Positions 1 through 64,000 of a DNA stretch of 64,000 nucleotides are shown piece after piece. The notes under the pieces are model-generated. The model was given only the letters and a program-made list of their open reading frames with translations. It searched no databases and was not told the origin of the DNA. The DNA is taken from positions 291,677,293 through 291,741,292 of the forward strand of contig NC_085140.1 of assembly GCF_024139115.2 (NCBI RefSeq), given 5' to 3'. The DNA comes from Armigeres subalbatus. Taxonomy: Eukaryota; Arthropoda; Insecta; Diptera; Culicidae. Position numbers and translations under genes: made by a program. Numbering within the stretch: position 1 is the first letter of the stretch; each line of letters begins with the position of its first letter.

Positions 1-21
1 GTGGAAGGCCATGTACACGAT

Positions 22-175
22 GGCTTTTTGCAATTGAAGAGGACCTGAGGGCGCTCAATGTTCAGGGCAACTGGAAGCGATTGGCCCAGGATTGAGTACA
101 GTGGAGAAAAATACTCCATTCGACGTAGGTTCATCGAAGAGCTGTAGCCCATCAAGTATCAAGTAAGTATAGATG
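22..175 (+). pseudogene. 3' end of an RTE-like LINE ORF2 (fragment)
   Basis: Read in one frame, this stretch gives the C-terminal tail typical of insect RTE-like LINE polyproteins, with the landmarks EEDLRALNVQ, NWKRLAQD and QWRKILHST. The frame is broken by a TGA about 95 bases in and a TAG further on, so it is dead. The left side is cut by the window edge. Nothing after about 175 continues the element. Family assignment rests on recognised residues only. Confidence 0.6.
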
Positions 176-283
176 TTTTCTGGTGTAGGCGTGCAGGGTG
201 CTTTTACTTTGATTTACTTATTTTGATCTTTTTACTTTAGTCGTAACGAACATAATTTCGATGAACAATACTAATCGTAACAA

Positions 284-1160
284 GTTGCTCTTCTTGATAT
301 GAAGAAAGCATTTGACAGTGTTTTGCATGAAGGTTTGATTATAAAATTGATTAATTTTAATTTTCCTCTGTACATTATTAAACTGATCCAAAATTATTTA
401 TTAGATTCTAAATCTGATAGATTACCTGTAAGAGCTGATGTTCCCCCAAGGCAGCATACTGGGGCCCATATTGTATAACATTTTTACTTCTGACTCACCT
501 GATTTACCACCTGGATGTCAAAAATTTTTGTTTGTAGATGACACGGGCCTCTCAGCCAAAGGGCGAAGCCTTCGTGTCATTTGTAGCAATTTGATTGCAA
601 AAAAGTTTGGATATTTTCTCCACTTACTTGCAAAAATGGAAAATTTCCCCAAATGCTTCCAAAACTCAGCTTATAATTTTCCCAGATAAGCCTAGAACTT
701 CTTATTTGACACTTTCTAGCAGATATTTCGTCACTATGGATAGGGTTCCAATTAATTGGTCCAATGAAATATAGGATTTCTGCTAGATCAATGATTAACT
801 TTTGAAAATCACATTGAATGCATTCACGCCAAATGAAAGAAATAATATAAATTAAGTGTCTATATCCACTTATAAACAGAAAATCAAGACTTTGTCCTAA
901 GAACAATTTTTTGATTTAAAAACAAATTTTTAGACCTGCCATGTTATATGCTGTTCCAATATGGGCTAGTTGCTGCAATACCAGAAAAAATGATTCAAAA
1001 TAAAACTTTGAAAATTATTCTGAAGTTGCCTCCGTGGTATGGTACTAATGAACTTCATAGATTTTTTAATAATGAAACATTGCAACAAATATCCAATAAA
1101 ATAATTTCCAATTTTAGACAGGCAAGCTGGCGGCCATTGAGGAAACTGGATGGAGTTTAG
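284..1160 (+). pseudogene. Degenerate Jockey-clade LINE reverse transcriptase fragment
   Basis: Broken reverse transcriptase of a Jockey-clade non-LTR retrotransposon. The fragment opens with the DMKKAFDSV motif (RT motif A) near 296. After a frame change it continues into PQGSILGPILYN (about 445) and the catalytic-core motif FVDDT (about 533), where most relatives have FADD or FCDD. A third open piece from 948 holds the C-terminal region with the QNKTLKIILKLPPWYGTNELH landmark, part of the post-RT domain. Several frameshifts and stops separate the pieces, and neither endonuclease nor ORF1 is present, so this is a 5'-truncated, inactive copy. It lies to the left of the pickpocket exons and may sit in one of that gene's introns. 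Confidence 0.8.
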
Positions 1161-1224
1161 AAGGAACAGGAATTATTCAAAATTATTCAAAAATCATGCA
1201 CTTTTGACAACGTAGAATATCGAG

Positions 1225-1400
1225 ATTTCAAAAGTCAAAAAGTCGGTGTAAGACTTAGTCGAGTCAAGTACGAGATCTTAAAGACAAGTTAGGTTTCTGT
1301 TAAGATTGAAATACGTATTTTGGAAGTTACTGTGAAGTTACCATCAAGTATGGTGGAATTAAATGAGATAAAACTCTTTTAAATGATTATAAAGCTCTGA
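1225..1400 (+). repeat. Decayed relative of the palindromic element at 21912-22164
   Basis: The order of short matches (GTCGAGTCAAGTACGAGA, then GAAATACGTAT, then TGGTGGAATT, then a TAAA-CTC-TTT end) follows the right arm of the palindrome that interrupts the LINE near 22 kb. Similarity is patchy, so this is an old single-arm copy. Confidence 0.5.
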
Positions 1401-1669
1401 ATAATGTTCTTATCAACATGTACGTGGTTACATTAGCAAAAATTGATAATAATCCAAAAGAGTTTGGTTCAGAGAAGAGGCATAGAAGGAATAAATCCGT
1501 TAGGAACACCAAAGAACAGGACGGACATCTTTTGGAATTACAAACGGAGAACCTTTGGCAATTTAAACTTTCTTGGGCTCGAATAATCCTGAAAAAATGC
1601 TGGCATAATTAGTGTACGACCCCTTGCTCTTTCGTTTCCACCATTCATAACTTACGAAGAAAACACTAC

Positions 1670-2456
1670 CTGCGAATCCTTCCGTCGGGTCGTGGATGAA
1701 CACGTGCCAGCCGGGCAATTCTTCGCCCAAGTAGTACGTCTCATCCTTGATGTCATGCTGCAATAGAACCGAATAGCCATAGTCCTTCCACGAATGGGTC
1801 GTAGTTGTTAGTGGATTCAATGTAAAACACTGGCCCATATCTAGGTGCATACTACTGATCACTTCGACATCTAAAATTATCAGACATAATTAATTCACTC
1901 ATCCTAACCTGATTATTCACTTCTATTTCAACACTCACTCTCCTTCAATTCGTTCAGTCCATATTGCATGAAAAATTCACTCTCATTGTACGTTGCGTCC
2001 CGAAACAGGTCGTCAAGCGTCGCTTGACTAAAATCGAAATTGCTGAAGGCATTCGCATACTTGGGATGCTGCGTTAGATTGTATTGTTTCATCACATCGG
2101 CTTTGTACGGGGGATTCCGGCAGAATGTGATCGCCGGATAGGACATCGACTCGTTCAAGTCGAACTTCGAATGGGTCGATATGGGTGGATTGATCAACTT
2201 GTGGAAGCATTCCGTGAGCTGTATTTATCGAAACATTATATTTGTGGTATTAAGGCAATTTTAAATAAATAACACTGTGAGAAGTACTTCCTTTGAAACA
2301 CCCATTTTACTCAAGTTTTCCGGTTTCACTAACCTGAAATATCACAACAACACTGCAAATGCTGAGCACGATGATTCTCACCAGCCGTTTTGGATCGTAA
2401 CACAGAAAGTGGAGAACATCCCAAAACTTTTGCACTATTTTTTCACGAATCATCAT
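1670..2456 (-). CDS. Pickpocket-type DEG/ENaC sodium channel, first three exons (partial)
   Basis: Amiloride-sensitive DEG/ENaC family subunit, a two-pass plasma-membrane cation channel used in insects for mechanical, chemical or osmotic sensing. Three exons read right to left. Exon 1 is 2456-2334 and starts MMIREK. Exon 2 is 2218-1939. Exon 3 is 1870-1670. The introns are 115 and 68 bp with GT/AG ends (donors GTTAGT and GTGAGT, acceptors ACAG and TTTTAG), and phases agree across both junctions. Exon 1 carries the first membrane segment (RIIVLSICSVVVIFQ). Exon 2 has the family motif YPAITFCRNPPY. Exon 3 has GQCFTLNP and GWHVFIHDP. Exon 3 is ended at a plausible donor GCAG/GTAGTG because the frame beyond it loses family resemblance before a stop near 1563. 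The Cys-rich finger, selectivity filter and TM2 are not in the window. Which ppk gene this is cannot be told. The start choice (either of two adjacent ATGs) is likely but unproven. Confidence 0.85.
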
Positions 2457-3394
2457 TATCCTATAATGTGCGATGTTTGATGATCCATATTTTTCGCAGA
2501 CATTTTATCGCGGCACAACATCAAGATAGTGTAGTTCGACGGTTAAATCACGAGTACATCTCATCAGAATCGAATGGCAATTATTTATATGAATTTCCAT
2601 CGTCTAGAGCACTTACGATGTGAAATGATTGTCGAATCATAAATATTTTTATGTTATCAGTTAATGATAATGAATCGGTTGTAAATCATGCAGACCATTG
2701 AACCTAAAGGTTGTGTGAAAGGGAAATCATTATGTTCTAATATGCATGAACTGAAATGATAAGGATATAAGGGCGGTGTTGAGTCAAGGTGACACAACAA
2801 CCCTGTCTAAGTTTTTTTTCAATTCACGTACGTTAAGGTGTAATGCAGGCATGTCCAACCTTTCCCGAGCAACACACATGTGGTACAGAGGTTTCTGTTG
2901 TCTATATGCCATTAAATTTGGTTACATTTATGTTCCGGCAACCAAATATGTCCGAGTTGTGCTGCAAGGATTTTCAAGCCACAGCAAAAATAAAAAGAAA
3001 TATTACATCGGATTCGATGCACATCATCGCCGTCGTAAATCACATGTATTATTACATCTGTTATGTGTGGCAATTAGTTCTCAAAATAAAGCGATGTAAT
3101 CAATTTGCGACGTAATATGTTTGATGTAATGACAAAAATTACGTAAAAACCAGCCACCAGGAACCTCGCTTTCGGTAGCTAGGTAGGGGTGTACACAGGT
3201 GTGAACGAGTGTACAGGTATTTCAAACTAAAAAACATTTTTGAGAAATGCTATAATTTATTTAGTTTCAAAAAATTATATAATTAATATACAATATAATT
3301 ACAAACAAATGATTTTTCATCTAATTAACGAAACTCTTGTGTTTTGGAATGCTCAGTTTCTTAGTTTTCAGGATTTTGACATTTTCATAATGAA
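2457..3394. other. Presumed upstream region of the pickpocket gene; no gene seen
   Basis: This holds the presumed upstream and 5' region of the pickpocket exons. Short open frames between 2776 and 3115 have no recognisable domain and overlap each other in different frames, so I do not call them genes. No clear TATA box or repeat boundary was found. Confidence 0.5.
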
Positions 3395-3995
3395 TAGATT
3401 TTAAGATTCTGATTTCAGATTCTAGATTTTTAAATTTTAGATTTTTTAACTTTTAGCTTTTCAGATTTTTGAATTTTTAGATTTTAGGATATTTTTTTTT
3501 TTTAATTCTTAGATATTAAGATTCTTTGATTTTTAGATATTAAAGTTTTAAAATTTTAAAATTTTTAGGTTTCTAGATTTTTAGATTTCATAGTTTTTAG
3601 ATTTTTAGATTTTAAAAAATTTTGAATTTTAAGATTATTAGATTTTTAAAATTTTTAAGCTTTAAAGTTTTAACATTTAAAGATTTTTAGATATCTAAAT
3701 TTTTAGATTTTCAGATTTTTTTTGATTAATGGATTTTTGAAATTTTGTATTTTTAGATATTTGGATTTTTTGATTTTCAGATTTCTGGATTTTAAATTTT
3801 TAGATTTTAAGATTTGTTTTTTGGATTGGAAGATATTTAGATTCTTCGATTCTTAAACATTAAGGTTTTAAAACTTTAAAATTTTTAGGCTTCTAGATTT
3901 TTAGATTTTTGATTTTTAAATTTTTAGACTTTTAAATTTCAGATTTTTAAATTTTTGATTTCTAGATTTTTACATTTTTAGATTGTTGGATTTTT
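3395..3995. repeat. Degenerate GATTTTTAGATT minisatellite, ~600 bp
   Basis: The stretch is almost wholly built from variants of a 10-13-base word around GATTTTTAGATTT, in imperfect tandem order with AAATTTTTAG spacers. The same word recurs in a shorter block at 6711-6790. There is no coding capacity on either strand. Confidence 0.85.
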
Positions 3996-4000
3996 AAATC

Positions 4001-5850
4001 ACGAGAGGATCGTAGTGTGCTGTGCGCGAAGACAGACGTCTTTTTTTCTCGGATCGATTTTTTTCCCATGCAACTATATCAGCGGTTTTCATAGTTTCGG
4101 CTGGAAGATGGCTTACGCCGCTCAGAAGATTACATACTTTATAAATTAAATTGTGTTTCATAGAAGGTGTTTGAAAAAGTAAACAAGGAGAATAAGTGCA
4201 AAACCCTAATTCGCGGAAGTATTTTTTCATTATACCTATGTAGTTTGTTATTTTTTCTATCAATGCTATTTAGAAAAATATGTATCCTGAATTAAAAGTT
4301 TTTGTATTGGACCTCTTATTTTTCATAAGGATATTCTAGATCGTATTGATTATTAATCAGCCCTGGTAGGAAGTGTTGCAGTCTTTACGGATGTATGTTT
4401 CTGGCTAAGCTATGGGGCTGATTTTGGTGTCTCGTGCTTGACTGGAAGTGACACGCTGAGGACGACTTTGCCGTTGTGGTCGGGATTCGTATCTGTGGAG
4501 ATTGCAGCGCGGTCTAGTTGAATGGAGGTACTGGACTCGTTTTGCGAAAGATGGGAGCATTCCTCTAAAAGAGCTTCTTTTAGTCCTTGCTATACTTCAG
4601 CGATAAGAAACTATCTGTTGCTATGATATGGAAATGCTGGTATCATCTTCCGAACTTGGACGTGCGTACTCGTCGATAGCAAATCCTTCCGCACGCGATA
4701 GCATATGAGCAAGTCAAACCACCTTCCTTTTGCCAGTGGAGATATATCAGCTTCCACACTGATATTCTTCCTCCCCTTCATACGGGAGCTTGGCAGAAGG
4801 AAGGTCGTGTGATATGTGCCATCACAAATATTGCCCTCCGCTCGCTTTCAAATCGACTTCTATAGAAGCGTTCTTCATGCCTGCCGTGTCCTGACGGAGC
4901 TGTCAGTTCTATGCTTTCGCCTCTGATGCTATCATGAACGTGTGCGTCCGGGTTTGGGGGATGATGTTGGCATTTCCATATCATTGTAAATCGTTTAACT
5001 TCACGTAGAAGTAACACACACGAAATCATTAATTTAGTATCTGTTGCTGTTGTTTTGTTTTTCCAACACACTTCTTCTTTTATATTAACGGCAATAAATG
5101 TTGCTCATGGTTTTTACAAATACATTAATAGAATGCATAAAGGGTATAAATGTTTAAAAACTTAATACAAACATACTTATAACCAACACGCAAAAATATA
5201 TAAACGACAAGTAAAATAAATATTAAAATAAACATAAATCGTCGAAATATTTTTGTGCATCCTTATTTAAGGTTGAGATTCAATAAGGGTTGCTAATTGA
5301 CTTTCCGATAATTATCAACATGGTTAAACAGCCGTGATTTGCTCCTTATTTCCAATTTCATGCCCATTATTTTTCTACTTTCCTCGCTTTGAATGTATTA
5401 TGTTGCGGGCGCTCGACTCAAAACTCAAATACACAATCGCTTACTTCAAGCGATTGATTGTTTATCCTCGCGTAGGATGAACATTTAAACAATATTCGAA
5501 ATGTCGGAACTAAATAGTAGAATAGTAGTTGCATAGGTCACATCACTTTGTATGGTGCATCCAGATCTATGTTTCCAATTACCCTACCCAACTAATAAAA
5601 AATTTTTTTTGTCTTTATTAGCAAGACTTTCAGCCCTAGATCACAATTATATTTATTCTGGCCTTTGCTTGGCTTATATTTTGACTATCTTCAAATCTTG
5701 CTTCTCAATGCCTATTTCAAATATATCTCTTTTGTCAACTATCTTCCTCGCTTTCCATTTTGTTAGTAGAAAATGCATTTTAGACATAGCTGATTCTTTG
5801 AAGAGTAGTAGAAATGCTAGTACCTATTAGGTTGGTAAGAAAATAGATCA
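4001..5850. other. No recognisable gene
   Basis: Mixed sequence. From about 4370 to 4990 the base composition is less AT-rich and looks like eroded transposon DNA, with a 97-codon open frame on the minus strand at 4778-5071. No family motif was recognised. The remainder is AT-rich intergenic DNA. Confidence 0.4.
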
Positions 5851-5871
5851 GAGTGCGTTTTCATATGATAT

Positions 5872-6310
5872 GCAGATTGTTCGCGAAAATCAGAAGCTTT
5901 TGATCTGCTTGTGCGGTCGATAGGTGAATAAATTTTATTAATTGCAATGCTTATTAATCGCAAATTTTCTGTCGGAAATGAGTGAAAAAAGTAGACCATG
6001 TTTTTTTGTTGCTTGAAAAACAAATGTTCAGCATTCAGAGGTCACGTACAGTCGTCATTTATTTAGTAGGCAGAACGATCGGCCGGTCATCACATAATTT
6101 GTTCTGCTTTGTGCGGTTAGCAGAACGATCGCCCGATCATTGAAATGTTGTTCTGCTTTGTGCAGGTGAGTAAATTAATAAGAAAGTGTTGATTCAGTTC
6201 GCGTTAGTAAGCAGAACGATCGGCCGGTCATCGAAAATGTTGTTCTGCTTTGTGCGGTTAGCAGAGAGATCGGCTGGTCATCGACAATTTTGTTCTGCTT
6301 AGTGCGGTCG
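5872..6310 (+). repeat. Five hairpin-forming repeats (GCAGAACGATCG...GTTCTGC)
   Basis: Units of about 48-50 bases start near 5872 (diverged), 6070, 6120, 6211 and 6261. Units 2/3 and 4/5 are directly adjacent pairs. Each begins GCAGAACGATCG and ends GTTCTGCTTTGTGCGG, so GCAGAAC can pair with GTTCTGC around a loop of about 25 bases that carries the inner palindrome CGGCCG. The spacer between pairs contains a GTGAGTAAATTAAT-like segment also seen after unit 1, so the array seems to be a larger repeat containing two hairpins. Confidence 0.8.
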
Positions 6311-6670
6311 GTAATTAAAATAATAAGTGTTCGTTCGATTATGTTTTGAATTGATCAAACTACACGTTATACACGGCATACCGTTTACCAAAACGAACCC
6401 TGCCACAATACCTACCCCATATATCCAACATCCCAGTGATTTCTCGTGGAAGTGCAGATGACTCGTCGGCTTCTATCAAAGCGAGTATCATGTCAACATG
6501 TTCCTACCCATTCCTTAATTGACCTGCATTCGGACACGGCCGGCGCTGGTATTGCTTATTTTTGGGTCACCAGTTCTTACACATAGAAGATGATGTTAGT
6601 CAAACTTCATCTGTTGGTTCTCTGTGTAATTACAGCTGACCTGGCAATAACGGAGTAGCAACCGTGGGCG

Positions 6671-6706
6671 GTCAATCATGCTCATGCTCATGCTCAATCA
6701 CGAGAT
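6671..6706 (+). repeat. Left copy of an inverted (ATGCTC)n repeat flanking the LINE
   Basis: GCGGTCAATCATGCTCATGC begins a short ATGCTC run here. The reverse complement of 8741-8790 has the same arrangement: GCGGTCA, two bases, then ATGCTC repeated. Similarity also extends outward through a GAGT-GCAAC block. The pair encloses the minus-strand LINE. Confidence 0.6.
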
Positions 6707-6710
6707 TTTT

Positions 6711-6790
6711 TAATTTTTAGATCTCTAGATTTTTGAATTTCTAAATTTTAAGATTTTTGGATTTTTGGATTTTTAGATTTTTAGATTTCA
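6711..6790. repeat. Second block of the GATTTTTAGATT minisatellite
   Basis: The same degenerate word as at 3395-3995, immediately inside the left ATGCTC repeat. Confidence 0.7.
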
Positions 6791-6867
6791 CGATGATGCC
6801 TGCAGATCCACTTTGAGTTCTGAAGAATTTTCAGTGGCAACAGAATTGAAAATTACAGAGAGTTTCT

Positions 6868-8215
6868 CATTTTCCTGCGAAAACTTCAAAAAATGCCAAT
6901 AAGAAGAAGAAGAAGAAGAAGAAGAAGGTAACAAATGACGTCGATATTTCATCCGCAACCCTTACACTTGATTTCGATCCGTCCAACGTTATACGAATCA
7001 GCCGTATCAGTTTCGCCGGAAAACCATGATCAAGCATAATTTGCCATAATTCATTCCGTTTCACTGAATCGTAAGCCGCCTTGAAATCAATAAACAGATG
7101 ATGTGTCTGCAAGTTGTACTCCCGGAATTTATCAAGGATTTGTCTCAGGGTAAACATTTGATCCGTCGTTGATCGGCCCTCACGGAAACCTGCTTGGTAT
7201 TCGCCGACGAAGGACTCTTCAAGCGGTCTCAATCTGTTGAACAGAATACGGGACATAATTTTGTACGCCGAATCAAGGAGGGTTATTCCTCGGTAATTGG
7301 CGCACTCCATTCTGTGCCCTTTCTTAAAGAGAGGGCAAATAAGGCTGTCCAACCAGCTAGCAGGCAATTCCTCGTCCTCCCATATTTTCGACATAATATG
7401 GTGCAGAACGTCATAAAGCTGCTCTCTGCAATGTTTGAGAAGTTCAGCCTGGAGCTGGTCCTCCCCCGCAGTCTTATTGTTTTTCAGCTCTTTAACAGCT
7501 TTTTTAACCTCATCTAGTGTAGGTGACTCCACAGCTTGTCCATCGTCGCTAATATTTATTCTGTTCACCGATGCACCGTCACTGCATCACTCGCTTCATC
7601 TGTTTGCCCATCACTACGAAACCAACTCCATGCTCTGCTTTTCCGTTACCGCTGTGATAGATGTTATACTTGAATGCAGTGTTGGTCGTGGGGTCCACGG
7701 CTCGGAATTCACGTTCTCCGGATCTGGGCCATCGAACTTCTTGAATAGCGGTCACGTTCACTCCAACCTTCTGCAGTTTGCGAGCCAGAAGGCTCACTCG
7801 TCCAGGTTCATTTAGGGTCCTGACATTCCAGGTACCGAGTTTCCAATCATAGTTCTTATTTCGTTCCCGGTTCGGTTACCAAAAATAACGTTCTCTTTTT
7901 CTTCTATCTCCATTTTTCGTGGTATTTGAGAGGCTTCAGTAAGCTACCTTACCGGGATCGCGTTACCTACATCGCGCTGGCGAGGGCTGCCACCTATAGC
8001 TGACGCGATACAGCATTTCGTTGATCAGCCGCTGGGTACCAGGCAAACGCTGTTTGAGTCGCACCTCCTGGTGAACAGACACTCGAGGCGTACCTTCTCA
8101 CTCTAGCTGATGTCAGAAGGAGAACAGTGCCCAGGTTGCACTACCAGCTAAGACCCGGAAGCGTGAGATAGGAACTTGTGGGGACCAGAGCTCTGTTGGG
8201 TGCTCCTTCCTTGAT
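6868..8215 (-). pseudogene. Internally deleted RTE-like LINE (5' UTR, endonuclease start, RT start)
   Basis: Non-LTR retrotransposon read right to left. From about 8215 there is a GC-richer 5' leader, also recognisable near 42400. Then comes the start of an APE-type endonuclease (7840-7579, landmarks GTWNVRTLNEPGR and AIQEVRW), stopping soon after GVGFVVMGK. After a break at 7568-7579 the protein resumes in the connector before the RT (KELKNNKTAGEDQLQAELL) and runs through the fingers and palm (NYRGITLLDSAYK, GEYQAGFREGRSTTDQ, HLFIDFKAAYDSV). Most of the endonuclease is therefore missing. The RT is cut before its catalytic FADD motif, where it runs into a (GAA)n microsatellite at 6899-6926. 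This is a dead, doubly truncated copy. The clade call (RTE/JAM1-like) is from motif recognition. Confidence 0.8.
6899..6926 (+). repeat. (GAA)n microsatellite at the broken end of the LINE
   Basis: A run of GAA/AAG triplets sits exactly where LINE homology stops. It makes an artificial poly-phenylalanine extension on the minus-strand frame. Confidence 0.85.
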
Positions 8216-9005
8216 GTCAACCAGAAGATACGTTTGTAAAAAAATAATAACAGAAAATATTCAAACGAAAGAAGATATTTTTTATACGATTACAGGATGT
8301 GATAATTTGTTGCAATTTGACTAAAAATTCATTGATAATATTATTGTGGAAAAATGATCTGTCAACAAGGATAATTTACAAGTACATGCCACAACCAATG
8401 CCAATTAATCATTCTAGAATTTTCTGCATTTAGGTAAACATAATTCTTTTAAACGCATGTACCACTTATGCTTTTTGTACAGAAAAGGAATTAGCTACAA
8501 ATCACTTGTATTGCTATGTCATGATAACACCCGTTGGCTTGAGGGTGGTTCTCATGGTGCAAATTAAGGTTATTCATCGACAATATTTAGATTGTTATCA
8601 GCATGTCTTGTCACCAAGCATGTGCTATGCAAAATACTTCTCGTGAACCAGACCGATTTAATCCGTGGCAAACCTTGTTCCTAATAATCAGATAGGAGCA
8701 GTCAACTACGCCATCATTCGAGCTGGTATAATGTAATTGGACATGAGCATGAGCATGAGCATTATGACCGCACAATTCGTAGTTGCAACTCAGTGATTGT
8801 CTGGAGCTTGTGAAATTTCACAAAGAACCATTTGATTTGATATCCATTCTCAATGTACACGTTTCAGAAGCTCACATATTTTAAGTCAATAACAATGCCG
8901 GCCACGTCATTACGGTTAAATAGGAAAGGAGTATTGTTATTTCGACTTTCGTTGCTACTAGAGACCGTGTATATCTCTGCATACCCACGGTTGTCTTGGG
9001 ATGTG
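8216..9005. other. No gene; AT-rich spacer with the right ATGAGC inverted repeat
   Basis: AT-rich spacer between the LINE leader and the foldback-like element. Its only distinctive feature is the ATGAGC run at 8741-8768, listed separately. Confidence 0.5.
8741..8790 (-). repeat. Right copy of the inverted (ATGCTC)n repeat
   Basis: Three ATGAGC units followed by ATTATGACCGC. It is the reverse complement partner of 6671-6706, with similarity continuing outward through a GTTGCAACTC block. Confidence 0.6.
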
Positions 9006-9189
9006 GTATACACTCAACCCTCTTTTTACGTCACTTATTGGGGGGACCGAATGTGACGTAAAAAGAATTTTTGCTAAAATTTCTAGTATTTCACTTAATT
9101 TATTGATCGTTAGGATACTTTCAAATACATTCACTTGCGTCTTACATAAGGTATTGGAAGATCTCTCCAAATCCAGGCATATGAGATGT

Positions 9190-10510
9190 TATAAGATCTT
9201 CAAATTGTCCTGGAGTTTGAATCAAATGGTCTATCGAATCAACCAAGGGTTCCACGATGTCCCCAGCCGCGGTGTCAACCCAATTTTGTCTCATGAGTAT
9301 TAGTCTTTCACTTACGTCTCAAATACAGGCATATCAGATGTTGTAAGAACTCCAAATTGTCCTGGAGTTTAAATCAAATGGTCTATCGAATCAACCAAAG
9401 CCTTCATGATGTCCCAAGCCGTGGTATCAACTCAATTATGTCCTCCGAGGATTTGTATTTCACTTGCGTCTCAAAACAAGACATATGCGGTGTTGTAAGA
9501 TATCCAAATTGTCCTGGAGTTTTAATCAAATGGTGTAATGAATTAACCGAGGCTTCCATCATGCCCCCAGCCGCGGTATCAACCCAATTGTGTCATTCGA
9601 TTAGTTTTCTTTCACTTACGTCTCATATCCAGGCATATGATATGTTTAAGGTGACTCGGGGAGGCACTAAACACCGTGTTATTTTTCCTATCTTTTGTCT
9701 CTTTCTAGCATTGCCACCTCGTAATTTTGGAGCGGTGTATTTCGGTATTCAGTTGTTTGATGTAACTGTAAATGTATCAGCATGTAGATTGCGAGTAAGC
9801 ACGCGCCAGTGATACTTTTTCAAAACCATATTTGTTGTAGAAAAAAAATTAAGCATTCAATGATGAAATGATGACGATTTGATGATTGTTTGTGCTTCCC
9901 GTGTCACTTTAAAGATCTACAAATTGTTTTGGAGTTTGAATTAAATTGTTCACCAAATCAAACAAGGCTTTCACGATGTCGCCAGCCGCGGTGTCCCAAG
10001 TTTGTCTTCTGAACATTGGTCTTTTATTAACGTCTCAAATACAGGTATATGAGATGTTCTAAAATCTCAAATTGTCTTGGAGTTTAAATAAAATGGACTA
10101 TCGAATCAATCAAAGCCTTCATGATGTCCTAAGCCATGGTATCATAATTGAAGTTCTCTGAGTATTTTTTCACTTGCGTTTTAAAACAAGACATTTTGAT
10201 TTTTGAGAGTTTGATTCAAATGGGCTAATGAATCATCCAAGGTATCCATGGTTCCCTAACCGCGGTGTCACCCGAATTTTGTCATCTGAGAATTAGTCTT
10301 TCACTTGAGTCACAAATTTTAGCATGTAAGATGTTGTAAGATCTTCAAATTGTCCTGGAGTTTGAATCAAGTTGTCTACCAAATCAACCAAAGCTTCCAT
10401 GATTTCTTCACTCGCGGTATCAATTCAATTACATTCCCCGAGTGTTTGTCTTTCACTCGTCTCAAATCAAGGAATATGAGGTGTTATAAGATCTCAAAGT
10501 TGTCCTGGAA
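9190..10510 (+). repeat. Left-arm array of ~150-bp repeats
   Basis: The anchor word TTGTCCTGGAGTTT recurs near 9206, 9356, 9510, 10072, 10350 and 10500, with decayed units between, giving a period of about 150 bases. Each unit also has CAAATGGTCTATCGAATCA and AGCCGCGGT. A non-repeat segment at about 9650-9900 interrupts the array. Confidence 0.85.
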
Positions 10511-11030
10511 TTTAAAAATTCAAAAATAAATATTTAAGAATAATAATACTGGAGACTTAAAGACCTGTACTCCATGACTTTCTTAAATTAACTGGAATGG
10601 AACAATAGTTGAAGAGGTATCCAATTTAGCCCTATGGATCAAAACGGGTATGAGCAAGTTTTTTTTAAAGAGATAACAGCCTTTTAGTTACGCGTGTTGA
10701 CCGTAAAGCTTATATTTCAAGAATGGATGATATTCATGAATGATCTGCAATGGAACAATAGTTTAAGCCGTATTCACTTTGGTTCTATGGGTCAAAAAGG
10801 GCATGGCCCATATGAATTGACCGAATTTAGTCACAATCAAATTGCTACAACCATGCCTACAAACATTTCAGTTATTTCATTTATATTTATGCTGATTTTT
10901 CCGTAGTCATGCAGAGCAAATAATGGTTTTTATGACCGTTATAAACCTTAAAATGTTCCTTGGAATGTTTGTCTGACTTATGCTGCTCGAGTTGTTACCG
11001 CGACTAGAAACATAATGAAGGCCTTGGTTG
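10511..11030. other. Loop of foldback-like element 1, with a second repeat family
   Basis: Contains the word AGAGATAACAGCC followed by GTTACGCG, and AATGGAACAATAGTT. The same words recur in the same order at 12900-13110 near the right tip. This second repeat family is in direct, not inverted, orientation. No coding sequence was recognised. Confidence 0.5.
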
Positions 11031-12790
11031 ATTCGGCAGACCATTTGATTCAAGCTCCAGGACAATTTGGAGATCTTAAAACAACTCATATGCCTGGAAT
11101 TGAAACGCAAGTGAAAGACAAATACCCTGGAAACATAATTGAGCTGATACCACGGCATGGGACATCATGGAAGCCTTGGTTGATCCGGTAGAACATTTAA
11201 TTCAAACTCCTGGACAATTTAGAGATCCTAAAACATCTAATATGTCTGGATTTAAGACGCAAGTGAAAGAAAAATACTCGAAGGACATAATTGGGTAGAT
11301 ACCGCGGCTGGAGACATCATGGAAGCCTTTGTTGATTCGGTAGACCATTTGATTCAAACTCCAGGACAATGTGCAACATCTCATATGTCTGGATTTGAGA
11401 CGCAAGTGAATACTCGAAGGACTCGAAGGACATAATTGGGTTGATACCGCGGCTGGGCACATCATGGAAGCCTTGGTTGATTCGGTAGACCATTTGATTC
11501 AAACTCCAGGACAATTTGGAGATCTTAGAACAACTCATATGCCTACATTTGAGCTACGCTAGTGAACAACAAATACTCGGAGGACATAATTGGGTTGATA
11601 CCGCGGCTGGAGACAACATGAATGCCTTGGTTGATTCGGCAGAACATTTGATTCAAACTCCAGGACGATTTAGACATCTTAGAATATTTCATATGCGTAT
11701 ATTTGGGAAGCCAGCGAACGACAAATACTCGGAGGACATAATTGGGTTATTACTGCGGCTGGGGATATCATGGAAGCCTTGGTTGAGCCGGCAGACCATT
11801 TGATTCAAACTCCAGATCGATTTGGAAATCGTACTACATCTCATATGTCTGGATTTTAGACGCAAGTGAAATACGCAAGACAAATACTCGGAAGACATAA
11901 TTGTGTTGATACCGCGGCTGGGGATATCATGAAAGCCTTGGTTGATTCGGCAGATCATTTGATTCGAACTCCAGGATGATTTGGAGATCTTAGAACAACT
12001 CATATACCTACATTTGAGACGCAAGTGAACGACAAATACTCAGAGAACATAAATGGGTTGATACCGCAGCTGGAGACATAATTAAAGCCTTGGTTGATTC
12101 GGCAGAACATTTGATACAAACTCCAGGACGATTTGGAGATTTTATAACATTTCATATGCCTGGATTTGAGACGCGAGCGAAAGACAAATACTTGGAGGAC
12201 ATAAATAGGTGGTTACCGTGGTTGGAAACATCATGAAAGCCTCGGTTGATTCGACAGAACATTTGATTCAAACTCCAGGGCGATTTGGAGATCTTACTAC
12301 ATCTCATATGTCTGGATTTGAGACGAAATGAAAGACAAATACTCGGAGGACATAATTGAGTTATTACCGCAGCTATGGACATCATGCAAGCCTTGGTTGA
12401 TTCGGCAGACCATTTGATTCAAACTGCAGGACGATTTGGAGATTTCACTACATCTCATTTGTCTGGATTTGAGACCCAAGTGAAAGACAAATACTCGGAG
12501 GATATAATTGAGTTGATACCGCGGCTGGGGACATCATGAATGCCTTGGTTGATTCGGCAGAACATTTGATTCAAACTTCAGGACGATTTGGAGATCTTAG
12601 ATCAACTCATATGCCTGGATTTAAGACGCGAGCGAAAGACAAATACTTGGAGGACATAAATAGGTGGTTACCGTGGCTGGAAACATCATGGAAGCCTTGG
12701 TTGATTTGGTAGACCATTTGATTCAAACTCCAGGACAATTTGGAGACGCAAGTGAAAGACAAATACTCGGAGGACATATTTGGGATGAAA
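11031..12790 (-). repeat. Right-arm array of ~150-bp repeats (inverted)
   Basis: About twelve units, in the opposite orientation to the left arm. The reverse-complement anchor TCCAGGACAATTTGG or a variant recurs near 11062, 11210, 11360, 11505, 11660, 11810, 11970, 12123, 12276, 12425, 12577 and 12729. Short open frames in the units (SLNQMVYRINQGFHDV on the minus strand) are products of the repeat and are not genes. Confidence 0.9.
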
Positions 12791-13533
12791 CCGCGGCTGA
12801 AGAGTCTAGGAAATTCTTGGATCACCAGGAAAGGAACGGCTACTTAAGGCATATTGAGTTTGGTTTAATAAATCATATAGAGCATGAACCAATTAAAAAA
12901 AGAGATAACAGCCCTTCGGTTACGCGGGTAAACCTCAAGACCTGTATTCCAGGGAATTCTTGTATGACCTGGAACGGAATTTTGTTTAATATATCAAATA
13001 GGGCATACACCATTTTTTACAAGAGATAACAGCTCTTTCGCTACGCTTGTAGACCTCAGGTTACGTTTGTAGACTCCAGGAAATTCTTGGATGAACTTGA
13101 ATGGAACAATTGTTGAAGGCAAATGATGAATATATAAAGCATCTACTTTGTTCTTTGGGGTTCTAAGAGTGCCTTCTAATAGGCTTTACTTTTGGATGTC
13201 AATAATGTTTCAATTTCTTTTTACCGTCACGTGCCGTAAAAAGTAGGCCGTAAAACGAAGTAACGTATAAAAAACTGCCGTAAAAAGAGGGTTGGGTGTA
13301 CAATAGAGAGACAACCACGGTGCCCCGGTAGACCGTTATTATAAAATAAAAATGTCCATCAAAACCAAGTACAGGGCTCGATTCCTGTGGTAATTCTGCA
13401 TCTCTGGACCCATTTTTAAAAAAATCCCTAGGAGGAATCTCGAGAAATTTTGATTTGAAGTTTTTAGTTAAGAAATTTCAAAAGAATCCATATAAGAATC
13501 CAAAAATATCACCAAAAACCCTGATTAATCCAC

Positions 13534-13758
13534 CTAGTAGATGTCCTTCAATTCTTCTTGTACCTGCCGGTCGGAAGTAACCACCAGCTTTGCAGGGTAG
13601 CTGTCCGGCATTCTTGAAATATGCCCTGCCCATCGCACCCTTCCAGCTTTAGCTACCTTATGGGTACTGTGTTCGCCGTAGAGCTGGGCGGGCTCTTGTT
13701 TCATCCTTCGCCGCCACACACCATTCTTTTGCACAACGCCAAAGATTGTTCTAAGCAC
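13534..13758 (-). pseudogene. C-terminal LINE ORF2 fragment inside the CACGGTG element
   Basis: Open frame with the post-RT landmarks RVLRTIFG, GVWRRRM, AQLYGE and GRVRWAGHISRMPD. It is the same LINE family as the minus-strand fragment at 44796-45420. Only about 70 residues remain. Confidence 0.75.
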
Positions 13759-14058
13759 GCGTTGCCGTTATTAGAACTATAAATATTTACAATTGACCTA
13801 TCTTACCAAACTGACTTAAGAATGTTTTTATATAGCTAACTTGCTCGAGTTCAGTATTGCTGTTCAGTGTTGCTGTCAATGTTTAATAGAATGAAAGGTA
13901 AACATCAATGTGAATTTAGTGTTTATGTTTATAATGGAGAGAAGTAAGACCAAAGTTCGTGTAGAATGATAGTAAGTAGTTAGAAGCTGTTATACTCGAT
14001 CACAGCACATATTAACCGATCTTTGATGCCGAATCTCGTCAAAGTTCTAATCAACGGA

Positions 14059-14290
14059 CTAGAAAAAGCATGTTTGATATGTATAGCCAAAACCTATTCC
14101 TGTGCCTCTACAGAACTCTGAGAAATGATAATTCAAGATATGGTACTTTGACGTGAATGGAAGCTGCGGCTTTTCCCAGCTGCTAGCAAAGCCATCAATT
14201 GCTGCCTCAAAACCATGCTCGAGTTTCAAAGAGCTGTATCTTGCGTACACTTTTTTGAAATCATTCAGAACTTGCTGATTGAAATATTAA
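14059..14290 (-). pseudogene. Transposase-like remnant (uncertain)
   Basis: A 63-codon frame plus an in-frame upstream extension. It contains DFKKVYARYSSL and then KYHILNYHFSEFCRGTGIG. The H...HF..FC...G pattern resembles a block seen in several arthropod transposase-like proteins. I cannot name the superfamily with confidence. It lies centrally in the CACGGTG element and may be what is left of that element's own gene. Confidence 0.35.
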
Positions 14291-15069
14291 TTAGAAAATT
14301 GTTAATGTTTAAGCAGAGTAATGACGTAATCCAAAAGATCGGGGTTCTTGTGAACTCTATGCAATTTGTTGATGCCTCATCTGTACTTGGTTCACCCATA
14401 AATTTACTCAACATGGCGCTTCTTGAGCAACTTTAAAATCGTATTAACAATTCCGAACTAGATGTGTAGTGACGGAGATAAGCAAAGGTTCATTTTGTTT
14501 CTCTATTAAAGTGTTTTTAAAAGTTCAAAAATTGAATATTTTATCTTCGTCGTAACCGAAAACCCTAAAAGAATATGCACAAAGCTTGTAATTTTTTTTC
14601 TTTCTCTTGTGCATTTTTCCTTGGTTCTCGAGATCTCATTCTATATGCTGAAAATTAAAAAAAAATCGCATTGTATGATGTGTGTCCGAAATTTAACGTG
14701 GACAGGCTTTACTTGAAGATAGACGGCTTCAAGCCATACAAAAAACATACCTAAGTCAGTTTGTTGAGCTTAATCAGTTGTAAAAATTTATAATTGTAAT
14801 AAATCAACAAATGCAAACTGGTTGAAAACAACTTGGACCGCTTTCGACGGCTTTGAAGGTATTTTGTGGATATTATTGAATTAAAATATAGATTTTTTTT
14901 GAAATTTCTTAATTAAAAACTTCAAATCAATATTTCTCGAGATTCCTCCTAGGGATTTTTTAAAAAATTGGTCCAGAGGTGCAGAATTACCACAGGAATC
15001 GAGCCCTGTACTTGGTTTTGATGGACATTTTTATTTTATAATAACGGTCTACCAGGGCACCGTGACAAC

Positions 15070-15683
15070 TATTTATGATATGTGACACATTATGCAGCGT
15101 ACAAACCACTCAAGCAGTTTGACTAACATTGACTCCACCTCTCGTTTAGTCAAGCATCCGCCATGCTCTACCAACTGCTGTGCGAACATTTAATTTATTC
15201 GACCAACATGACAACCACAGCGCCAACTGAAACACCAACCATCAAAAATATACGGGGGTTTGTGCGACTTCTATACAAATGCCCAAACATGTTTGGCGAA
15301 CCTTGACTCCGCCCCCGAAAGCTCAAACCAAAATCAAATCGTTTTGATTTTTACTCCGAAACCGCCAACTGTCGAATGGTTTTCGAACAAATTCACACAC
15401 AGTCAAACAAAGCAGGAATCGAAGCATGTTCTTGGGGGGCGGAGTGAAAGTTGCTCCAATGTGGTTCAGCGTGTGTACGCTACATAAGGCCAAACTAAAC
15501 CACACGATTGAATCGAGAAAGGTATCGTCACCGCTAAGTGGATTCATATTTTAATATGCATGTTTACTGAAAGGGCACGCTTCAGTTGGAAATATTATAA
15601 AGCCACAATTTTTGTATGGGGCTCCATATACCTTATCATGGTGATCTCAATGTAAATAAACCAAATACACATACATATTTCGT
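15070..15683. other. 3' flank of the peritrophin gene; imperfect inverted repeat
   Basis: Around 15290-15460 a GC-rich block (TTGACTCCGCCCCCGAA) is matched by a reversed partner (GGGGGGCGGAGTGAAAG), giving an imperfect hairpin. There are no convincing genes. Two overlapping short frames on opposite strands at 15260-15547 are mutual shadows. Confidence 0.4.
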
Positions 15684-15689
15684 TTTATT
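15684..15689 (-). promoter_or_regulatory. Poly(A) signal for the peritrophin-like gene
   Basis: AATAAA on the minus strand, about 150 bases after the stop codon. Confidence 0.5.
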
Positions 15690-15836
15690 AATCGGTATTC
15701 CTCGGAGGAAATATTTCTGTATTTCAGCTCTTTTAATCCCCACACAGACATAAAACATGTTCAAGCTGTTGTATATCCAGGAGTTGGGCTAAGACCTGAA
15801 AATATGACATCGAAATGAATAACAAAACCAATAAAA

Positions 15837-16728
15837 TTACACGAATAACAAACCAATTGGGGTAGTCACTGTTGTTTGCACATCCTGAACACATGAACCC
15901 CGTTTCTCCTCATAAACCTTTCCCGATGGACATTGCTGGTAGACGGCACTCAATGTATCGTTTGCAGAAAAGTAACATTCATAGTAGCCTCTGGTGTCAG
16001 CAACATTCGGGAACCGTCCCTCGGCAGGGCACTCGAAGGAGCATGTCTTTCCGTTGAATAACGTTCCTTCAGGGCACTTGTGGATTTCGACTTCGTAGGA
16101 ATACGGTCCCATATTGTAGAATCTACAATATCCAAAGAAGCGCTTGCTGGTTCCGTAGCGGGAGAATATTTCGTCGACATTGCATGTCACCTTCATGCAG
16201 TCTTCCTCCTTTTGTTTTCGCTTGCAGAAGTTTGTTTCCGGATTGAAAACGTAGTTGTTCGGGCACTTGTACACCAACGACATCTGGTACTTACTCTCAC
16301 AGAAATGATAAATGTCGCAAGCCTTGGCATCTGTTAAGAACAGTTCCGATCATACTTGGGCAACTAAAATCTGAAATAATTGGCAACGAGGTCTTACCTG
16401 GATAATACCCTTCGCCATTGCAATAAAGGCTACGAGGACAATCTTCACCATAGCTCGGAGTAGCCGAGCATTCTCCGTTGTTACAGAACGGTTTTTCTGG
16501 ATTAATGTACGGACAGTAGCGCCAATCCATCGTGTCGCCTAAACATACATTGACGGCATCGCAGCTGCCACAGTTTGAGAAAATCTGAGATCCATCACAG
16601 CTTTGGGGACTGTCGGATACGGCGATACGTTTTCCTGCTGATTGGTTTCCTTTCAGAAGTAAACCCGGCAGCTCCTGCTGGGTGGATAGCTGCAGAAGAG
16701 CGAATACTCCAAGTACGATCGCCAACAT
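15837..16728 (-). CDS. Secreted chitin-binding peritrophin-like protein (CBM14), two exons
   Basis: Complete 274-residue secreted protein. Exon 1 is 16728-16398 and exon 2 is 16330-15837. The 67-bp intron between them has GTAAGA and TTAACAG ends and phase 1. The acceptor is chosen because it restores the run GYYPDAKACDIYHFCESKY, a classic peritrophin-A block. Residues 1-18 are a signal peptide (MLAIVLGVFALLQLSTQQ). The rest is a chain of Cys-rich CBM14-type units: about residues 44-87, 97-155, 160-211 and 211-257, with aromatic residues around the chitin face. CBM14 proteins bind chitin in the peritrophic matrix or cuticle. The spacing in unit 1 is irregular (C44, C53, C56, C62, C72, C82, C87), so it may be a diverged unit. 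A TATA box upstream and a poly(A) signal downstream support an intact gene. No mucin-like linker is present. Tissue and exact partner cannot be read from sequence. Confidence 0.85.
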
Positions 16729-16785
16729 CTTGTTGCAGGCTGAAGTTTCGATGACGAGTAGCTATGGGATGCGAGATCCCGTACG

Positions 16786-16794
16786 TTTATATAG
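16786..16794 (-). promoter_or_regulatory. TATA box of the peritrophin-like gene
   Basis: CTATATAAA on the minus strand, about 60 bases before the ATG at 16728. Transcription would start near 16760, leaving a short 5' leader of about 30 bases. Confidence 0.65.
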
Positions 16795-16849
16795 GCAGAT
16801 GAAAACAGGTCCATAATCTCCAACAAGTGACTTGGCGACAAATGAAGCA

Positions 16850-17372
16850 TTCGACCAAACTCTGGAGATATGAGGTGATACGTTTTGCAGAATTTATTTG
16901 AAGATAATAAAAATGTTCTGCAATGAGGCCATTAACTATGTGACGCAATATGCACTTCGAATTATATTTATTTACTCTGAATAAATATTTCTTTATCTTA
17001 GGAAAAATTCCACTTTTCTTATACGCTTCCTCATTTCTTATCAGGATATCTAAAAAGAAAAAAAACTCATCAAAACTTCGATAAAAATGTGCGAAAAGAT
17101 AACATAATCATGGATACGTAGACAATTAAACTCATAAGAAACTTCATCTGTTATGGAATTAAAAAAAAAAAACTTTCGCAAGGAAATTATTTTTGCGAAT
17201 CTTCTTCTTTTTTCTAGGGGAACTGCTCCTGGAATTCATCTCATGGCTCCGATATTCATCCCATAAAAAAACAAAGCAATGAAAAGCAATTTAATTTGTT
17301 TCTTATTTTTGTGACTTTTTCAGCAGTGAGCACGCATGTTGACAAAAAATGATAAAATTGGTGCTGTATTCA
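16850..17372. other. Upstream region of the peritrophin gene; no gene seen
   Basis: AT-rich DNA with a poly-A/T tract near 17160. No open frame with a recognisable domain was found on either strand. Confidence 0.5.
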
Positions 17373-17448
17373 GGTTCCCCCAAATACGCGCAATGCGACA
17401 GTCGCGACGCAATTCTATCGCTTGGCGACAGCGATTCTGTCGCCGTTA

Positions 17449-18186
17449 GGGTCTGTTCACAAATTACGTAACGCTTTTGGGGAGAGGGGGAGGTCCAACT
17501 TGCGATATACTTTGTTACACTAAAAGGTGGGGGAGGGGTGGGTATTACCAAATGTTACACATAACGCGAATAAAAATTTATTTGAATGTTGTTTTTTTTA
17601 ATCACTGATTGGAGTATGACTGACATTTGTATTTTTTTATTCTGATAGATAGCCAGTTTTGCTCAAAAATTGTTTTGTCTCACGTATTTTATGATTAGAT
17701 CTAACAAACCAAGTTTAAGTTAATAGAGGCAAGAGGGTTTTCATTGTAAGCAATTGCGTTTTAGCTTAGGCAGTTCAATTTACAAATTATATCGTTAACG
17801 TATATTAGTCATTATCGAAATCAAGCACATAGTGGGACTGATATGCGTTAAAATACCAAGCGAATATTGTATTTCTTGACAGAACAGTTCCGATGCTAAA
17901 CTATTTAAATGGCCATGATCGCAAATTATATTTTCGTTTCTACTAGCTGCATTCTTGTTATCCTTGCTTTTTCATTATGTGGCGTCTTTCTAACAGTGTT
18001 CAAAAAATTACAAAACCCACATGCTTCATATGCTCTAGAGAAGAAAAAAAATGTGCCTTTAAATTTTTCACAGTTACGCGTTTTATGGGGGAGGGAGGGG
18101 TTCCAAACATGTTACTTTTTGTTACGAGGGGGAGGGAGGGGGTCAAAAACTCGGATTTTTGCGTTACGTAATTTGTGAACAGACCC
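17449..18186. mobile_element. 738-bp MITE, TIR GGGTCTGTTCACAAATTACG, TSD TTA
   Basis: The ends are inverted repeats of about 28 bp (GGGTCTGTTCACAAATTACG onward), flanked by TTA at 17446-17448 and 18187-18189. A G-rich subterminal block (GGGGGAGG) is repeated in both arms. A 3-bp T-A duplication fits PIF/Harbinger-type elements. No transposase is present. Confidence 0.85.
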
Positions 18187-18202
18187 TTAATATGGAAGCG
18201 TA

Positions 18203-18532
18203 CACGGTTAGAAAAATGTACCTAATTTTAGGTACTTTTTTTCTCTTGCATCTCCCTCCCTCTTCCCTTTGTTTTCATAAAATGAAGAGCAAAACCACTC
18301 AACAAGGGCATTAAAGTGTGGGAACCCAACGTTGAGTAATCTCATGTTTACAAAAGTTGAGTGAAATTTACCTAACTTTTGGTTAGTTTCTATTTAAAAT
18401 TAAGTATATTTTACTTAATATTAAGTGAATTTTATTTAATTCCAAGAAAAAATTACTTAATTTTGGGTTCCCACACTGAACCCCCGATCTGAATGAAAAG
18501 TACCTAATATTAGGTACTTTTTTCTAACCGTG
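18203..18532. mobile_element. 330-bp MITE, TIR CACGGTTAGAAAAA, TSD TA
   Basis: Inverted ends CACGGTTAGAAAAA, then a GTACCTAA word, flanked by TA at 18201-18202 and 18533-18534. The centre holds several AAGT/ACTTAAT subrepeats. The TA duplication points to the Tc1/mariner group. Confidence 0.85.
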
Positions 18533-18680
18533 TAAATAGTACATTGCTTGCAGCGAATCAAATCTGTCATGTGGAGGTTTTTGAAAACAAGAAATATTTC
18601 TGTTATTGACCGAGTTCCCTCCTTGCTCTAGAATGGTAGGGGACGGGGCTCCTTTACGAGTAAAAAATTATTCGGCATTA

Positions 18681-19250
18681 TAGATAGTAGAATCTATAGA
18701 TGAGCGAAAGCATGGCTGAGTCAGTTTTTTTGACCGTGCACACGCTCATATGACGTCACAGCCCTTAACATTTTCATAAGGCATTTTATGAGACGTTTCG
18801 CGGTGGCCCGTTTATTTACTTCTAATGTTTTGTTTTGGTATGATTCTGCGTGAACATTCCGTTAGGTCCGAACACAAAATAATGTTTGTAACGTTTTACT
18901 TTTCATTCGTGTTTTCTTCAGCATTTCCTGCTTAGAATGCAATGGTATGAATTATCTAACGATACATTTTAAGAATCTTATGAAGAACTATGTTCTAAAA
19001 CCCTGGTAGACGAAAAGAAAATCAGGCAGAATTGATGATGGGACCCATCGGAATGTTCGGCGCGAAATTACCAAACAAACGGGCTCCCACTAATTGTCAA
19101 AGTAGGTAAACACGAGAAAAACAGCTGTTTCGATCTGTCTCATAAAATGCCTTATTGAAATCGTGACGTCATGCTCATTTGGAGACACGTTTGACAGTTC
19201 GTTTGGAGACAGAGGATTTATCTTCGCTCATCTATATATTCCACTATCTA
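18681..19250. mobile_element. 570-bp MITE, TIR TAGATAGTRGAAT, TSD TA
   Basis: The inverted ends run TAGATAGTAGAATCTATAG and, on the right strand, TAGATAGTGGAATATATAG, continuing to GATGAGCGAA. TA duplicates flank both sides. A second inverted layer lies inside (GGCATTTTATGAGAC near 18780 against its reverse near 19137). No protein was recognised. Confidence 0.85.
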
Positions 19251-19869
19251 TATTCGTCATGAGAAAAAAAAGAGTTTTGTCGTTAGCTCTGCCAAACGAA
19301 ATCAAATCGCAACGCAAATTTCAAAACCTAAATTGTGAACATAAAATTAATTAATTCTGCGCGAGTCTAAGTTCGATGGGTCGCTTGTACAAAATAAAAT
19401 CAAAATTATATTGTTCAAATCGTAATTTGTATGCATAAAATTCTCTTAGATATGATTATGCACTGAAAATAACGATGATCAATTGGATGGCAGCTAAAAC
19501 GATTCACATGATTTGATGAATGATCATCTGTTTGTCTTTGTCTGTTCAAACCGGTTTACGCTTACAGACAATCTTGAAAATGATTCATGGTTTTGTCACC
19601 CCCTGTTTCGCGGAAGCTGGATGATAACGTTGATAAGAGGTTGTCCGTTGTTAACATTATGCTCCCCTGCATGCACTAATGAATACATCCAGCAATGATT
19701 GCTTAAACTTTTTCACCGTTTTAGTGGTTCCAACGGTTCCAACGTTAAAATGAAGAATAATGATTCCTGCCATGCTCTTGCAATTATTATGTTATTGATA
19801 AACAATAAACATGAGTAGGAACTCCAGGAAACCATATTTGCTTCTACACCATGATAAATAAGTTCAAAT
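19251..19869. other. No gene seen
   Basis: AT-rich spacer between two MITEs. Short frames at 19163-19354 and 19513-19698 have no recognisable features. Confidence 0.5.
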
Positions 19870-20024
19870 CTCGCTTAACTTTTCAAAAGGACCTAAGTAA
19901 CATTTTTTTCATGAATTAATTTGAGTGCTGCAATCAAAAGCTTTCATGTTGTTCTGTTGATTGCGCTATTCAAATTAATTCATGAAAAAAATGTTACTTA
20001 GGTCCTTTTGAAAAGTTAAGCGAG
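19870..20024. mobile_element. 155-bp near-perfect palindromic MITE
   Basis: Arms of about 55 bases starting CTCGCTTAACTTTTCAAAAG pair almost perfectly around a ~45-base loop. AAAT flanks both ends and may be the target duplication. Confidence 0.8.
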
Positions 20025-20115
20025 AAATACAGTTTCAAAGGCAATAAAAACGCAGATGTATCATCTGTCTTCTGGTATTTTTTGGAAGTACTTTTTGTGC
20101 AGATTACCAACTTAC

Positions 20116-20323
20116 CTGGATATCTACAGCGTCGATACACCTATGCCTGGCGTATTGTAGAGCTCCATAATAGTCGGTCTTGGGTGATGTGATCAATTCC
20201 AATGTTGTCGATGTCGTCCACAAAGCCCTAACAATGCGTTTGTCATCAACGAAGCTTGTTACTGGCAAACGAACCTCGAACACAATATGACCAGAATCAT
20301 TTGCGTTGCATACTCTGATATTT
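20116..20323 (-). CDS. Candidate internal exon of an unidentified gene
   Basis: A 208-base segment is open throughout on the minus strand. It ends in a consensus donor (CCAG/GTAAGT at 20116) and starts after an AG acceptor (TTCTCAG at 20324). Its 69 codons read NIRVCNANDSGHIVFEVRLP and end ARHRCIDAVDIQ. Composition and codon use look coding, unlike the surrounding AT-rich DNA. I do not recognise the family. The pyrimidine tract is weak and no partner exons were found, so it could also be a transposon fragment. Confidence 0.35.
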
Positions 20324-20673
20324 CTGAGAATACTATGCTATTTTGGTAATCAGAGTTAGATTCACGAAAATTTACATAAAAGCAGTAACTACGATAGCAA
20401 AAAAAAAACAAAGTTCTGTTTTGTTGCTGATAAAAATGTACGGATCTTTGTCATTATTTATCCGACAATAACAAAGCTTTGTCGTTGGTTCTCTTTTGTC
20501 GCTTGGTTTGCATGAACAACCAAAAAAAATGGTTCCTTGGTTATTATAGCCCCGTTCCTCTGCACGCCGGATCTCCTAATCGCGACCTTGGGTGCAATGC
20601 TAAACTACACGCGATTAGCCACGTAAGTTTTGGGTAGCGCCGGACGGAATTCATCAAGAGGTTGGAACGCAAA
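20324..20673. other. No gene seen
   Basis: Spacer with an A-run at 20400-20410 and several AACAAAGCTTTGT-like short inverted words. No coding frame. Confidence 0.4.
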
Positions 20674-20863
20674 GAGCTAGTCTTTACTAAGGTGGCGCAG
20701 ATCAGCGCAGCGTTCCACTAGTTGTCTCTTTCTCTCTCCCGATGTTCTTATGCAACGCAAATAGTGACGTCACTATTTGCGTTGCATAAGATCAGCGGGA
20801 GAGTAAAAGAGAGAACTAGTGGCACGCAGCGCTGATCTGCTCCACCTTAGTAAAGTCTAGCTC
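20674..20863. mobile_element. 190-bp palindromic MITE
   Basis: The arms starting GAGCTAG, CTTTACTAAGGTGG and CAGATCAGCGC are repeated in reverse on the right side. The centre CAAATAGTGACGTCACTATTTG is itself a perfect palindrome. No protein-coding capacity. Confidence 0.8.
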
Positions 20864-21229
20864 CTTGGTTGGAACGTTCGGTAGGATACTGGCTGGTCAG
20901 CAGGATTTCATGAGGAGTTTTGGATCGTCAGAACCTTCACGAGCTGGTCTACAGAGGGTGCTGTGCAAATGTCGAATAGAGGCCATTTGTACGGGCAACG
21001 GATTGGGCCAGGAATAATTGTTCGGCGAGGAGGAGCTCAGGACTAGAGGAGGAGCCAGGAGAGTTGCGGGGTGTGTACCAGGGTTGTAAATATTCAGCAG
21101 CACTGGATGAAGGTGATGTTCTGTTATATCATTTTTTTGCCATTCTCGTATTTTATTTTCTTCCTGCTTTGAAATCAACCTTGGTACTTCGCGTACCTGT
21201 AGGAATAAAAAAGACCCCATCTCGTGGTC
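20864..21229. other. No gene seen
   Basis: Short GC-richer stretch before the LINE. A 107-codon minus frame (20897-21220) is Pro/Ser/His rich without family features and is probably part of an older repeat. Confidence 0.35.
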
Positions 21230-24200
21230 CTTAGCCTCTTACCCAGCAACTCCTATCCCTACCTCCCCGTGGTGCTGGCCGGGATACGAGCAACCTTAGG
21301 GAAGATCGGGTAACCATCCTTGGCGGGAATTATGGTTGTATGCTGATAGGGAAGGGGGGGTCTTACTGAGCGTCTGTTCTCCATGTCAGGATCGGCTCAC
21401 AACAGCGTCTGTTCTCCATATTAGGGGCGGCTGATCATCGTCCGAGTGCCAGCGAGGGACTCTAAGTGAAACTGTGCACCATGGTCCACCGGGAATAAGG
21501 AGGAATGGTCTTCCGGAAATTTAGGGGGTTTGGTGTCAGGCCCTGCAAGCCAGCCTTTAAAAAACATACGCAACGAACAATCAACAAGAGAGTACGGACC
21601 GGAACCATCGGCGAAGACCACTGCGACGAAAAGGGACTAGCGATTGGAAACTCGGTTCGTGGAACTGCAAATCTCTCAACTTCATCGGGAGCACACGCAT
21701 ACTCGCCGATGTGCTCAAGGATTGTAGATTTGGCATCGTAGCGCTGCAGGAGGTTTGTTGGAAGGGATCAATGGTGCGAACGTTTAGAGGTAATCATACC
21801 ATCTACCAGAGCTGCGGCAACACACACGAGCTGGGAGCAGCTTTCATAGTGATGGGCGATATGCAAAGGTGCGTGATCGGGTGGTGGCCGATCAATGAAA
21901 GAAATGTGCATCTGTCATAAGACGAGTTTAAACAATCCCATTGAATTCCACCACTTAATTGTATCTTGACAGATACGTATTTCGACCTCAACAGTAAGGC
22001 CGTCTTCAGTGTCTCGTACTTGACTCGACTTAGTTCGTCGAGTCAAGTCAAATCAAATACGAGACACTGAAGACGGCCTTACTGTTGAGGTCGAAATACG
22101 TATCTGTCAAGATACAATTAAGTGGTGGAATTCAATGGGATTGTTTAAACTCGTCTTATGACAGGTGAAAACATTCCACTAAAAAGCTCAAAATAATTTT
22201 CTTATCAGAATGTGCATGTTGAGGATCAAATGCCGGTTCTTCAACTTCAGCATAATCAACGTCCACTACGGAAGCACTGATGATGATAAGGTCGCATTCT
22301 ACGCGCAGCTGGAACTTGAGTACGACAGCTGCCCAAGCCACGACGTCAAAATCATCATAGGAGATTTGAACGCTCAGGTTGGCCAAGAGGAGGAGTTTAG
22401 ACCGACTATTGGGAAGTTCAGCGCTCACCGGCTGACGAACGAAAACGGCCTACGACTAATTGATTTCGCTGCCTCCAAGAATATGGCCATTCGCAGCACC
22501 TACTTCCAACACAGCCTTTCGTATCGGTACACCTGGAGATCACCACTGCAGACAGAATCACAAATCGACCACGTTCTGATTGATGGACGGCACTTCTCCG
22601 ACATTATCGACGTCAGGACATATCGTGGCGCTAACATCGACTCTGACCACTATCTGGTGATGGTTAAACTGCACCCAAAACTATCCGTCATCAACAATGT
22701 TCGGTACCGACGACCGCCGCGGTACGACCTAGAGCGACTGAAGCAACCTGATGTCGCCACTGAGTACGCGCAGCATCTCGAGGCAGCGTTTCCGGAAGAG
22801 GGTGAGCTCGATGGGGCCCCTCTTGAGGACTGCTGGAATACAGTCAAAGCAGACATTAACGACGCAGCAGAGAACAACGTCGGGTATGTGGGACGAAGTC
22901 GACGGAACGATTGGTTCGACGAAGAGTGCAGACAGATTCTGGAGGAGAAGGACGGCAGCAAGGTACCCGGCAGAACGTGGAACGTTATAGACGGAAGCGG
23001 AGACAGCAGACCCGCCTTTTTCAGGAGAAGAAACGCCGTCTGGAAGAAGCGGGGTGCGAGGAGATGGAACAGCTGTGTCGTTCTCAAGAAACACGCAAGT
23101 TCTATCAGAAGCTGAACGCATCCCGCAAAGGCTTCGTGCCGCGAGCCGAAATGTGCCGGGATAAGGATGGGAGCATCTTGAAGGACGAACGTGTGGTGGT
23201 CGAAAGGTGGAAGCAGCACTACGAGGAACATTTGAAAGGCGCTGAGAGTACAGGCAGTGAAAGTCAAGGCAGCTTAGGAGATGACTACGTCAGTTCAGCG
23301 GACGATGGAAGCCAACCAGCCCCCACCTTGAGGGAAGTTAAGGATGCCATTCAACAGCTAAAGACCAATAAAGCAGCTGGTAAGGATGGTATCGGAGCTG
23401 AGCTCATCAAGATGGGCCCGGAAAAGCTGACCACCTGCCTGCACAAACTGATAGTCAGAATCTAGGAACCCGAACAGCTACCGGAGGAGTGGAAGGAAGG
23501 GGTTATATGCCCCATCTACAAGAAAGGCGACAAGCTGGAGTGTGAGAACTTTCGAGCGATCACCATCCTTAATGCCACCTACAAAGTGATATCTTAGATC
23601 ATCTTCCGTCGTCTGTCACCATTAGTGAATGAGTTCGTGGGAAGTTATCAAGCCGGCTTCGTTGACGGCCTTTCGACAACGGACCAGAACTTTACTGTAC
23701 GGCAAATCCTTCAAAAATGCCGTGAATACCAGGTCCCAACGAACCATCTGTTCGTTGATTTCAAGGCGGCATACGACAGTACAGACCGCGTAGAGCTATG
23801 GAAATCTATGGTCGAGAACAGCTTCCCTGGGAAGCTTACCAGACTGTTCAAAGCAACGGTGGATGGTGTGCAAAACTGTGTGAAGATTTCGGGCGAACAC
23901 TCCAGTTCGTTCGAATCGCGCCGGGGACTAAGACAAGGTGATGGACTTTCGTGCCTGTTGTTCAACATTGCGCTTGAAGGTGTCATGCGGAGAGCCGGGT
24001 GTAACAGCCGGGGTACGATTTTCAACAGATCCAGTCAATTTATTTGTTTCGCGGATGACATGGACATTGTCGGCCGAACATTTGCAAAGGTGGCAGAACT
24101 GTACACCCGCCTGAAACGTGAAGCAACAAAAGATGGACTGGTGGTGAATGCGTCAAAGACAAAATACATGCTTGTGGGCGGAACCGAGCGTGACAGGGCC

Positions 24201-24320
24201 TGCCATTGAAGCAGTGTTACGATAGACGGGGATACCTTCGAGGTGGTCGAGGAATTCGTCTACCTTGGATCCTGCTAACAGCTGATAATAATGTTAGTCA
24301 TGAAATACGAAGACGCATGT
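21230..24320 (+). pseudogene. RTE-like LINE with 5' leader, endonuclease and RT, multiply broken
   Basis: Non-LTR retrotransposon. A leader (21230-21650) is followed by an APE endonuclease: LGTWNCKSLN-type start, IVALQEVCWKG near 21740, IINVHYGS near 22250, GDLNAQVG near 22365, SDHYLVMVKL near 22640. The RT carries NKAAGKDGIGAELIK, SYQAGFVDGLSTTDQ (23640), HLFVDFKAAYDS, LRQGDGLSCLLFNIALEG and the catalytic FADDMD (about 24050). It is inactive. A 297-bp palindromic insertion breaks the endonuclease at 21912, a frameshift lies near 22960, in-frame stops occur at 23463 and 23596, another shift lies after 24200, and the 3' end is lost after EEFVYLGS and EIRRRM. The missing 3' part is represented by the fragment at 44796-45420. 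Confidence 0.9.
21912..22208. mobile_element. 297-bp insertion: 253-bp palindrome plus 44-base tail, 9-bp TSD
   Basis: AATGTGCAT at 21903-21911 and 22209-22217 is a 9-bp direct repeat marking the insertion into the LINE endonuclease. The insert starts CTGTCATAAGACGAG and its reverse complement ends at 22164. The arms of about 115 bases are nearly perfect around GACTCGACTTAGTTCGTCG. A 44-base unpaired tail follows. No coding capacity. Confidence 0.85.
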
Positions 24321-24393
24321 GGAAGAGAAAAATCATAGTTAATATACTGAAATTTCAAAGTTGCGATAGCGTAGTCTACGGATCTGTGTATAA

Positions 24394-24576
24394 AGGTTCC
24401 ACCAAACACACGCGATGCGACAGTCGCGACGCGATTCTATCACTTGGCGACAGCGATTCTATCGCCGTTGATATGGAAGCGTAAATAGAACATTGCTTGC
24501 AGCGACTCAACTATAGAATCGCGGCGACTAGTTGTCGCCGTCGCGGCGATGAAATCGCTTAGGTCTGGGGGAGCCT
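24394..24576. mobile_element. 183-bp GC-rich MITE (intact copy), TSD TAA
   Basis: Imperfect inverted ends AGGTTCCACCAAAC and, reversed on the right, AGGCTCCCCCAGAC, flanked by TAA at 24391-24393 and 24577-24579. This is the uninterrupted relative of the split copy at 17373-18570. The body is rich in GCGAC/GTCGC words. Confidence 0.8.
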
Positions 24577-24579
24577 TAA

Positions 24580-25480
24580 ATTCGAAAGTGCAACACCCTG
24601 CTTCAATCTCACAAACGAGGTTGACACTTCGTCTGCTCGGGCAGCAGACTCACGTACCGCCACTCGCCACCTTGGTCACCATGACATCACCGGAAGCTTT
24701 CCTTGACGTGGAAGAATTTGCCGCTGATTGGCGGATAAGAAGCAAGTACCGGAAGGTAAGGTTAGGCTCTTCGGTCACATTGAGATTTGACATACAGTCA
24801 ATGTGAACCTGTGATAGCTGTGTGGTGTCCGCTCCGGGCTACGGATTGCCTATTCTAGTGGTAAAAGTCCACCATTTATGTGACTCCTAATTCTCGGTGT
24901 GACGTGGCTTCATGTGCCTTCGAATGAATGGTTAGGGGGGGTCTAAAAAGAATCTAGCCGCTAACGGAGCCTGGGAAGCACCTAAGTATTGAGGATCAAA
25001 GTATTGATCCCTTACTGCGCTAACCGGAGCAATGGCGTAGCTCAACGATCCGGCTGGAAAAACCTTTGTGAAAATGTTTCAAATTTGAATGAAGCCAGTA
25101 GGTTAAATAACATTCTCCAAAAGATCCAAGGATTTCCAACTTGGCGAAATTCGCAAGCCAAATAGGGACTACACTTCTTCTGACGAAGAACTATTAGAGC
25201 ACTTATTTGATACACACTTCCCTGGATGTGTCGGTCGATATAGCATCTTCAGATGTTCCTAATTTCTTTTCATGAATTATGGGTCTTGGGTTCAGGCTCG
25301 TAGAATCATAACTACTGAATCGATTCAATGGGCTTGTTCCGATCAACATCACTGGGCTGACCACAACATCCCTGCAGAAGTGTTTGACGTTGGTTCAGGA
25401 GACTGCGAAATTGATAACTCCAAACAAAGAAGAGGCAAGATATATTTGCAGACCCAAAGCAAATCAAAGCATAGATAGGC
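24580..25480 (+). pseudogene. LINE debris (5' leader-like and LOA/R1-like pieces)
   Basis: Two old pieces. 24830-25060 resembles mosquito LINE leader sequence, with GCTAACGGAGCCTGGGAAGC also echoed near 42575. From 25100, a stop-ridden frame gives TWRNSQANRDYTSSDEELLE and then LFDTHFPGC, a motif that precedes the RT in LOA/R1-type LINEs. Clade assignment is tentative. Confidence 0.5.
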
Positions 25481-26062
25481 ATTCAAGGAACGTGGAAGTA
25501 TGTCGCAAAATTAAAATACGTCGAAAAGTTACATTATATCCGATATTTAATACTACTTTATTAAGAATTTATTATATTCGTTGCTATACAAGTAAGTTGC
25601 ATTGAATTTGATAAAGATTTCTACTTAAAACTAACTAAATTGTGAAAAAATAGGTACGACTCGAAATTCAGGTTAGGCTATATGCAAAGTACACAGCATT
25701 GGTCTGAGGATTGCTATAGTGAATTCATAGTAAGTTACTCTTAAAATATCCTTATTCCTACGCCTATATACAATAAGTGGAAACTATTTATAATTTCAAT
25801 AACTTATTACCTATGAACAATTAATTTCGAATTATGTAAAATAGGTATTTGCACATTGCCAGTATCGACCTAGCGAGACACGTCCGCAAGAGGATAACGG
25901 ATAGGAAACTAAATTGTGAGTAGCAAATCTTCAATTGACATTTGAAATATTGGTAATAAATACTCATTTTAGCTTTGATCAGCTGTAAACGTAGACGGTG
26001 ATTCCGAAGACAATTTCCTAAAATTATTCCGAACATTAAATCAAAGAATTTAACCTCAAAGG
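25481..26062. other. Probable 5' LTR/leader of the BEL element; limits not resolved
   Basis: AT-rich DNA directly upstream of the BEL gag start. By position it should include the 5' LTR and primer-binding region, but the second LTR of this element is not in the window, so no boundary can be drawn. Confidence 0.35.
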
Positions 26063-27592
26063 ATGGACTCGACTGTGGGTGACTGCATGAAGTGCCGTAA
26101 GTCAAACAAAATCTGCGACATGGTGCAGTGTGACACTTGCCAGTCATGGGCGCATTTCTCGTGTATCGGAGTTACGGCAGCAATCAAAAATTCGGATTGG
26201 AGCTGTGACAAGTGCAGCGACGAACTGCAAGTCCCAAAGCTAACAAAGAGGAGTTCAAGCAAGAAGGGGAGCTCGAAGTCCAAGAGTGAAAAAGGATCGA
26301 TCCAACCCTCCATCCCTGAGGGAACAGCAGGTCTGAACGAAGAACTGCGTAAGTTAGAAGCCGAACAACGTGCTATGGAAAAAGCCTTAGAGGAGGAGAT
26401 GATCATTCGAGAAAAGCTTCTCGATATGGAGCGTGTCCTTCAAGAAAAACGTTGTCGAAAGGAGAAAGAATTTCATGAAAAGCAGATGCAGCAAGATAGT
26501 CAATTGAAGGAGGTACGGAACGGGAGATGTTGGAAAGGCAGTTGAAAGAAGAAGCTAGATTTGCTAGCGAACGTAAGAAGCTGCACGAGCATTTTCAAGA
26601 TGCGAAGAAAGCAATTGCGAAGAGTATTTCCGAAAAAACAGAAGGTGCTATTGGAGGGGAGAAGCTGAAGAACGACAACGAATTATCGTTCGATAAGAAG
26701 GTCCAGTTCTGGCTGAAGCAGCAGGATCAAGGTAGAAATGGAGCGAAATCCAAACTATCCTGCTCGATAACGGATAGTGAAGACTACGGCGAAATCGAAA
26801 AGGATGATGCACCTGAGGAAAAAGGTAATTCAAGGTAAACCCCGCAGGAGAAGATTTCGGATGTACTTCCGAAGACCGTGAACTACTCGGAAGAATCGTG
26901 CGGAATGGGAGGATGAATGGGCCGGGGGAAATTATACCACCACCGCAAGATCGGCCACAACGGCATACAGTGAAATTATCCCAGGAACAATTGGCAGCTC
27001 GCCAAGCCGTATCGAAAAACCTACCTGTCTTCAAGGGTGAAGCAGAGAAGTGGTCAATGTTCATAAGTTGCTTTGAATATACCACTAAGGCCTGCGGTTT
27101 AGATAATCTGAAACGACTCCAAGATTGTCTTCAAGGAGATGCTCTCGAAGCTGTCCGGAGCCGTTTAGTCTTTCCGGAGTTGATACCGGATGTCATCAAC
27201 GACCTTCGTCGTATATTTGGCAGACCAGAGAAACTGCTGAAGACCCTTCTCACGAAAGTGCGGAATGCACAAGCGCCATGGGCCGACCGCTTGGAAACCT
27301 TCATGCAATTTGGAATAACAGTGAAGCAGTTGTGCGATCACTTGGAGGCGGCTAAGCTAGCGGATCACCTTAATAACCCAATGCTTGCCAAGGAATTGGT
27401 GGAGAAACTACCGTCGAATTACAAAATGGACTGGGTCCGTTTCAAACGGTGCAAGATAGGATCTCCTTTGAGATTATTCACCAATTTTATGAACGACTCT
27501 GTGCCCTGTGTTTGAACAACCACGGGAAGAGTCGTTGTACCTTCAGGATTCGCTGCAATATCAATGGATATTAAGGTGGTCATCACCCTCTA
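26063..27592 (+). pseudogene. BEL/Pao gag region with N-terminal PHD finger (frameshifted)
   Basis: Gag part of a BEL/Pao LTR retrotransposon. The first 45 residues form a C4HC3 PHD finger: CMKC, CDMVQCDTC, HFSC and CDKC. A long Glu/Lys-rich coiled coil follows. Frame changes near 26520 and 26840 lead into the conserved capsid-like domain (LPVFKGEAEKWSMF to LVEKLPSNYKMDW). Another shift near 27460 precedes a zinc-knuckle-like block (CALCLNNHGKSRC) whose final Cys is replaced by Tyr, followed at once by a TAA stop. The frame changes and stop make it a pseudogene. Confidence 0.85.
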
Positions 27593-29140
27593 TTGCATCA
27601 TGCTGAGGGATCCGTGCAGCTTATGGACATTGCGTGCAACGCGCACGGCGCACTGAACCGCGGAGTGATCTTTCGGATGGTGCCCGTAACTCTATATTTC
27701 GGGGACCATGCACTGGATATTCTGGCATTCTTGAATGAAGGTTCGTCATCTACTCTGGTTGAAGATGCCGTAGCTAGAGAGTTGGATGCCCGAGGGCGCG
27801 CGGAACCGCTGGTAGTAACATGGACAGGCAATGTGAAGAGATTCGAAACTACGCCCAAAAGAGTCAACCTTATGATTTCAGCGCGTGAATCGGATGAAAA
27901 GTTGCCGTTGAAAGACGTTCGCACTGTTGCCGAACTAAAACTCCCAAAACAGAGTCTCCAGTATAAAAAATTAGCTGACCGATACCCACATCTCGACAAT
28001 ATTCTCGTAGCGAGCTACGAGATTGAAGAGCCTAGAATCATCCTTGGACTGGATAAACTAAATGTGTTTGCTCCACTCGAATCACGAGTTGGACCACCTG
28101 GCGAGCCGAGCCTGGCGAGTAAGAGTCAACTTTCACTCGTTGTAACCAATGACCAACCAGGAGCTACACGAGGTCATGCATTCTCAGTTTCTGTTGGACG
28201 ATCCCTCGGTAGCCTCTGTAGCAGAATCAAACGAAGATGCGCGGGCTCGGAACATCATGCAGACAAGAAGAAAGCGAATTGGAGACCGGTACGAAACCGG
28301 ATTACTGTGGCGACGAGATGAGCAGAGATTCCCAGATAGCTACCCAATGGCTGTCTCACGATTGAAAGCGTTAGAGAGAAAGCTGGAGCGAGATCCGGAG
28401 CTTGGTTCGAAGGTTCATCAGTTAATAACTGAGATCCTGATAAAAGGCTATGCGCATAAAGCTACCGTCGACGAACTGGCAGATATGGCGAAGGGAAATG
28501 TCTGGTATATTCCTCTGAACGTTGTTATCAACCCTCGAAAACCAGGGAAGATTCGTCTCGTGTGGGACGCGAGAGCATCTGTCAATGGGATATCACTAAA
28601 CTCGGAGCTCTTAAGGTCACTATCCTGACGGAATCCAATTTTCAAAGTACTCGCGATTTCAAGGGCACACCAATTCGATACGGAAGCAACGCACAACTGT
28701 CATTTTTATTTTTTCACGCATGCTGCGACGCAGCAAAGCTGAAAATTAAAATGACAGTTGTGCGTAGCTTCCGTAACGAATGGTGTGCCCTTGAAAACGC
28801 GAGTACTTTGAAAATTGGATTCCTTCAGGAGTGACCTTAACCGGCCCTGATCAGCTGGTGCCTTTGCAGACCGTAATCAGCAAGTTTCGGGAAAGACGCG
28901 TGGCGTTTGGCGGGGACATCCAGGAGATGTACCACCAGTTCCGTATAAGAAGGGCAGACAGAAAGTTCCAAAGCTTCCTCTTCCGACGAGATCCGGGCAA
29001 CTGAAACCTATGTGATGGACGTCGGAACATTTGGGGCGAAGTGTTCTCCATGCTCTGCCCAATTTATAAAAAACTTGAATGCGGCGCAATTCGAGCAACA
29101 ATTTCCGGAAGCATCAGCAGCAATAATCAACAAACACTAT
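27593..29140 (+). pseudogene. BEL/Pao protease and RT N-terminal half (interrupted)
   Basis: After the zinc knuckle, a retropepsin-like domain (GVIFRMVPVTLYF, then FLNEGSSSTLVEDAVAR) leads, via a frameshift near 28150, into the BEL RT: ETGLLWRRDEQRFPDSYPMA, KGYAHKATVDEL, VWYIPLNVVINP, KIRLVWDARA. The usual protease Asp of the FLDxGS motif is Asn here. A 222-bp MITE sits in the RT at 28615. The RT resumes with GPDQLVPLQTVISKFRE and EMYHQFRIR. Homology stops at 29140, exactly where an LTR element with an ACTAT duplication is inserted. The catalytic YVDD segment lies beyond that insert, at 56230. Confidence 0.9.
28615..28836. mobile_element. 222-bp palindromic MITE, TIR GGTCAC, TSD TTAA, inside the BEL RT
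   Basis: Flanked by TTAA at 28611-28614 and 28837-28840. The inverted arms of about 90 bases run from GGTCACTATCCTG through AAGTACTCGCG and GGGCACACCAATTCG. The BEL reading frame continues in register if the MITE and one TTAA are ignored, which fixes the boundaries. A second family member is at 47040-47236. TTAA targets are typical of piggyBac and some other superfamilies. Confidence 0.9.
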
Positions 29141-29402
29141 TGTCGTATACATACAATTTTTCAACCAGACACTGCACACAAGCGTCTACTCGCACAAAGA
29201 TTCGTCAATAGACTGAGGAATTCTCACGATCTTCTTTCTGCAATGCATCCCAGCTCAAAATACTTGCTATCTCTCTTCCTCTTTCTGTTATGCTTCACAA
29301 ACTCATTCTTACACTTGATAGATTCAGTCACACGAACATCATTCACATTCGTCGATTGCCTATTTCATTTCTTCTCAGTTCACATATATGCAGATCATAT
29401 TA
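29141..29402. repeat. 5' LTR, left part
   Basis: Begins TGTCGTATACATACAATTTT. It matches 55742-56003 with a 2-base gap in the CACACA run. It is cut at GATCATATTA by the foldback element. Confidence 0.9.
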
Positions 29403-29560
29403 TCCAGATTAAATGCGCGAGCAAGGCTGCTCGACCCATCGAGCAAGATTGCTTGATGACCCATTGCTGCTCGATCCATCGAGCAAGATTGCTCGAAAGC
29501 CCAAGCAAGCGAAGTTGCTGATAGGGCATCTTGCTATCAAATTGTGCCGCTGAATGAAAA
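29403..29560. repeat. Outer terminal inverted repeat, left
   Basis: Contains three spaced copies of a GCTCGA(T/C)CCATCGAGCAA-type palindrome, then AAGCAAGCGA, GCTGATAGGGCATC and GTGCCGCTGAAT (29544-29555). All of these recur reversed at the right end. Confidence 0.85.
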
Positions 29561-29934
29561 CTATACCACCCACCGCTGGCAGCATCCAGCCACCAACAAA
29601 AAATATGTACAAACAGCAGCATGAAACAATGCAATGGCTTGTTTTCATATTCGCTAATCATATCGGACAATGCACTATCCGATAAAATTATTGTGAAATA
29701 AACATAATGTAAACGGTTATTAGCATGTGAAAAATTCCTGTTTACATTATGCTAATGTCGCGCTAGTATTGCCGATTGTTCATTGTCCGCTAGAACTAGC
29801 GAATATGACCACCAATCAATTGAAAAGAAGAAAGTTAAAGTTAGAAAAGTTAACCCTTGTTTTCTTTGAAAGAGGACCCATTATTCATATGGACCAATGC
29901 AGGAAATTTGCTGAATAAAATACAGCAATGAAAC

Positions 29935-32900
29935 AACTATTCAAGCACTTCTTTCTCAAAACCCCTTGCCTAGCCAAACATATGACACCCGTAGGCACCA
30001 TCATTGGGGTGTCCTTTGCTGCCTCTGTGAATTCCAGGAGGGTGTTTTTCCAAAAATTGAACTTTTCAATAGTTCGAGCAAAGACGATTTCAGTGGAAAA
30101 TATGAGGAAAATTAGCAAATATTCAAACACTTTTTTCTCAAAACTCCTGGCCTAGCCAAACATATGACACCCGTAGGCACCATCATTGGGGTGTCCTTTG
30201 CTGCCTCTGTGAATTCCAGGAGGGTGTTTTTCCAAAAATTGAACTTTTCAATAGTTCGAGCAAAGACGATTTCAGTGGAAAATATGAGGAAAATTAGCAA
30301 ATATTCAAACAATTTTTTCTCAAAACTCCTGGCCTAGCCAAACATATGACACCCGTAGGCACCATCATTGGGGTGTCCTTTGCTGCCTCTGTGAATTCCA
30401 GGAGGGTGTGTTTTCCAAAATTGGACTGTTCAATAGTTCGAGCAAAGACGATTTCAGTGGAAAATATGAGGGAAATTAGCAAATATTCAAACACTTTTTT
30501 CTCAAAACTCCTGGCCTAGCCAAACATATGACACCCGTAGGCACCATCATTGGGGTGTCCTTTGCTGCCTCTGTGAATTCCAGGAGGTGTTTTTCCAAAA
30601 TTGAACTTTTCAATAGTTCGAGCAAAGACGATTTCAGTGGAAAATATGAGGAAAATTAGCAAATATTCAAACAATTTTTTCTCAAAACTCCTGGCCTAGC
30701 CAAACATATGACACCCGTAGGCACCATCATTGGGGTGTCCTTTGCTGCCTCTGTGAATTCCAGGAGGGTGTTTTTCCAAAAATTGAACTTTTCAATAGTT
30801 CGAGCAAAGACGATTTCGATGGAAAATATGAGGAAAATTAGCAAATATTCAAAAATTTTTTTCTCAAAACTCCTGGCCTAGCCAAACATATGACACCCGT
30901 AGGCACCATCATTGGGGTGTCCTTTGCTGCCTCTGTGAATTCTAGGAGGGTGTTTTTCCAAAAATTGAACTTTTCAATAGTTCGAGCAAAGACGATTTCA
31001 GTGGAAAATATGAGGAAAATTAGCAAATATTCAAACACTTTTTTCTCAAAACTCCTGGCCTAGCCAAACATATGACACCCGTAGGCACCATCATTGGGGT
31101 GTCCTTTGCTGCCTCTGTGAATTCCAGGAGGGTGTTTTTCCAAAAATTGAACTTTTCAATAGTTCGAGCAAAGACGATTTCGATGGAAAATATGAGGAAA
31201 ATTAGCAAATATTCAAACAATTTTTTCTCAAAACTCCTGGCCTAGCGAAACATATGACACCCGTAGGCACCATCATTGGGGTGTCCTTTGCTGCCTCTGT
31301 GAATTCTAGGAGGGTGTTTTTCCAAAAATTGAACTTTTCAATAGTTCGAGCAAAGACGATTTCAGTGGAAAATATGAGGAAAATTAGCAAATATTCAAAC
31401 ACTTTTTTCTCAAAACTCCTGGCCTAGCCAAACATATGACACCCGTAGGCACCATCATTGGGGTGTCCTTTGCTGCCTCTGTGAATTCCAGGAGGGTGTT
31501 TTTCCAAAAATTGAACTTTTCAATAGTTCGAGCAAAGACGATTTCGATGGAAAATATGAGGAAAATTAGCAAATATTCAAACAATTTTTTCTCAAAACTC
31601 CTGGCCTAGCGAAACATATGACACCCGTAGGCACCATCATTGGGGTGTCCTTTGCTGCCTCTGTGAATTCTAGGAGGGTGTTTTTCCAAAAATTGAACTT
31701 TTCAATAGTTCGAGCAAAGACGATTTCAGTGGAAAATATGAGGAAAATTAGCAAATATTCAAACACTTTTTTCTCAAAACTCCTGGCCTAGCCAAACATA
31801 TGACACCCATAGGCACCATCATTGGAGTGTCCTTTGCTGCCTCTGTGAATTCCAGAAGGGTGTTTTCCAAAATTGAACTTTTCAATAGTTCGAGCAAAGA
31901 CGATTTCAGTGGAAAATATGAGGAAAATTAGCAAATATTCAAACACTTTTTCTCAAAACCCTGGCCTAGCCAAACATATGACACCCGTAGGCACCATCAT
32001 TGGAGTGTCCTTTGCTGCCTCTGTGAATTCCAGGAGGGTGTTTTTCCAAAAATTGAACTTTTCAATAGTTCGAGCAAAGACGATTTCAGTGGAAAATATG
32101 AGGAAAATTAGCAAATATTCAAACACTTTTTTCTCAAAACCCCTGGCCTAGCCAAACATATGACACCCGTAGGCACCATCATTGGAGTGTCCTTTGCTGC
32201 CTCTGTGAATTCCAGGAGGGTGTTTTTCCAAAAATTGAACTTTTCAATAGTTCGAGCAAAGACGATTTCAGTGGAAAATATGAGGAAAATTAGCAAATAT
32301 TCAAACACTTTTTTCTCAAAACTCCTGGCCTAGCCAAACATATGACACCCGTAGGCACCATCATTGGAGTGTCCTTTGCTGCCTCTGTGAATTCCAGGAG
32401 GGTGTTTTTCCAAAAATTGAACTTTTCAATAGTTCGAGCAAAGACGATTTCAGTGGAAAATATGAGGAAAATTAGCAAATATTCAAACACTTTTTTCTCA
32501 AAACCCCTGGCCTAGCCAAACATATGACACCCGTGGGCACCATCATTGGAGTGTCCTTTGCTGCCTCTGTGAATTCCAAAAATTGAACTTTCCAATAGTT
32601 CGAGCCAAGACGATTTCAGTGGAAAATATGAGGAAAATTAGCAAATATTCAAACACTTTTTTCTCAAAACTCCTGGCCTAGCCAAACATATGACACCCGT
32701 AGGCACCATCATTGGAGTGTCCTTTGCTGCCTCTGTGAATTCCAGGAGGGTGTTTTTCCAAAAATTGAACTTTTCAATAGTTCGAGCAAAGACGATTTCA
32801 GTGGAAAATATGAGGAAAATTAGCAAATATTCAAACACTTTTTTCTCAAAACCCCTGGCCTAGCCAAACATATGACACCCGTAGGCACCATCATTGGAGT

Positions 32901-35900
32901 GTCCTTTGCTGCCTCTGTGAATTCCAGGAGGGTGTTTTTCCAAAAATTGAACTTTTCAATAGTTCGAGCAAAGACGATTTCAGTGGAAAATATGAGGAAA
33001 ATTAGCAAATATTCAAACACTTTTTCTCAAAACCCTGGCCTAGCCAAACATATGACACCCGTAGACACCATCATTGGAGTGTCCTCTGCTGCCTCTGTGA
33101 ATTCCAGGAGGGTGTTTTTCCAAAAATTGAACTTTTCAATAGTTCGAGCAAAGACGATTTCAGTGGAAATCATGAGGAAAAATAGCAAAAATTTAAACAC
33201 TTTTTTCTCAAAACTCCTGGCCTAGCCAAACATACGACACCCGTAGGCACCATCATTGGAGTGTCCTTTGCTGCCTCTGTGAATTCCAGGAGGGTGTTTT
33301 TCCAAAAATTGAACTTTTCAATAGTTCGAGCAAAGACGATTTCAGTGGAAAATATGAGGAAAATTGGCAAATATTCAAACACTTTTTTCTCAAATCTCCT
33401 GGCCTAGCCAAACATACGACACCCGTAGGCACCATCATTGGGGTGTCCTTTGCTGCCTCTGTGAATTCCAGGAGGGTGTTTTTCCAAAAATTGAACTTTT
33501 CAATAGTTCGAGCAAAGACGATTTCAGTGGAAAATATGAGGAAAATTAGCAAATATTCAAACACTTTTTTCTCAAAACCCCTGGCCTAGCCAAACATATG
33601 ACACCCGTAGGCACCATCATTGGGGTGTCCTTTGCTGCCTCTGTGAATTCCAGGAGGGTGTTTTTCCAAAATTTGAACTTTTCAATAGTTCGAGCAAAGA
33701 CGATTTCAGTGGAAAATATGAGGAAAATTAGCAAATATTCAAACACTTTTTTCTCAAAACCCCTGGCCTAGCCAAACATATGACACCCGTAGGCACCATC
33801 ATTGGAGTGTCCTTTGCTGCCTCTGTGAATTCCAGGAGGGTGTTTTTCCAAAAATTGAACTTTTCAATAGTTCGAGCAAAGACGATTTCAGTGGAAAATA
33901 TGAGGAAAATTAGCAAATATTCAAACACTTTTTTCTCAAAACTCCTGGCCTAGCCAAACATATGACACCCGTAGGCACCATCATTGGGGTGTCCTTTGCT
34001 GCCTCTGTGAATTCCAGGAGGGTGTTTTTCCATAAATTGGACTGTTCAATACTCCGAGCAAAGACGATGTCAGTGGAAAAGATGAGGAAAATTAGCAAAA
34101 ATTCAAACACTTTTTCTCAAAACCCTGGCCTAGCCAAACATATGACACCCGTAGGCACCATCATTGGAGTGTCCTTTGCTGCCTCTGTGAATTCCAGGAG
34201 GGTGTTTTTCCAAAAATTGAACTTTTCAATAGTTCGACCAAAGACGATTTCAGTGGAAAATATGAGGAAAATTAGCAAATATTCAAACACTTTTTTCTCA
34301 AAACTCCTGGCCTAGCCAAACATATGACACCCGTAGGCACCATCATTGGGGTGTCCTTTGCTGCCTCTGTGAATTCCAGGAGGGTGTTTTTCCAAAAATT
34401 GAACTTTTCAATAGTTCGAGCAAAGACGATTTCGATGGAAAATATGAGGAAAATTAGCAAATATTCAAACACTTTTTTCTCAAAACTCCTGGCCTAGCCA
34501 AACATATGACACCCGTAGGCACCATCATTGGGGTATCCTTTGCTGCCTCTGTGAATTCTAGGAGGGTGTTTTTCCAAAAATTGAACTTTTCAATAGTTCG
34601 AGCAAAGACGATTTCAGTGGAAAATATGAGGAAAATTAGCAAAAATTTAAACACTTTTTTCTCAAAACTCCTGGCCTAGCCAAACATATGACACCCGTAG
34701 ACACCATCATTGGAGTGTCCTCTGCTGCCTCTGTGAATTCCAGGAGGGTGTTTTTTCCAAAAATTGAACTTTTCAATAGTTCGAGCGAAGACGATTTCAG
34801 TGGAAAATATGAGGAAAATTAGCAAATATTCAAACACTTTTTTCTCAAAACTCCTGGCCTGGCCAAACATATGACACCCGTAGGCACCATCATTGGGGTG
34901 TCCTTTGCTGCCTCTGTGAATTCCAGGAGGGTGTTTTTCCAAAAATTGAACTTTTCAATAGTTCGAGCAAAGACGATTTCGATGGAAAATATGAGGAAAA
35001 TTAGCAAATATTCAAACACTTTTTTCTCAAAACTCCTGGCCTAGCCAAACATATGACACCCGTAGGCACCATCATTGGGGTATCCTTTGCTGCCTCTGTG
35101 AATTCTAGGAGGGTGTTTTTCCAAAAATTGAACTTTTCAATAGTTCGAGCAAAGACGATTTCAGTGGAAAATATGAGGAAAATTAGCAAATATTCAAACA
35201 CTTTTTTCTCAAAACTCCTGGCCTAGCCAAACATATGACACCCGTAGGCACCATCATTGGGGTATCCTTTGCTGCCTCTGTGAATTCTAGGAGGGTGTTT
35301 TTCCAAAAATTGAACTTTTCAATAGTTCGAGCAAAGACGATTTCAGTGGAAAATATGAGGAAAATTAGCAAATATTCAAACACTTTTTTCTCAAAACCCC
35401 TGGCCTAGCCAAACATATGACACCCGTAGGCACCATCATTGGAGTGTCCTTTGCTGCCTCTGTGAATTCCAGGAGGGTGTTTTTCCAAAAATTGAACTTT
35501 TCAATAGTTCGAGCAAAGACGATTTCAGTGGAAAATATGAGGAAAATTAGCAAATATTCAAACACTTTTTTCTCAAAACCCCTGGCCTAGCCAAACATAT
35601 GACACCCGTAGGCACCATCATTGGAGTGTCCTTTGCTGCCTCTGTGAATTCCAGGGGAGAGCACTCCCAAAAATTGAACTCTCCAACAGTTCGCGCAAAG
35701 ACGATTTCCGTCGAAAATATGAGGAAAATCAGCAAAAATTCTAACACTTTTTCCTCAAAACTCTTGGCCTAGCCAAACATATGACACCCGTAGGCACCAT
35801 CATTGGGGTGTCCTTTGCTGCCTCTGTAAATTCCAGGAGGGTGTTTTTCCAAAATTGAACTTTTCAATAGTTCGAGCAAAGACGATTTCAGTGGAAAATA

Positions 35901-38900
35901 TGAGGAAAATTAGCAAATATTCAAACACTTTTTCTCAAAACTCCTGGCCTAGCCAAACATATGACACCCGTAGGCACCATCATTGGGGTGTCCTTTGTTG
36001 CCTCTGTGAATTCCAGGAGGGTGTTTTTCCAAAAGTTGGACAGTTCAATGGTTCGGGCAAAGACGATTTCAGTGGAAAATATGAGGAAAATTAGCAAATA
36101 TTCAAACACTTTTTTCTCAAAACTCCTGGCCTAGCCAAACATATGACACCCGTAGGCACCATCATTGGGGTGTCCTTTGCTGCCTCTGTGAATTCCAGGA
36201 GGGTGTTTTTCCAAAAATTGAACTTTTCAATAGTTCGAGCAAAGACGATTTCAGTGGAAAATATGAGGAAAATTAGCAAATATTCAAACACTTTTTTCTC
36301 AAAACTCCTGGCCTAGCCAAACATATGACACCCGTAGGCACCATCATTGGGGTGTCCTTTGTTGCCTCTGTGAATTCCAGGAGGGTGTTTTTCCAAAAAT
36401 TGAACTTTTCAATAGTTCGAGCAAAGACGATTTCAGTGGAAAATATGAGGAAAATTAGCAAATATTCAAACACTTTTTTCTCAAAACTCCTGGCCTAGCC
36501 AAACATATGACACCCGTAGGCACCATCATTGGGGTGTCCTTTGCTGCCTCTGTGAATTCTAGCAGGGTGTTTTCCAAAAATTGAACTTTTCAATAGTTCG
36601 AGCAAAGACGATTTCAGTGGAAAATATGAGGAAAATTAGCAAATATTCAAACACTTTTTTCTCAAAACCCCTGGCCTAGCCAAACATATGACACCCGTAG
36701 GCACCATCATTGGGGTGTCCTTTGTTGCCTCTGTGAATTCCAGGAGGGTGTTTTTCCAAAAATTGAACTTTTCAATAGTTCGAGCAAAGACGATTTCAGT
36801 GGAAAATATGAGGAAAATTAGCAAATATTCAAACACTTTTTTCTCAAAACTCCTGGCCTAGCCAAACATATGACACCCGTAGGCACCATCATTGGGGTGT
36901 CCTTTGTTGCCTCTGTGAATTCTAGGAGGGTGTTTTTCCAAAAATTGAACTTTTCAATAGTTCGAGCAAAGACGATTTCAGTGGAAAATATGAGGAAAAT
37001 TAGCAAATATTCAAACACTTTTTTCTCAAAACTCCTGGCCTAGCCAAACATATGACACCCGTAGGCACCATCATTGGGGTGTCCTTTGTTGCCTCTGTGA
37101 ATTCCAGGAGGGTGTTTTTCCAAAAATTGAACTTTTCAATAGTTCGAGCAAAGACGATTTCAGTGGAAAATATGAGGAAAATTAGCAAATATTCAAACAC
37201 TTCTTTCTCAAAACTCCTGGCCTAGCCAAACATATGACACCCGTAGGCACCATCATTGGGGTGTCCTTTGCTGCCTCTGTGAATTCTAGGAGGGTGTTTT
37301 TCCAAAAATTGAACTTTTCAATAGTTCGAGCAAAGACGATTTCAGTGGAAAATATGAGGAAAATTAGCAAATATTCAAACACTTTTTTCTCAAAACTCCT
37401 GGCCTAGCCAAACATATGACACCCGTAGGCACCATCATTGGGGTGTCCTTTGCTGCCTCTGTGAATTCCAGGAGGGTGTTTTTTTAAAAATTGAACTTTT
37501 CAATAGTTCGAGCAAAGACGATTTCGATGGAAAATATGAGGAAAATTAGCAAATATTCAAACACTTTTTTCTCAAAACTCCTGGCCTAGCCAAACATATG
37601 ACACCCGTAGGCACCATCATTGGGGTGTCCTTTGCTGCCTCTGTGAATTCCAGGAGGGTGTTTTTCCAAAAATTGAACTTTTCAATAGTTCGAGCAAAGA
37701 CGATTTCGATGGAAAATATGAGGAAAATTAGCAAATATTCAAACACTTTTTTCTCAAAACTCCTGGCCTAGCCAAACATATGACACCCGTAGGCACCATC
37801 ATTGGGGTGTCCTTTGCTGCCTCTGTGAATTCTAGGAGGGTGTTTTTCCAAAAATTGAACTTTTCAATAGTTCGAGCAAAGACGATTTCAGTGGAAAATA
37901 TGAGGAAAATTAGCAAATATTCAAACACTTTTTTCTCAAAACTCCTGGCCTAGCCAAACATATGACACCCGTAGGCACCATCATTGGGGTGTCCTTTGTT
38001 GCCTCTGTGAATTCCAGGAGGGTGTTTTTCCAAAGATTGAACTTTTCAATAGTTCGAGCAAAGACGATTTCAGTGGAAAATATGAGGAAAATTAGCAAAT
38101 ATTCAAACACTTTTTTCTCAAAACTCCTGGCCTAGCCAAACATATGACACCCGTAGGCACCATCATTGGGGTGTCCTTTGCTGCCTCTGTGAATTCCAGG
38201 AGGGTGTTTTTCCAAAAATTGAACTTTTCAATAGTTCGAGCAAAGACGATTTCAGTGGAAAATATGAGGAAAATTAGCAAATATTCAAACACTTTTTTCT
38301 CAAAACTCCTGGCCTAGCCAAACATATGACACCCGTAGGCACCATCATTGGGGTGTCCTTTGCTGCCTCTGTGAATTCCAGGAGGGTGTTTTTCCAAAAA
38401 TTGAACTTTTCAATAGTTCGAGCAAAGACGATTTCAGTGGAAAATATGAGGAAAATTAGCAAATATTCAAACACTTTTTCTCAAAACTCCTGGCCTAGCC
38501 AAACATATATGACACCCGTAGGCACCATCATTGGGGTGTCCTTTGCTGCCTCTGTGAATTCCAGGAGGGTGTTTTTCCAAAAATTGAACTTTTCAATAGT
38601 TCGAGCAAAGACGATTTCAGTGGAAAATATGAGGAAAATTAGCAAATATTCAAACACTTTTTTCTCAAAACCCCTGGCCTAGCCAAACATATGACACCCG
38701 TGGGCACCATCATTGGGGTGTCCTCTGCTGCCTCTGTGAATTCCAGGAGGGTGTTTTTCCAAAAATTGAACTTTTCAATAGTTCGAGCGAAGACGATTTC
38801 AGTGGAAAATTCGAGGAAAATTAGCAAATATTCAAACACTTTTTTCTCAAAACTCCTGGCCTGGCCAAACATATGACACCCGTAGGCACCATCATTGGGG

Positions 38901-40412
38901 TGTCCTTTGCTGCCTCTGTGAATTCCAGGAGGGTGTTTTTCCAAAAATTGAACTTTCCAATAGTTCGAGCAAAGACGATTTCAGTGGAAAATATGAGGAA
39001 AATTAGCAAATATTCAAACACTTTTTTCTCAAAACTCCTGGCCTAGCCAAACATATGACACCCGTAGGCACCATCATTGGGGTGTCCTTTGTTGCCTCTG
39101 TGAATTCCAGAACGGTGGTTCGCCGAAAATTGAACTTTTCAATAGTTCGAGCAAAGACGATTTCAGTGGAAAATATGAGGAAAATTAGCAAATATTCAAA
39201 CACTTTTTTCTCAAAACCCCTGGCCTAGCCAAACATATGACACCCGTAGGCACCATCATTGGAGTGTCCTTTGCTGCCTCTGTGAATTCCAAGAGGGTGT
39301 TTTTCCAAAAATTGAACTTTTCAATAGTTCGAGCAAAGACGATTTCAGTGGAAAATATGAGGAAAATTAGCAAATATTCAAACACTTTTTTCTCAAAACT
39401 CCTGGCCTAGCCAAACATATGACACCCGTAGGCACCATCATTGGGGTGTCCTTTGCTGCCTCTGTGAATTCCAGGAGGGTGTTTTTCCAGAAATTGAACT
39501 TTTCAATAGTTCGAGCAAAGACGATTTCGATGGAAAATATGAGGAAAATTAGCAAATATTCAAACACTTTTTTCTCAAAACTCCTGGCCTAGCCAAACAT
39601 ATGACACCCGTAGGCACCATCATTGGGGTATCCTTTGCTGCCTCTGTGAATTCTAGGAGGGTGTTTTTCCAAAAATTGAACTTTTCAATAGTTCGAGCAA
39701 AGACGATTTCAGTGGAAAATATGAGGAAAATTAGCAAATATTCAAACACTTTTTTCTCAAAACCCCTGGCCTAGCCAAACATATGACACCCGTAGGCACT
39801 ATCATTGGGGTGTCCTTTGCTGCCTCTGTGAATTCTAGGAGGGTGTTTTTCCAAAAATTGAACTTTTCAATAGTTCGAGCAAAGACGATTTCGATGGAAA
39901 ATATGAGGAAAATTAGCAAATATTCAAACACTTTTTTCTCAAAACTCCTGGCCTAGCCAAACATATGACACCCGTAGGCACCATCATTGGGGTATCCTTT
40001 GCTGCCTCTGTGAATTCTAGGAGGGTGTTTTTCCAAAAATTGAACTTTTCAATAGTTCGAGCAAAGACGATTTCGATGGAAAATATGAGGAAAATTAGCA
40101 AATATTCAAACACTTTTTTCTCAAAACTCCTGGCCTAGCCAAACATATGACACCCGTAGGCACCATCATTGGGGTATCCTTTGCTGCCTCTGTGAATTCT
40201 AGGAGGGTGTTTTTCCAAAAATTGAACTTTTCAATAGTTCGAGCAAAGACGATTTCGATGGAAAATATGAGGAAAATTAGCAAATATTCAAACACTTTTT
40301 TCTCAAAACTCCTGGCCTAGCCAAACATATGACACCCGTAGGCACCATCATTGGGGTGTCCTTTGCTGCCTCTGTGAATTCCAGGAGGGTGTTTTTCCAA
40401 AAAATTAGCTTT
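29935..40412 (-). repeat. 182-bp satellite array, left arm (about 57 copies)
   Basis: Tandem 182-bp units of very high mutual identity. On the minus strand each unit reads from a TTTTGAGAAAAAAGTGTTTG word through TTTCCACTGAAATCG, CTTTGCTCGAACTATTG and GGAATTCACAGAGGCAGC to GGTGTCATATGTTTGGC. Variant units (CGATGG against CAGTGG; GGGGTATCC, GGAGTGTCC and GGGGTGTCC) are clustered, showing local homogenisation. A shortened unit lies near 32550. Strand is given as that of the repeated 66-codon open frame. Confidence 0.97.
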
Positions 40413-40630
40413 TCAACAGTTTATAAGGTCAGTGCAAAATTCGATACATTGAGTTTGTCTGAAACCGCAGAATAGAAAAAATTTGCTAGCGCAATTCAGC
40501 GGCACGATGTAGCAACACTTAATGAACATCAAATTGCATAAATTGAGGCCCAAATGTAAATGGCTTTTCACGTTTTAGCACGCTTTTCCGAATTTTCCAT
40601 CATGATTCTTGTTTCGATTGCGAAATGCAT
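40413..40630. repeat. Inner inverted repeat, left
   Basis: The reverse complement matches 48407-48625 over about 220 bases (for example GAAACCGCAGAATAGAAAAA and GAACATCAAATTGCATA). It includes ATTCAGCGGCAC at 40494-40505. Confidence 0.85.
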
Positions 40631-40676
40631 GAGAAGTGCATGATATGATCTGTTTGTGAGATTTAATGTTATTATA

Positions 40677-40839
40677 AATTCAGTAGAAAACCGAATTATA
40701 GCCGCTATCAAAATTGGATTTTTCTCACAATCCGTACGTTAAACCTTATTTCGCACTACTTCCGAAGTTAGGTTTAACTTATGGATTGTGAGAAAAATCC
40801 AACTTCGTTAGCGGTTATAATTCGGTTTTGCACTGAATT
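40677..40839. mobile_element. 163-bp palindromic MITE in the core
   Basis: Ends AATTCAGT...ACTGAATT. The arms of about 75 bases include ACCGAATTATA and GGATTTTTCTCACAATCC on both sides. No target duplication was recognised. Confidence 0.75.
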
Positions 40840-40916
40840 GATAATATTTTAGTACATATCGATTGGGGTACTCTTTGATGCCTCCGTGTATCAGAAGGTT
40901 TTCTTCCGATGGTTCT

Positions 40917-41290
40917 TTACTAGGTCGGCAACGGAATATTCACCCCGTCGTATTTTTCTAAACCTTCCAATGCCATTGAGAGCTGGTAAAGCACAACTTT
41001 ATTTGAATCCATCTGCTGATTCAGCCGTCCCCTGTGAAGCCAGTCGATAGATTTATCAAATATGAAGACCTGGAGTTTAGTTGCTGGAGAGAAAGTGATC
41101 AAATCAACAATAAAATAGGACGGAAGGATCGACGACATAAAAGAGCCGATGGATGATCCTAGTGCGACGTTTTCCTATAATTCTGCCGACGGGCAACGAT
41201 CCGGTTCAAGCATAAAGCGCGCCGTAGTATTACGGAAGATCTCCTCTATGAATAACACCGGAGGCGAACGCACTTCTCTATAAGAGCAGA
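40917..41290 (-). pseudogene. Unidentified protein fragment in the core of the giant element
   Basis: On the minus strand, about 120 codons are open apart from one TAG near 41175. Sequence landmarks are REVRSPPVLFIEEIFRN, then SSILPSYFIVDLITFSP, KLQVFIFDKSIDWLHRGRLN and EKYDGVNIPLPT, ending in a stop at 40920. Composition looks like real protein, and nothing like it occurs elsewhere in the window. I do not recognise the family. It may be a captured host fragment or part of a transposon gene. Confidence 0.4.
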
Positions 41291-41559
41291 TAAGTGAAAT
41301 TTTCAATTTATTTTTTCATTTAATTTCTTTGGGAATGATAGAAATAGACAATTTCTAACCCCTACGCTATTTTCTTAGTTCTGTTCAGTGGCGCCGGGAG
41401 TGGGTAAGACAAGTAGGACATGTCCTACGCACGAATTTTCCTGGGTGGGACTGGGACAGTCAAGGCATTGTGTTACCCATTATTCTGGTGAGAGCATATC
41501 ATTCAGGTAATTTTTTTGCAATACTGTCTGATATGTCTGATTACTAGTTCTACAAAAAT

Positions 41560-41905
41560 ATAATCAAATTTTGGGTATAAGCCAATAGATAAATTCAAAA
41601 TTTCGACAAATAAAACAAAAATTCCATAAACAAATAAGAATTTTCCACAAAACAAAAATAAATAAGCACTTTGAAAAGCAAAAATTTGCAATTATAAAAG
41701 AAGAATTTTCCATAAAGAAATACAAATTTTCCACGAAAAAAAAACAAAATTTCCATAAATAAAGCAATATTAGCAATAAAAAATTACAAAATTTTCCACC
41801 AAATAAATATATTTTTACAATAAAAATATAAAAATTTTCCACAAAATGATCAATAAAGAGCAATAAAAAAATAAGAAAATTTCCATAAAGAAAATAAAAC
41901 CCAGA
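41560..41905. repeat. AT-rich AAATTTTCCA(C/T)AAA minisatellite
   Basis: About 18 imperfect copies of a 17-22-base word built on AAATTTTCCACAAAATAAA. The minus-strand frames across it are low-complexity Phe/Leu/Tyr artefacts. Confidence 0.8.
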
Positions 41906-41959
41906 CTAATCCACCTAGCGGTGATGGTGCCTTTCTCGTTTTTTTCGAGTGAGTAATTT

Positions 41960-42395
41960 CTACGCACTTTTGGTTAAAAAAAGTATTTTGGCCATAGCTT
42001 CTGAACCCATAGTCCGATCCGGCCAATTTTCAACAGGAAACAATGGGGCCGGATTCTGCATCGAATGTAACTTGCGAGCAAATCGGCTAAGGGTAAGTCC
42101 CTAAAAATGAGTGAGATTTTTTTGTAAAAAAATGTATTTTGGCCATAACTTCGAATCCCATAGTCCGATTCCACCAATTTTCAATGCGAAATAATGGGAC
42201 AAGATTCCGCGTCGAATGCAACTTGTTGCGTGAACTTGCGAGCAAATTCATTAAAGATAAGTGCCTAACAAATTAGTGAGAATTTTGTATGTGTTTCTTA
42301 TGTAAAAAAAACGAATTTTGGCCATAATTTCGAAATTTATAGTCCGATCTGTCCAATTTTCAATACGAAACAATTGGACAAGATTCTACATCGCC
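41960..42395. repeat. Three tandem copies of a ~150-170-bp repeat
   Basis: Each copy contains ATTTTGGCCATAACTTCGAA, then ATAGTCCGAT, CCAATTTTCAATA, GAAACAAT and GGACAAGATTC. The copies start near 41983, 42131 and 42315. The central ones are followed by CTTGCGAGCAAAT. Confidence 0.8.
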
Positions 42396-42900
42396 CGCCA
42401 GCTAAGGGTTTTGTACTTAGCTGGTAGTGCAGCCTGGGCACTGTTGTCCTTGTGACATCAGATAGAGTGAGAGGGTGCGACCAAGGGGATCATCGTCCCT
42501 AACCGCTAATCCCAAGGCGTTAAGCGACCCGTGCCGAGGGGATGCATGGCCAGGGGGGTGAAATAATGAGCTAGGCCTTTAACGGAGCCTGTGGGGTTTA
42601 CCTGGGCACCCTCCACAGTAATTGTCCCTTACCGCGTCATGCTGGGCTGTGCCGTGGTGGACCTTTTTTCACGAGCAACTCGTGGGATCAAAACGGAAAA
42701 CCAAGTCAATTCTTCTTCAATTAGTGATTGTAGGTGACAACCCCTTCGCAAGAGGTGGGTTGTTCAGGTCTCCGCCTAGGAGGTCAGAGGCAATAGTCGG
42801 CAGCTCGGTGCGCAGCGCCAGCGTGGGTCACTTCACCTTCTCCCCGGCTTCCATATCTAGCGCTCTGATCATATCTGGGCGTAACTGCAAATAATGAATA
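42396..42900 (+). pseudogene. LINE 5' leader fragment
   Basis: CTTAGCTGGTAGTGCAGCC and then GGGCACTGTTGTCCTTGTGAC match the leader seen reversed near 8100-8150. The following GC-rich text (AACGGAGCCTGTGGGGTTTACC) is echoed near 24970. No ORF follows, so this is a promoter/leader remnant. Confidence 0.55.
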
Positions 42901-43689
42901 ATTCATATTATTCATCTTATCATTTGAGCATAATTAGTTATAGAAAACCCCCTGATAATAATAGAACAATACCTTCCAAAGCCGTAATTTCCCCTATGCA
43001 TTGACATTTGTGCTGCCAAAATGAGAAATGAGCCAAGGTGAGAGATAGGACGGGCATGGTTACAGTCATTTTGGAACTCTGTCGAGATAAATGTTGGAGT
43101 TGGAACAGTATTTTCATGCTGATTCAATGCTGATTGAATAATAGAAGTAACAGACTAACAGAACAAATTTAATAGCTAAGATTTTGATTGAATAAAGAAA
43201 ATTCAAGTAAAATAATAAACTGCCTGTAATATTTAGACAACATGAAAAAGACAATTGTTTAACTTGAGCAGGAGACATAGGATGCTTATGTTACCGAAGA
43301 ATTTCTAACAGCTCAGCTCAGCTCAGCAAATCATCAACTCTTTAAGATTTTTGTGGTTACATTGCGTTGCATTGCATTTTGAGTATTATTTTTAAAAGTG
43401 TGCCTTTGACCTCAAGCTTTCCCTTGAAGATGCATGGCATTTCTGGAAGGATTGTCAAGAGAAACCATTCGATATTGAGATAGCTGAGTACAACGTATCG
43501 TATGCCTGTAATAGCAGACATTTTGAAGGCATTTCTTTCTGCAGATTTATCTGGTAAAGTATTCAAGCGATGTTGCTGCTATTTCCCGAAAACTTTGAAT
43601 TTCCAATTATCTTGATAATCCGAAAAAAAATTCCATAATTCTTGAAATCCGAAAAAAGCTCGATAAACCCTGAAATTTCAAGGAGAGGT
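42901..43689. other. No gene seen
   Basis: AT-rich DNA with a short AGCTC tandem run at about 43311-43328. Minus-strand frames at 42912-43127 and 43357-43566 show no recognisable domain. Confidence 0.4.
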
Positions 43690-43916
43690 AACTAAAATGT
43701 AAGACAGGAACACCATCTTCGACAGCTTAGACAGTCGTACAGACTGAGCAATAATCACTTGGCATGAGACAACGGACAGGTTACATAACACCCAGGACCA
43801 GTGGAGAATTTTTCGATCACGAAAAGTTTCCTCTTTACCGGGGGAATCGAATCCATACTCACTAGCTCATGCGTCTAGACGATTGACGTCGCTAACCGCA
43901 CGGCCATGAAGCCCGC
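43690..43916 (-). mobile_element. tRNA-derived SINE (Feilai-like)
   Basis: On the minus strand a tRNA-like head shows an A-box-like TGGCCGTGCGG near 43910 and a B-box-like GGATTCGATTCCC near 43852. A tRNA-unrelated body follows with CAGTCTGTACGACTGTCTAAG. The arrangement and body resemble the Feilai family of Aedes. Ends are approximate. Confidence 0.7.
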
Positions 43917-44165
43917 AATACCTTGAAATTATTTCTAATGGCTATGCAAAACTCGAAAGTCTTATGTATCTAAAGCTCTTCAGTTTTTTACGACATTTCC
44001 AGATTTTTATGTCAGAGCTGTTCAAGTCGTCACTGGATGTATTGACAGCTATTTGGTAGGCCAACTTGCGGACAGTTGAACAACAATAACAATAACATTT
44101 TGTGTGTTTGACTGTAAGAATAGAAAAAAGTAGGCCCCCCTAGAATTATTCCTTAGTTACGCAAA

Positions 44166-44798
44166 TGCCGGCTACGCCGGTAGTGGTTATGGACGGCACT
44201 TGGCTTGTGGAGGCGACGATCCGCAAACGCGATGGGCTTTCGGCCTTCTAGGTGGCGACGGAACAGCTGGACGCCATCATCGACTTTGCGTCATCGAAGC
44301 ATAATATCAGTAAGGACCTCAAGAGGAGCTTGCTAAAACTTCGAAAGTCGGTGTTGGATGCCAAGCTGGAAAAGGCGGTCGGGACGGCCAAGTTCGAACC
44401 CGTGAAATCTGTGGAGTCAAGGTCTACCCAGACTGAGGCCCAAGAATTCGCGAATTTGGGCAAGGTCGAATCGACCGACACGGTGGTGCCAAAGTCTACC
44501 CAGACTGAGGCTCAAGTATTCGCGGGCACGTCGGGGGTGACTGCTCCAACGGAGCAGACACAAAAACGGGGGATACAGTCTCCAGGGGATCAGCTCCCTG
44601 GGGGCCGCTCCAAAACGCGGAGGGTTACTACCCCGAACAAGGGTAGAGGGGCTGGGAAGCTGAACCTCGGCCAGGTACCTCCAAACCCGGGGGAGGAAGG
44701 ACCTGGAAAGGTCCGTCCACCCAGGAAAGACGGTGGTAAGCGGTTACGGAAGGCTGAGAGCTCTCAGCTGCCCCAGACCGGGGGAGACTCCCCACGCT
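44166..44798 (+). pseudogene. R1-clade LINE ORF1 N-terminal fragment
   Basis: The frame starts MPATPVVVMDGTWLVEAT, has a TAG soon after, then continues VATEQLDAIIDFASSKHNIS and DLKRSLLKLRKSVL, the conserved N-terminal block of R1-type ORF1 (gag-like) proteins. A Pro/Gly/Arg-rich low-complexity region follows. The direct repeat STQTEAQ(E/V)FA occurs twice. No zinc knuckles follow, because the sequence switches abruptly to another LINE in reverse orientation near 44796. Confidence 0.75.
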
Positions 44799-45420
44799 CG
44801 CCAAGTTTTGCACCTGGTCTGCCCATCTCGCTCGCTGCGCTCCACGCCGTCTCGTACATCTTTTCAGGGTTGCTGTCCGGCATTCTTGCAACATGTCCTG
44901 CCCATCGTACCCTTCCGGCTTTAGCTACCTTCTGGATACTGGGTTCGCCGTAGAGCTGGGCGAGCTCGTGGTTCATTCTTCGTCGCCACACACCGTCTTC
45001 TTGCACACCGCCAAAGATGGTCCTAAGCACCCGTCTCTCGAATACACCGAGTGCTTGCAAGTCCTCCTCGAGCATTGTCCATGTCCCATGTCCGTATAGG
45101 AAAACCGGTCTTATTAGTGTCTTGTACATGGCACATTTGGTGCGGTGCCGAATCTTTTTTGACCGCAGTTTCTTCTGGAGCCCGTAGTAGGCCCGACTTC
45201 CACAAATGATGCGCCTTCGTATTTCACGACTAACATTGTTATCAGCCGTTAGCAAGGGTCCGAGATAGACGAATTCCTCGATCACCTCGAAGGTATCCCC
45301 GTCTATCGTAACACTGCTTCCCAGGCGGGCCTTGTCGCGCTCGGTTCCGCTCACAAGCATGTACTTTGTTTTTGGCGCATTCACCACCAGTCCAAATTTT
45401 ATTGCTTCACGTTGGGCGAT
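44796..45420 (-). pseudogene. C-terminal part of an RTE-like LINE ORF2
   Basis: Open over about 200 codons. It opens FGLVVNAPKTKYMLVSG just after the RT catalytic core, then EEFVYLGPLLTADNNVSREI, YKTLIRPVFLYG, FERRVLRTIFGG and GRVRWAGHVARMPDSNPEKM. It is the same family as 21230-24320 and supplies the part missing there. It is truncated at both ends; the 3' side joins the inverted R1 fragment directly. Confidence 0.85.
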
Positions 45421-46155
45421 AGGCGGCAGTTAACGATGGTGGAGCGACGGTCGGCCAGCCTCATTGGAGTGAAAATTTTGCCCGGTTGCGGTCCAAGCGA
45501 CAACGGCTGCCGCGTTGATGTTGATCGCGTCGTCGATGGTGGAGCTGCGGTAATTGTTGATAGTAAATGCAGTCATTTAAAGTAAATCGATTCTTTTGAT
45601 TACCATGATACCTTGGAAAAATTTTGTTAAGCTGAGAGGATTTTTCCGAAGTGCAACAACTAGTGACCAGCACACTCTTGGAGTTCAGTAAATTCTTCTA
45701 GCAAGATTCTGAATTTGGTTATGTTCTGTTAGTGATTTCCAATGCGTACCATTGAGATAAATAACAATATAAAATTGGTCAATTGGAGAAAAACTTCGAT
45801 TAGTTACGCAGAACTTCGGTTAGTTCAAAAATTTAATTGCATGGATGATATCAGTAGCAGTCAACTAAAATTTTCATTTTTGCTGTTGGGGATTGGAATT
45901 GCGCATTATCCAAGGTTAATCGGTTCTTTTTATAACCAAAATTTTATACAAGAGAATATTTATCCGAAACTATTTTTATTCAAAGTGCAAATAGGGATGG
46001 CGACAGTTCAATCAAAACGATGCCGTCAGTAGCGAAATCGCGAGGTGCGCCTTCAGCGATTTGACGGTAATTATCCTTGATTACTGACATATCAATGGTT
46101 AAAAACAGTAAAGATTGCAATTTAACCTGACAAATTGTTATTTGCAGTAGAAATA
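45421..46155. other. No gene seen
   Basis: The first 250 bases are GC-richer and the rest AT-rich. A pair of related words (TCCGAA..., TTTGTTAAGCTGAG and GGTTAATCGGTTCTTTT) suggests an old duplicated repeat. Short frames here are not convincing. Confidence 0.35.
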
Positions 46156-46698
46156 GGGTAAAGTGCCCATTAGTGGACCATCCAGACATTTTTTCATTAT
46201 TACAGCAAAATGGAAACATTTTCCTATGAAATTCCATCGGGCGAACCTACCTTACAGTCCAGTCCTACCTTACATGATTTGATTACATGCATTGAAAATG
46301 CTATTGAAAGTAAAATTGGTTGATTTTTTATAATTCTATAGAAAATAAACACAAGAGTGTCCATTGTAGGAATATTTTGGGGGGACCATAATAGGGAAGA
46401 AGAACGTCCCGAAACGAAACATGAAAATCAAATGAAGTGTCGACTATAGGGAAGCAATTTCCTATTATAGACCCCCAGGGGGTCTACTATGGGGCATATT
46501 TAGTCCGACTTTACAATGTTAATTTCAATGAATAACGTCGTATATTTGAGTGGTTTATGCATGTATCGTGAAGAGGAGATGCAGAGCTTGATATTAGATA
46601 ACACGCAAAATAATTATTTTAAAAATTTCCACTCCTTATGCCAGGAAGAGCAAAATTTCGCTACTAGGGGGTCCACTATTGGGCTTTTTACACTACCC
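46156..46698. mobile_element. 543-bp MITE-like element (GGGTAAAGTGCCCA ends)
   Basis: Inverted ends: GGGTAAAGTGCCCATTAGTG on the left and GGGTAGTGTAAAAAGCCCAA on the reverse right, both followed by a TAGTGGACC word. CTATTATAGACCCCC and GGGGGTCTACTATGG form an inner palindrome near 46470. No protein recognised. Confidence 0.65.
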
Positions 46699-47035
46699 AA
46701 ATTAAGTTAAGCTCATTTAGAAGATTTTTCGAAAAATAAAAAAACAACAATGAAATTGAATTTTTAAGTGAAAACCCTAACAAATTAAACAAACAAAACT
46801 AAACTTCTCATATTATACAAAACTCGAGAATTTAACAATTTTGACTTAATTACATAAATATATCAGTTACTTTCAAAATGTAAATTTTTAATAGTCGTTA
46901 TCCAACAAATTTCATGTTTTGAATATTGCTCGAAACCAGTGTTGTCTCAAAAGGAATCCAAAGAAAAATTTTGTAATATTCATGAATGATGGGACTTTTG
47001 CTAGGTTCTTCATTTCGCCAAACTGTTTTACGTAG
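46699..47035. other. No gene seen
   Basis: AT-rich spacer between two MITEs, with no supported feature. Confidence 0.5.
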
Positions 47036-47039
47036 TTAA

Positions 47040-47236
47040 GGTCACTCCTGTCCTGACAGAATCCAAGTTTCAAAGTGCTCGCGTTTTCGGGGGCACACCA
47101 CTTGATACGGAGGCGGCAGACAACTGTAATTTTTGTTGATTCAGCTTTGCTGTGTCAGTTGTGCGTTGCTTCCTTACCGATTGGTGTGCCCTGAAAACGC
47201 GAGCACTTTAAAAACTTGGATTCTGTCAGAGTGACC
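47040..47236. mobile_element. 197-bp palindromic MITE, TSD TTAA (second copy of the 28615 family)
   Basis: GGTCACTCCTG at the left end and its reverse at the right, flanked by TTAA at 47036-47039 and 47237-47240. It shares the GCTCGCG, GGGCACACCA and CGGAAGC-type words with 28615-28836. Confidence 0.85.
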
Positions 47237-47312
47237 TTAACGTCGGGCGGACGTGTCTTGTACAACCCTTATATTTTTTCTTCAGTGGCTTTACATTCCA
47301 ACTGGAACTTCT

Positions 47313-47942
47313 GGGGCATCAAAATCCGTACACTTAAGCTCATCAGTATATGAAAATGCTTGCACAAAATTCAAATCCAAATGAAACGATTTTCATCTGT
47401 ATCAATGCACAAAGGCCTCTAGTTCTGAAGTGTACAACATTTATACATTAAAAACTACGAAAAACAAGGTAAAATACTGAACCAAATCCTGAATCGCGAT
47501 ACGTCCACCGTGGACGGAGGATCAAAATCCGTACAGCATTTTTTTAACTAAATAATAAAAGTGAAATAGACTGTTTAACTAAACTACCACTGTAAATAGT
47601 TCAATACGCACCTTGAGAAGCGATCCCTTCGATTTAAATTCCGCTTATTTTTACTTCATGATTTGCAGGTTGTATCTAAAACACGGATACTTTTGGTGGT
47701 ATAATGTTCTACACGAAAAAAATGGCGCCAGAAACTCAACGATTCGTGGGTGGTGATTAGTTTTTGATTAATTTTGTTTAAACTACAAAGCCTACTCTTC
47801 ATCTTATTGATTTAAAAGCTCACTGTCAAGTATATGAACAGGATAAGATAAATTATTCACAAATTGATTACAGTAAACCCCCTTCAATTAAATAATATCT
47901 CATAAAGTGGATGGACATCGGTGCTGTACGGATTTTGGGCCC
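47313..47942. mobile_element. MITE-like element with CAAAATCCGTACA ends
   Basis: GGGGCATCAAAATCCGTACA on the left is met by GGGCCCAAAATCCGTACA on the reverse right. An internal direct copy, ATCAAAATCCGTACAGC, lies at about 47520, so the element may be composite. No target duplication was found. Confidence 0.55.
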
Positions 47943-48099
47943 ACGACATTTCCTCAGTTATTAATTAAAGCTTTTCTATATCCGCCATTGCATGAATATG
48001 TAATGTGGCTAGTACAATGGATACTCTATGCCCAAGGAGTCGAGAATGTTTCCAACCCAAAATATCCTAGACCGAACCAAGAATTGAACTCGCCATCTC

Positions 48100-48154
48100 G
48101 CTCAGAGACGAGCCAGCCTCGGGCTGAAAGTCTCCTTAATAAAGACAAAAAAAA
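48100..48154 (+). mobile_element. Ultra-short SINE-like insertion (hairpin plus A-tail), 13-bp TSD
   Basis: AACTCGCCATCTC at 48087-48099 and 48155-48167 flanks a 55-bp insert. The insert holds GAGAC-GAG-CCAGCC and GGGCTG-AAA-GTCTC, which fold into one hairpin, followed by CTTAATAAAGAC and an A-run. A similar insert is at 53788-53845 on the other strand. Long direct repeats and a terminal A-tail are signs of LINE-mediated retroposition. Confidence 0.75.
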
Positions 48155-48406
48155 AACTCGCCATCTCCGGATTGGCAATCCTACGCCGTTGCTTGCAGGG
48201 CTACTGAAGACTGGTGCCTACGGCTATCATATGCCCGGCTAGGCCAGAAGTTTTTTTAGCAAAAGTGATTGTATGAAGATTTGTGAGCTTCTTCCGACTA
48301 TTCATAAAATATATCATGCATTCATATCATCCATTGAAACTGCGATTACGCAAGAAAGTCAGCTATTAGGAAGGGTATCCAATTAACCTATATGTGTATT
48401 GCGAAA

Positions 48407-48625
48407 AATGCATTCCGCAATCGAAACAAGAATAATGATGAAAATTCGGAAAAACGTGTTAATACAATGTGCAGCCATTTACGTTTGAGCCTAAATATAT
48501 GCAATTTGATGTTCATGAAATGTTGCTACATGGTGCCGCTGAATTTCGCTAGCAAACTTTTTCTATTCTGCGGTTTCAAACAACTCAATGTATCGAATTT
48601 TGCACTGACCTTATAAACTGTTGAA
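48407..48625. repeat. Inner inverted repeat, right
   Basis: Reverse complement partner of 40413-40630 at roughly 85-90% identity by eye. It contains GTGCCGCTGAAT at 48533-48544. Just left of it (48168-48406) I see no other feature. Confidence 0.85.
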
Positions 48626-51290
48626 AAGTAAAATTTTTGGAAAAACACCCTCCTGGAATTCACAGAGGCAGCAAAGGACACCCCAATGATGGTGCCTACG
48701 GGTGTCATATGTTTGGCTAGGCCAGGGGTTTTGAGAAAAAAGTGTTTCAATATTTGCTAATTTCTCTCATATTTTCCACTGAAATCGTCTTTGCTCGAAC
48801 TATTGAAAAGTTCAATTTTTGGAAAAACACCCTTCTGGAATTCACAGAGGCAGCAAAGGACACCCCAATGATGGTGCCTACGGGTGTCATATGTTTGGCT
48901 AGGCCAGGGGTTTTGAGAAAAAAGTGTTTGAATATTTGCTAATTTTCCTCATATTTTCCACTGAAATCGTCTTTGCTCGAACTATTGAAAAGTTCAATTT
49001 TTGGAAAAACACCCTTCTGGAATTCACAGAGGCAGCAAAGGACACCCCAATGATGGTGCCTACGGGTGTCATATGTTTGGCTAGGCCAGGGGTTTTGAGA
49101 AAAAAGTGTTTGAATATTTGCTAATTTTCCTCATATTTTCCACTGAAATCGTCTTTGCTCGAACTATTGAAAAGTTCAATTTTTGGAAAAACACCCTCCT
49201 GGAATTCACAGAGGCAGCAAAGGACACCCCAATGATGGTGCCTACGGGTGTTATATGTTTGGCTAGGCCAGGAGTTTTGAGAAAAAAGTGTTTGAATATT
49301 TGCTAATTTTCCTCATATTTTCCACTGAAATCGTCTTTGCTCGAACTATTGAAAAGTTCAATTTTTGGAAAAACACCCTTCTGGAATTCACAGAGGCAGC
49401 AAAGGACACCCCAATGATGGTGCCTACGGGTGTCATATGTTTGGCTAGGCCAGGGGTTTTGAGAAAAAAGTGTTTGAATATTTGCTAATTTTCCTCATAT
49501 TTTCCACTGAAATCGTCTTTGCTCGAACTATTGAAAAGTTCAATTTTTGGAAAAACACCCTCCTGGAATTCACAGAGGCAGCAAAGGACACCCCAATGAT
49601 GGTGCCTACGGGTGTCATATGTTTGGCTAGGCCAGGGGTTTTGAGAAGAAGCTGTTTGAATATTTGCTAATTTTCCTCATATTTTCCACTGAAATCGTCT
49701 TTGCTCGAACTATTGAAAAGTTCAATTTTTGGAAAAACACCCTCCTGGAATTCACAGAGGCAGCAAAGGACACCCCAATGATGGTGCCTACGGGTGTCAT
49801 ATGTTTGGCTAGGCCAGGGGTTTTGAGAAAAAAGTGTTTGAATATTTGCTAATTTTCCTCATATTTTCCACTGAAATCGTCTTTGCTCGAACTATTGAAA
49901 AGTTCAATTTTTGGAAAAACACCCTTCTGGAATCCACAGAGGTAGCAAAGGACATCCCAATGATGGTGTCTACGGGTGTCATATGTTTGGCTAGGCCAGG
50001 GGTTTTGAGAAAAAAGTGTTTGAATATTTGCTAATTTTCCTCATATTTTCCACTGAAATCGTCTTTGCTCGAACTATTGAAAAGTTCAATTTTTGGAAAA
50101 ACACCCTTCTGGAATCCACAGAGGTAGCAAAGGACATCCCAATGATGGTGTCTACGGGTGTCATATGTTTGGCTAGGCCAGGGTTTTGAGAAAAAGTGTT
50201 TGAATATTTGCTAATTTTCCTCATATTTTCCACTGAAATCGTCTTTGCTCGAACTATTGAAAAGTTCAATTTTGGAAAAACACTCTCCTGGAATTCACAG
50301 AGGCAGCAAAGGACACCCCAATGATGGTGCCTACAGGTGTCATATGTTTGGCTAGGCCAGGGGTTTTGAGAAAAAGTGTTTGAATATTTGCTAATTTTCC
50401 TCATATTTTCCACTGAAATCGTCTTTGCTCGAACTATTGAAAAGTTCAATTTTGGAAAAACACCCTCCTGGAATTCACAGAGGCAGCAAAGGACACCCCA
50501 ATGATGGTGCCTACGGGTGTCATATGTTTGGCTAGGCCAGGGGTTTTGAGAAAAAGTGTTTGAATATTTGCTAATTTTCCTCATATTTTCCACTGAAATC
50601 GTCTTTGCTCGAACTATTGAAAAGTTCAATTTTTGGAAAAACACCCTCCTGGAATTCACAGAGGCAGCAAAGGACACCCCAATGATGGTGCCTACGGGGG
50701 TCGGAAGTGCGGCTTGGCCAGGGCTTTTGAGAAAAAAGTGTTTGAATATTTGCTAATTTTCCTCATATTTTCCACTGAAATCGTCTTTGCTCGAACTATT
50801 GAAAAGTTCAATTTTTGGAAAAACACCCTTCTGGAATCCACAGAGGCAGCAAAGGACATCCCAATGATGGTGTCTACGGGTGTCATATGTTTGGCTAGGC
50901 CAGGGGTTTTGAGAAAAAAGTGTTTGAATATTTGCTAATTTTCCTCATATTTTCCACTGAAATCGTCTTTGCTCGAACTATTGAAAAGTTCAATTTTTGG
51001 AAAAACACCCTCCTGGAATTCACAGAGGCAGCAAAGGACACCCCAATGATGGTGCCTACGGGTGTCATATGTTTGGCTAGGCCAGGGGTTTTGAGAAAAA
51101 AGTGTTTGAATATTTGCTAATTTTCCTCATATTTTCCACTGAAATCGTCTTTGCTCGAACTATTGAAAAGTTCAATTTTTGGAAAAACACCCTCCTGGAA
51201 TTCACAGAGGCAGCAAAGGACACCCCAATGATGGTGCCTGTGGGTGTCGTATGTCTGGCTAAGCCAGGAGTTTTGAGATAGAAGTTTTTC
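48626..51290 (+). repeat. 182-bp satellite array, right arm (about 15 copies, inverted)
   Basis: The same 182-bp unit as in the left arm but in the opposite orientation. Some units share private variants not common on the left (CCCTTCTGG for CCCTCCTGG; a GACATCCCAATGATGGTGTCT type). One unit at 50690-50720 has a cluster of substitutions. Confidence 0.97.
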
Positions 51291-51916
51291 AAAGACCACA
51301 TCATTTTCTGGGCTGGGCTTTTTTTAAATATTCATTCCGTTGTGAGCTGTTGTTCCATCTTTTTTTTTTGTTAGAGCCTCTAGTTTTCCTTTTTGCTCGT
51401 TTGTTTTTCTCTGAAACAATCTGCATTTTTTTTTCTGGAGCCAATTCCAGAAAAAAACACCCTTTACAGTTCAGCAAATGTGCCTAAGAAAATCGTTTGT
51501 TCGACAATATTTTATACATAATTTTTTCACATACAAATTTTGTTTGCTCAGTGGGCCGGACCAGCCACTCTTGAACTGCTAAAAAAAAGTTGCTATGGAA
51601 AATGGAATGCTTAACGGTTTGCACTTGGTTTTATTTCTCACCTTTATTTATGCAAAGCTTTCGGGCATTCATATTCGGAAGTGTTCATTTCGGCATTACT
51701 CAAGTGTGAAATAATGAACTTCACACATCGCGATTCAGCGGCACGCGGACATTTCTTGTGCAATTCAGCGGCACATTTACTTCGCAGGGATGCCCTATCA
51801 GCATCTCGCTTGCTTGCGCTGTCGAGCAGTCTTGCTCGATGGATCGAGCAGCCTTGGGCCATCGAGCAATCTTGCTCGATGGATCGAGCAGCCTTGCTCG
51901 CGCATTTAATTGCGAT
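51291..51916. repeat. Outer flank and terminal inverted repeat, right
   Basis: About 51775-51916 is the reverse counterpart of 29403-29560, with GATGCCCTATCAGCATC and GCTCGATGGATCGAGC-type palindromes. ATTCAGCGGCAC occurs twice, at 51733-51744 and 51763-51774. 51291-51700 is unique AT-rich DNA without a counterpart on the left. Confidence 0.8.
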
Positions 51917-51926
51917 GATCATATTA

Positions 51927-52148
51927 AATGTTCTTCCCTGGTACATGCAATTGTCTCTTGGTTTGAGTCGATTATGTATTTACATTATATACAAAGTCGA
52001 TAGGGAAACATTATAGGAACTATGGGAAAGTGTTTCAAATTAATTGTATGGTCGATAATGAATGTGGTTTATTCACATTAACAACTTTATCAACCTTTCT
52101 TTACTGCAACATATCAAACAATTTGAACTCCTATATCTATACACTACA
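51927..52148. repeat. 5' LTR, right part
   Basis: Matches 56006-56227 with a single visible difference (GGAAC against GGCAC), and ends CACTACA. Confidence 0.9.
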
Positions 52149-53093
52149 TTCGCCCTCTTCTCTACGCTAAGTAAATTCCATATTAGCTCAAAGTTTATTA
52201 GTTTAGAAGAATATACATTTGGTTATATGTTACAATTAATTAATTCATTCACATTCTGCGAAAGGTAAATTGTTTTTAAATCTAGATTTCTTCTAGATCA
52301 ATACAAAATAAATCCATAATATCCAAAATTTAATTTTAATTCCATCCAAATTAAATCTCTATGAAATATAAAACCAGACCAACCCAAATCTGAACGATAC
52401 CAAAATTCAAATCATCGTTAAATCTATAATGAATCAGATCTTAATCAAGACAAAACCAGGCATAAGTAAAGTTAAAATCCAAACAAATTGGCATCTTGTA
52501 CAATTCAAATTCAATCCAAATCAAATTAAATATAAAATATGTGATCCAATTCATTCCAAAGTTAAAATCAATTGAAATCTTATGAAATTGAAATTAAATT
52601 CAATCAAAATTATATTAAAAAAAAACAATTGCAAGTTCAATCCTGATCTAGATGAATTGCAAATATAAACAATTTAGATAATAGTGAAATTTCAGTCCAT
52701 TTCATCTAGTATTCGATTCAATCAAAAGCATATCTTAATCATATTCAAAAGGATCTTGAAAGATTCAAATTAATCAAACTTCAGTCCAATACAAATCCAA
52801 TCTGAGCCCAATCAAAGTAAATCCGAACCAAATTCAAATGTAATGAAAATACAGGTTAAATAATATCTAAGTTCATATCGAATTAAAATAAATTCAATTC
52901 AAAACAAAACAAATCCATTTATAATTCGATTTTAATTAAATTTGCGAACTAATTCAAATCCAATACAATGTAGTACAAATAATATTCTGACAAATACAAT
53001 CCGATCTAAATCCAAATTCTATTAAGATCCTATCCAACTTAAATAAAATCCTAATAGTTTTACTTTTGGTCCAACACAAATTCAATATAAGTA

Positions 53094-53460
53094 CAGTGTT
53101 GACCCGATTTTGTCACTCTCCGATTTTGTCTACCCCCGATTTCATCACGTCCCGATTTTGTCACCCCCAAAAATTTTTTTTTTCGTAAATAATACTAAAA
53201 ACAACATTGATTTTCATGAAATAACTTTCTCCGCCTGTAGTTTATTACGAACGACTTCTGAGTACCTGGGAAATATTCTGTAAGCAATTTCGACAAGAAA
53301 TAACGGGTACCGTTCACGCATTTGGCCTTTCCAAGGCATAAAATGATTCATATGTGGAATGAATTAAGAAAAAGAAAATATTTTTTTTTTCAATTTTGTC
53401 ACATACCCTGTTTTATCACCCCAAAATTCACCAGGGGGTGATAAAATAGGAATTTTACTG
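53094..53460. mobile_element. 367-bp MITE, TSD TA (CAGT... ends)
   Basis: TA at 53092-53093 and 53461-53462 flanks ends CAGTGTTGACCCGATTTTGTC and, reversed on the right, CAGTAAAATTCCTATTTTATC. Repeated CCGATTTTGTCAC words occur inside. The TA target and CAGT ends suggest Tc1/mariner or pogo relatives. Confidence 0.75.
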
Positions 53461-53787
53461 TATAACCAAATTAAAATTTAATTTCAATCACATCTAGATC
53501 CAAATTCATTTTTGAATCACATTTAAACTAAATTCATTACAAATTAAATACAAACTCAATTAAAATCAATGAAAATTCGATCAAAATTACTCTCAAATCA
53601 AAGTCATTTTTAATCAATTAAAACAAGAACAAATTCCAATCGAAATTAAATCATTCAATCCTTATCCATACCCAACAAAATAATTCAGTTCCCGCCTGAC
53701 AATCCAGTCGAAACCAGATAAAATGTAAATAAAAATTCAATTTAGACCGATTGACTTATATCCAATTCAATATAAATCCATTTTTCT

Positions 53788-53845
53788 TTTCCTTTTTTTT
53801 TTTCTTTTTTTAGGAGACTTGCAGCCCGAGGCTGGCTCGTCTCCG
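53788..53845 (-). mobile_element. Second ultra-short SINE-like insertion, 12-bp TSD
   Basis: ATCCATTTTTCT at 53776-53787 and 53846-53857 flanks a 58-bp insert. On the minus strand the insert is GGAGACGAGCC, AGCCTCGGGCTG, CAAGTCTCC and then an A-rich tail. It has the same hairpin core and length class as 48100-48154. Confidence 0.75.
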
Positions 53846-54980
53846 ATCCATTTTTCTAATTCCATCCTAATTTTATTCTTGTCCGAGTTCAACTTGATAC
53901 AAACATTGAACTCGAATCTGAATCTAATTCAAAATCTTGCTTGAACTTTATTTAATGCAAATTCAATCTAATGCAAATTTCATCAAAATCCAATCATAAT
54001 CATGACCAAATCCAATCCAAATAAAATCCAATTCAAATGCAATCGAATCAAATTCAATTCCAACCCATGTTCGATTCGAATCCAATTTTCAAATTCAATC
54101 ATATTCCAAGTCAAATCCGATTGCAATCCAACCTTAATCCAATCTAAATCTAGTTTAATTTAAATTTGTAATTTGTTTATTTTATTGGACACGAAAACCT
54201 ATTAGTGTGACACTTTGTATCAGGTCACACTTTGTATCAAATCCAAATCCAAGTCAAATTCGATCCAATCCTGATTTAAATCCAATCCGAATTATATCTA
54301 AAACCAATCCAATTCAATCAAATTGAAATCCATACTAAATCCTATTGAATCTTATACAAATCCATTCTAAGTCCAATCCAAATCCTAACTAAATTCCAAA
54401 TTCAATCCAAACCAAAACAGAACCAATTCAAATCCGATTCATATCCACTCTGATAAAATTCAAATCCATTTTACATATGATTGAAATCCAAATCCAAACC
54501 AAGCACAATCTAAATCAATTTCCAAATCCAATCCGAATGCATCAAAATCCAATCAAACCCAAATCCAAATAAAATCCTATCCAAATATAATTCAAATCCA
54601 GTTCAATTCACAATACAAGCCTAATCCAAGTCCAATGCGATCCAAGTCATACCCAATCTAAATCCAATCCAAATCTGATCCAAGCCAAGTAAAAACCTAT
54701 CAATCCAAATCCGATCCAAATCGCAACTTAACCAAATGCGATTAAATTTTAATTGGAATCCAATTAAGTATAACCCAATGATCCAATGATCCAATTGTTA
54801 TTAGTTATTTGAAAAAATCAAAGTCGTAGAACTCTTCAACACCTGTCATTTCATCTTATTTTATTTTATTCCAATTGAAATTCCAGTCTATTTATATCTC
54901 ATACTTTTGATTATTTATTCTATAAAATTGTTATATTTTCATCCAGCGGCAATTTTATTATCATAACAGAACTCACTCGT

Positions 54981-55620
54981 TCGAACCTTTGTAATTGAGT
55001 CGGAGCCCACTCGTCCGTCTCATTCAATTTTTTTTTTTATCAAAATTTTGTTTTGGGACCCCCTTGTCTACACTTCATACACAGACACCTACTTGTCCTG
55101 CTTCCCATTGCCGTGTCGGAAACCACTCGTCCGAACGTTTAAATAGAGCCGGATCCCACCCGTCCGCTCTTCATTTTTTTTTCTTTTGTTTTTTTTTTTA
55201 CAAAATTGTGTTGGAACCCACTCGTCCACACTATTTGCAGGTACCCACTCGTCCTGCCTTTTCATTATCGTGTCGGAACCCACTCGTCCGCACGTTTAAA
55301 TAGAGCCGGATCCCACTCGTCCGCTCTTCATTTTTTTTTATCAAAATTGTGTTGGAACCCACTCGTCCACACTACTTGCAGGTACCCACTCGTCCTGCCT
55401 TTTCATTATCGTATCGGAACCCACTCGTCCGCACGTTCAAATAGAGCCGGATCCCACTCGTCCGCTCTTCATTTTTTTTCTATCAAAATTGTGTTGGAAC
55501 CCACTCGTCCACACTACTTGCAGGTACCCACTCGTCCTGCTTTTTCATTATCGTATCGGAACTTACTCGTCCGAACGTTTACAATTGAGCTGGATCTCAC
55601 TCGTCCGCTCTTTACTTAAT
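54981..55620 (+). repeat. ~140-bp tandem repeats rich in CCCACTCGTCC
   Basis: About four units with period near 140 bases, anchored at TCGGAACCCACTCGTCCG near 55116, 55268, 55410 and 55554. Each unit contains up to four CCACTCGTCC words, separated by AGAGCCGGATC, TTTATCAAAATTGTGTTGG and CTTGCAGGTA. It lies directly upstream of the 3' LTR. Frames through it are repeat artefacts. Confidence 0.85.
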
Positions 55621-55741
55621 ACTTAATTTTCTTTTTTTTTTTGCACGCCAGGAACCTACTCGTTCTGCGTTCACAAACGTCCGAAATCAACCGTTCTCCT
55701 TTATTTCGTCACAAGCCGTTTGATACCTACCAACTTCGCCA

Positions 55742-56227
55742 TGTCGTATCCATACAATTTTTCAACCAGACACTGCACACACAAGCGTCTACTCGCACAA
55801 AGATTCGTCAATAGACTGAGGAATTCTCACGATCTTCTTTCTGCAATGCATCCCAGCTCAAAATACTTGCTATCTCTCTTCCTCTTTCTGTTATGCTTTA
55901 CAAACTCATTCTTACACTTGATAGATTCAGTCACACGAACATCATTCACATTCGTCGATTGCCTATTTCATTTCTTCTCAGTTCACATATATGCAGATCA
56001 TATTAAATGTTCTTCCCTGGTACATGCAATTGTCTCTTGGTTTGAGTCGATTATGTATTTACATTATATACAAAGTCGATAGGGAAACATTATAGGCACT
56101 ATGGGAAAGTGTTTCAAATTAATTGTATGGTCGATAATGAATGTGGTTTATTCACATTAACAACTTTATCAACCTTTCTTTACTGCAACATATCAAACAA
56201 TTTGAACTCCTATATCTATACACTACA
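55742..56227. repeat. 3' LTR (intact, 486 bp)
   Basis: TGTCGTATCC to CACTACA. It shows the uninterrupted GATCATATTA site used by the giant foldback element in the 5' LTR. Confidence 0.9.
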
Positions 56228-56625
56228 ACTATGTTGATGATTATTATGATAGTGTAGATACCGTTGACGAAGCCATCAAGATAGCTACCGATGTGAAATT
56301 GATCCATTCTCCTGGAGGATTTCACATCAGAAATTGGGTGTCGAATTCTCCAAATTTCCTGGAAGCGATGGGAGAACAGCCGATAACCTCTACTGTGCGC
56401 TTTCATCAAGACAAGGAAACGTTGACTGAACGCGTCCTTGGAATAGTCTGGAATCCAGAGGATGAAGTTCTTTCTTTCTCCACGGCGACACGTCCTGAAT
56501 ATCATTTAATGCTTCATGAGGACTCTGTTCCTTCCAAAAGGATCGTTTTGAGCTCAGTAATGTCAATGTTTGACCCCCTTGGGCTATAATCACCATTCAC
56601 GGTGTATGGACGAATATTGATGTTC
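56228..56625 (+). pseudogene. BEL/Pao RT, continuation with the catalytic YVDD motif
   Basis: Continuation of the BEL RT left at 29140. It opens with the catalytic YVDDYYDS motif, then DEAIKIATDVKLIHSPGGF, ERVLGIVWNPEDEVLSF, KRIVLSSVMSMFDPLG. The usual BEL motif FDPLGL is followed by a TAA stop, then SPFTV and GRI. Homology ends near 56625, so RNase H, integrase and the 3' LTR of the BEL element are missing. Confidence 0.85.
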
Positions 56626-56639
56626 TGATACCTGATACC

Positions 56640-57240
56640 TCTGAATCCCGAAAGAATTCTCTTCTGAATCCCAGAAGGGTTCTTCCATGAATCCTGGAAA
56701 GTCGCTTTTTTGAAGCCTGGAAGAAATAATCTAAAAAACCCAGGAAAGGTTCTCCTTTTAATTCTTGAAGGAATCGTTCCGAGATCTCTACAGCATGCCA
56801 CAAGGGTTCCACTCGGAATTCCCGAAGGCTTCCCCTTGGAATTTTGGAAGGATGTCCCTCGGAATCTCTGAAATTTTCCCTTTGAAAACTCAAAGGGATT
56901 CCCCTCAGAACCCCTGAAGGATTGTCCTCGGATTCCCCTCGAGATTCCTCTCGAAAAGTTTTCCCTCTTAATCCTGAAAAGTTTCCTCTCGGAATCCCGA
57001 AAGGATACCACTCGAAATTCCGGAAGTATTCCCCTTGGAACCACAAAAACAATCCCCGAATTCTAGAAGAATTCCCTTCGGAAGATTCTATTCTGAATCC
57101 CGGAAGGATTCTCCTCTGTATCCTGAAAGGTAGCCTTTCGGAATCCTTGCAGGAATCTCCTCGGTACTCAGGAAGGATTATATTATAAATCCTTGAAGGA
57201 ATCGTATCGAAATCGTGGAAAGAATTTCTTCAGATCCCGT
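56640..57240. repeat. ~30-bp GAATCCCGGAAGGATTC minisatellite
   Basis: About 20 diverged copies of a 26-32-base unit built on GAATCCCGAAAGGATTCCCCTCG. GAATCC and GGATTC in each unit make small palindromes. Both strands show long Ser/Arg/Gly-rich open frames that come from the repeat. Confidence 0.85.
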
Positions 57241-58348
57241 TCGTGAATTATATTGCCTTACAAGGAAATAAAAACTCATTTATATAGAAAAAGAAGATGG
57301 CTAATATTGACCTTCTCCACATAATCAGAATGCATTCGATTGATTTTAATAAACCTTCTATATAAATCGGAATAATGGGTTCAACTTTCAGGTTTGGGCT
57401 CCGCATCATGTTCCGCTTTTCTTTCACAGTTCGAAAAAGAAGTGCATTCGAAGATCTTGTTATTAATGTTATTACCTAATTGTATTTTATTTTTTATATA
57501 CATTAGATAAATTAAAAAGGTAATAAGCGGAAAATAGCTTGTGGAAACACGACTTGTTAGAACAGCCCCGGAGGTTTTCGGAGTAAATAATAGCCAGCGA
57601 GATGGTTTTTGCAACAACTATACTTCTTTCCATCTTGTTATATGACTTAACAACACGTTGATATGACACTTCTGGACGGCTCAATTTACGCGGAAAGCAT
57701 CTTGATAGCAAAAATCAACCTTTTACGACTGCTAAAACATTCGTCTTTTGGACATGTTCACAATTTGATATTCCGAATCAGCTAGCAAATATAGCACATT
57801 TAGTTTTTGTTCCTCGATATGTAGTTTCGTCACATTTGCCCTACACACGTGGATGCATGCGATTAAAAAGAGTCTGGTTTCCGATCGACTCCACAATCAA
57901 GATAAATATATAGTTAAAACAATAATTTACATTGGTATAGTTTAAAAACAAGAATATGATTGTTCGTTTCCAATACTGATTATTCAACAATCCTTATAAT
58001 CTGGTAATCTTTCGAATCTCGTCTGACGATTCCTGCGAAGGTTTTCCCTAAAATGCTAATGTTTTCTTATCTATTTAAGTGAAAATATGTTACAATAGTT
58101 CTTGTAGATTTTTACAGGTAAATGGAGTAACAAACAATCGCCCTCACTTAACGTTATTTGACTGTTTTAATTAGTTTTTGTGCTTCCTTGGTTCTGCGTG
58201 GTACTTTTTAAGCATTGTGCTACACATGAAAGTAAAATCTAAAGAGTTGTTGTGTTTTGTAGTTTTGAGTCTTTAGTGAGACTGAGTGAATTGAAAAGGT
58301 TTAGGATTGATTATTCTAGCACCACTTTCTTTGCAATTAATGGGCGGT
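57241..58348. other. 3' flank of the yellow-family gene; no gene seen
   Basis: AT-rich intergenic DNA. Overlapping minus frames at 57381-57711 have no recognised domain. Confidence 0.4.
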
Positions 58349-59454
58349 TCATAGAATCAACTTGACAAAAGTAGTGAGTACAAGGACCAAGTGGGAGGCA
58401 AGCACCAGCGGCGCTCCGGATTTCGGAGGAACCGGTGAAGTTGACGGTCGCAGTATGTCGCCCAGGTTGGTTATAATATCCGGCAGAGGTTTGATCTTAG
58501 TATCACAGGCTGTGTTTTCAATGGCATCTTTCACGGTTGCGGTCAATATTCGGAAATTGACGTCCTTTGGGTCAAGGCTGGCGTACATGTATTGATGAAG
58601 TCGATCTGATAGGACCCACAGGTTGCTCTCGTCATCCACCTTGACGTCGTTGGGGAACACCATGTCTGTTGTGCTCATGTACACGCGTCCAACCGATTTG
58701 ATAGTGTAGGCTCGGTTTGAAGTTTTCCAGCAGGTCACGGCATTCAGATTGGGCAACGCATAGAAGATCACTCCAGTTTTTTGGTCCAAGAATGCAACCC
58801 CAGCTTGGCCGTTCGGTCCACGCGATCCAAGCACCTTGAATTCTTTGTATATTTTGTCGGAGGTGGCTAGGGTTTGGTTTTGAAGAACTTTTGTAGACAC
58901 AGAGAACTCATTTGTTGAACTAAGGGGATGGAAGTACATGGTTGAGAATCCATCAGACTGGGGTCTGGACAGTGCCATTCCAAAAAGTCCATCATCCCAT
59001 TGGAATGATATTCCGGTAATGGTGTAGTTTCCAGACAGTGGGTCTGGATGGAAGAAGTGGTGTTGGACCCGCCAAGATTCTTGAAGCTTCCAGGAGTACA
59101 CAACCAAACCGGGAGCGCCAAGGTCAGCAGCATAGGCGTACGTGTCGTCACAATTGGAATCTTCAACTGCAATGTTGGCATAGAAAGAGGCCTCCTTCAC
59201 ATGATCTTTCGGAAATTTGTAGCGCCTGAGAAGATTGTCATTGTGCAGATCGTACACCAATAGAGAGGTAGGCGCCAAGGACTTGGCCGAACCCAGAAGG
59301 TCTGCTATGCCGGTGTCCAGAACCCAGAGACGTCCGCAGCGATCGGCTCTTATCCGGAATGGGGAAACAATTTCCGGTGCTTCACCGTCGGTCGTTAGAC
59401 GGTGAGCATTCCAGCTCGGGTACGGTCGTAGCTTAGGCGACTGGCTGCTTGTTT
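58349..59454 (-). CDS. Yellow/MRJP family protein, last exon
   Basis: Major royal jelly protein/yellow family, secreted beta-propeller proteins of insects involved in cuticle pigmentation and other roles. The 3' terminal exon begins after acceptor TTTCAG (59455-59460) and is open for about 367 codons to the stop at 58349. Landmarks in order are LRPYPSWNAH, FRIRADRCGRLWVLDTGI, PTSLLVYDLHNDNLLRRY, FYANIAVEDSNCDDTYAYAAD, GLVVYSW, GISFQWDDGLFGMALS, GVAFLDQKTGVIFYALPN and DVKVDDESNLWVLSDRLHQY. The family N-terminus (signal peptide and first propeller blade) must lie in upstream exons, which I did not find between 59455 and 64000. The C-terminus ends in a hydrophobic stretch (LVLASHLVLVLTTFVKLIL) after KSGAP, which could be a GPI-anchor signal. 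Which yellow paralogue this is cannot be decided here. Confidence 0.9.
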
Positions 59455-59654
59455 CTGAAATTTTCAAAATAAAGAATAAAATGGGTTTATTATTTGCTAA
59501 GATATGGAAACGATAATGGTGAAATACTGAAATAAATGTCGATTGTTACGCATAAGTAATCAAATGATCTACGATCACTATTTTCAAGATGGTAGATTTG
59601 TGGCTTCGTTGTATAATAACCTTAAAGGGACTTATGCTGGTTTTATAATGTATA

Positions 59655-59848
59655 CAGTCAAACCTCCATGAGTCGATATTGAAGGGACCATCGACTTATA
59701 GAAATATCGAGATGTGGAAAAGAAAATCAGAAGAAAACTGGTTGAAGGGACCATCGCAGTAAGCCAGAAAATATTTTTTAATATGGCGCAATTTGCTTCC
59801 ATGAGTCGATATCGAGTCATAGAACATCGACTCATGGAGGTTTGACTG
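59655..59848. mobile_element. 194-bp MITE copy A (CAGTCAAACCTCCATGAGTC), TSD TA
   Basis: TA at 59653-59654 and 59849-59850. The inverted ends CAGTCAAACCTCCATGAGTC are identical. It lies in the presumed intron of the yellow gene. Copy B is at 61637-61830 in the reverse orientation. Confidence 0.9.
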
Positions 59849-59854
59849 TATATT

Positions 59855-60721
59855 ACGGCTTTTAGAATTGAAATCCGAGTGTCGTTTCATTCAACATCCG
59901 TTCATTTTTAGAAAATTTCTAAATCATAATTTTTGAGATGTAAACAAACCGCAAAATATCCATCGGTGTTTTGATATCCAACGATATGAATCGATAGACC
60001 AAAACGTAATGAAGGTGCAGCGATGTTCGACAGTAAAATTCGTTGTCAAAATATATCATAAAGTTGAGATCGTACTTTATCAGAAATCTGATAACGTTTC
60101 ATGAATATTCATATCGTTATTGTGATTAATTTGATGGTAAAGATGTAGCGATGTTCATCTTTCAAATACTTTGTCAAAGTATATCATTGCGTTGATATCA
60201 TACTTTATATAAACTATGATAACGATTCATTAAGATTTGTATCATTTTTGTGAATAATGTAGTGTAAAGAAATACCAGCATAATTATTTAATTTTAGATA
60301 AATAACTTCGAAGAAGTTTGACGAATGGTTGGCCGGGTATTGAATCGATTTATCGTTGAGTAGTAATCGATTCAAAATTATTCGATTATCACAACGATGA
60401 ATCGATTAATCGAAGTAATCGACATCTAAGCGTTGTCATAAAATCCCGATTAATCGATTAGTAACTAATTGGATACTCTCGATTCTTGTCGATTATTGAA
60501 TCGATTAATCGTTGGGAAGTAATCGAACTCTTCTAGAAATATCTCTATATGCTTTCCTGGAAATTTCTCTAGAAAATTCCTCAAGGAACTGCTCCGGGAA
60601 ATTTATCTTCCATGAATAATTCACGACGGAATTTTGGTGGGAATATTAGAAAAAATGTGATGATCAATGTGTGGCACCCCTGTGTGATGTAAATATCTCC
60701 TGCCATGCAACACCCCTGTAC
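59855..60721. other. No gene; AATCGATTAATCG-rich spacer
   Basis: AT-rich. Between 60335 and 60530 the word AATCGATTAATCG and variants recur about eight times. No coding frame. Confidence 0.5.
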
Positions 60722-60756
60722 TATAGATAGTGGAATAGTGAATTTTACTATCTATA
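60722..60756. repeat. 35-bp hairpin matching the ends of the 18681 MITE
   Basis: TATAGATAGT and ACTATCTATA pair around GGAATAGTGAATTTT. The left half TAGATAGTGGAATA equals the terminal repeat of the element at 18681-19250, so this may be an extreme deletion derivative. Confidence 0.55.
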
Positions 60757-61109
60757 CCCTGTGCCATCTGTCAGACTGGGAGTATGAGGAATATGCAGTG
60801 GCGTCGCGTAACCTCACTTTTTACCTGTGCACTGACCCAAAAAATGGAAATTTTGATATTTTGGCAGTCCAAATGGAAAATAAAATTATCAGAGTCGTTT
60901 AAACTAATCAAAATCTATTAATTCTATGCGTTTCCGCACACCATTTTCTTAAATTTAAGTCCAGTGCACAGGTAGATTGAGGTTAGGGAAAAGCCACTGG
61001 AAATATGTTAATGTTGTGTGTAGCTTTTGAGTGTGTGATTATGTTTATATTGTATGTGGATTTTGTGAGAATAATAATAACAGTTTGGGCGACGTAATTT
61101 ACACCTATA

Positions 61110-61348
61110 AATTCAAGACAAAATTTTCAAAACGACTTATCTGCTTTTGTAAACAAAGATTCAAACGACGATTTGACGAATCTGATTGCCCTCCCACGCA
61201 AACCAACACCATCAACAGGTAGCGGAAACCTTCACCTACCTATTGATGGTGCTGGTTTGCGTGGGAGAGCTATCAGATTCGTCAAATCGTCGTTTGAATC
61301 TTTGTTTACAAAAGCAGATAAGTCGTTTTAAAAATTTTGTCTTGAATT
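61110..61348. mobile_element. 239-bp palindromic MITE
   Basis: Arms of about 105 bases (AATTCAAGACAAAATTTT, ACGACTTATCTGCTTTTG, CAAACGACGATTTGACG, CCACGCAAACCA) are reversed on the right with few mismatches, around a GGTAGCGGAAACC centre. Open frames on both strands inside are palindrome shadows. Confidence 0.85.
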
Positions 61349-61636
61349 GTTTCTGCAAATCATCCAAATACTCCGAATACTGAGGGTTCAGCATTGGCGA
61401 CGAGGACGGTACTTTGAACCTGAGGTGACACAAGGTGAGAAAATTATACGATTCGAAGACATTTGCGTGATTTGTGAAAAATTGGATACATATTATTTTT
61501 GCTAACACTTTTTGCTTGAAATGTTTGTTTTAGTTTGTATTAAATAAGTGATCGGCGTTTTGCGAAGCTTGAAGAAAATAAAACTTATCGCGAAGGCGAT
61601 TTTGTTATTGATCCGTCACAAATCAAGTAACAGGTA

Positions 61637-61830
61637 CAGTCAAACCTCCATGAGTCGATGTTCTATGACTCGATATCGACTCATGGAAGCAAATTGCGCC
61701 ATATTAAAAAATATTTTCTGGCTTACTGCGATGGTCCCTTCAACCAGTTTTCTTCTGATTTTCTTTTCCACATCTCGATATTTCTATAAGTCGATGGTCC
61801 CTTCAATATCGACTCATGGAGGTTTGACTG
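61637..61830. mobile_element. 194-bp MITE copy B, inverted relative to copy A, TSD TA
   Basis: TA at 61635-61636 and 61831-61832. Read on the minus strand it is nearly identical to 59655-59848. Confidence 0.9.
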
Positions 61831-61879
61831 TATGTAGTTTGAAAATACGATGATATTTGAGTTCCACTATTAAAAGTGT

Positions 61880-62035
61880 CTAAGCAAAAGGCTTAAATGC
61901 CGTAGTAAATGTATATGGCTTGAATGCCGGTGCAAATGAATTGATGGATTTATGTTGATTAGTGGCTTAGATGCCGATGAAGATGGATTCAATTCCATTG
62001 GCTTAAATGCCGAAAAAGGCTTCAATGCCGATAGT
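61880..62035 (+). repeat. Five spaced GGCTTNAATGCCG words
   Basis: GGCTTAAATGCCG, GGCTTGAATGCCG, GGCTTAGATGCCG, GGCTTAAATGCCG and GGCTTCAATGCCG occur within 155 bases, with AT-rich spacers. They lie in the leader of the gypsy element that follows. Confidence 0.75.
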
Positions 62036-62149
62036 TCGAATTATTGATTAATTAGTACATGGGAGTAAAAGCAAGAGTACTTTTACAGTGGGAAATAAAC
62101 AGTTGGAAATAAAAAAATACATGTAAAGTTGTAAATATTTAACAGGACG

Positions 62150-62545
62150 ATGGAAAAATGGGAAATCCAACAGTTTACCTATAAAGCACTGGCTCAGAAT
62201 GAAATTCGAGGCCAGTGGATCCGCTGGAAGCGTAATTTCGAGTGCGTAGTTGTCGCTTGTGGAGAGAAAGATCAAACCAAATTGAAATTCTTATTACTGG
62301 CGCGGGCAGGTCCAGATGTTCAAGAAGTGTTTCAATCCATTCCAGATGCTGACGTTGATGAATCTGATGATGTTAGCCCATACAAAGTTGCATTATGCAA
62401 GCTTAATGAGTATTTTGCTCCGAAGCATCATGATTCAATGGAGCAAAATATATTTTGTACGCTCAAACCTGAAGCCGGGGAAAATCATGCGAAGTTCATG
62501 CTGCGAGCTCGTGAGCAAGCAAATAAGTGTGATTTCGATAAAACG
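62150..62545 (+). pseudogene. Ty3/gypsy gag fragment
   Basis: The frame opens MEKWEIQQFTYKALAQNE and has the gag capsid-like pattern WIRWKRNFE, KLKFLLLARAGPDVQEVFQ, YKVALCKLNEYFAPKHHDS and FMLRAREQANKCDF. It stops resembling gag at about 62545, where the reading frame moves by one and protease-like residues begin, so the end of gag and its zinc knuckles are deleted. TGGCGACGAGGAC at about 61394 may be part of the primer-binding region. Confidence 0.75.
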
Positions 62546-62795
62546 CAGCATGGAAGTCGATCAAAAGTTTCGCGGGTACGGGATGGATGCCAAGTCGTTG
62601 GAAGTCATAGGAATGTTTGACTCTACTATTCGAATTCCCGAGAAAAATTGTCAATCGCAGTGCGATGCAAGATTTTACGTTATACACGATGGAAATCAAC
62701 CGTTGTTGGGGAAAGAAACGGCCAAGGAGCTAGATATTCTACGATTAGGGTTGACGGATGAAACAAATCAAGTTGCTCAGGTACGTTGCGTATAA
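62546..62795 (+). pseudogene. Ty3/gypsy protease C-terminal part
   Basis: Frame with VIGMFDSTIRIPEKN, ARFYVIHDGNQPLLGKETA and ELDILRLGLTDE, the second half of a gypsy retropepsin. The active-site DTG half is missing because of the deletion joining it to gag. Confidence 0.7.
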
Positions 62796-62833
62796 TTTGG
62801 TTCATTAGATAGTTATTCTAATTCTAGTTTTGA

Positions 62834-64000
62834 ATGTCCAAGATTGTAGTTAAGTCGTCTTTTCCTAAGATGAAAGGTATAAAACTTCACCTACCGATAG
62901 ACAAATCCGTAACTCCTGTGGTACAGCATGCTAGGAGGCCGCCGATAGCTTTATTAGGGCGTATTGAAGAAAAGTTAGATCATCTGGAAGCTGCTGATAT
63001 TATGGAAAAAGTAAATCAATACAGAGACTGGGTCTCACCGCTAGTTATCATTGTGAAAGACAGTGGTTATTTGCAAATATGCATAGATATGCGCGTTGCG
63101 AATCGTGCGATACAGCGTGAGCATCACTTGATGCCAACTATAGAAGACTTTCTTCCTCGTCTGAAGTCAGCCAATGATTTTTCTAGGCTGGACATAAAAG
63201 ATGCTTTCCACCAGATCGAGTTAGATGAATTGTCTCGGCCTATAACAACTTTTATTACTCATCGGGGAATGTACAGATATAAGCGCTTGATGTTCGGAAT
63301 TTCATGCGCTCCGGAGATGTTTCCAAAGATAATTGAGCAACTTTTAGCTGATTGTGAAAATTGCGTCAATTACATTGACGAAAATATAGTGTTCGGTACT
63401 GATGAGGAGGACCACAATCGGTGTCTACAGAAGGTTTTGGCTGTTCTACAAAGCCATGATGTGCTGCTTAATGATCGGAAATGTTTATTCATAGTCACTG
63501 AGTTAGAATTTCTAGGTCATCACGTTTCCAGTGAAGGAATTCGACCAGCTGAGAGTAAAGTAGAAGCACTGCAGAGTTTCAGACCACCACAAAATGTTGA
63601 GGAGTTAAGAAGTTTTTTAGGACTCGCAACATATGTTGGTAGATTCTTGCCCAATCTTGCGACTATTTCGGCGCCCCTTCGAACTCTTACTCGTAGTGGA
63701 ACACCCTTCGTTTGGAATGAAGAGCAAGATACCGCATTCAAGAAATTGAAGAACATGATTGGCGATGTTAAACATTTTTTTGACAATAAATTGCATACTC
63801 GAGTTATTGCTGATGCCTCTCCTGTTGCCTTAGGAGCTGTATTAGTGCAATTCCAAAACGCGTTCGGTGATTCGAATCCTTTCATCATTTGCTATGCAAG
63901 TAGAAGCTTATCCTCTACGAACAACGTTACTGTCAAACAGAAAAAGAATCTTGCATTAGTGTGGGCCGTGGAAAGGTTTTCCATGTATTTGATTGGTCGT
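62834..64000 (+). CDS. Ty3/gypsy pol: RT and start of RNase H (runs off the window)
   Basis: 389 codons are open to the right edge, starting at the first ATG after a TGA. Domains in order: RT start (KLHLPIDKSVTPVVQHARRP), DWVSPLVIIVKDSGYLQICI, RLDIKDAFHQIELDE (motif A), YKRLMFGISCAPEMF, the catalytic box NYIDENIVFG, LEFLGHHVSSEGI, then the RT-RNase H connection (FLGLATYVGRFLPNL) and RNase H (VIADASPVALGAVLVQ, NLALVWAVERF). It resembles Mag-type gypsy elements. The usual YxDD box reads YIDE, so the second catalytic Asp is Glu. RNase H has KQKKNLAL where TEKEALA is usual. With gag and protease broken upstream, this copy is probably inactive even though pol is open. Confidence 0.85.
   Translation, partial: MSKIVVKSSFPKMKGIKLHLPIDKSVTPVVQHARRPPIALLGRIEEKLDHLEAADIMEKVNQYRDWVSPLVIIVKDSGYLQICIDMRVANRAIQREHHLMPTIEDFLPRLKSANDFSRLDIKDAFHQIELDELSRPITTFITHRGMYRYKRLMFGISCAPEMFPKIIEQLLADCENCVNYIDENIVFGTDEEDHNRCLQKVLAVLQSHDVLLNDRKCLFIVTELEFLGHHVSSEGIRPAESKVEALQSFRPPQNVEELRSFLGLATYVGRFLPNLATISAPLRTLTRSGTPFVWNEEQDTAFKKLKNMIGDVKHFFDNKLHTRVIADASPVALGAVLVQFQNAFGDSNPFIICYASRSLSSTNNVTVKQKKNLALVWAVERFSMYLIGR

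What the first reader, a model, noticed from the sequence alone, without database searches (positions are those of the whole stretch)
29403..51916. Giant satellite-armed foldback element, possibly a new family
A mobile unit of 22.5 kb with inverted arms that are mostly 182-bp satellite (about 57 copies left, 15 right), bounded by a 10-bp direct repeat inside a dated LTR. It suggests that a satellite array can be carried and spread by a transposable element. Known foldback elements such as FB have much shorter arms. The arms are very unequal, as expected from unequal exchange after insertion.
Basis: partly seen in the sequence, partly recalled or inferred. Interest (0 to 1): 0.9.

Follow-up and report, generated by a model that had tools for sequence, protein, structure and literature searches.

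The report
Jumping element with satellite DNA arms
A very large mosquito transposon, whose two mirror-image arms are mostly tandem satellite DNA, has jumped to many places in the genome and probably brought the satellite with it, which shows one way such repeats can spread.

Summary
Confirmed, with corrections. At 29402-51916 sits a real transposon: the 5' LTR it hit and the intact 3' LTR (empty site) are both in the window. Ten pairs of termini face each other 17.6-37.9 kb apart; 8 of 10 have perfect 9-bp duplications, all different. In the six copies read in full, arms hold 5-76 monomers and all 12 arrays share one inner junction. The interior is flipped relative to the ends in 2 of 6. In the listed parts of two searches the satellite lies only at loci with element ends, except one array of at least 35 kb. 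Divergence among the window's left monomers suggests that a multi-monomer array travelled with the jump. Best reading: a giant non-autonomous foldback element, probably moved by a Mutator-like (MULE) transposase. No autonomous partner was found. Tetris and Galileo are precedents; new are size and carriage of long arrays.

The parts
29393..29401 (.). 9-bp target site duplication, left copy (GATCATATT)
   Evidence: unoccupied copy begins at 55996
29402..51916 (+). whole foldback element, 22,515 bp, ends ATCCAG... / ...TGCGAT
29402..29933 (+). left outer domain; its first ~154 bp are the terminal inverted repeat with ~22-bp subterminal tandem repeats (29418-29496)
29934..40421 (+). left satellite array, 182-bp monomer, ~58 copies
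40422..40630 (+). left inner inverted repeat, ~209 bp; the array stops at monomer position 147
40631..48407 (+). interior, no transposase found; long segments shared by the other copies
44252..44950 (+). open frame resembling a retroelement ORF1 (recalled resemblance; only a DUF7817 hit under its cut-off); related frames in other copies
44767..45429 (-). frame resembling a non-LTR reverse-transcriptase tail (recalled resemblance; no Pfam hit); related frames in other copies
48212..48283 (-). single diverged monomer fragment (75-78% identical) outside the array; found in 4 of 6 copies
48408..48615 (-). right inner inverted repeat
48616..51292 (-). right satellite array, ~15 copies
51293..51916 (-). 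right outer domain; terminal inverted repeat 51763-51916, 88.6% identical to the left over 149 columns
51917..51925 (.). 9-bp target site duplication, right copy (GATCATATT)
29141..29401 (+). 5' LTR of the host retroelement, first part (continues at 51917-52148)
51917..52148 (+). 5' LTR of the host retroelement, second part
55742..56227 (+). 3' LTR = unoccupied copy of the insertion site

Best explanation
It is one copy of a low-copy family of giant non-autonomous foldback DNA transposons in Armigeres subalbatus. The copies read have terminal inverted repeats of ~154 bp with short subterminal tandem repeats, then two inverted arms filled with a 182-bp satellite, then an interior of 6-12.6 kb without a transposase. 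SHOWN: the unit inserts as a whole with a 9-bp duplication; in six copies the arrays have a fixed inner junction and variable length; as far as the searches listed places, the satellite lies at loci of this family, with one exception. INFERRED: a Mutator-like (MULE) transposase encoded elsewhere cuts and pastes it by its ends; monomer number drifts by unequal exchange or slippage; recombination between the inverted arms flips the interior; arrays that lose their ends stay behind as free satellite.
For: Empty site in the window and 9-bp duplication. Terminus core in 32 places, 0 in the control. 8 of 10 paired copies with perfect, mutually different 9-bp duplications: gatcatatt, gcaatattg, attacgatg, cttatcgtg, cgtttatac, gtgaccctg, ctctgctat, cttatattg. 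Those eight are 22.5, 19.8, 17.6, 29.1, 25.2, 37.9, 33.3 and 31.0 kb long (for the first five; my subtraction for the last three, whose insides were not read). The 12 inner array junctions of 6 copies align at one place (position 147 printed for 11 of 12). Left outer junction at monomer position 5-7 in 6 of 7. Interiors of four copies 94-99% identical over the long segments; the other two, about 84-94% over most, carry the interior inverted relative to the ends. Satellite core: 1,647 places; the 100 that are listed lie at loci with an element terminus. MULE-like features: 9-bp duplication, TIR over 100 bp, subterminal tandem repeats, asymmetric terminal bases outside the inverted repeat as in Tm1.
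Against: No transposase seen in or near any copy: 0 of 108 MULE matches within 200 kb of a listed terminus; no tblastn match of 22 open frames from 7 of 8 fetched MULE loci to the six full copies, the C1982 part or 8 other loci. Only 8 of 108 MULE loci, 3.3 kb each, were compared with the termini, with weak 10-18-bp matches (E 0.2-0.7) in 5 of 8, one of them holding ATTAAATGCG. 2 of 10 paired copies lack the duplication (C1974, C399). The copy at C2:88.67M has only about 9 monomers, and no element interior in the 2.3 kb read behind them. No shared order of monomer variants between arms (no positive control). The idea that monomers carry transposase sites found no support: the shared 9-mer TTCGAGCAA is reached by 233 of 1000 shuffles.
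Confidence: 0.82

Rival explanations
1. The element inserted with few or single monomers, and the long arrays grew in place at each locus afterwards; transposition does not carry long arrays.
For: Array lengths differ widely between copies and arms. Neighbours are more alike than distant monomers in some of the 12 arms tested (C1+ z=5.7, C3:43.3+ z=6.3, W+ z=3.1; the other nine between -1.4 and 2.2). No arm order is shared. 28 of 1540 monomer pairs in the window's left array are identical. The Tetris authors suggested that larger arrays may have disrupted transposition (PMC4079207, section 19 read).
Against: The LTR pair puts the window's insertion under about 0.8% pairwise divergence (4 events in 486 bp), but its left monomers differ by 3.4% on average. 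18 of 56 form a set mutually differing by more than 4 substitutions, 9 of 56 if only variants seen in at least 5 monomers count; even at more than 6, which allows for the upper 95% limit of 4 events (about 2%, my arithmetic), 12 and 5 remain. So several lineages were there at insertion, unless gene conversion brought them later. The inner junction is the same in 12 of 12 arms.
Confidence: 0.15
2. Same element, but moved by a transposase outside the Mutator superfamily (for example P/Galileo-like or Merlin-like).
For: No MULE with these ends was found; foldback architecture is known from a P-superfamily element, Galileo.
Against: A 9-bp duplication is the usual MULE/Tm1 length; Ae. aegypti MULEs have 8-9 bp duplications and mostly subterminal tandem repeats. 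Other superfamilies were not searched here, so this is weak.
Confidence: 0.25
3. An ordinary satellite array split by an inversion, or an assembly artefact.
For: Satellites are hard to assemble; one flanking segment is present twice, 99.6% alike.
Against: Empty site, 8 different perfect duplications, one shared junction in independent loci.
Confidence: 0.02

Closest known systems
Tetris of Drosophila virilis (PMC4079207; passages and section 19 read)
   Same: Non-autonomous foldback; TIR with outer domain, tandem-repeat domain (~220 bp) and inner domain; middle without coding capacity; 8-10 bp duplications; repeats also form longer satellite-like arrays; no transposase found
   Different: Tetris TIRs reach 1,735 bp and only three structurally complete copies were found; here one arm of a complete copy with duplications has an array of 13.7 kb (C3:43.3M). 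Sequences not compared
Galileo (PMC3573991, PMC4168063; passages read)
   Same: Foldback-like, internal tandem repeats of ~140-210 bp in the TIRs, different repeat numbers in the two arms; longest copy flanked by identical duplications
   Different: P superfamily; the longest copy in the D. willistoni paper is 9,021 bp with TIRs of 4,246 and 4,680 bp and about 16 repeats in the fuller arm
Muta1-14 MULEs of Aedes aegypti (PMC5225508; passages read)
   Same: 8-9 bp duplications, 12 of 14 families with TIRs over 100 bp and 10 of those with short subterminal tandem repeats, many non-autonomous derivatives with mixed interiors; Muta1 called a type 2 foldback
   Different: Muta1 is 3,198 bp and encodes its transposase; no satellite arms in the passages read
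Tm1 of Meloidogyne (PMC3169594; passages read)
   Same: Mostly 9-bp duplications, foldback-like TIR of short repeats, asymmetric 7-bp motifs outside the inverted repeat
   Different: Elements of about 0.5-2.6 kb in the passages read; Phantom-type MULE transposase known; repeats of ~14 bp
FB of Drosophila (recalled)
   Same: Foldback arms of tandem repeats, 9-bp duplication
   Different: Shorter repeats and arms; sequence not compared here

Membership tests
Foldback element (architecture) | Long inverted terminal arms containing tandem repeats around a middle domain | tested here: met
Foldback element (architecture) | Mobile: target duplication and unoccupied site | tested here: met
   unoccupied site seen for the window's copy only
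Mutator-like element (MULE) | 8-10 bp target duplication | tested here: met
   9 bp in 8 of 10 paired copies
Mutator-like element (MULE) | TIR longer than 100 bp | tested here: met
   149 aligned columns at 88.6%
Mutator-like element (MULE) | Shares its ends with an element that encodes a MULE-domain transposase | tested here: inconclusive
   0 of 108 genomic MULE matches near a listed terminus; 8 of 108 MULE loci compared, only weak 10-18-bp matches; no remnant in the copies. A diverged or unassembled partner is not excluded.
Tetris family | Sequence identity of TIR-FD / TIR-220 | not tested
   Tetris sequence not at hand; monomer 182 bp against an average of 218 bp
P superfamily (Galileo) | P-type transposase sharing these ends | not tested
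   no search made for P-type transposases near termini

The most novel reading that the evidence does not exclude
Transposition itself is a working vehicle of satellite DNA here: elements with arms of 5-76 monomers jump as units, deposit ready-made multi-kilobase arrays at new sites on all three chromosomes, and arrays that lose their ends grow on as free satellite (C1465, at least 35 kb). Long arrays do not block movement, contrary to what was suggested for Tetris.
Probability: 0.5. Interest if true: 0.7.

Novelty: new variant of a known kind. Interest (0 to 1): 0.58.

Why it matters
How satellites come to lie at scattered sites is an open question. Here one family gives complete, duplication-flanked insertions with long arrays, one of them dated by an LTR pair, beside an array of the same monomer without visible element ends, so the route from transposon arm to satellite can be tested in one genome.

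Tried and rejected
Rejected: (1) 10-bp duplication, replaced by 9 bp plus terminal A. (2) Satellite monomers as repeats of the terminal transposase site: shared 9-mer not beyond chance. (3) Conserved order of monomer variants between arms: no pair above z=4 (no positive control). (4) Autonomous copy among termini not followed by satellite: at C2:232.80M only about 139 bp of terminus remain, no satellite in the 5.7 kb read inside, and a 508-aa zinc-finger-like frame begins about 0.5 kb inside (best Pfam hit under its cut-off); C3:191.16M and C2:310.18M are tips of about 36 and 28 bp in other sequence, and C2:355.82M (3 mismatches) shows no element sequence beyond the core (its only other match is a 68% stretch 2.6 kb away). 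(5) Genome-wide count of the interior: not completed. (6) Genome search with the right terminus: not completed; right ends were taken from the left-terminus search, which also matched them.

Limits: one search scored 37 of 135 candidate regions and listed part of 313 matches; one search listed 100 of 1,647 places, reaching only to C2:291.72 Mb. Further free arrays may exist, and 'confined to the family' holds for the listed part alone. Six of ten paired copies were read in full; the monomer analyses used 440 full-length monomers from these six and C1982. The lower bound on monomers at insertion assumes no later gene conversion and few assembly errors, and rests on one insertion with 4 dated events.

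Full report
Where it is. The window is C2:291677293-291741292 of a 1.336-Gb assembly. The frame at 58349-59467 (-) is a yellow-family protein (Pfam MRJP), 99% identical to 'protein yellow-like [Armigeres subalbatus]', and the longest contig listed for that protein, 465,049,604 bases, is the length of C2. The species is therefore Armigeres subalbatus, a mosquito.

The observation. TRF finds the two 182-bp arrays, 57.8 copies at 29934-40421 and 14.7 at 48616-51289, in opposite orientation. Terminal inverted repeats 29408-29555 and 51763-51910 are 88.6% identical. Both flanks match one continuous stretch at 55742-56227, which lacks the element. That stretch and the interrupted one are the two LTRs, TGTC...TACA, 486 bp, of a single retroelement with its own duplication ACTAT on both sides; they differ by 3 substitutions and a 2-bp indel. 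So the insertion is real and younger than a young LTR element.

The duplication. Six copies were read in full: the window's own and five others. Ends of four further paired copies and of unpaired termini were fetched and read. Both ends begin with A: ATCCAG before ATTAAATGCGCGAGC at the left, ATCGCA before the same at the right. The duplication is 9 bp. It is perfect in 8 of 10 paired copies, with eight different sequences, so these are eight independent insertions. The exceptions are C1974, whose left end abuts the inverted tip of another copy beside an opposite array (satellite in each of three stretches sampled between 8000 and 42030), and C399, whose left end is altered.

The family. The 158-bp terminus has 36 matches; a 24-mer core with up to 3 mismatches has 32, the reversed control none. 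One of the 32 (C2:355.82M) shows no element beyond the core, and two are mere tips. Some pairs of termini share flanks and are probably alleles or duplicates of one insertion: C1242:79.5k with C462, C399 with C3:38.03M, C391 with C3:418.57M. Arms in the six full copies hold 21-76 monomers on the left and 5-44 on the right; C1400 has 21 and 21. Inequality is common but not a rule.

Arrays belong to the element. The inner junction is the same in 12 of 12 arms (monomer position 147 printed for 11 of them) and is followed by the same ~209-bp inner inverted repeat. The left outer junction lies at positions 5-7 in 6 of 7 copies, with C1:122.7M differing. Monomers of all arms are 92-97% alike, hardly more within an arm than between arms. 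Interiors of four copies (window, C258, C1974, C1400) are 94-99% identical over the long segments. C3:43.3M and C1:122.7M are about 84-94% identical to them over most long segments, and there the interior is inverted relative to the ends, as recombination between inverted arms would produce. Those two also have a different right outer domain, so there are at least two subfamilies.

Did arrays travel or grow in place? The LTR pair bounds the age of the window's insertion at about 0.6-0.8% pairwise divergence, i.e. 1-1.5 differences per monomer. The 56 full-length left monomers differ by 6.2 on average; single linkage at up to 4 differences leaves 11 groups. With substitutions only and variants seen in at least 2 of 440 monomers, 18 of 56 differ mutually by more than 4; with variants in at least 5 monomers, 9 of 56. 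If the LTR count is taken at its upper limit (about 2%, my arithmetic), the stricter sets, more than 6 apart, hold 12 and 5. Thus several monomer lineages, probably 9 or more (about 1.6 kb), were in this arm at insertion, unless later gene conversion imported them. Growth since then is also likely: 28 of 1540 pairs are identical, and neighbours are more alike in some arms, not in others.

Where else is the monomer? A 36-bp core has 1,647 places. The 100 that are listed, all exact, lie only in C1:122.7M, C2:88.67M (a copy with about 9 monomers and no element interior in the 2.3 kb read behind them) and the window's locus with its neighbour. Among the places listed only C1465 has no terminus: its array runs from 53462 to the contig's end at 88934, as sampled at both edges and by the listed matches between, and the 1.96 kb beside its readable edge holds nothing of the element. 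This may be a free satellite, or an arm whose end is lost or unassembled.

What moves it. I found no transposase in any copy: the interior holds frames resembling non-LTR retroelement pieces (recalled resemblance), and C258 has an added retroelement with an 887-aa frame. The genome has 108 MULE-domain matches, none within 200 kb of a listed terminus. Of these, 8 loci of 3.3 kb were compared with the termini: only weak 10-18-bp matches in 5 of 8; 22 frames from 7 of the 8 leave no tblastn trace in the copies. The MULE assignment therefore rests on the 9-bp duplication, the long TIR with subterminal tandem repeats, and the asymmetric terminal bases, which match what is reported for Aedes MULEs and Tm1 (passages of PMC5225508 and PMC3169594).

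Comparison. Tetris has the same plan in small: outer domain, ~220-bp tandem domain, inner domain, 8-10 bp duplications, satellite arrays of up to 66 copies, no known transposase (PMC4079207). Its authors suggested that larger arrays may have disrupted transposition. Galileo's longest copy in D. willistoni is 9,021 bp with TIRs of 4.2 and 4.7 kb (PMC4168063). The present paired copies are about two to four times longer as wholes, with up to about five times more repeats in an arm, still with perfect duplications in 8 of 10. I saw no paper on this element in the listings; in the Armigeres genome paper the words 'satellite' and 'foldback' do not occur in the main text (PMC12333114, passages).

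Verdict. It is a new variant of a known kind: a foldback transposon that carries long satellite arrays. The open points are the transposase and how much of each array arrived with the jump.

Noticed in passing
window 21946-30649; genome C2:291660000-291668702: A flanking segment, including the element's left end and four monomers, is present twice 39 kb apart at 99.6% identity; the upstream copy breaks inside the satellite. Tandem duplication or a misplaced second haplotype.
   Followed up: partly
C1974 (L014, L060, L061): Two left ends abut head to head (CTGGA|ATCCAG) beside an opposite satellite array, satellite in each of three stretches sampled between 8000 and 42030.
   Followed up: partly
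C3:191159799 (L051) and C2:310175889 (L052): Isolated tips of the element, about 36 and 28 bp, in unrelated sequence; possible remnants of excision or abortive insertion.
   Followed up: partly
window 58349-59467 (-): Open frame of a yellow-like gene about 6.4 kb beyond the element; effect of the insertion on it is unknown.
   Followed up: no
window 59652-59850 and 61635-61833: Inverted repeats of 199 bp, 100% identical, about 1.8 kb apart: looks like a very young DNA transposon.
   Followed up: no
window 9168-9650 and 10991-12746: 152-bp tandem repeats in inverted orientation to each other, another possible repeat-armed structure.
   Followed up: no
window 48212-48283: A lone diverged monomer fragment inside the interior of 4 of 6 copies, perhaps a relic of the monomer's origin.
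   Followed up: partly
L055 781-2305 (-): 508-aa frame with C2H2-like fingers about 0.5 kb from a truncated terminus; best Pfam hit under its cut-off.
   Followed up: partly
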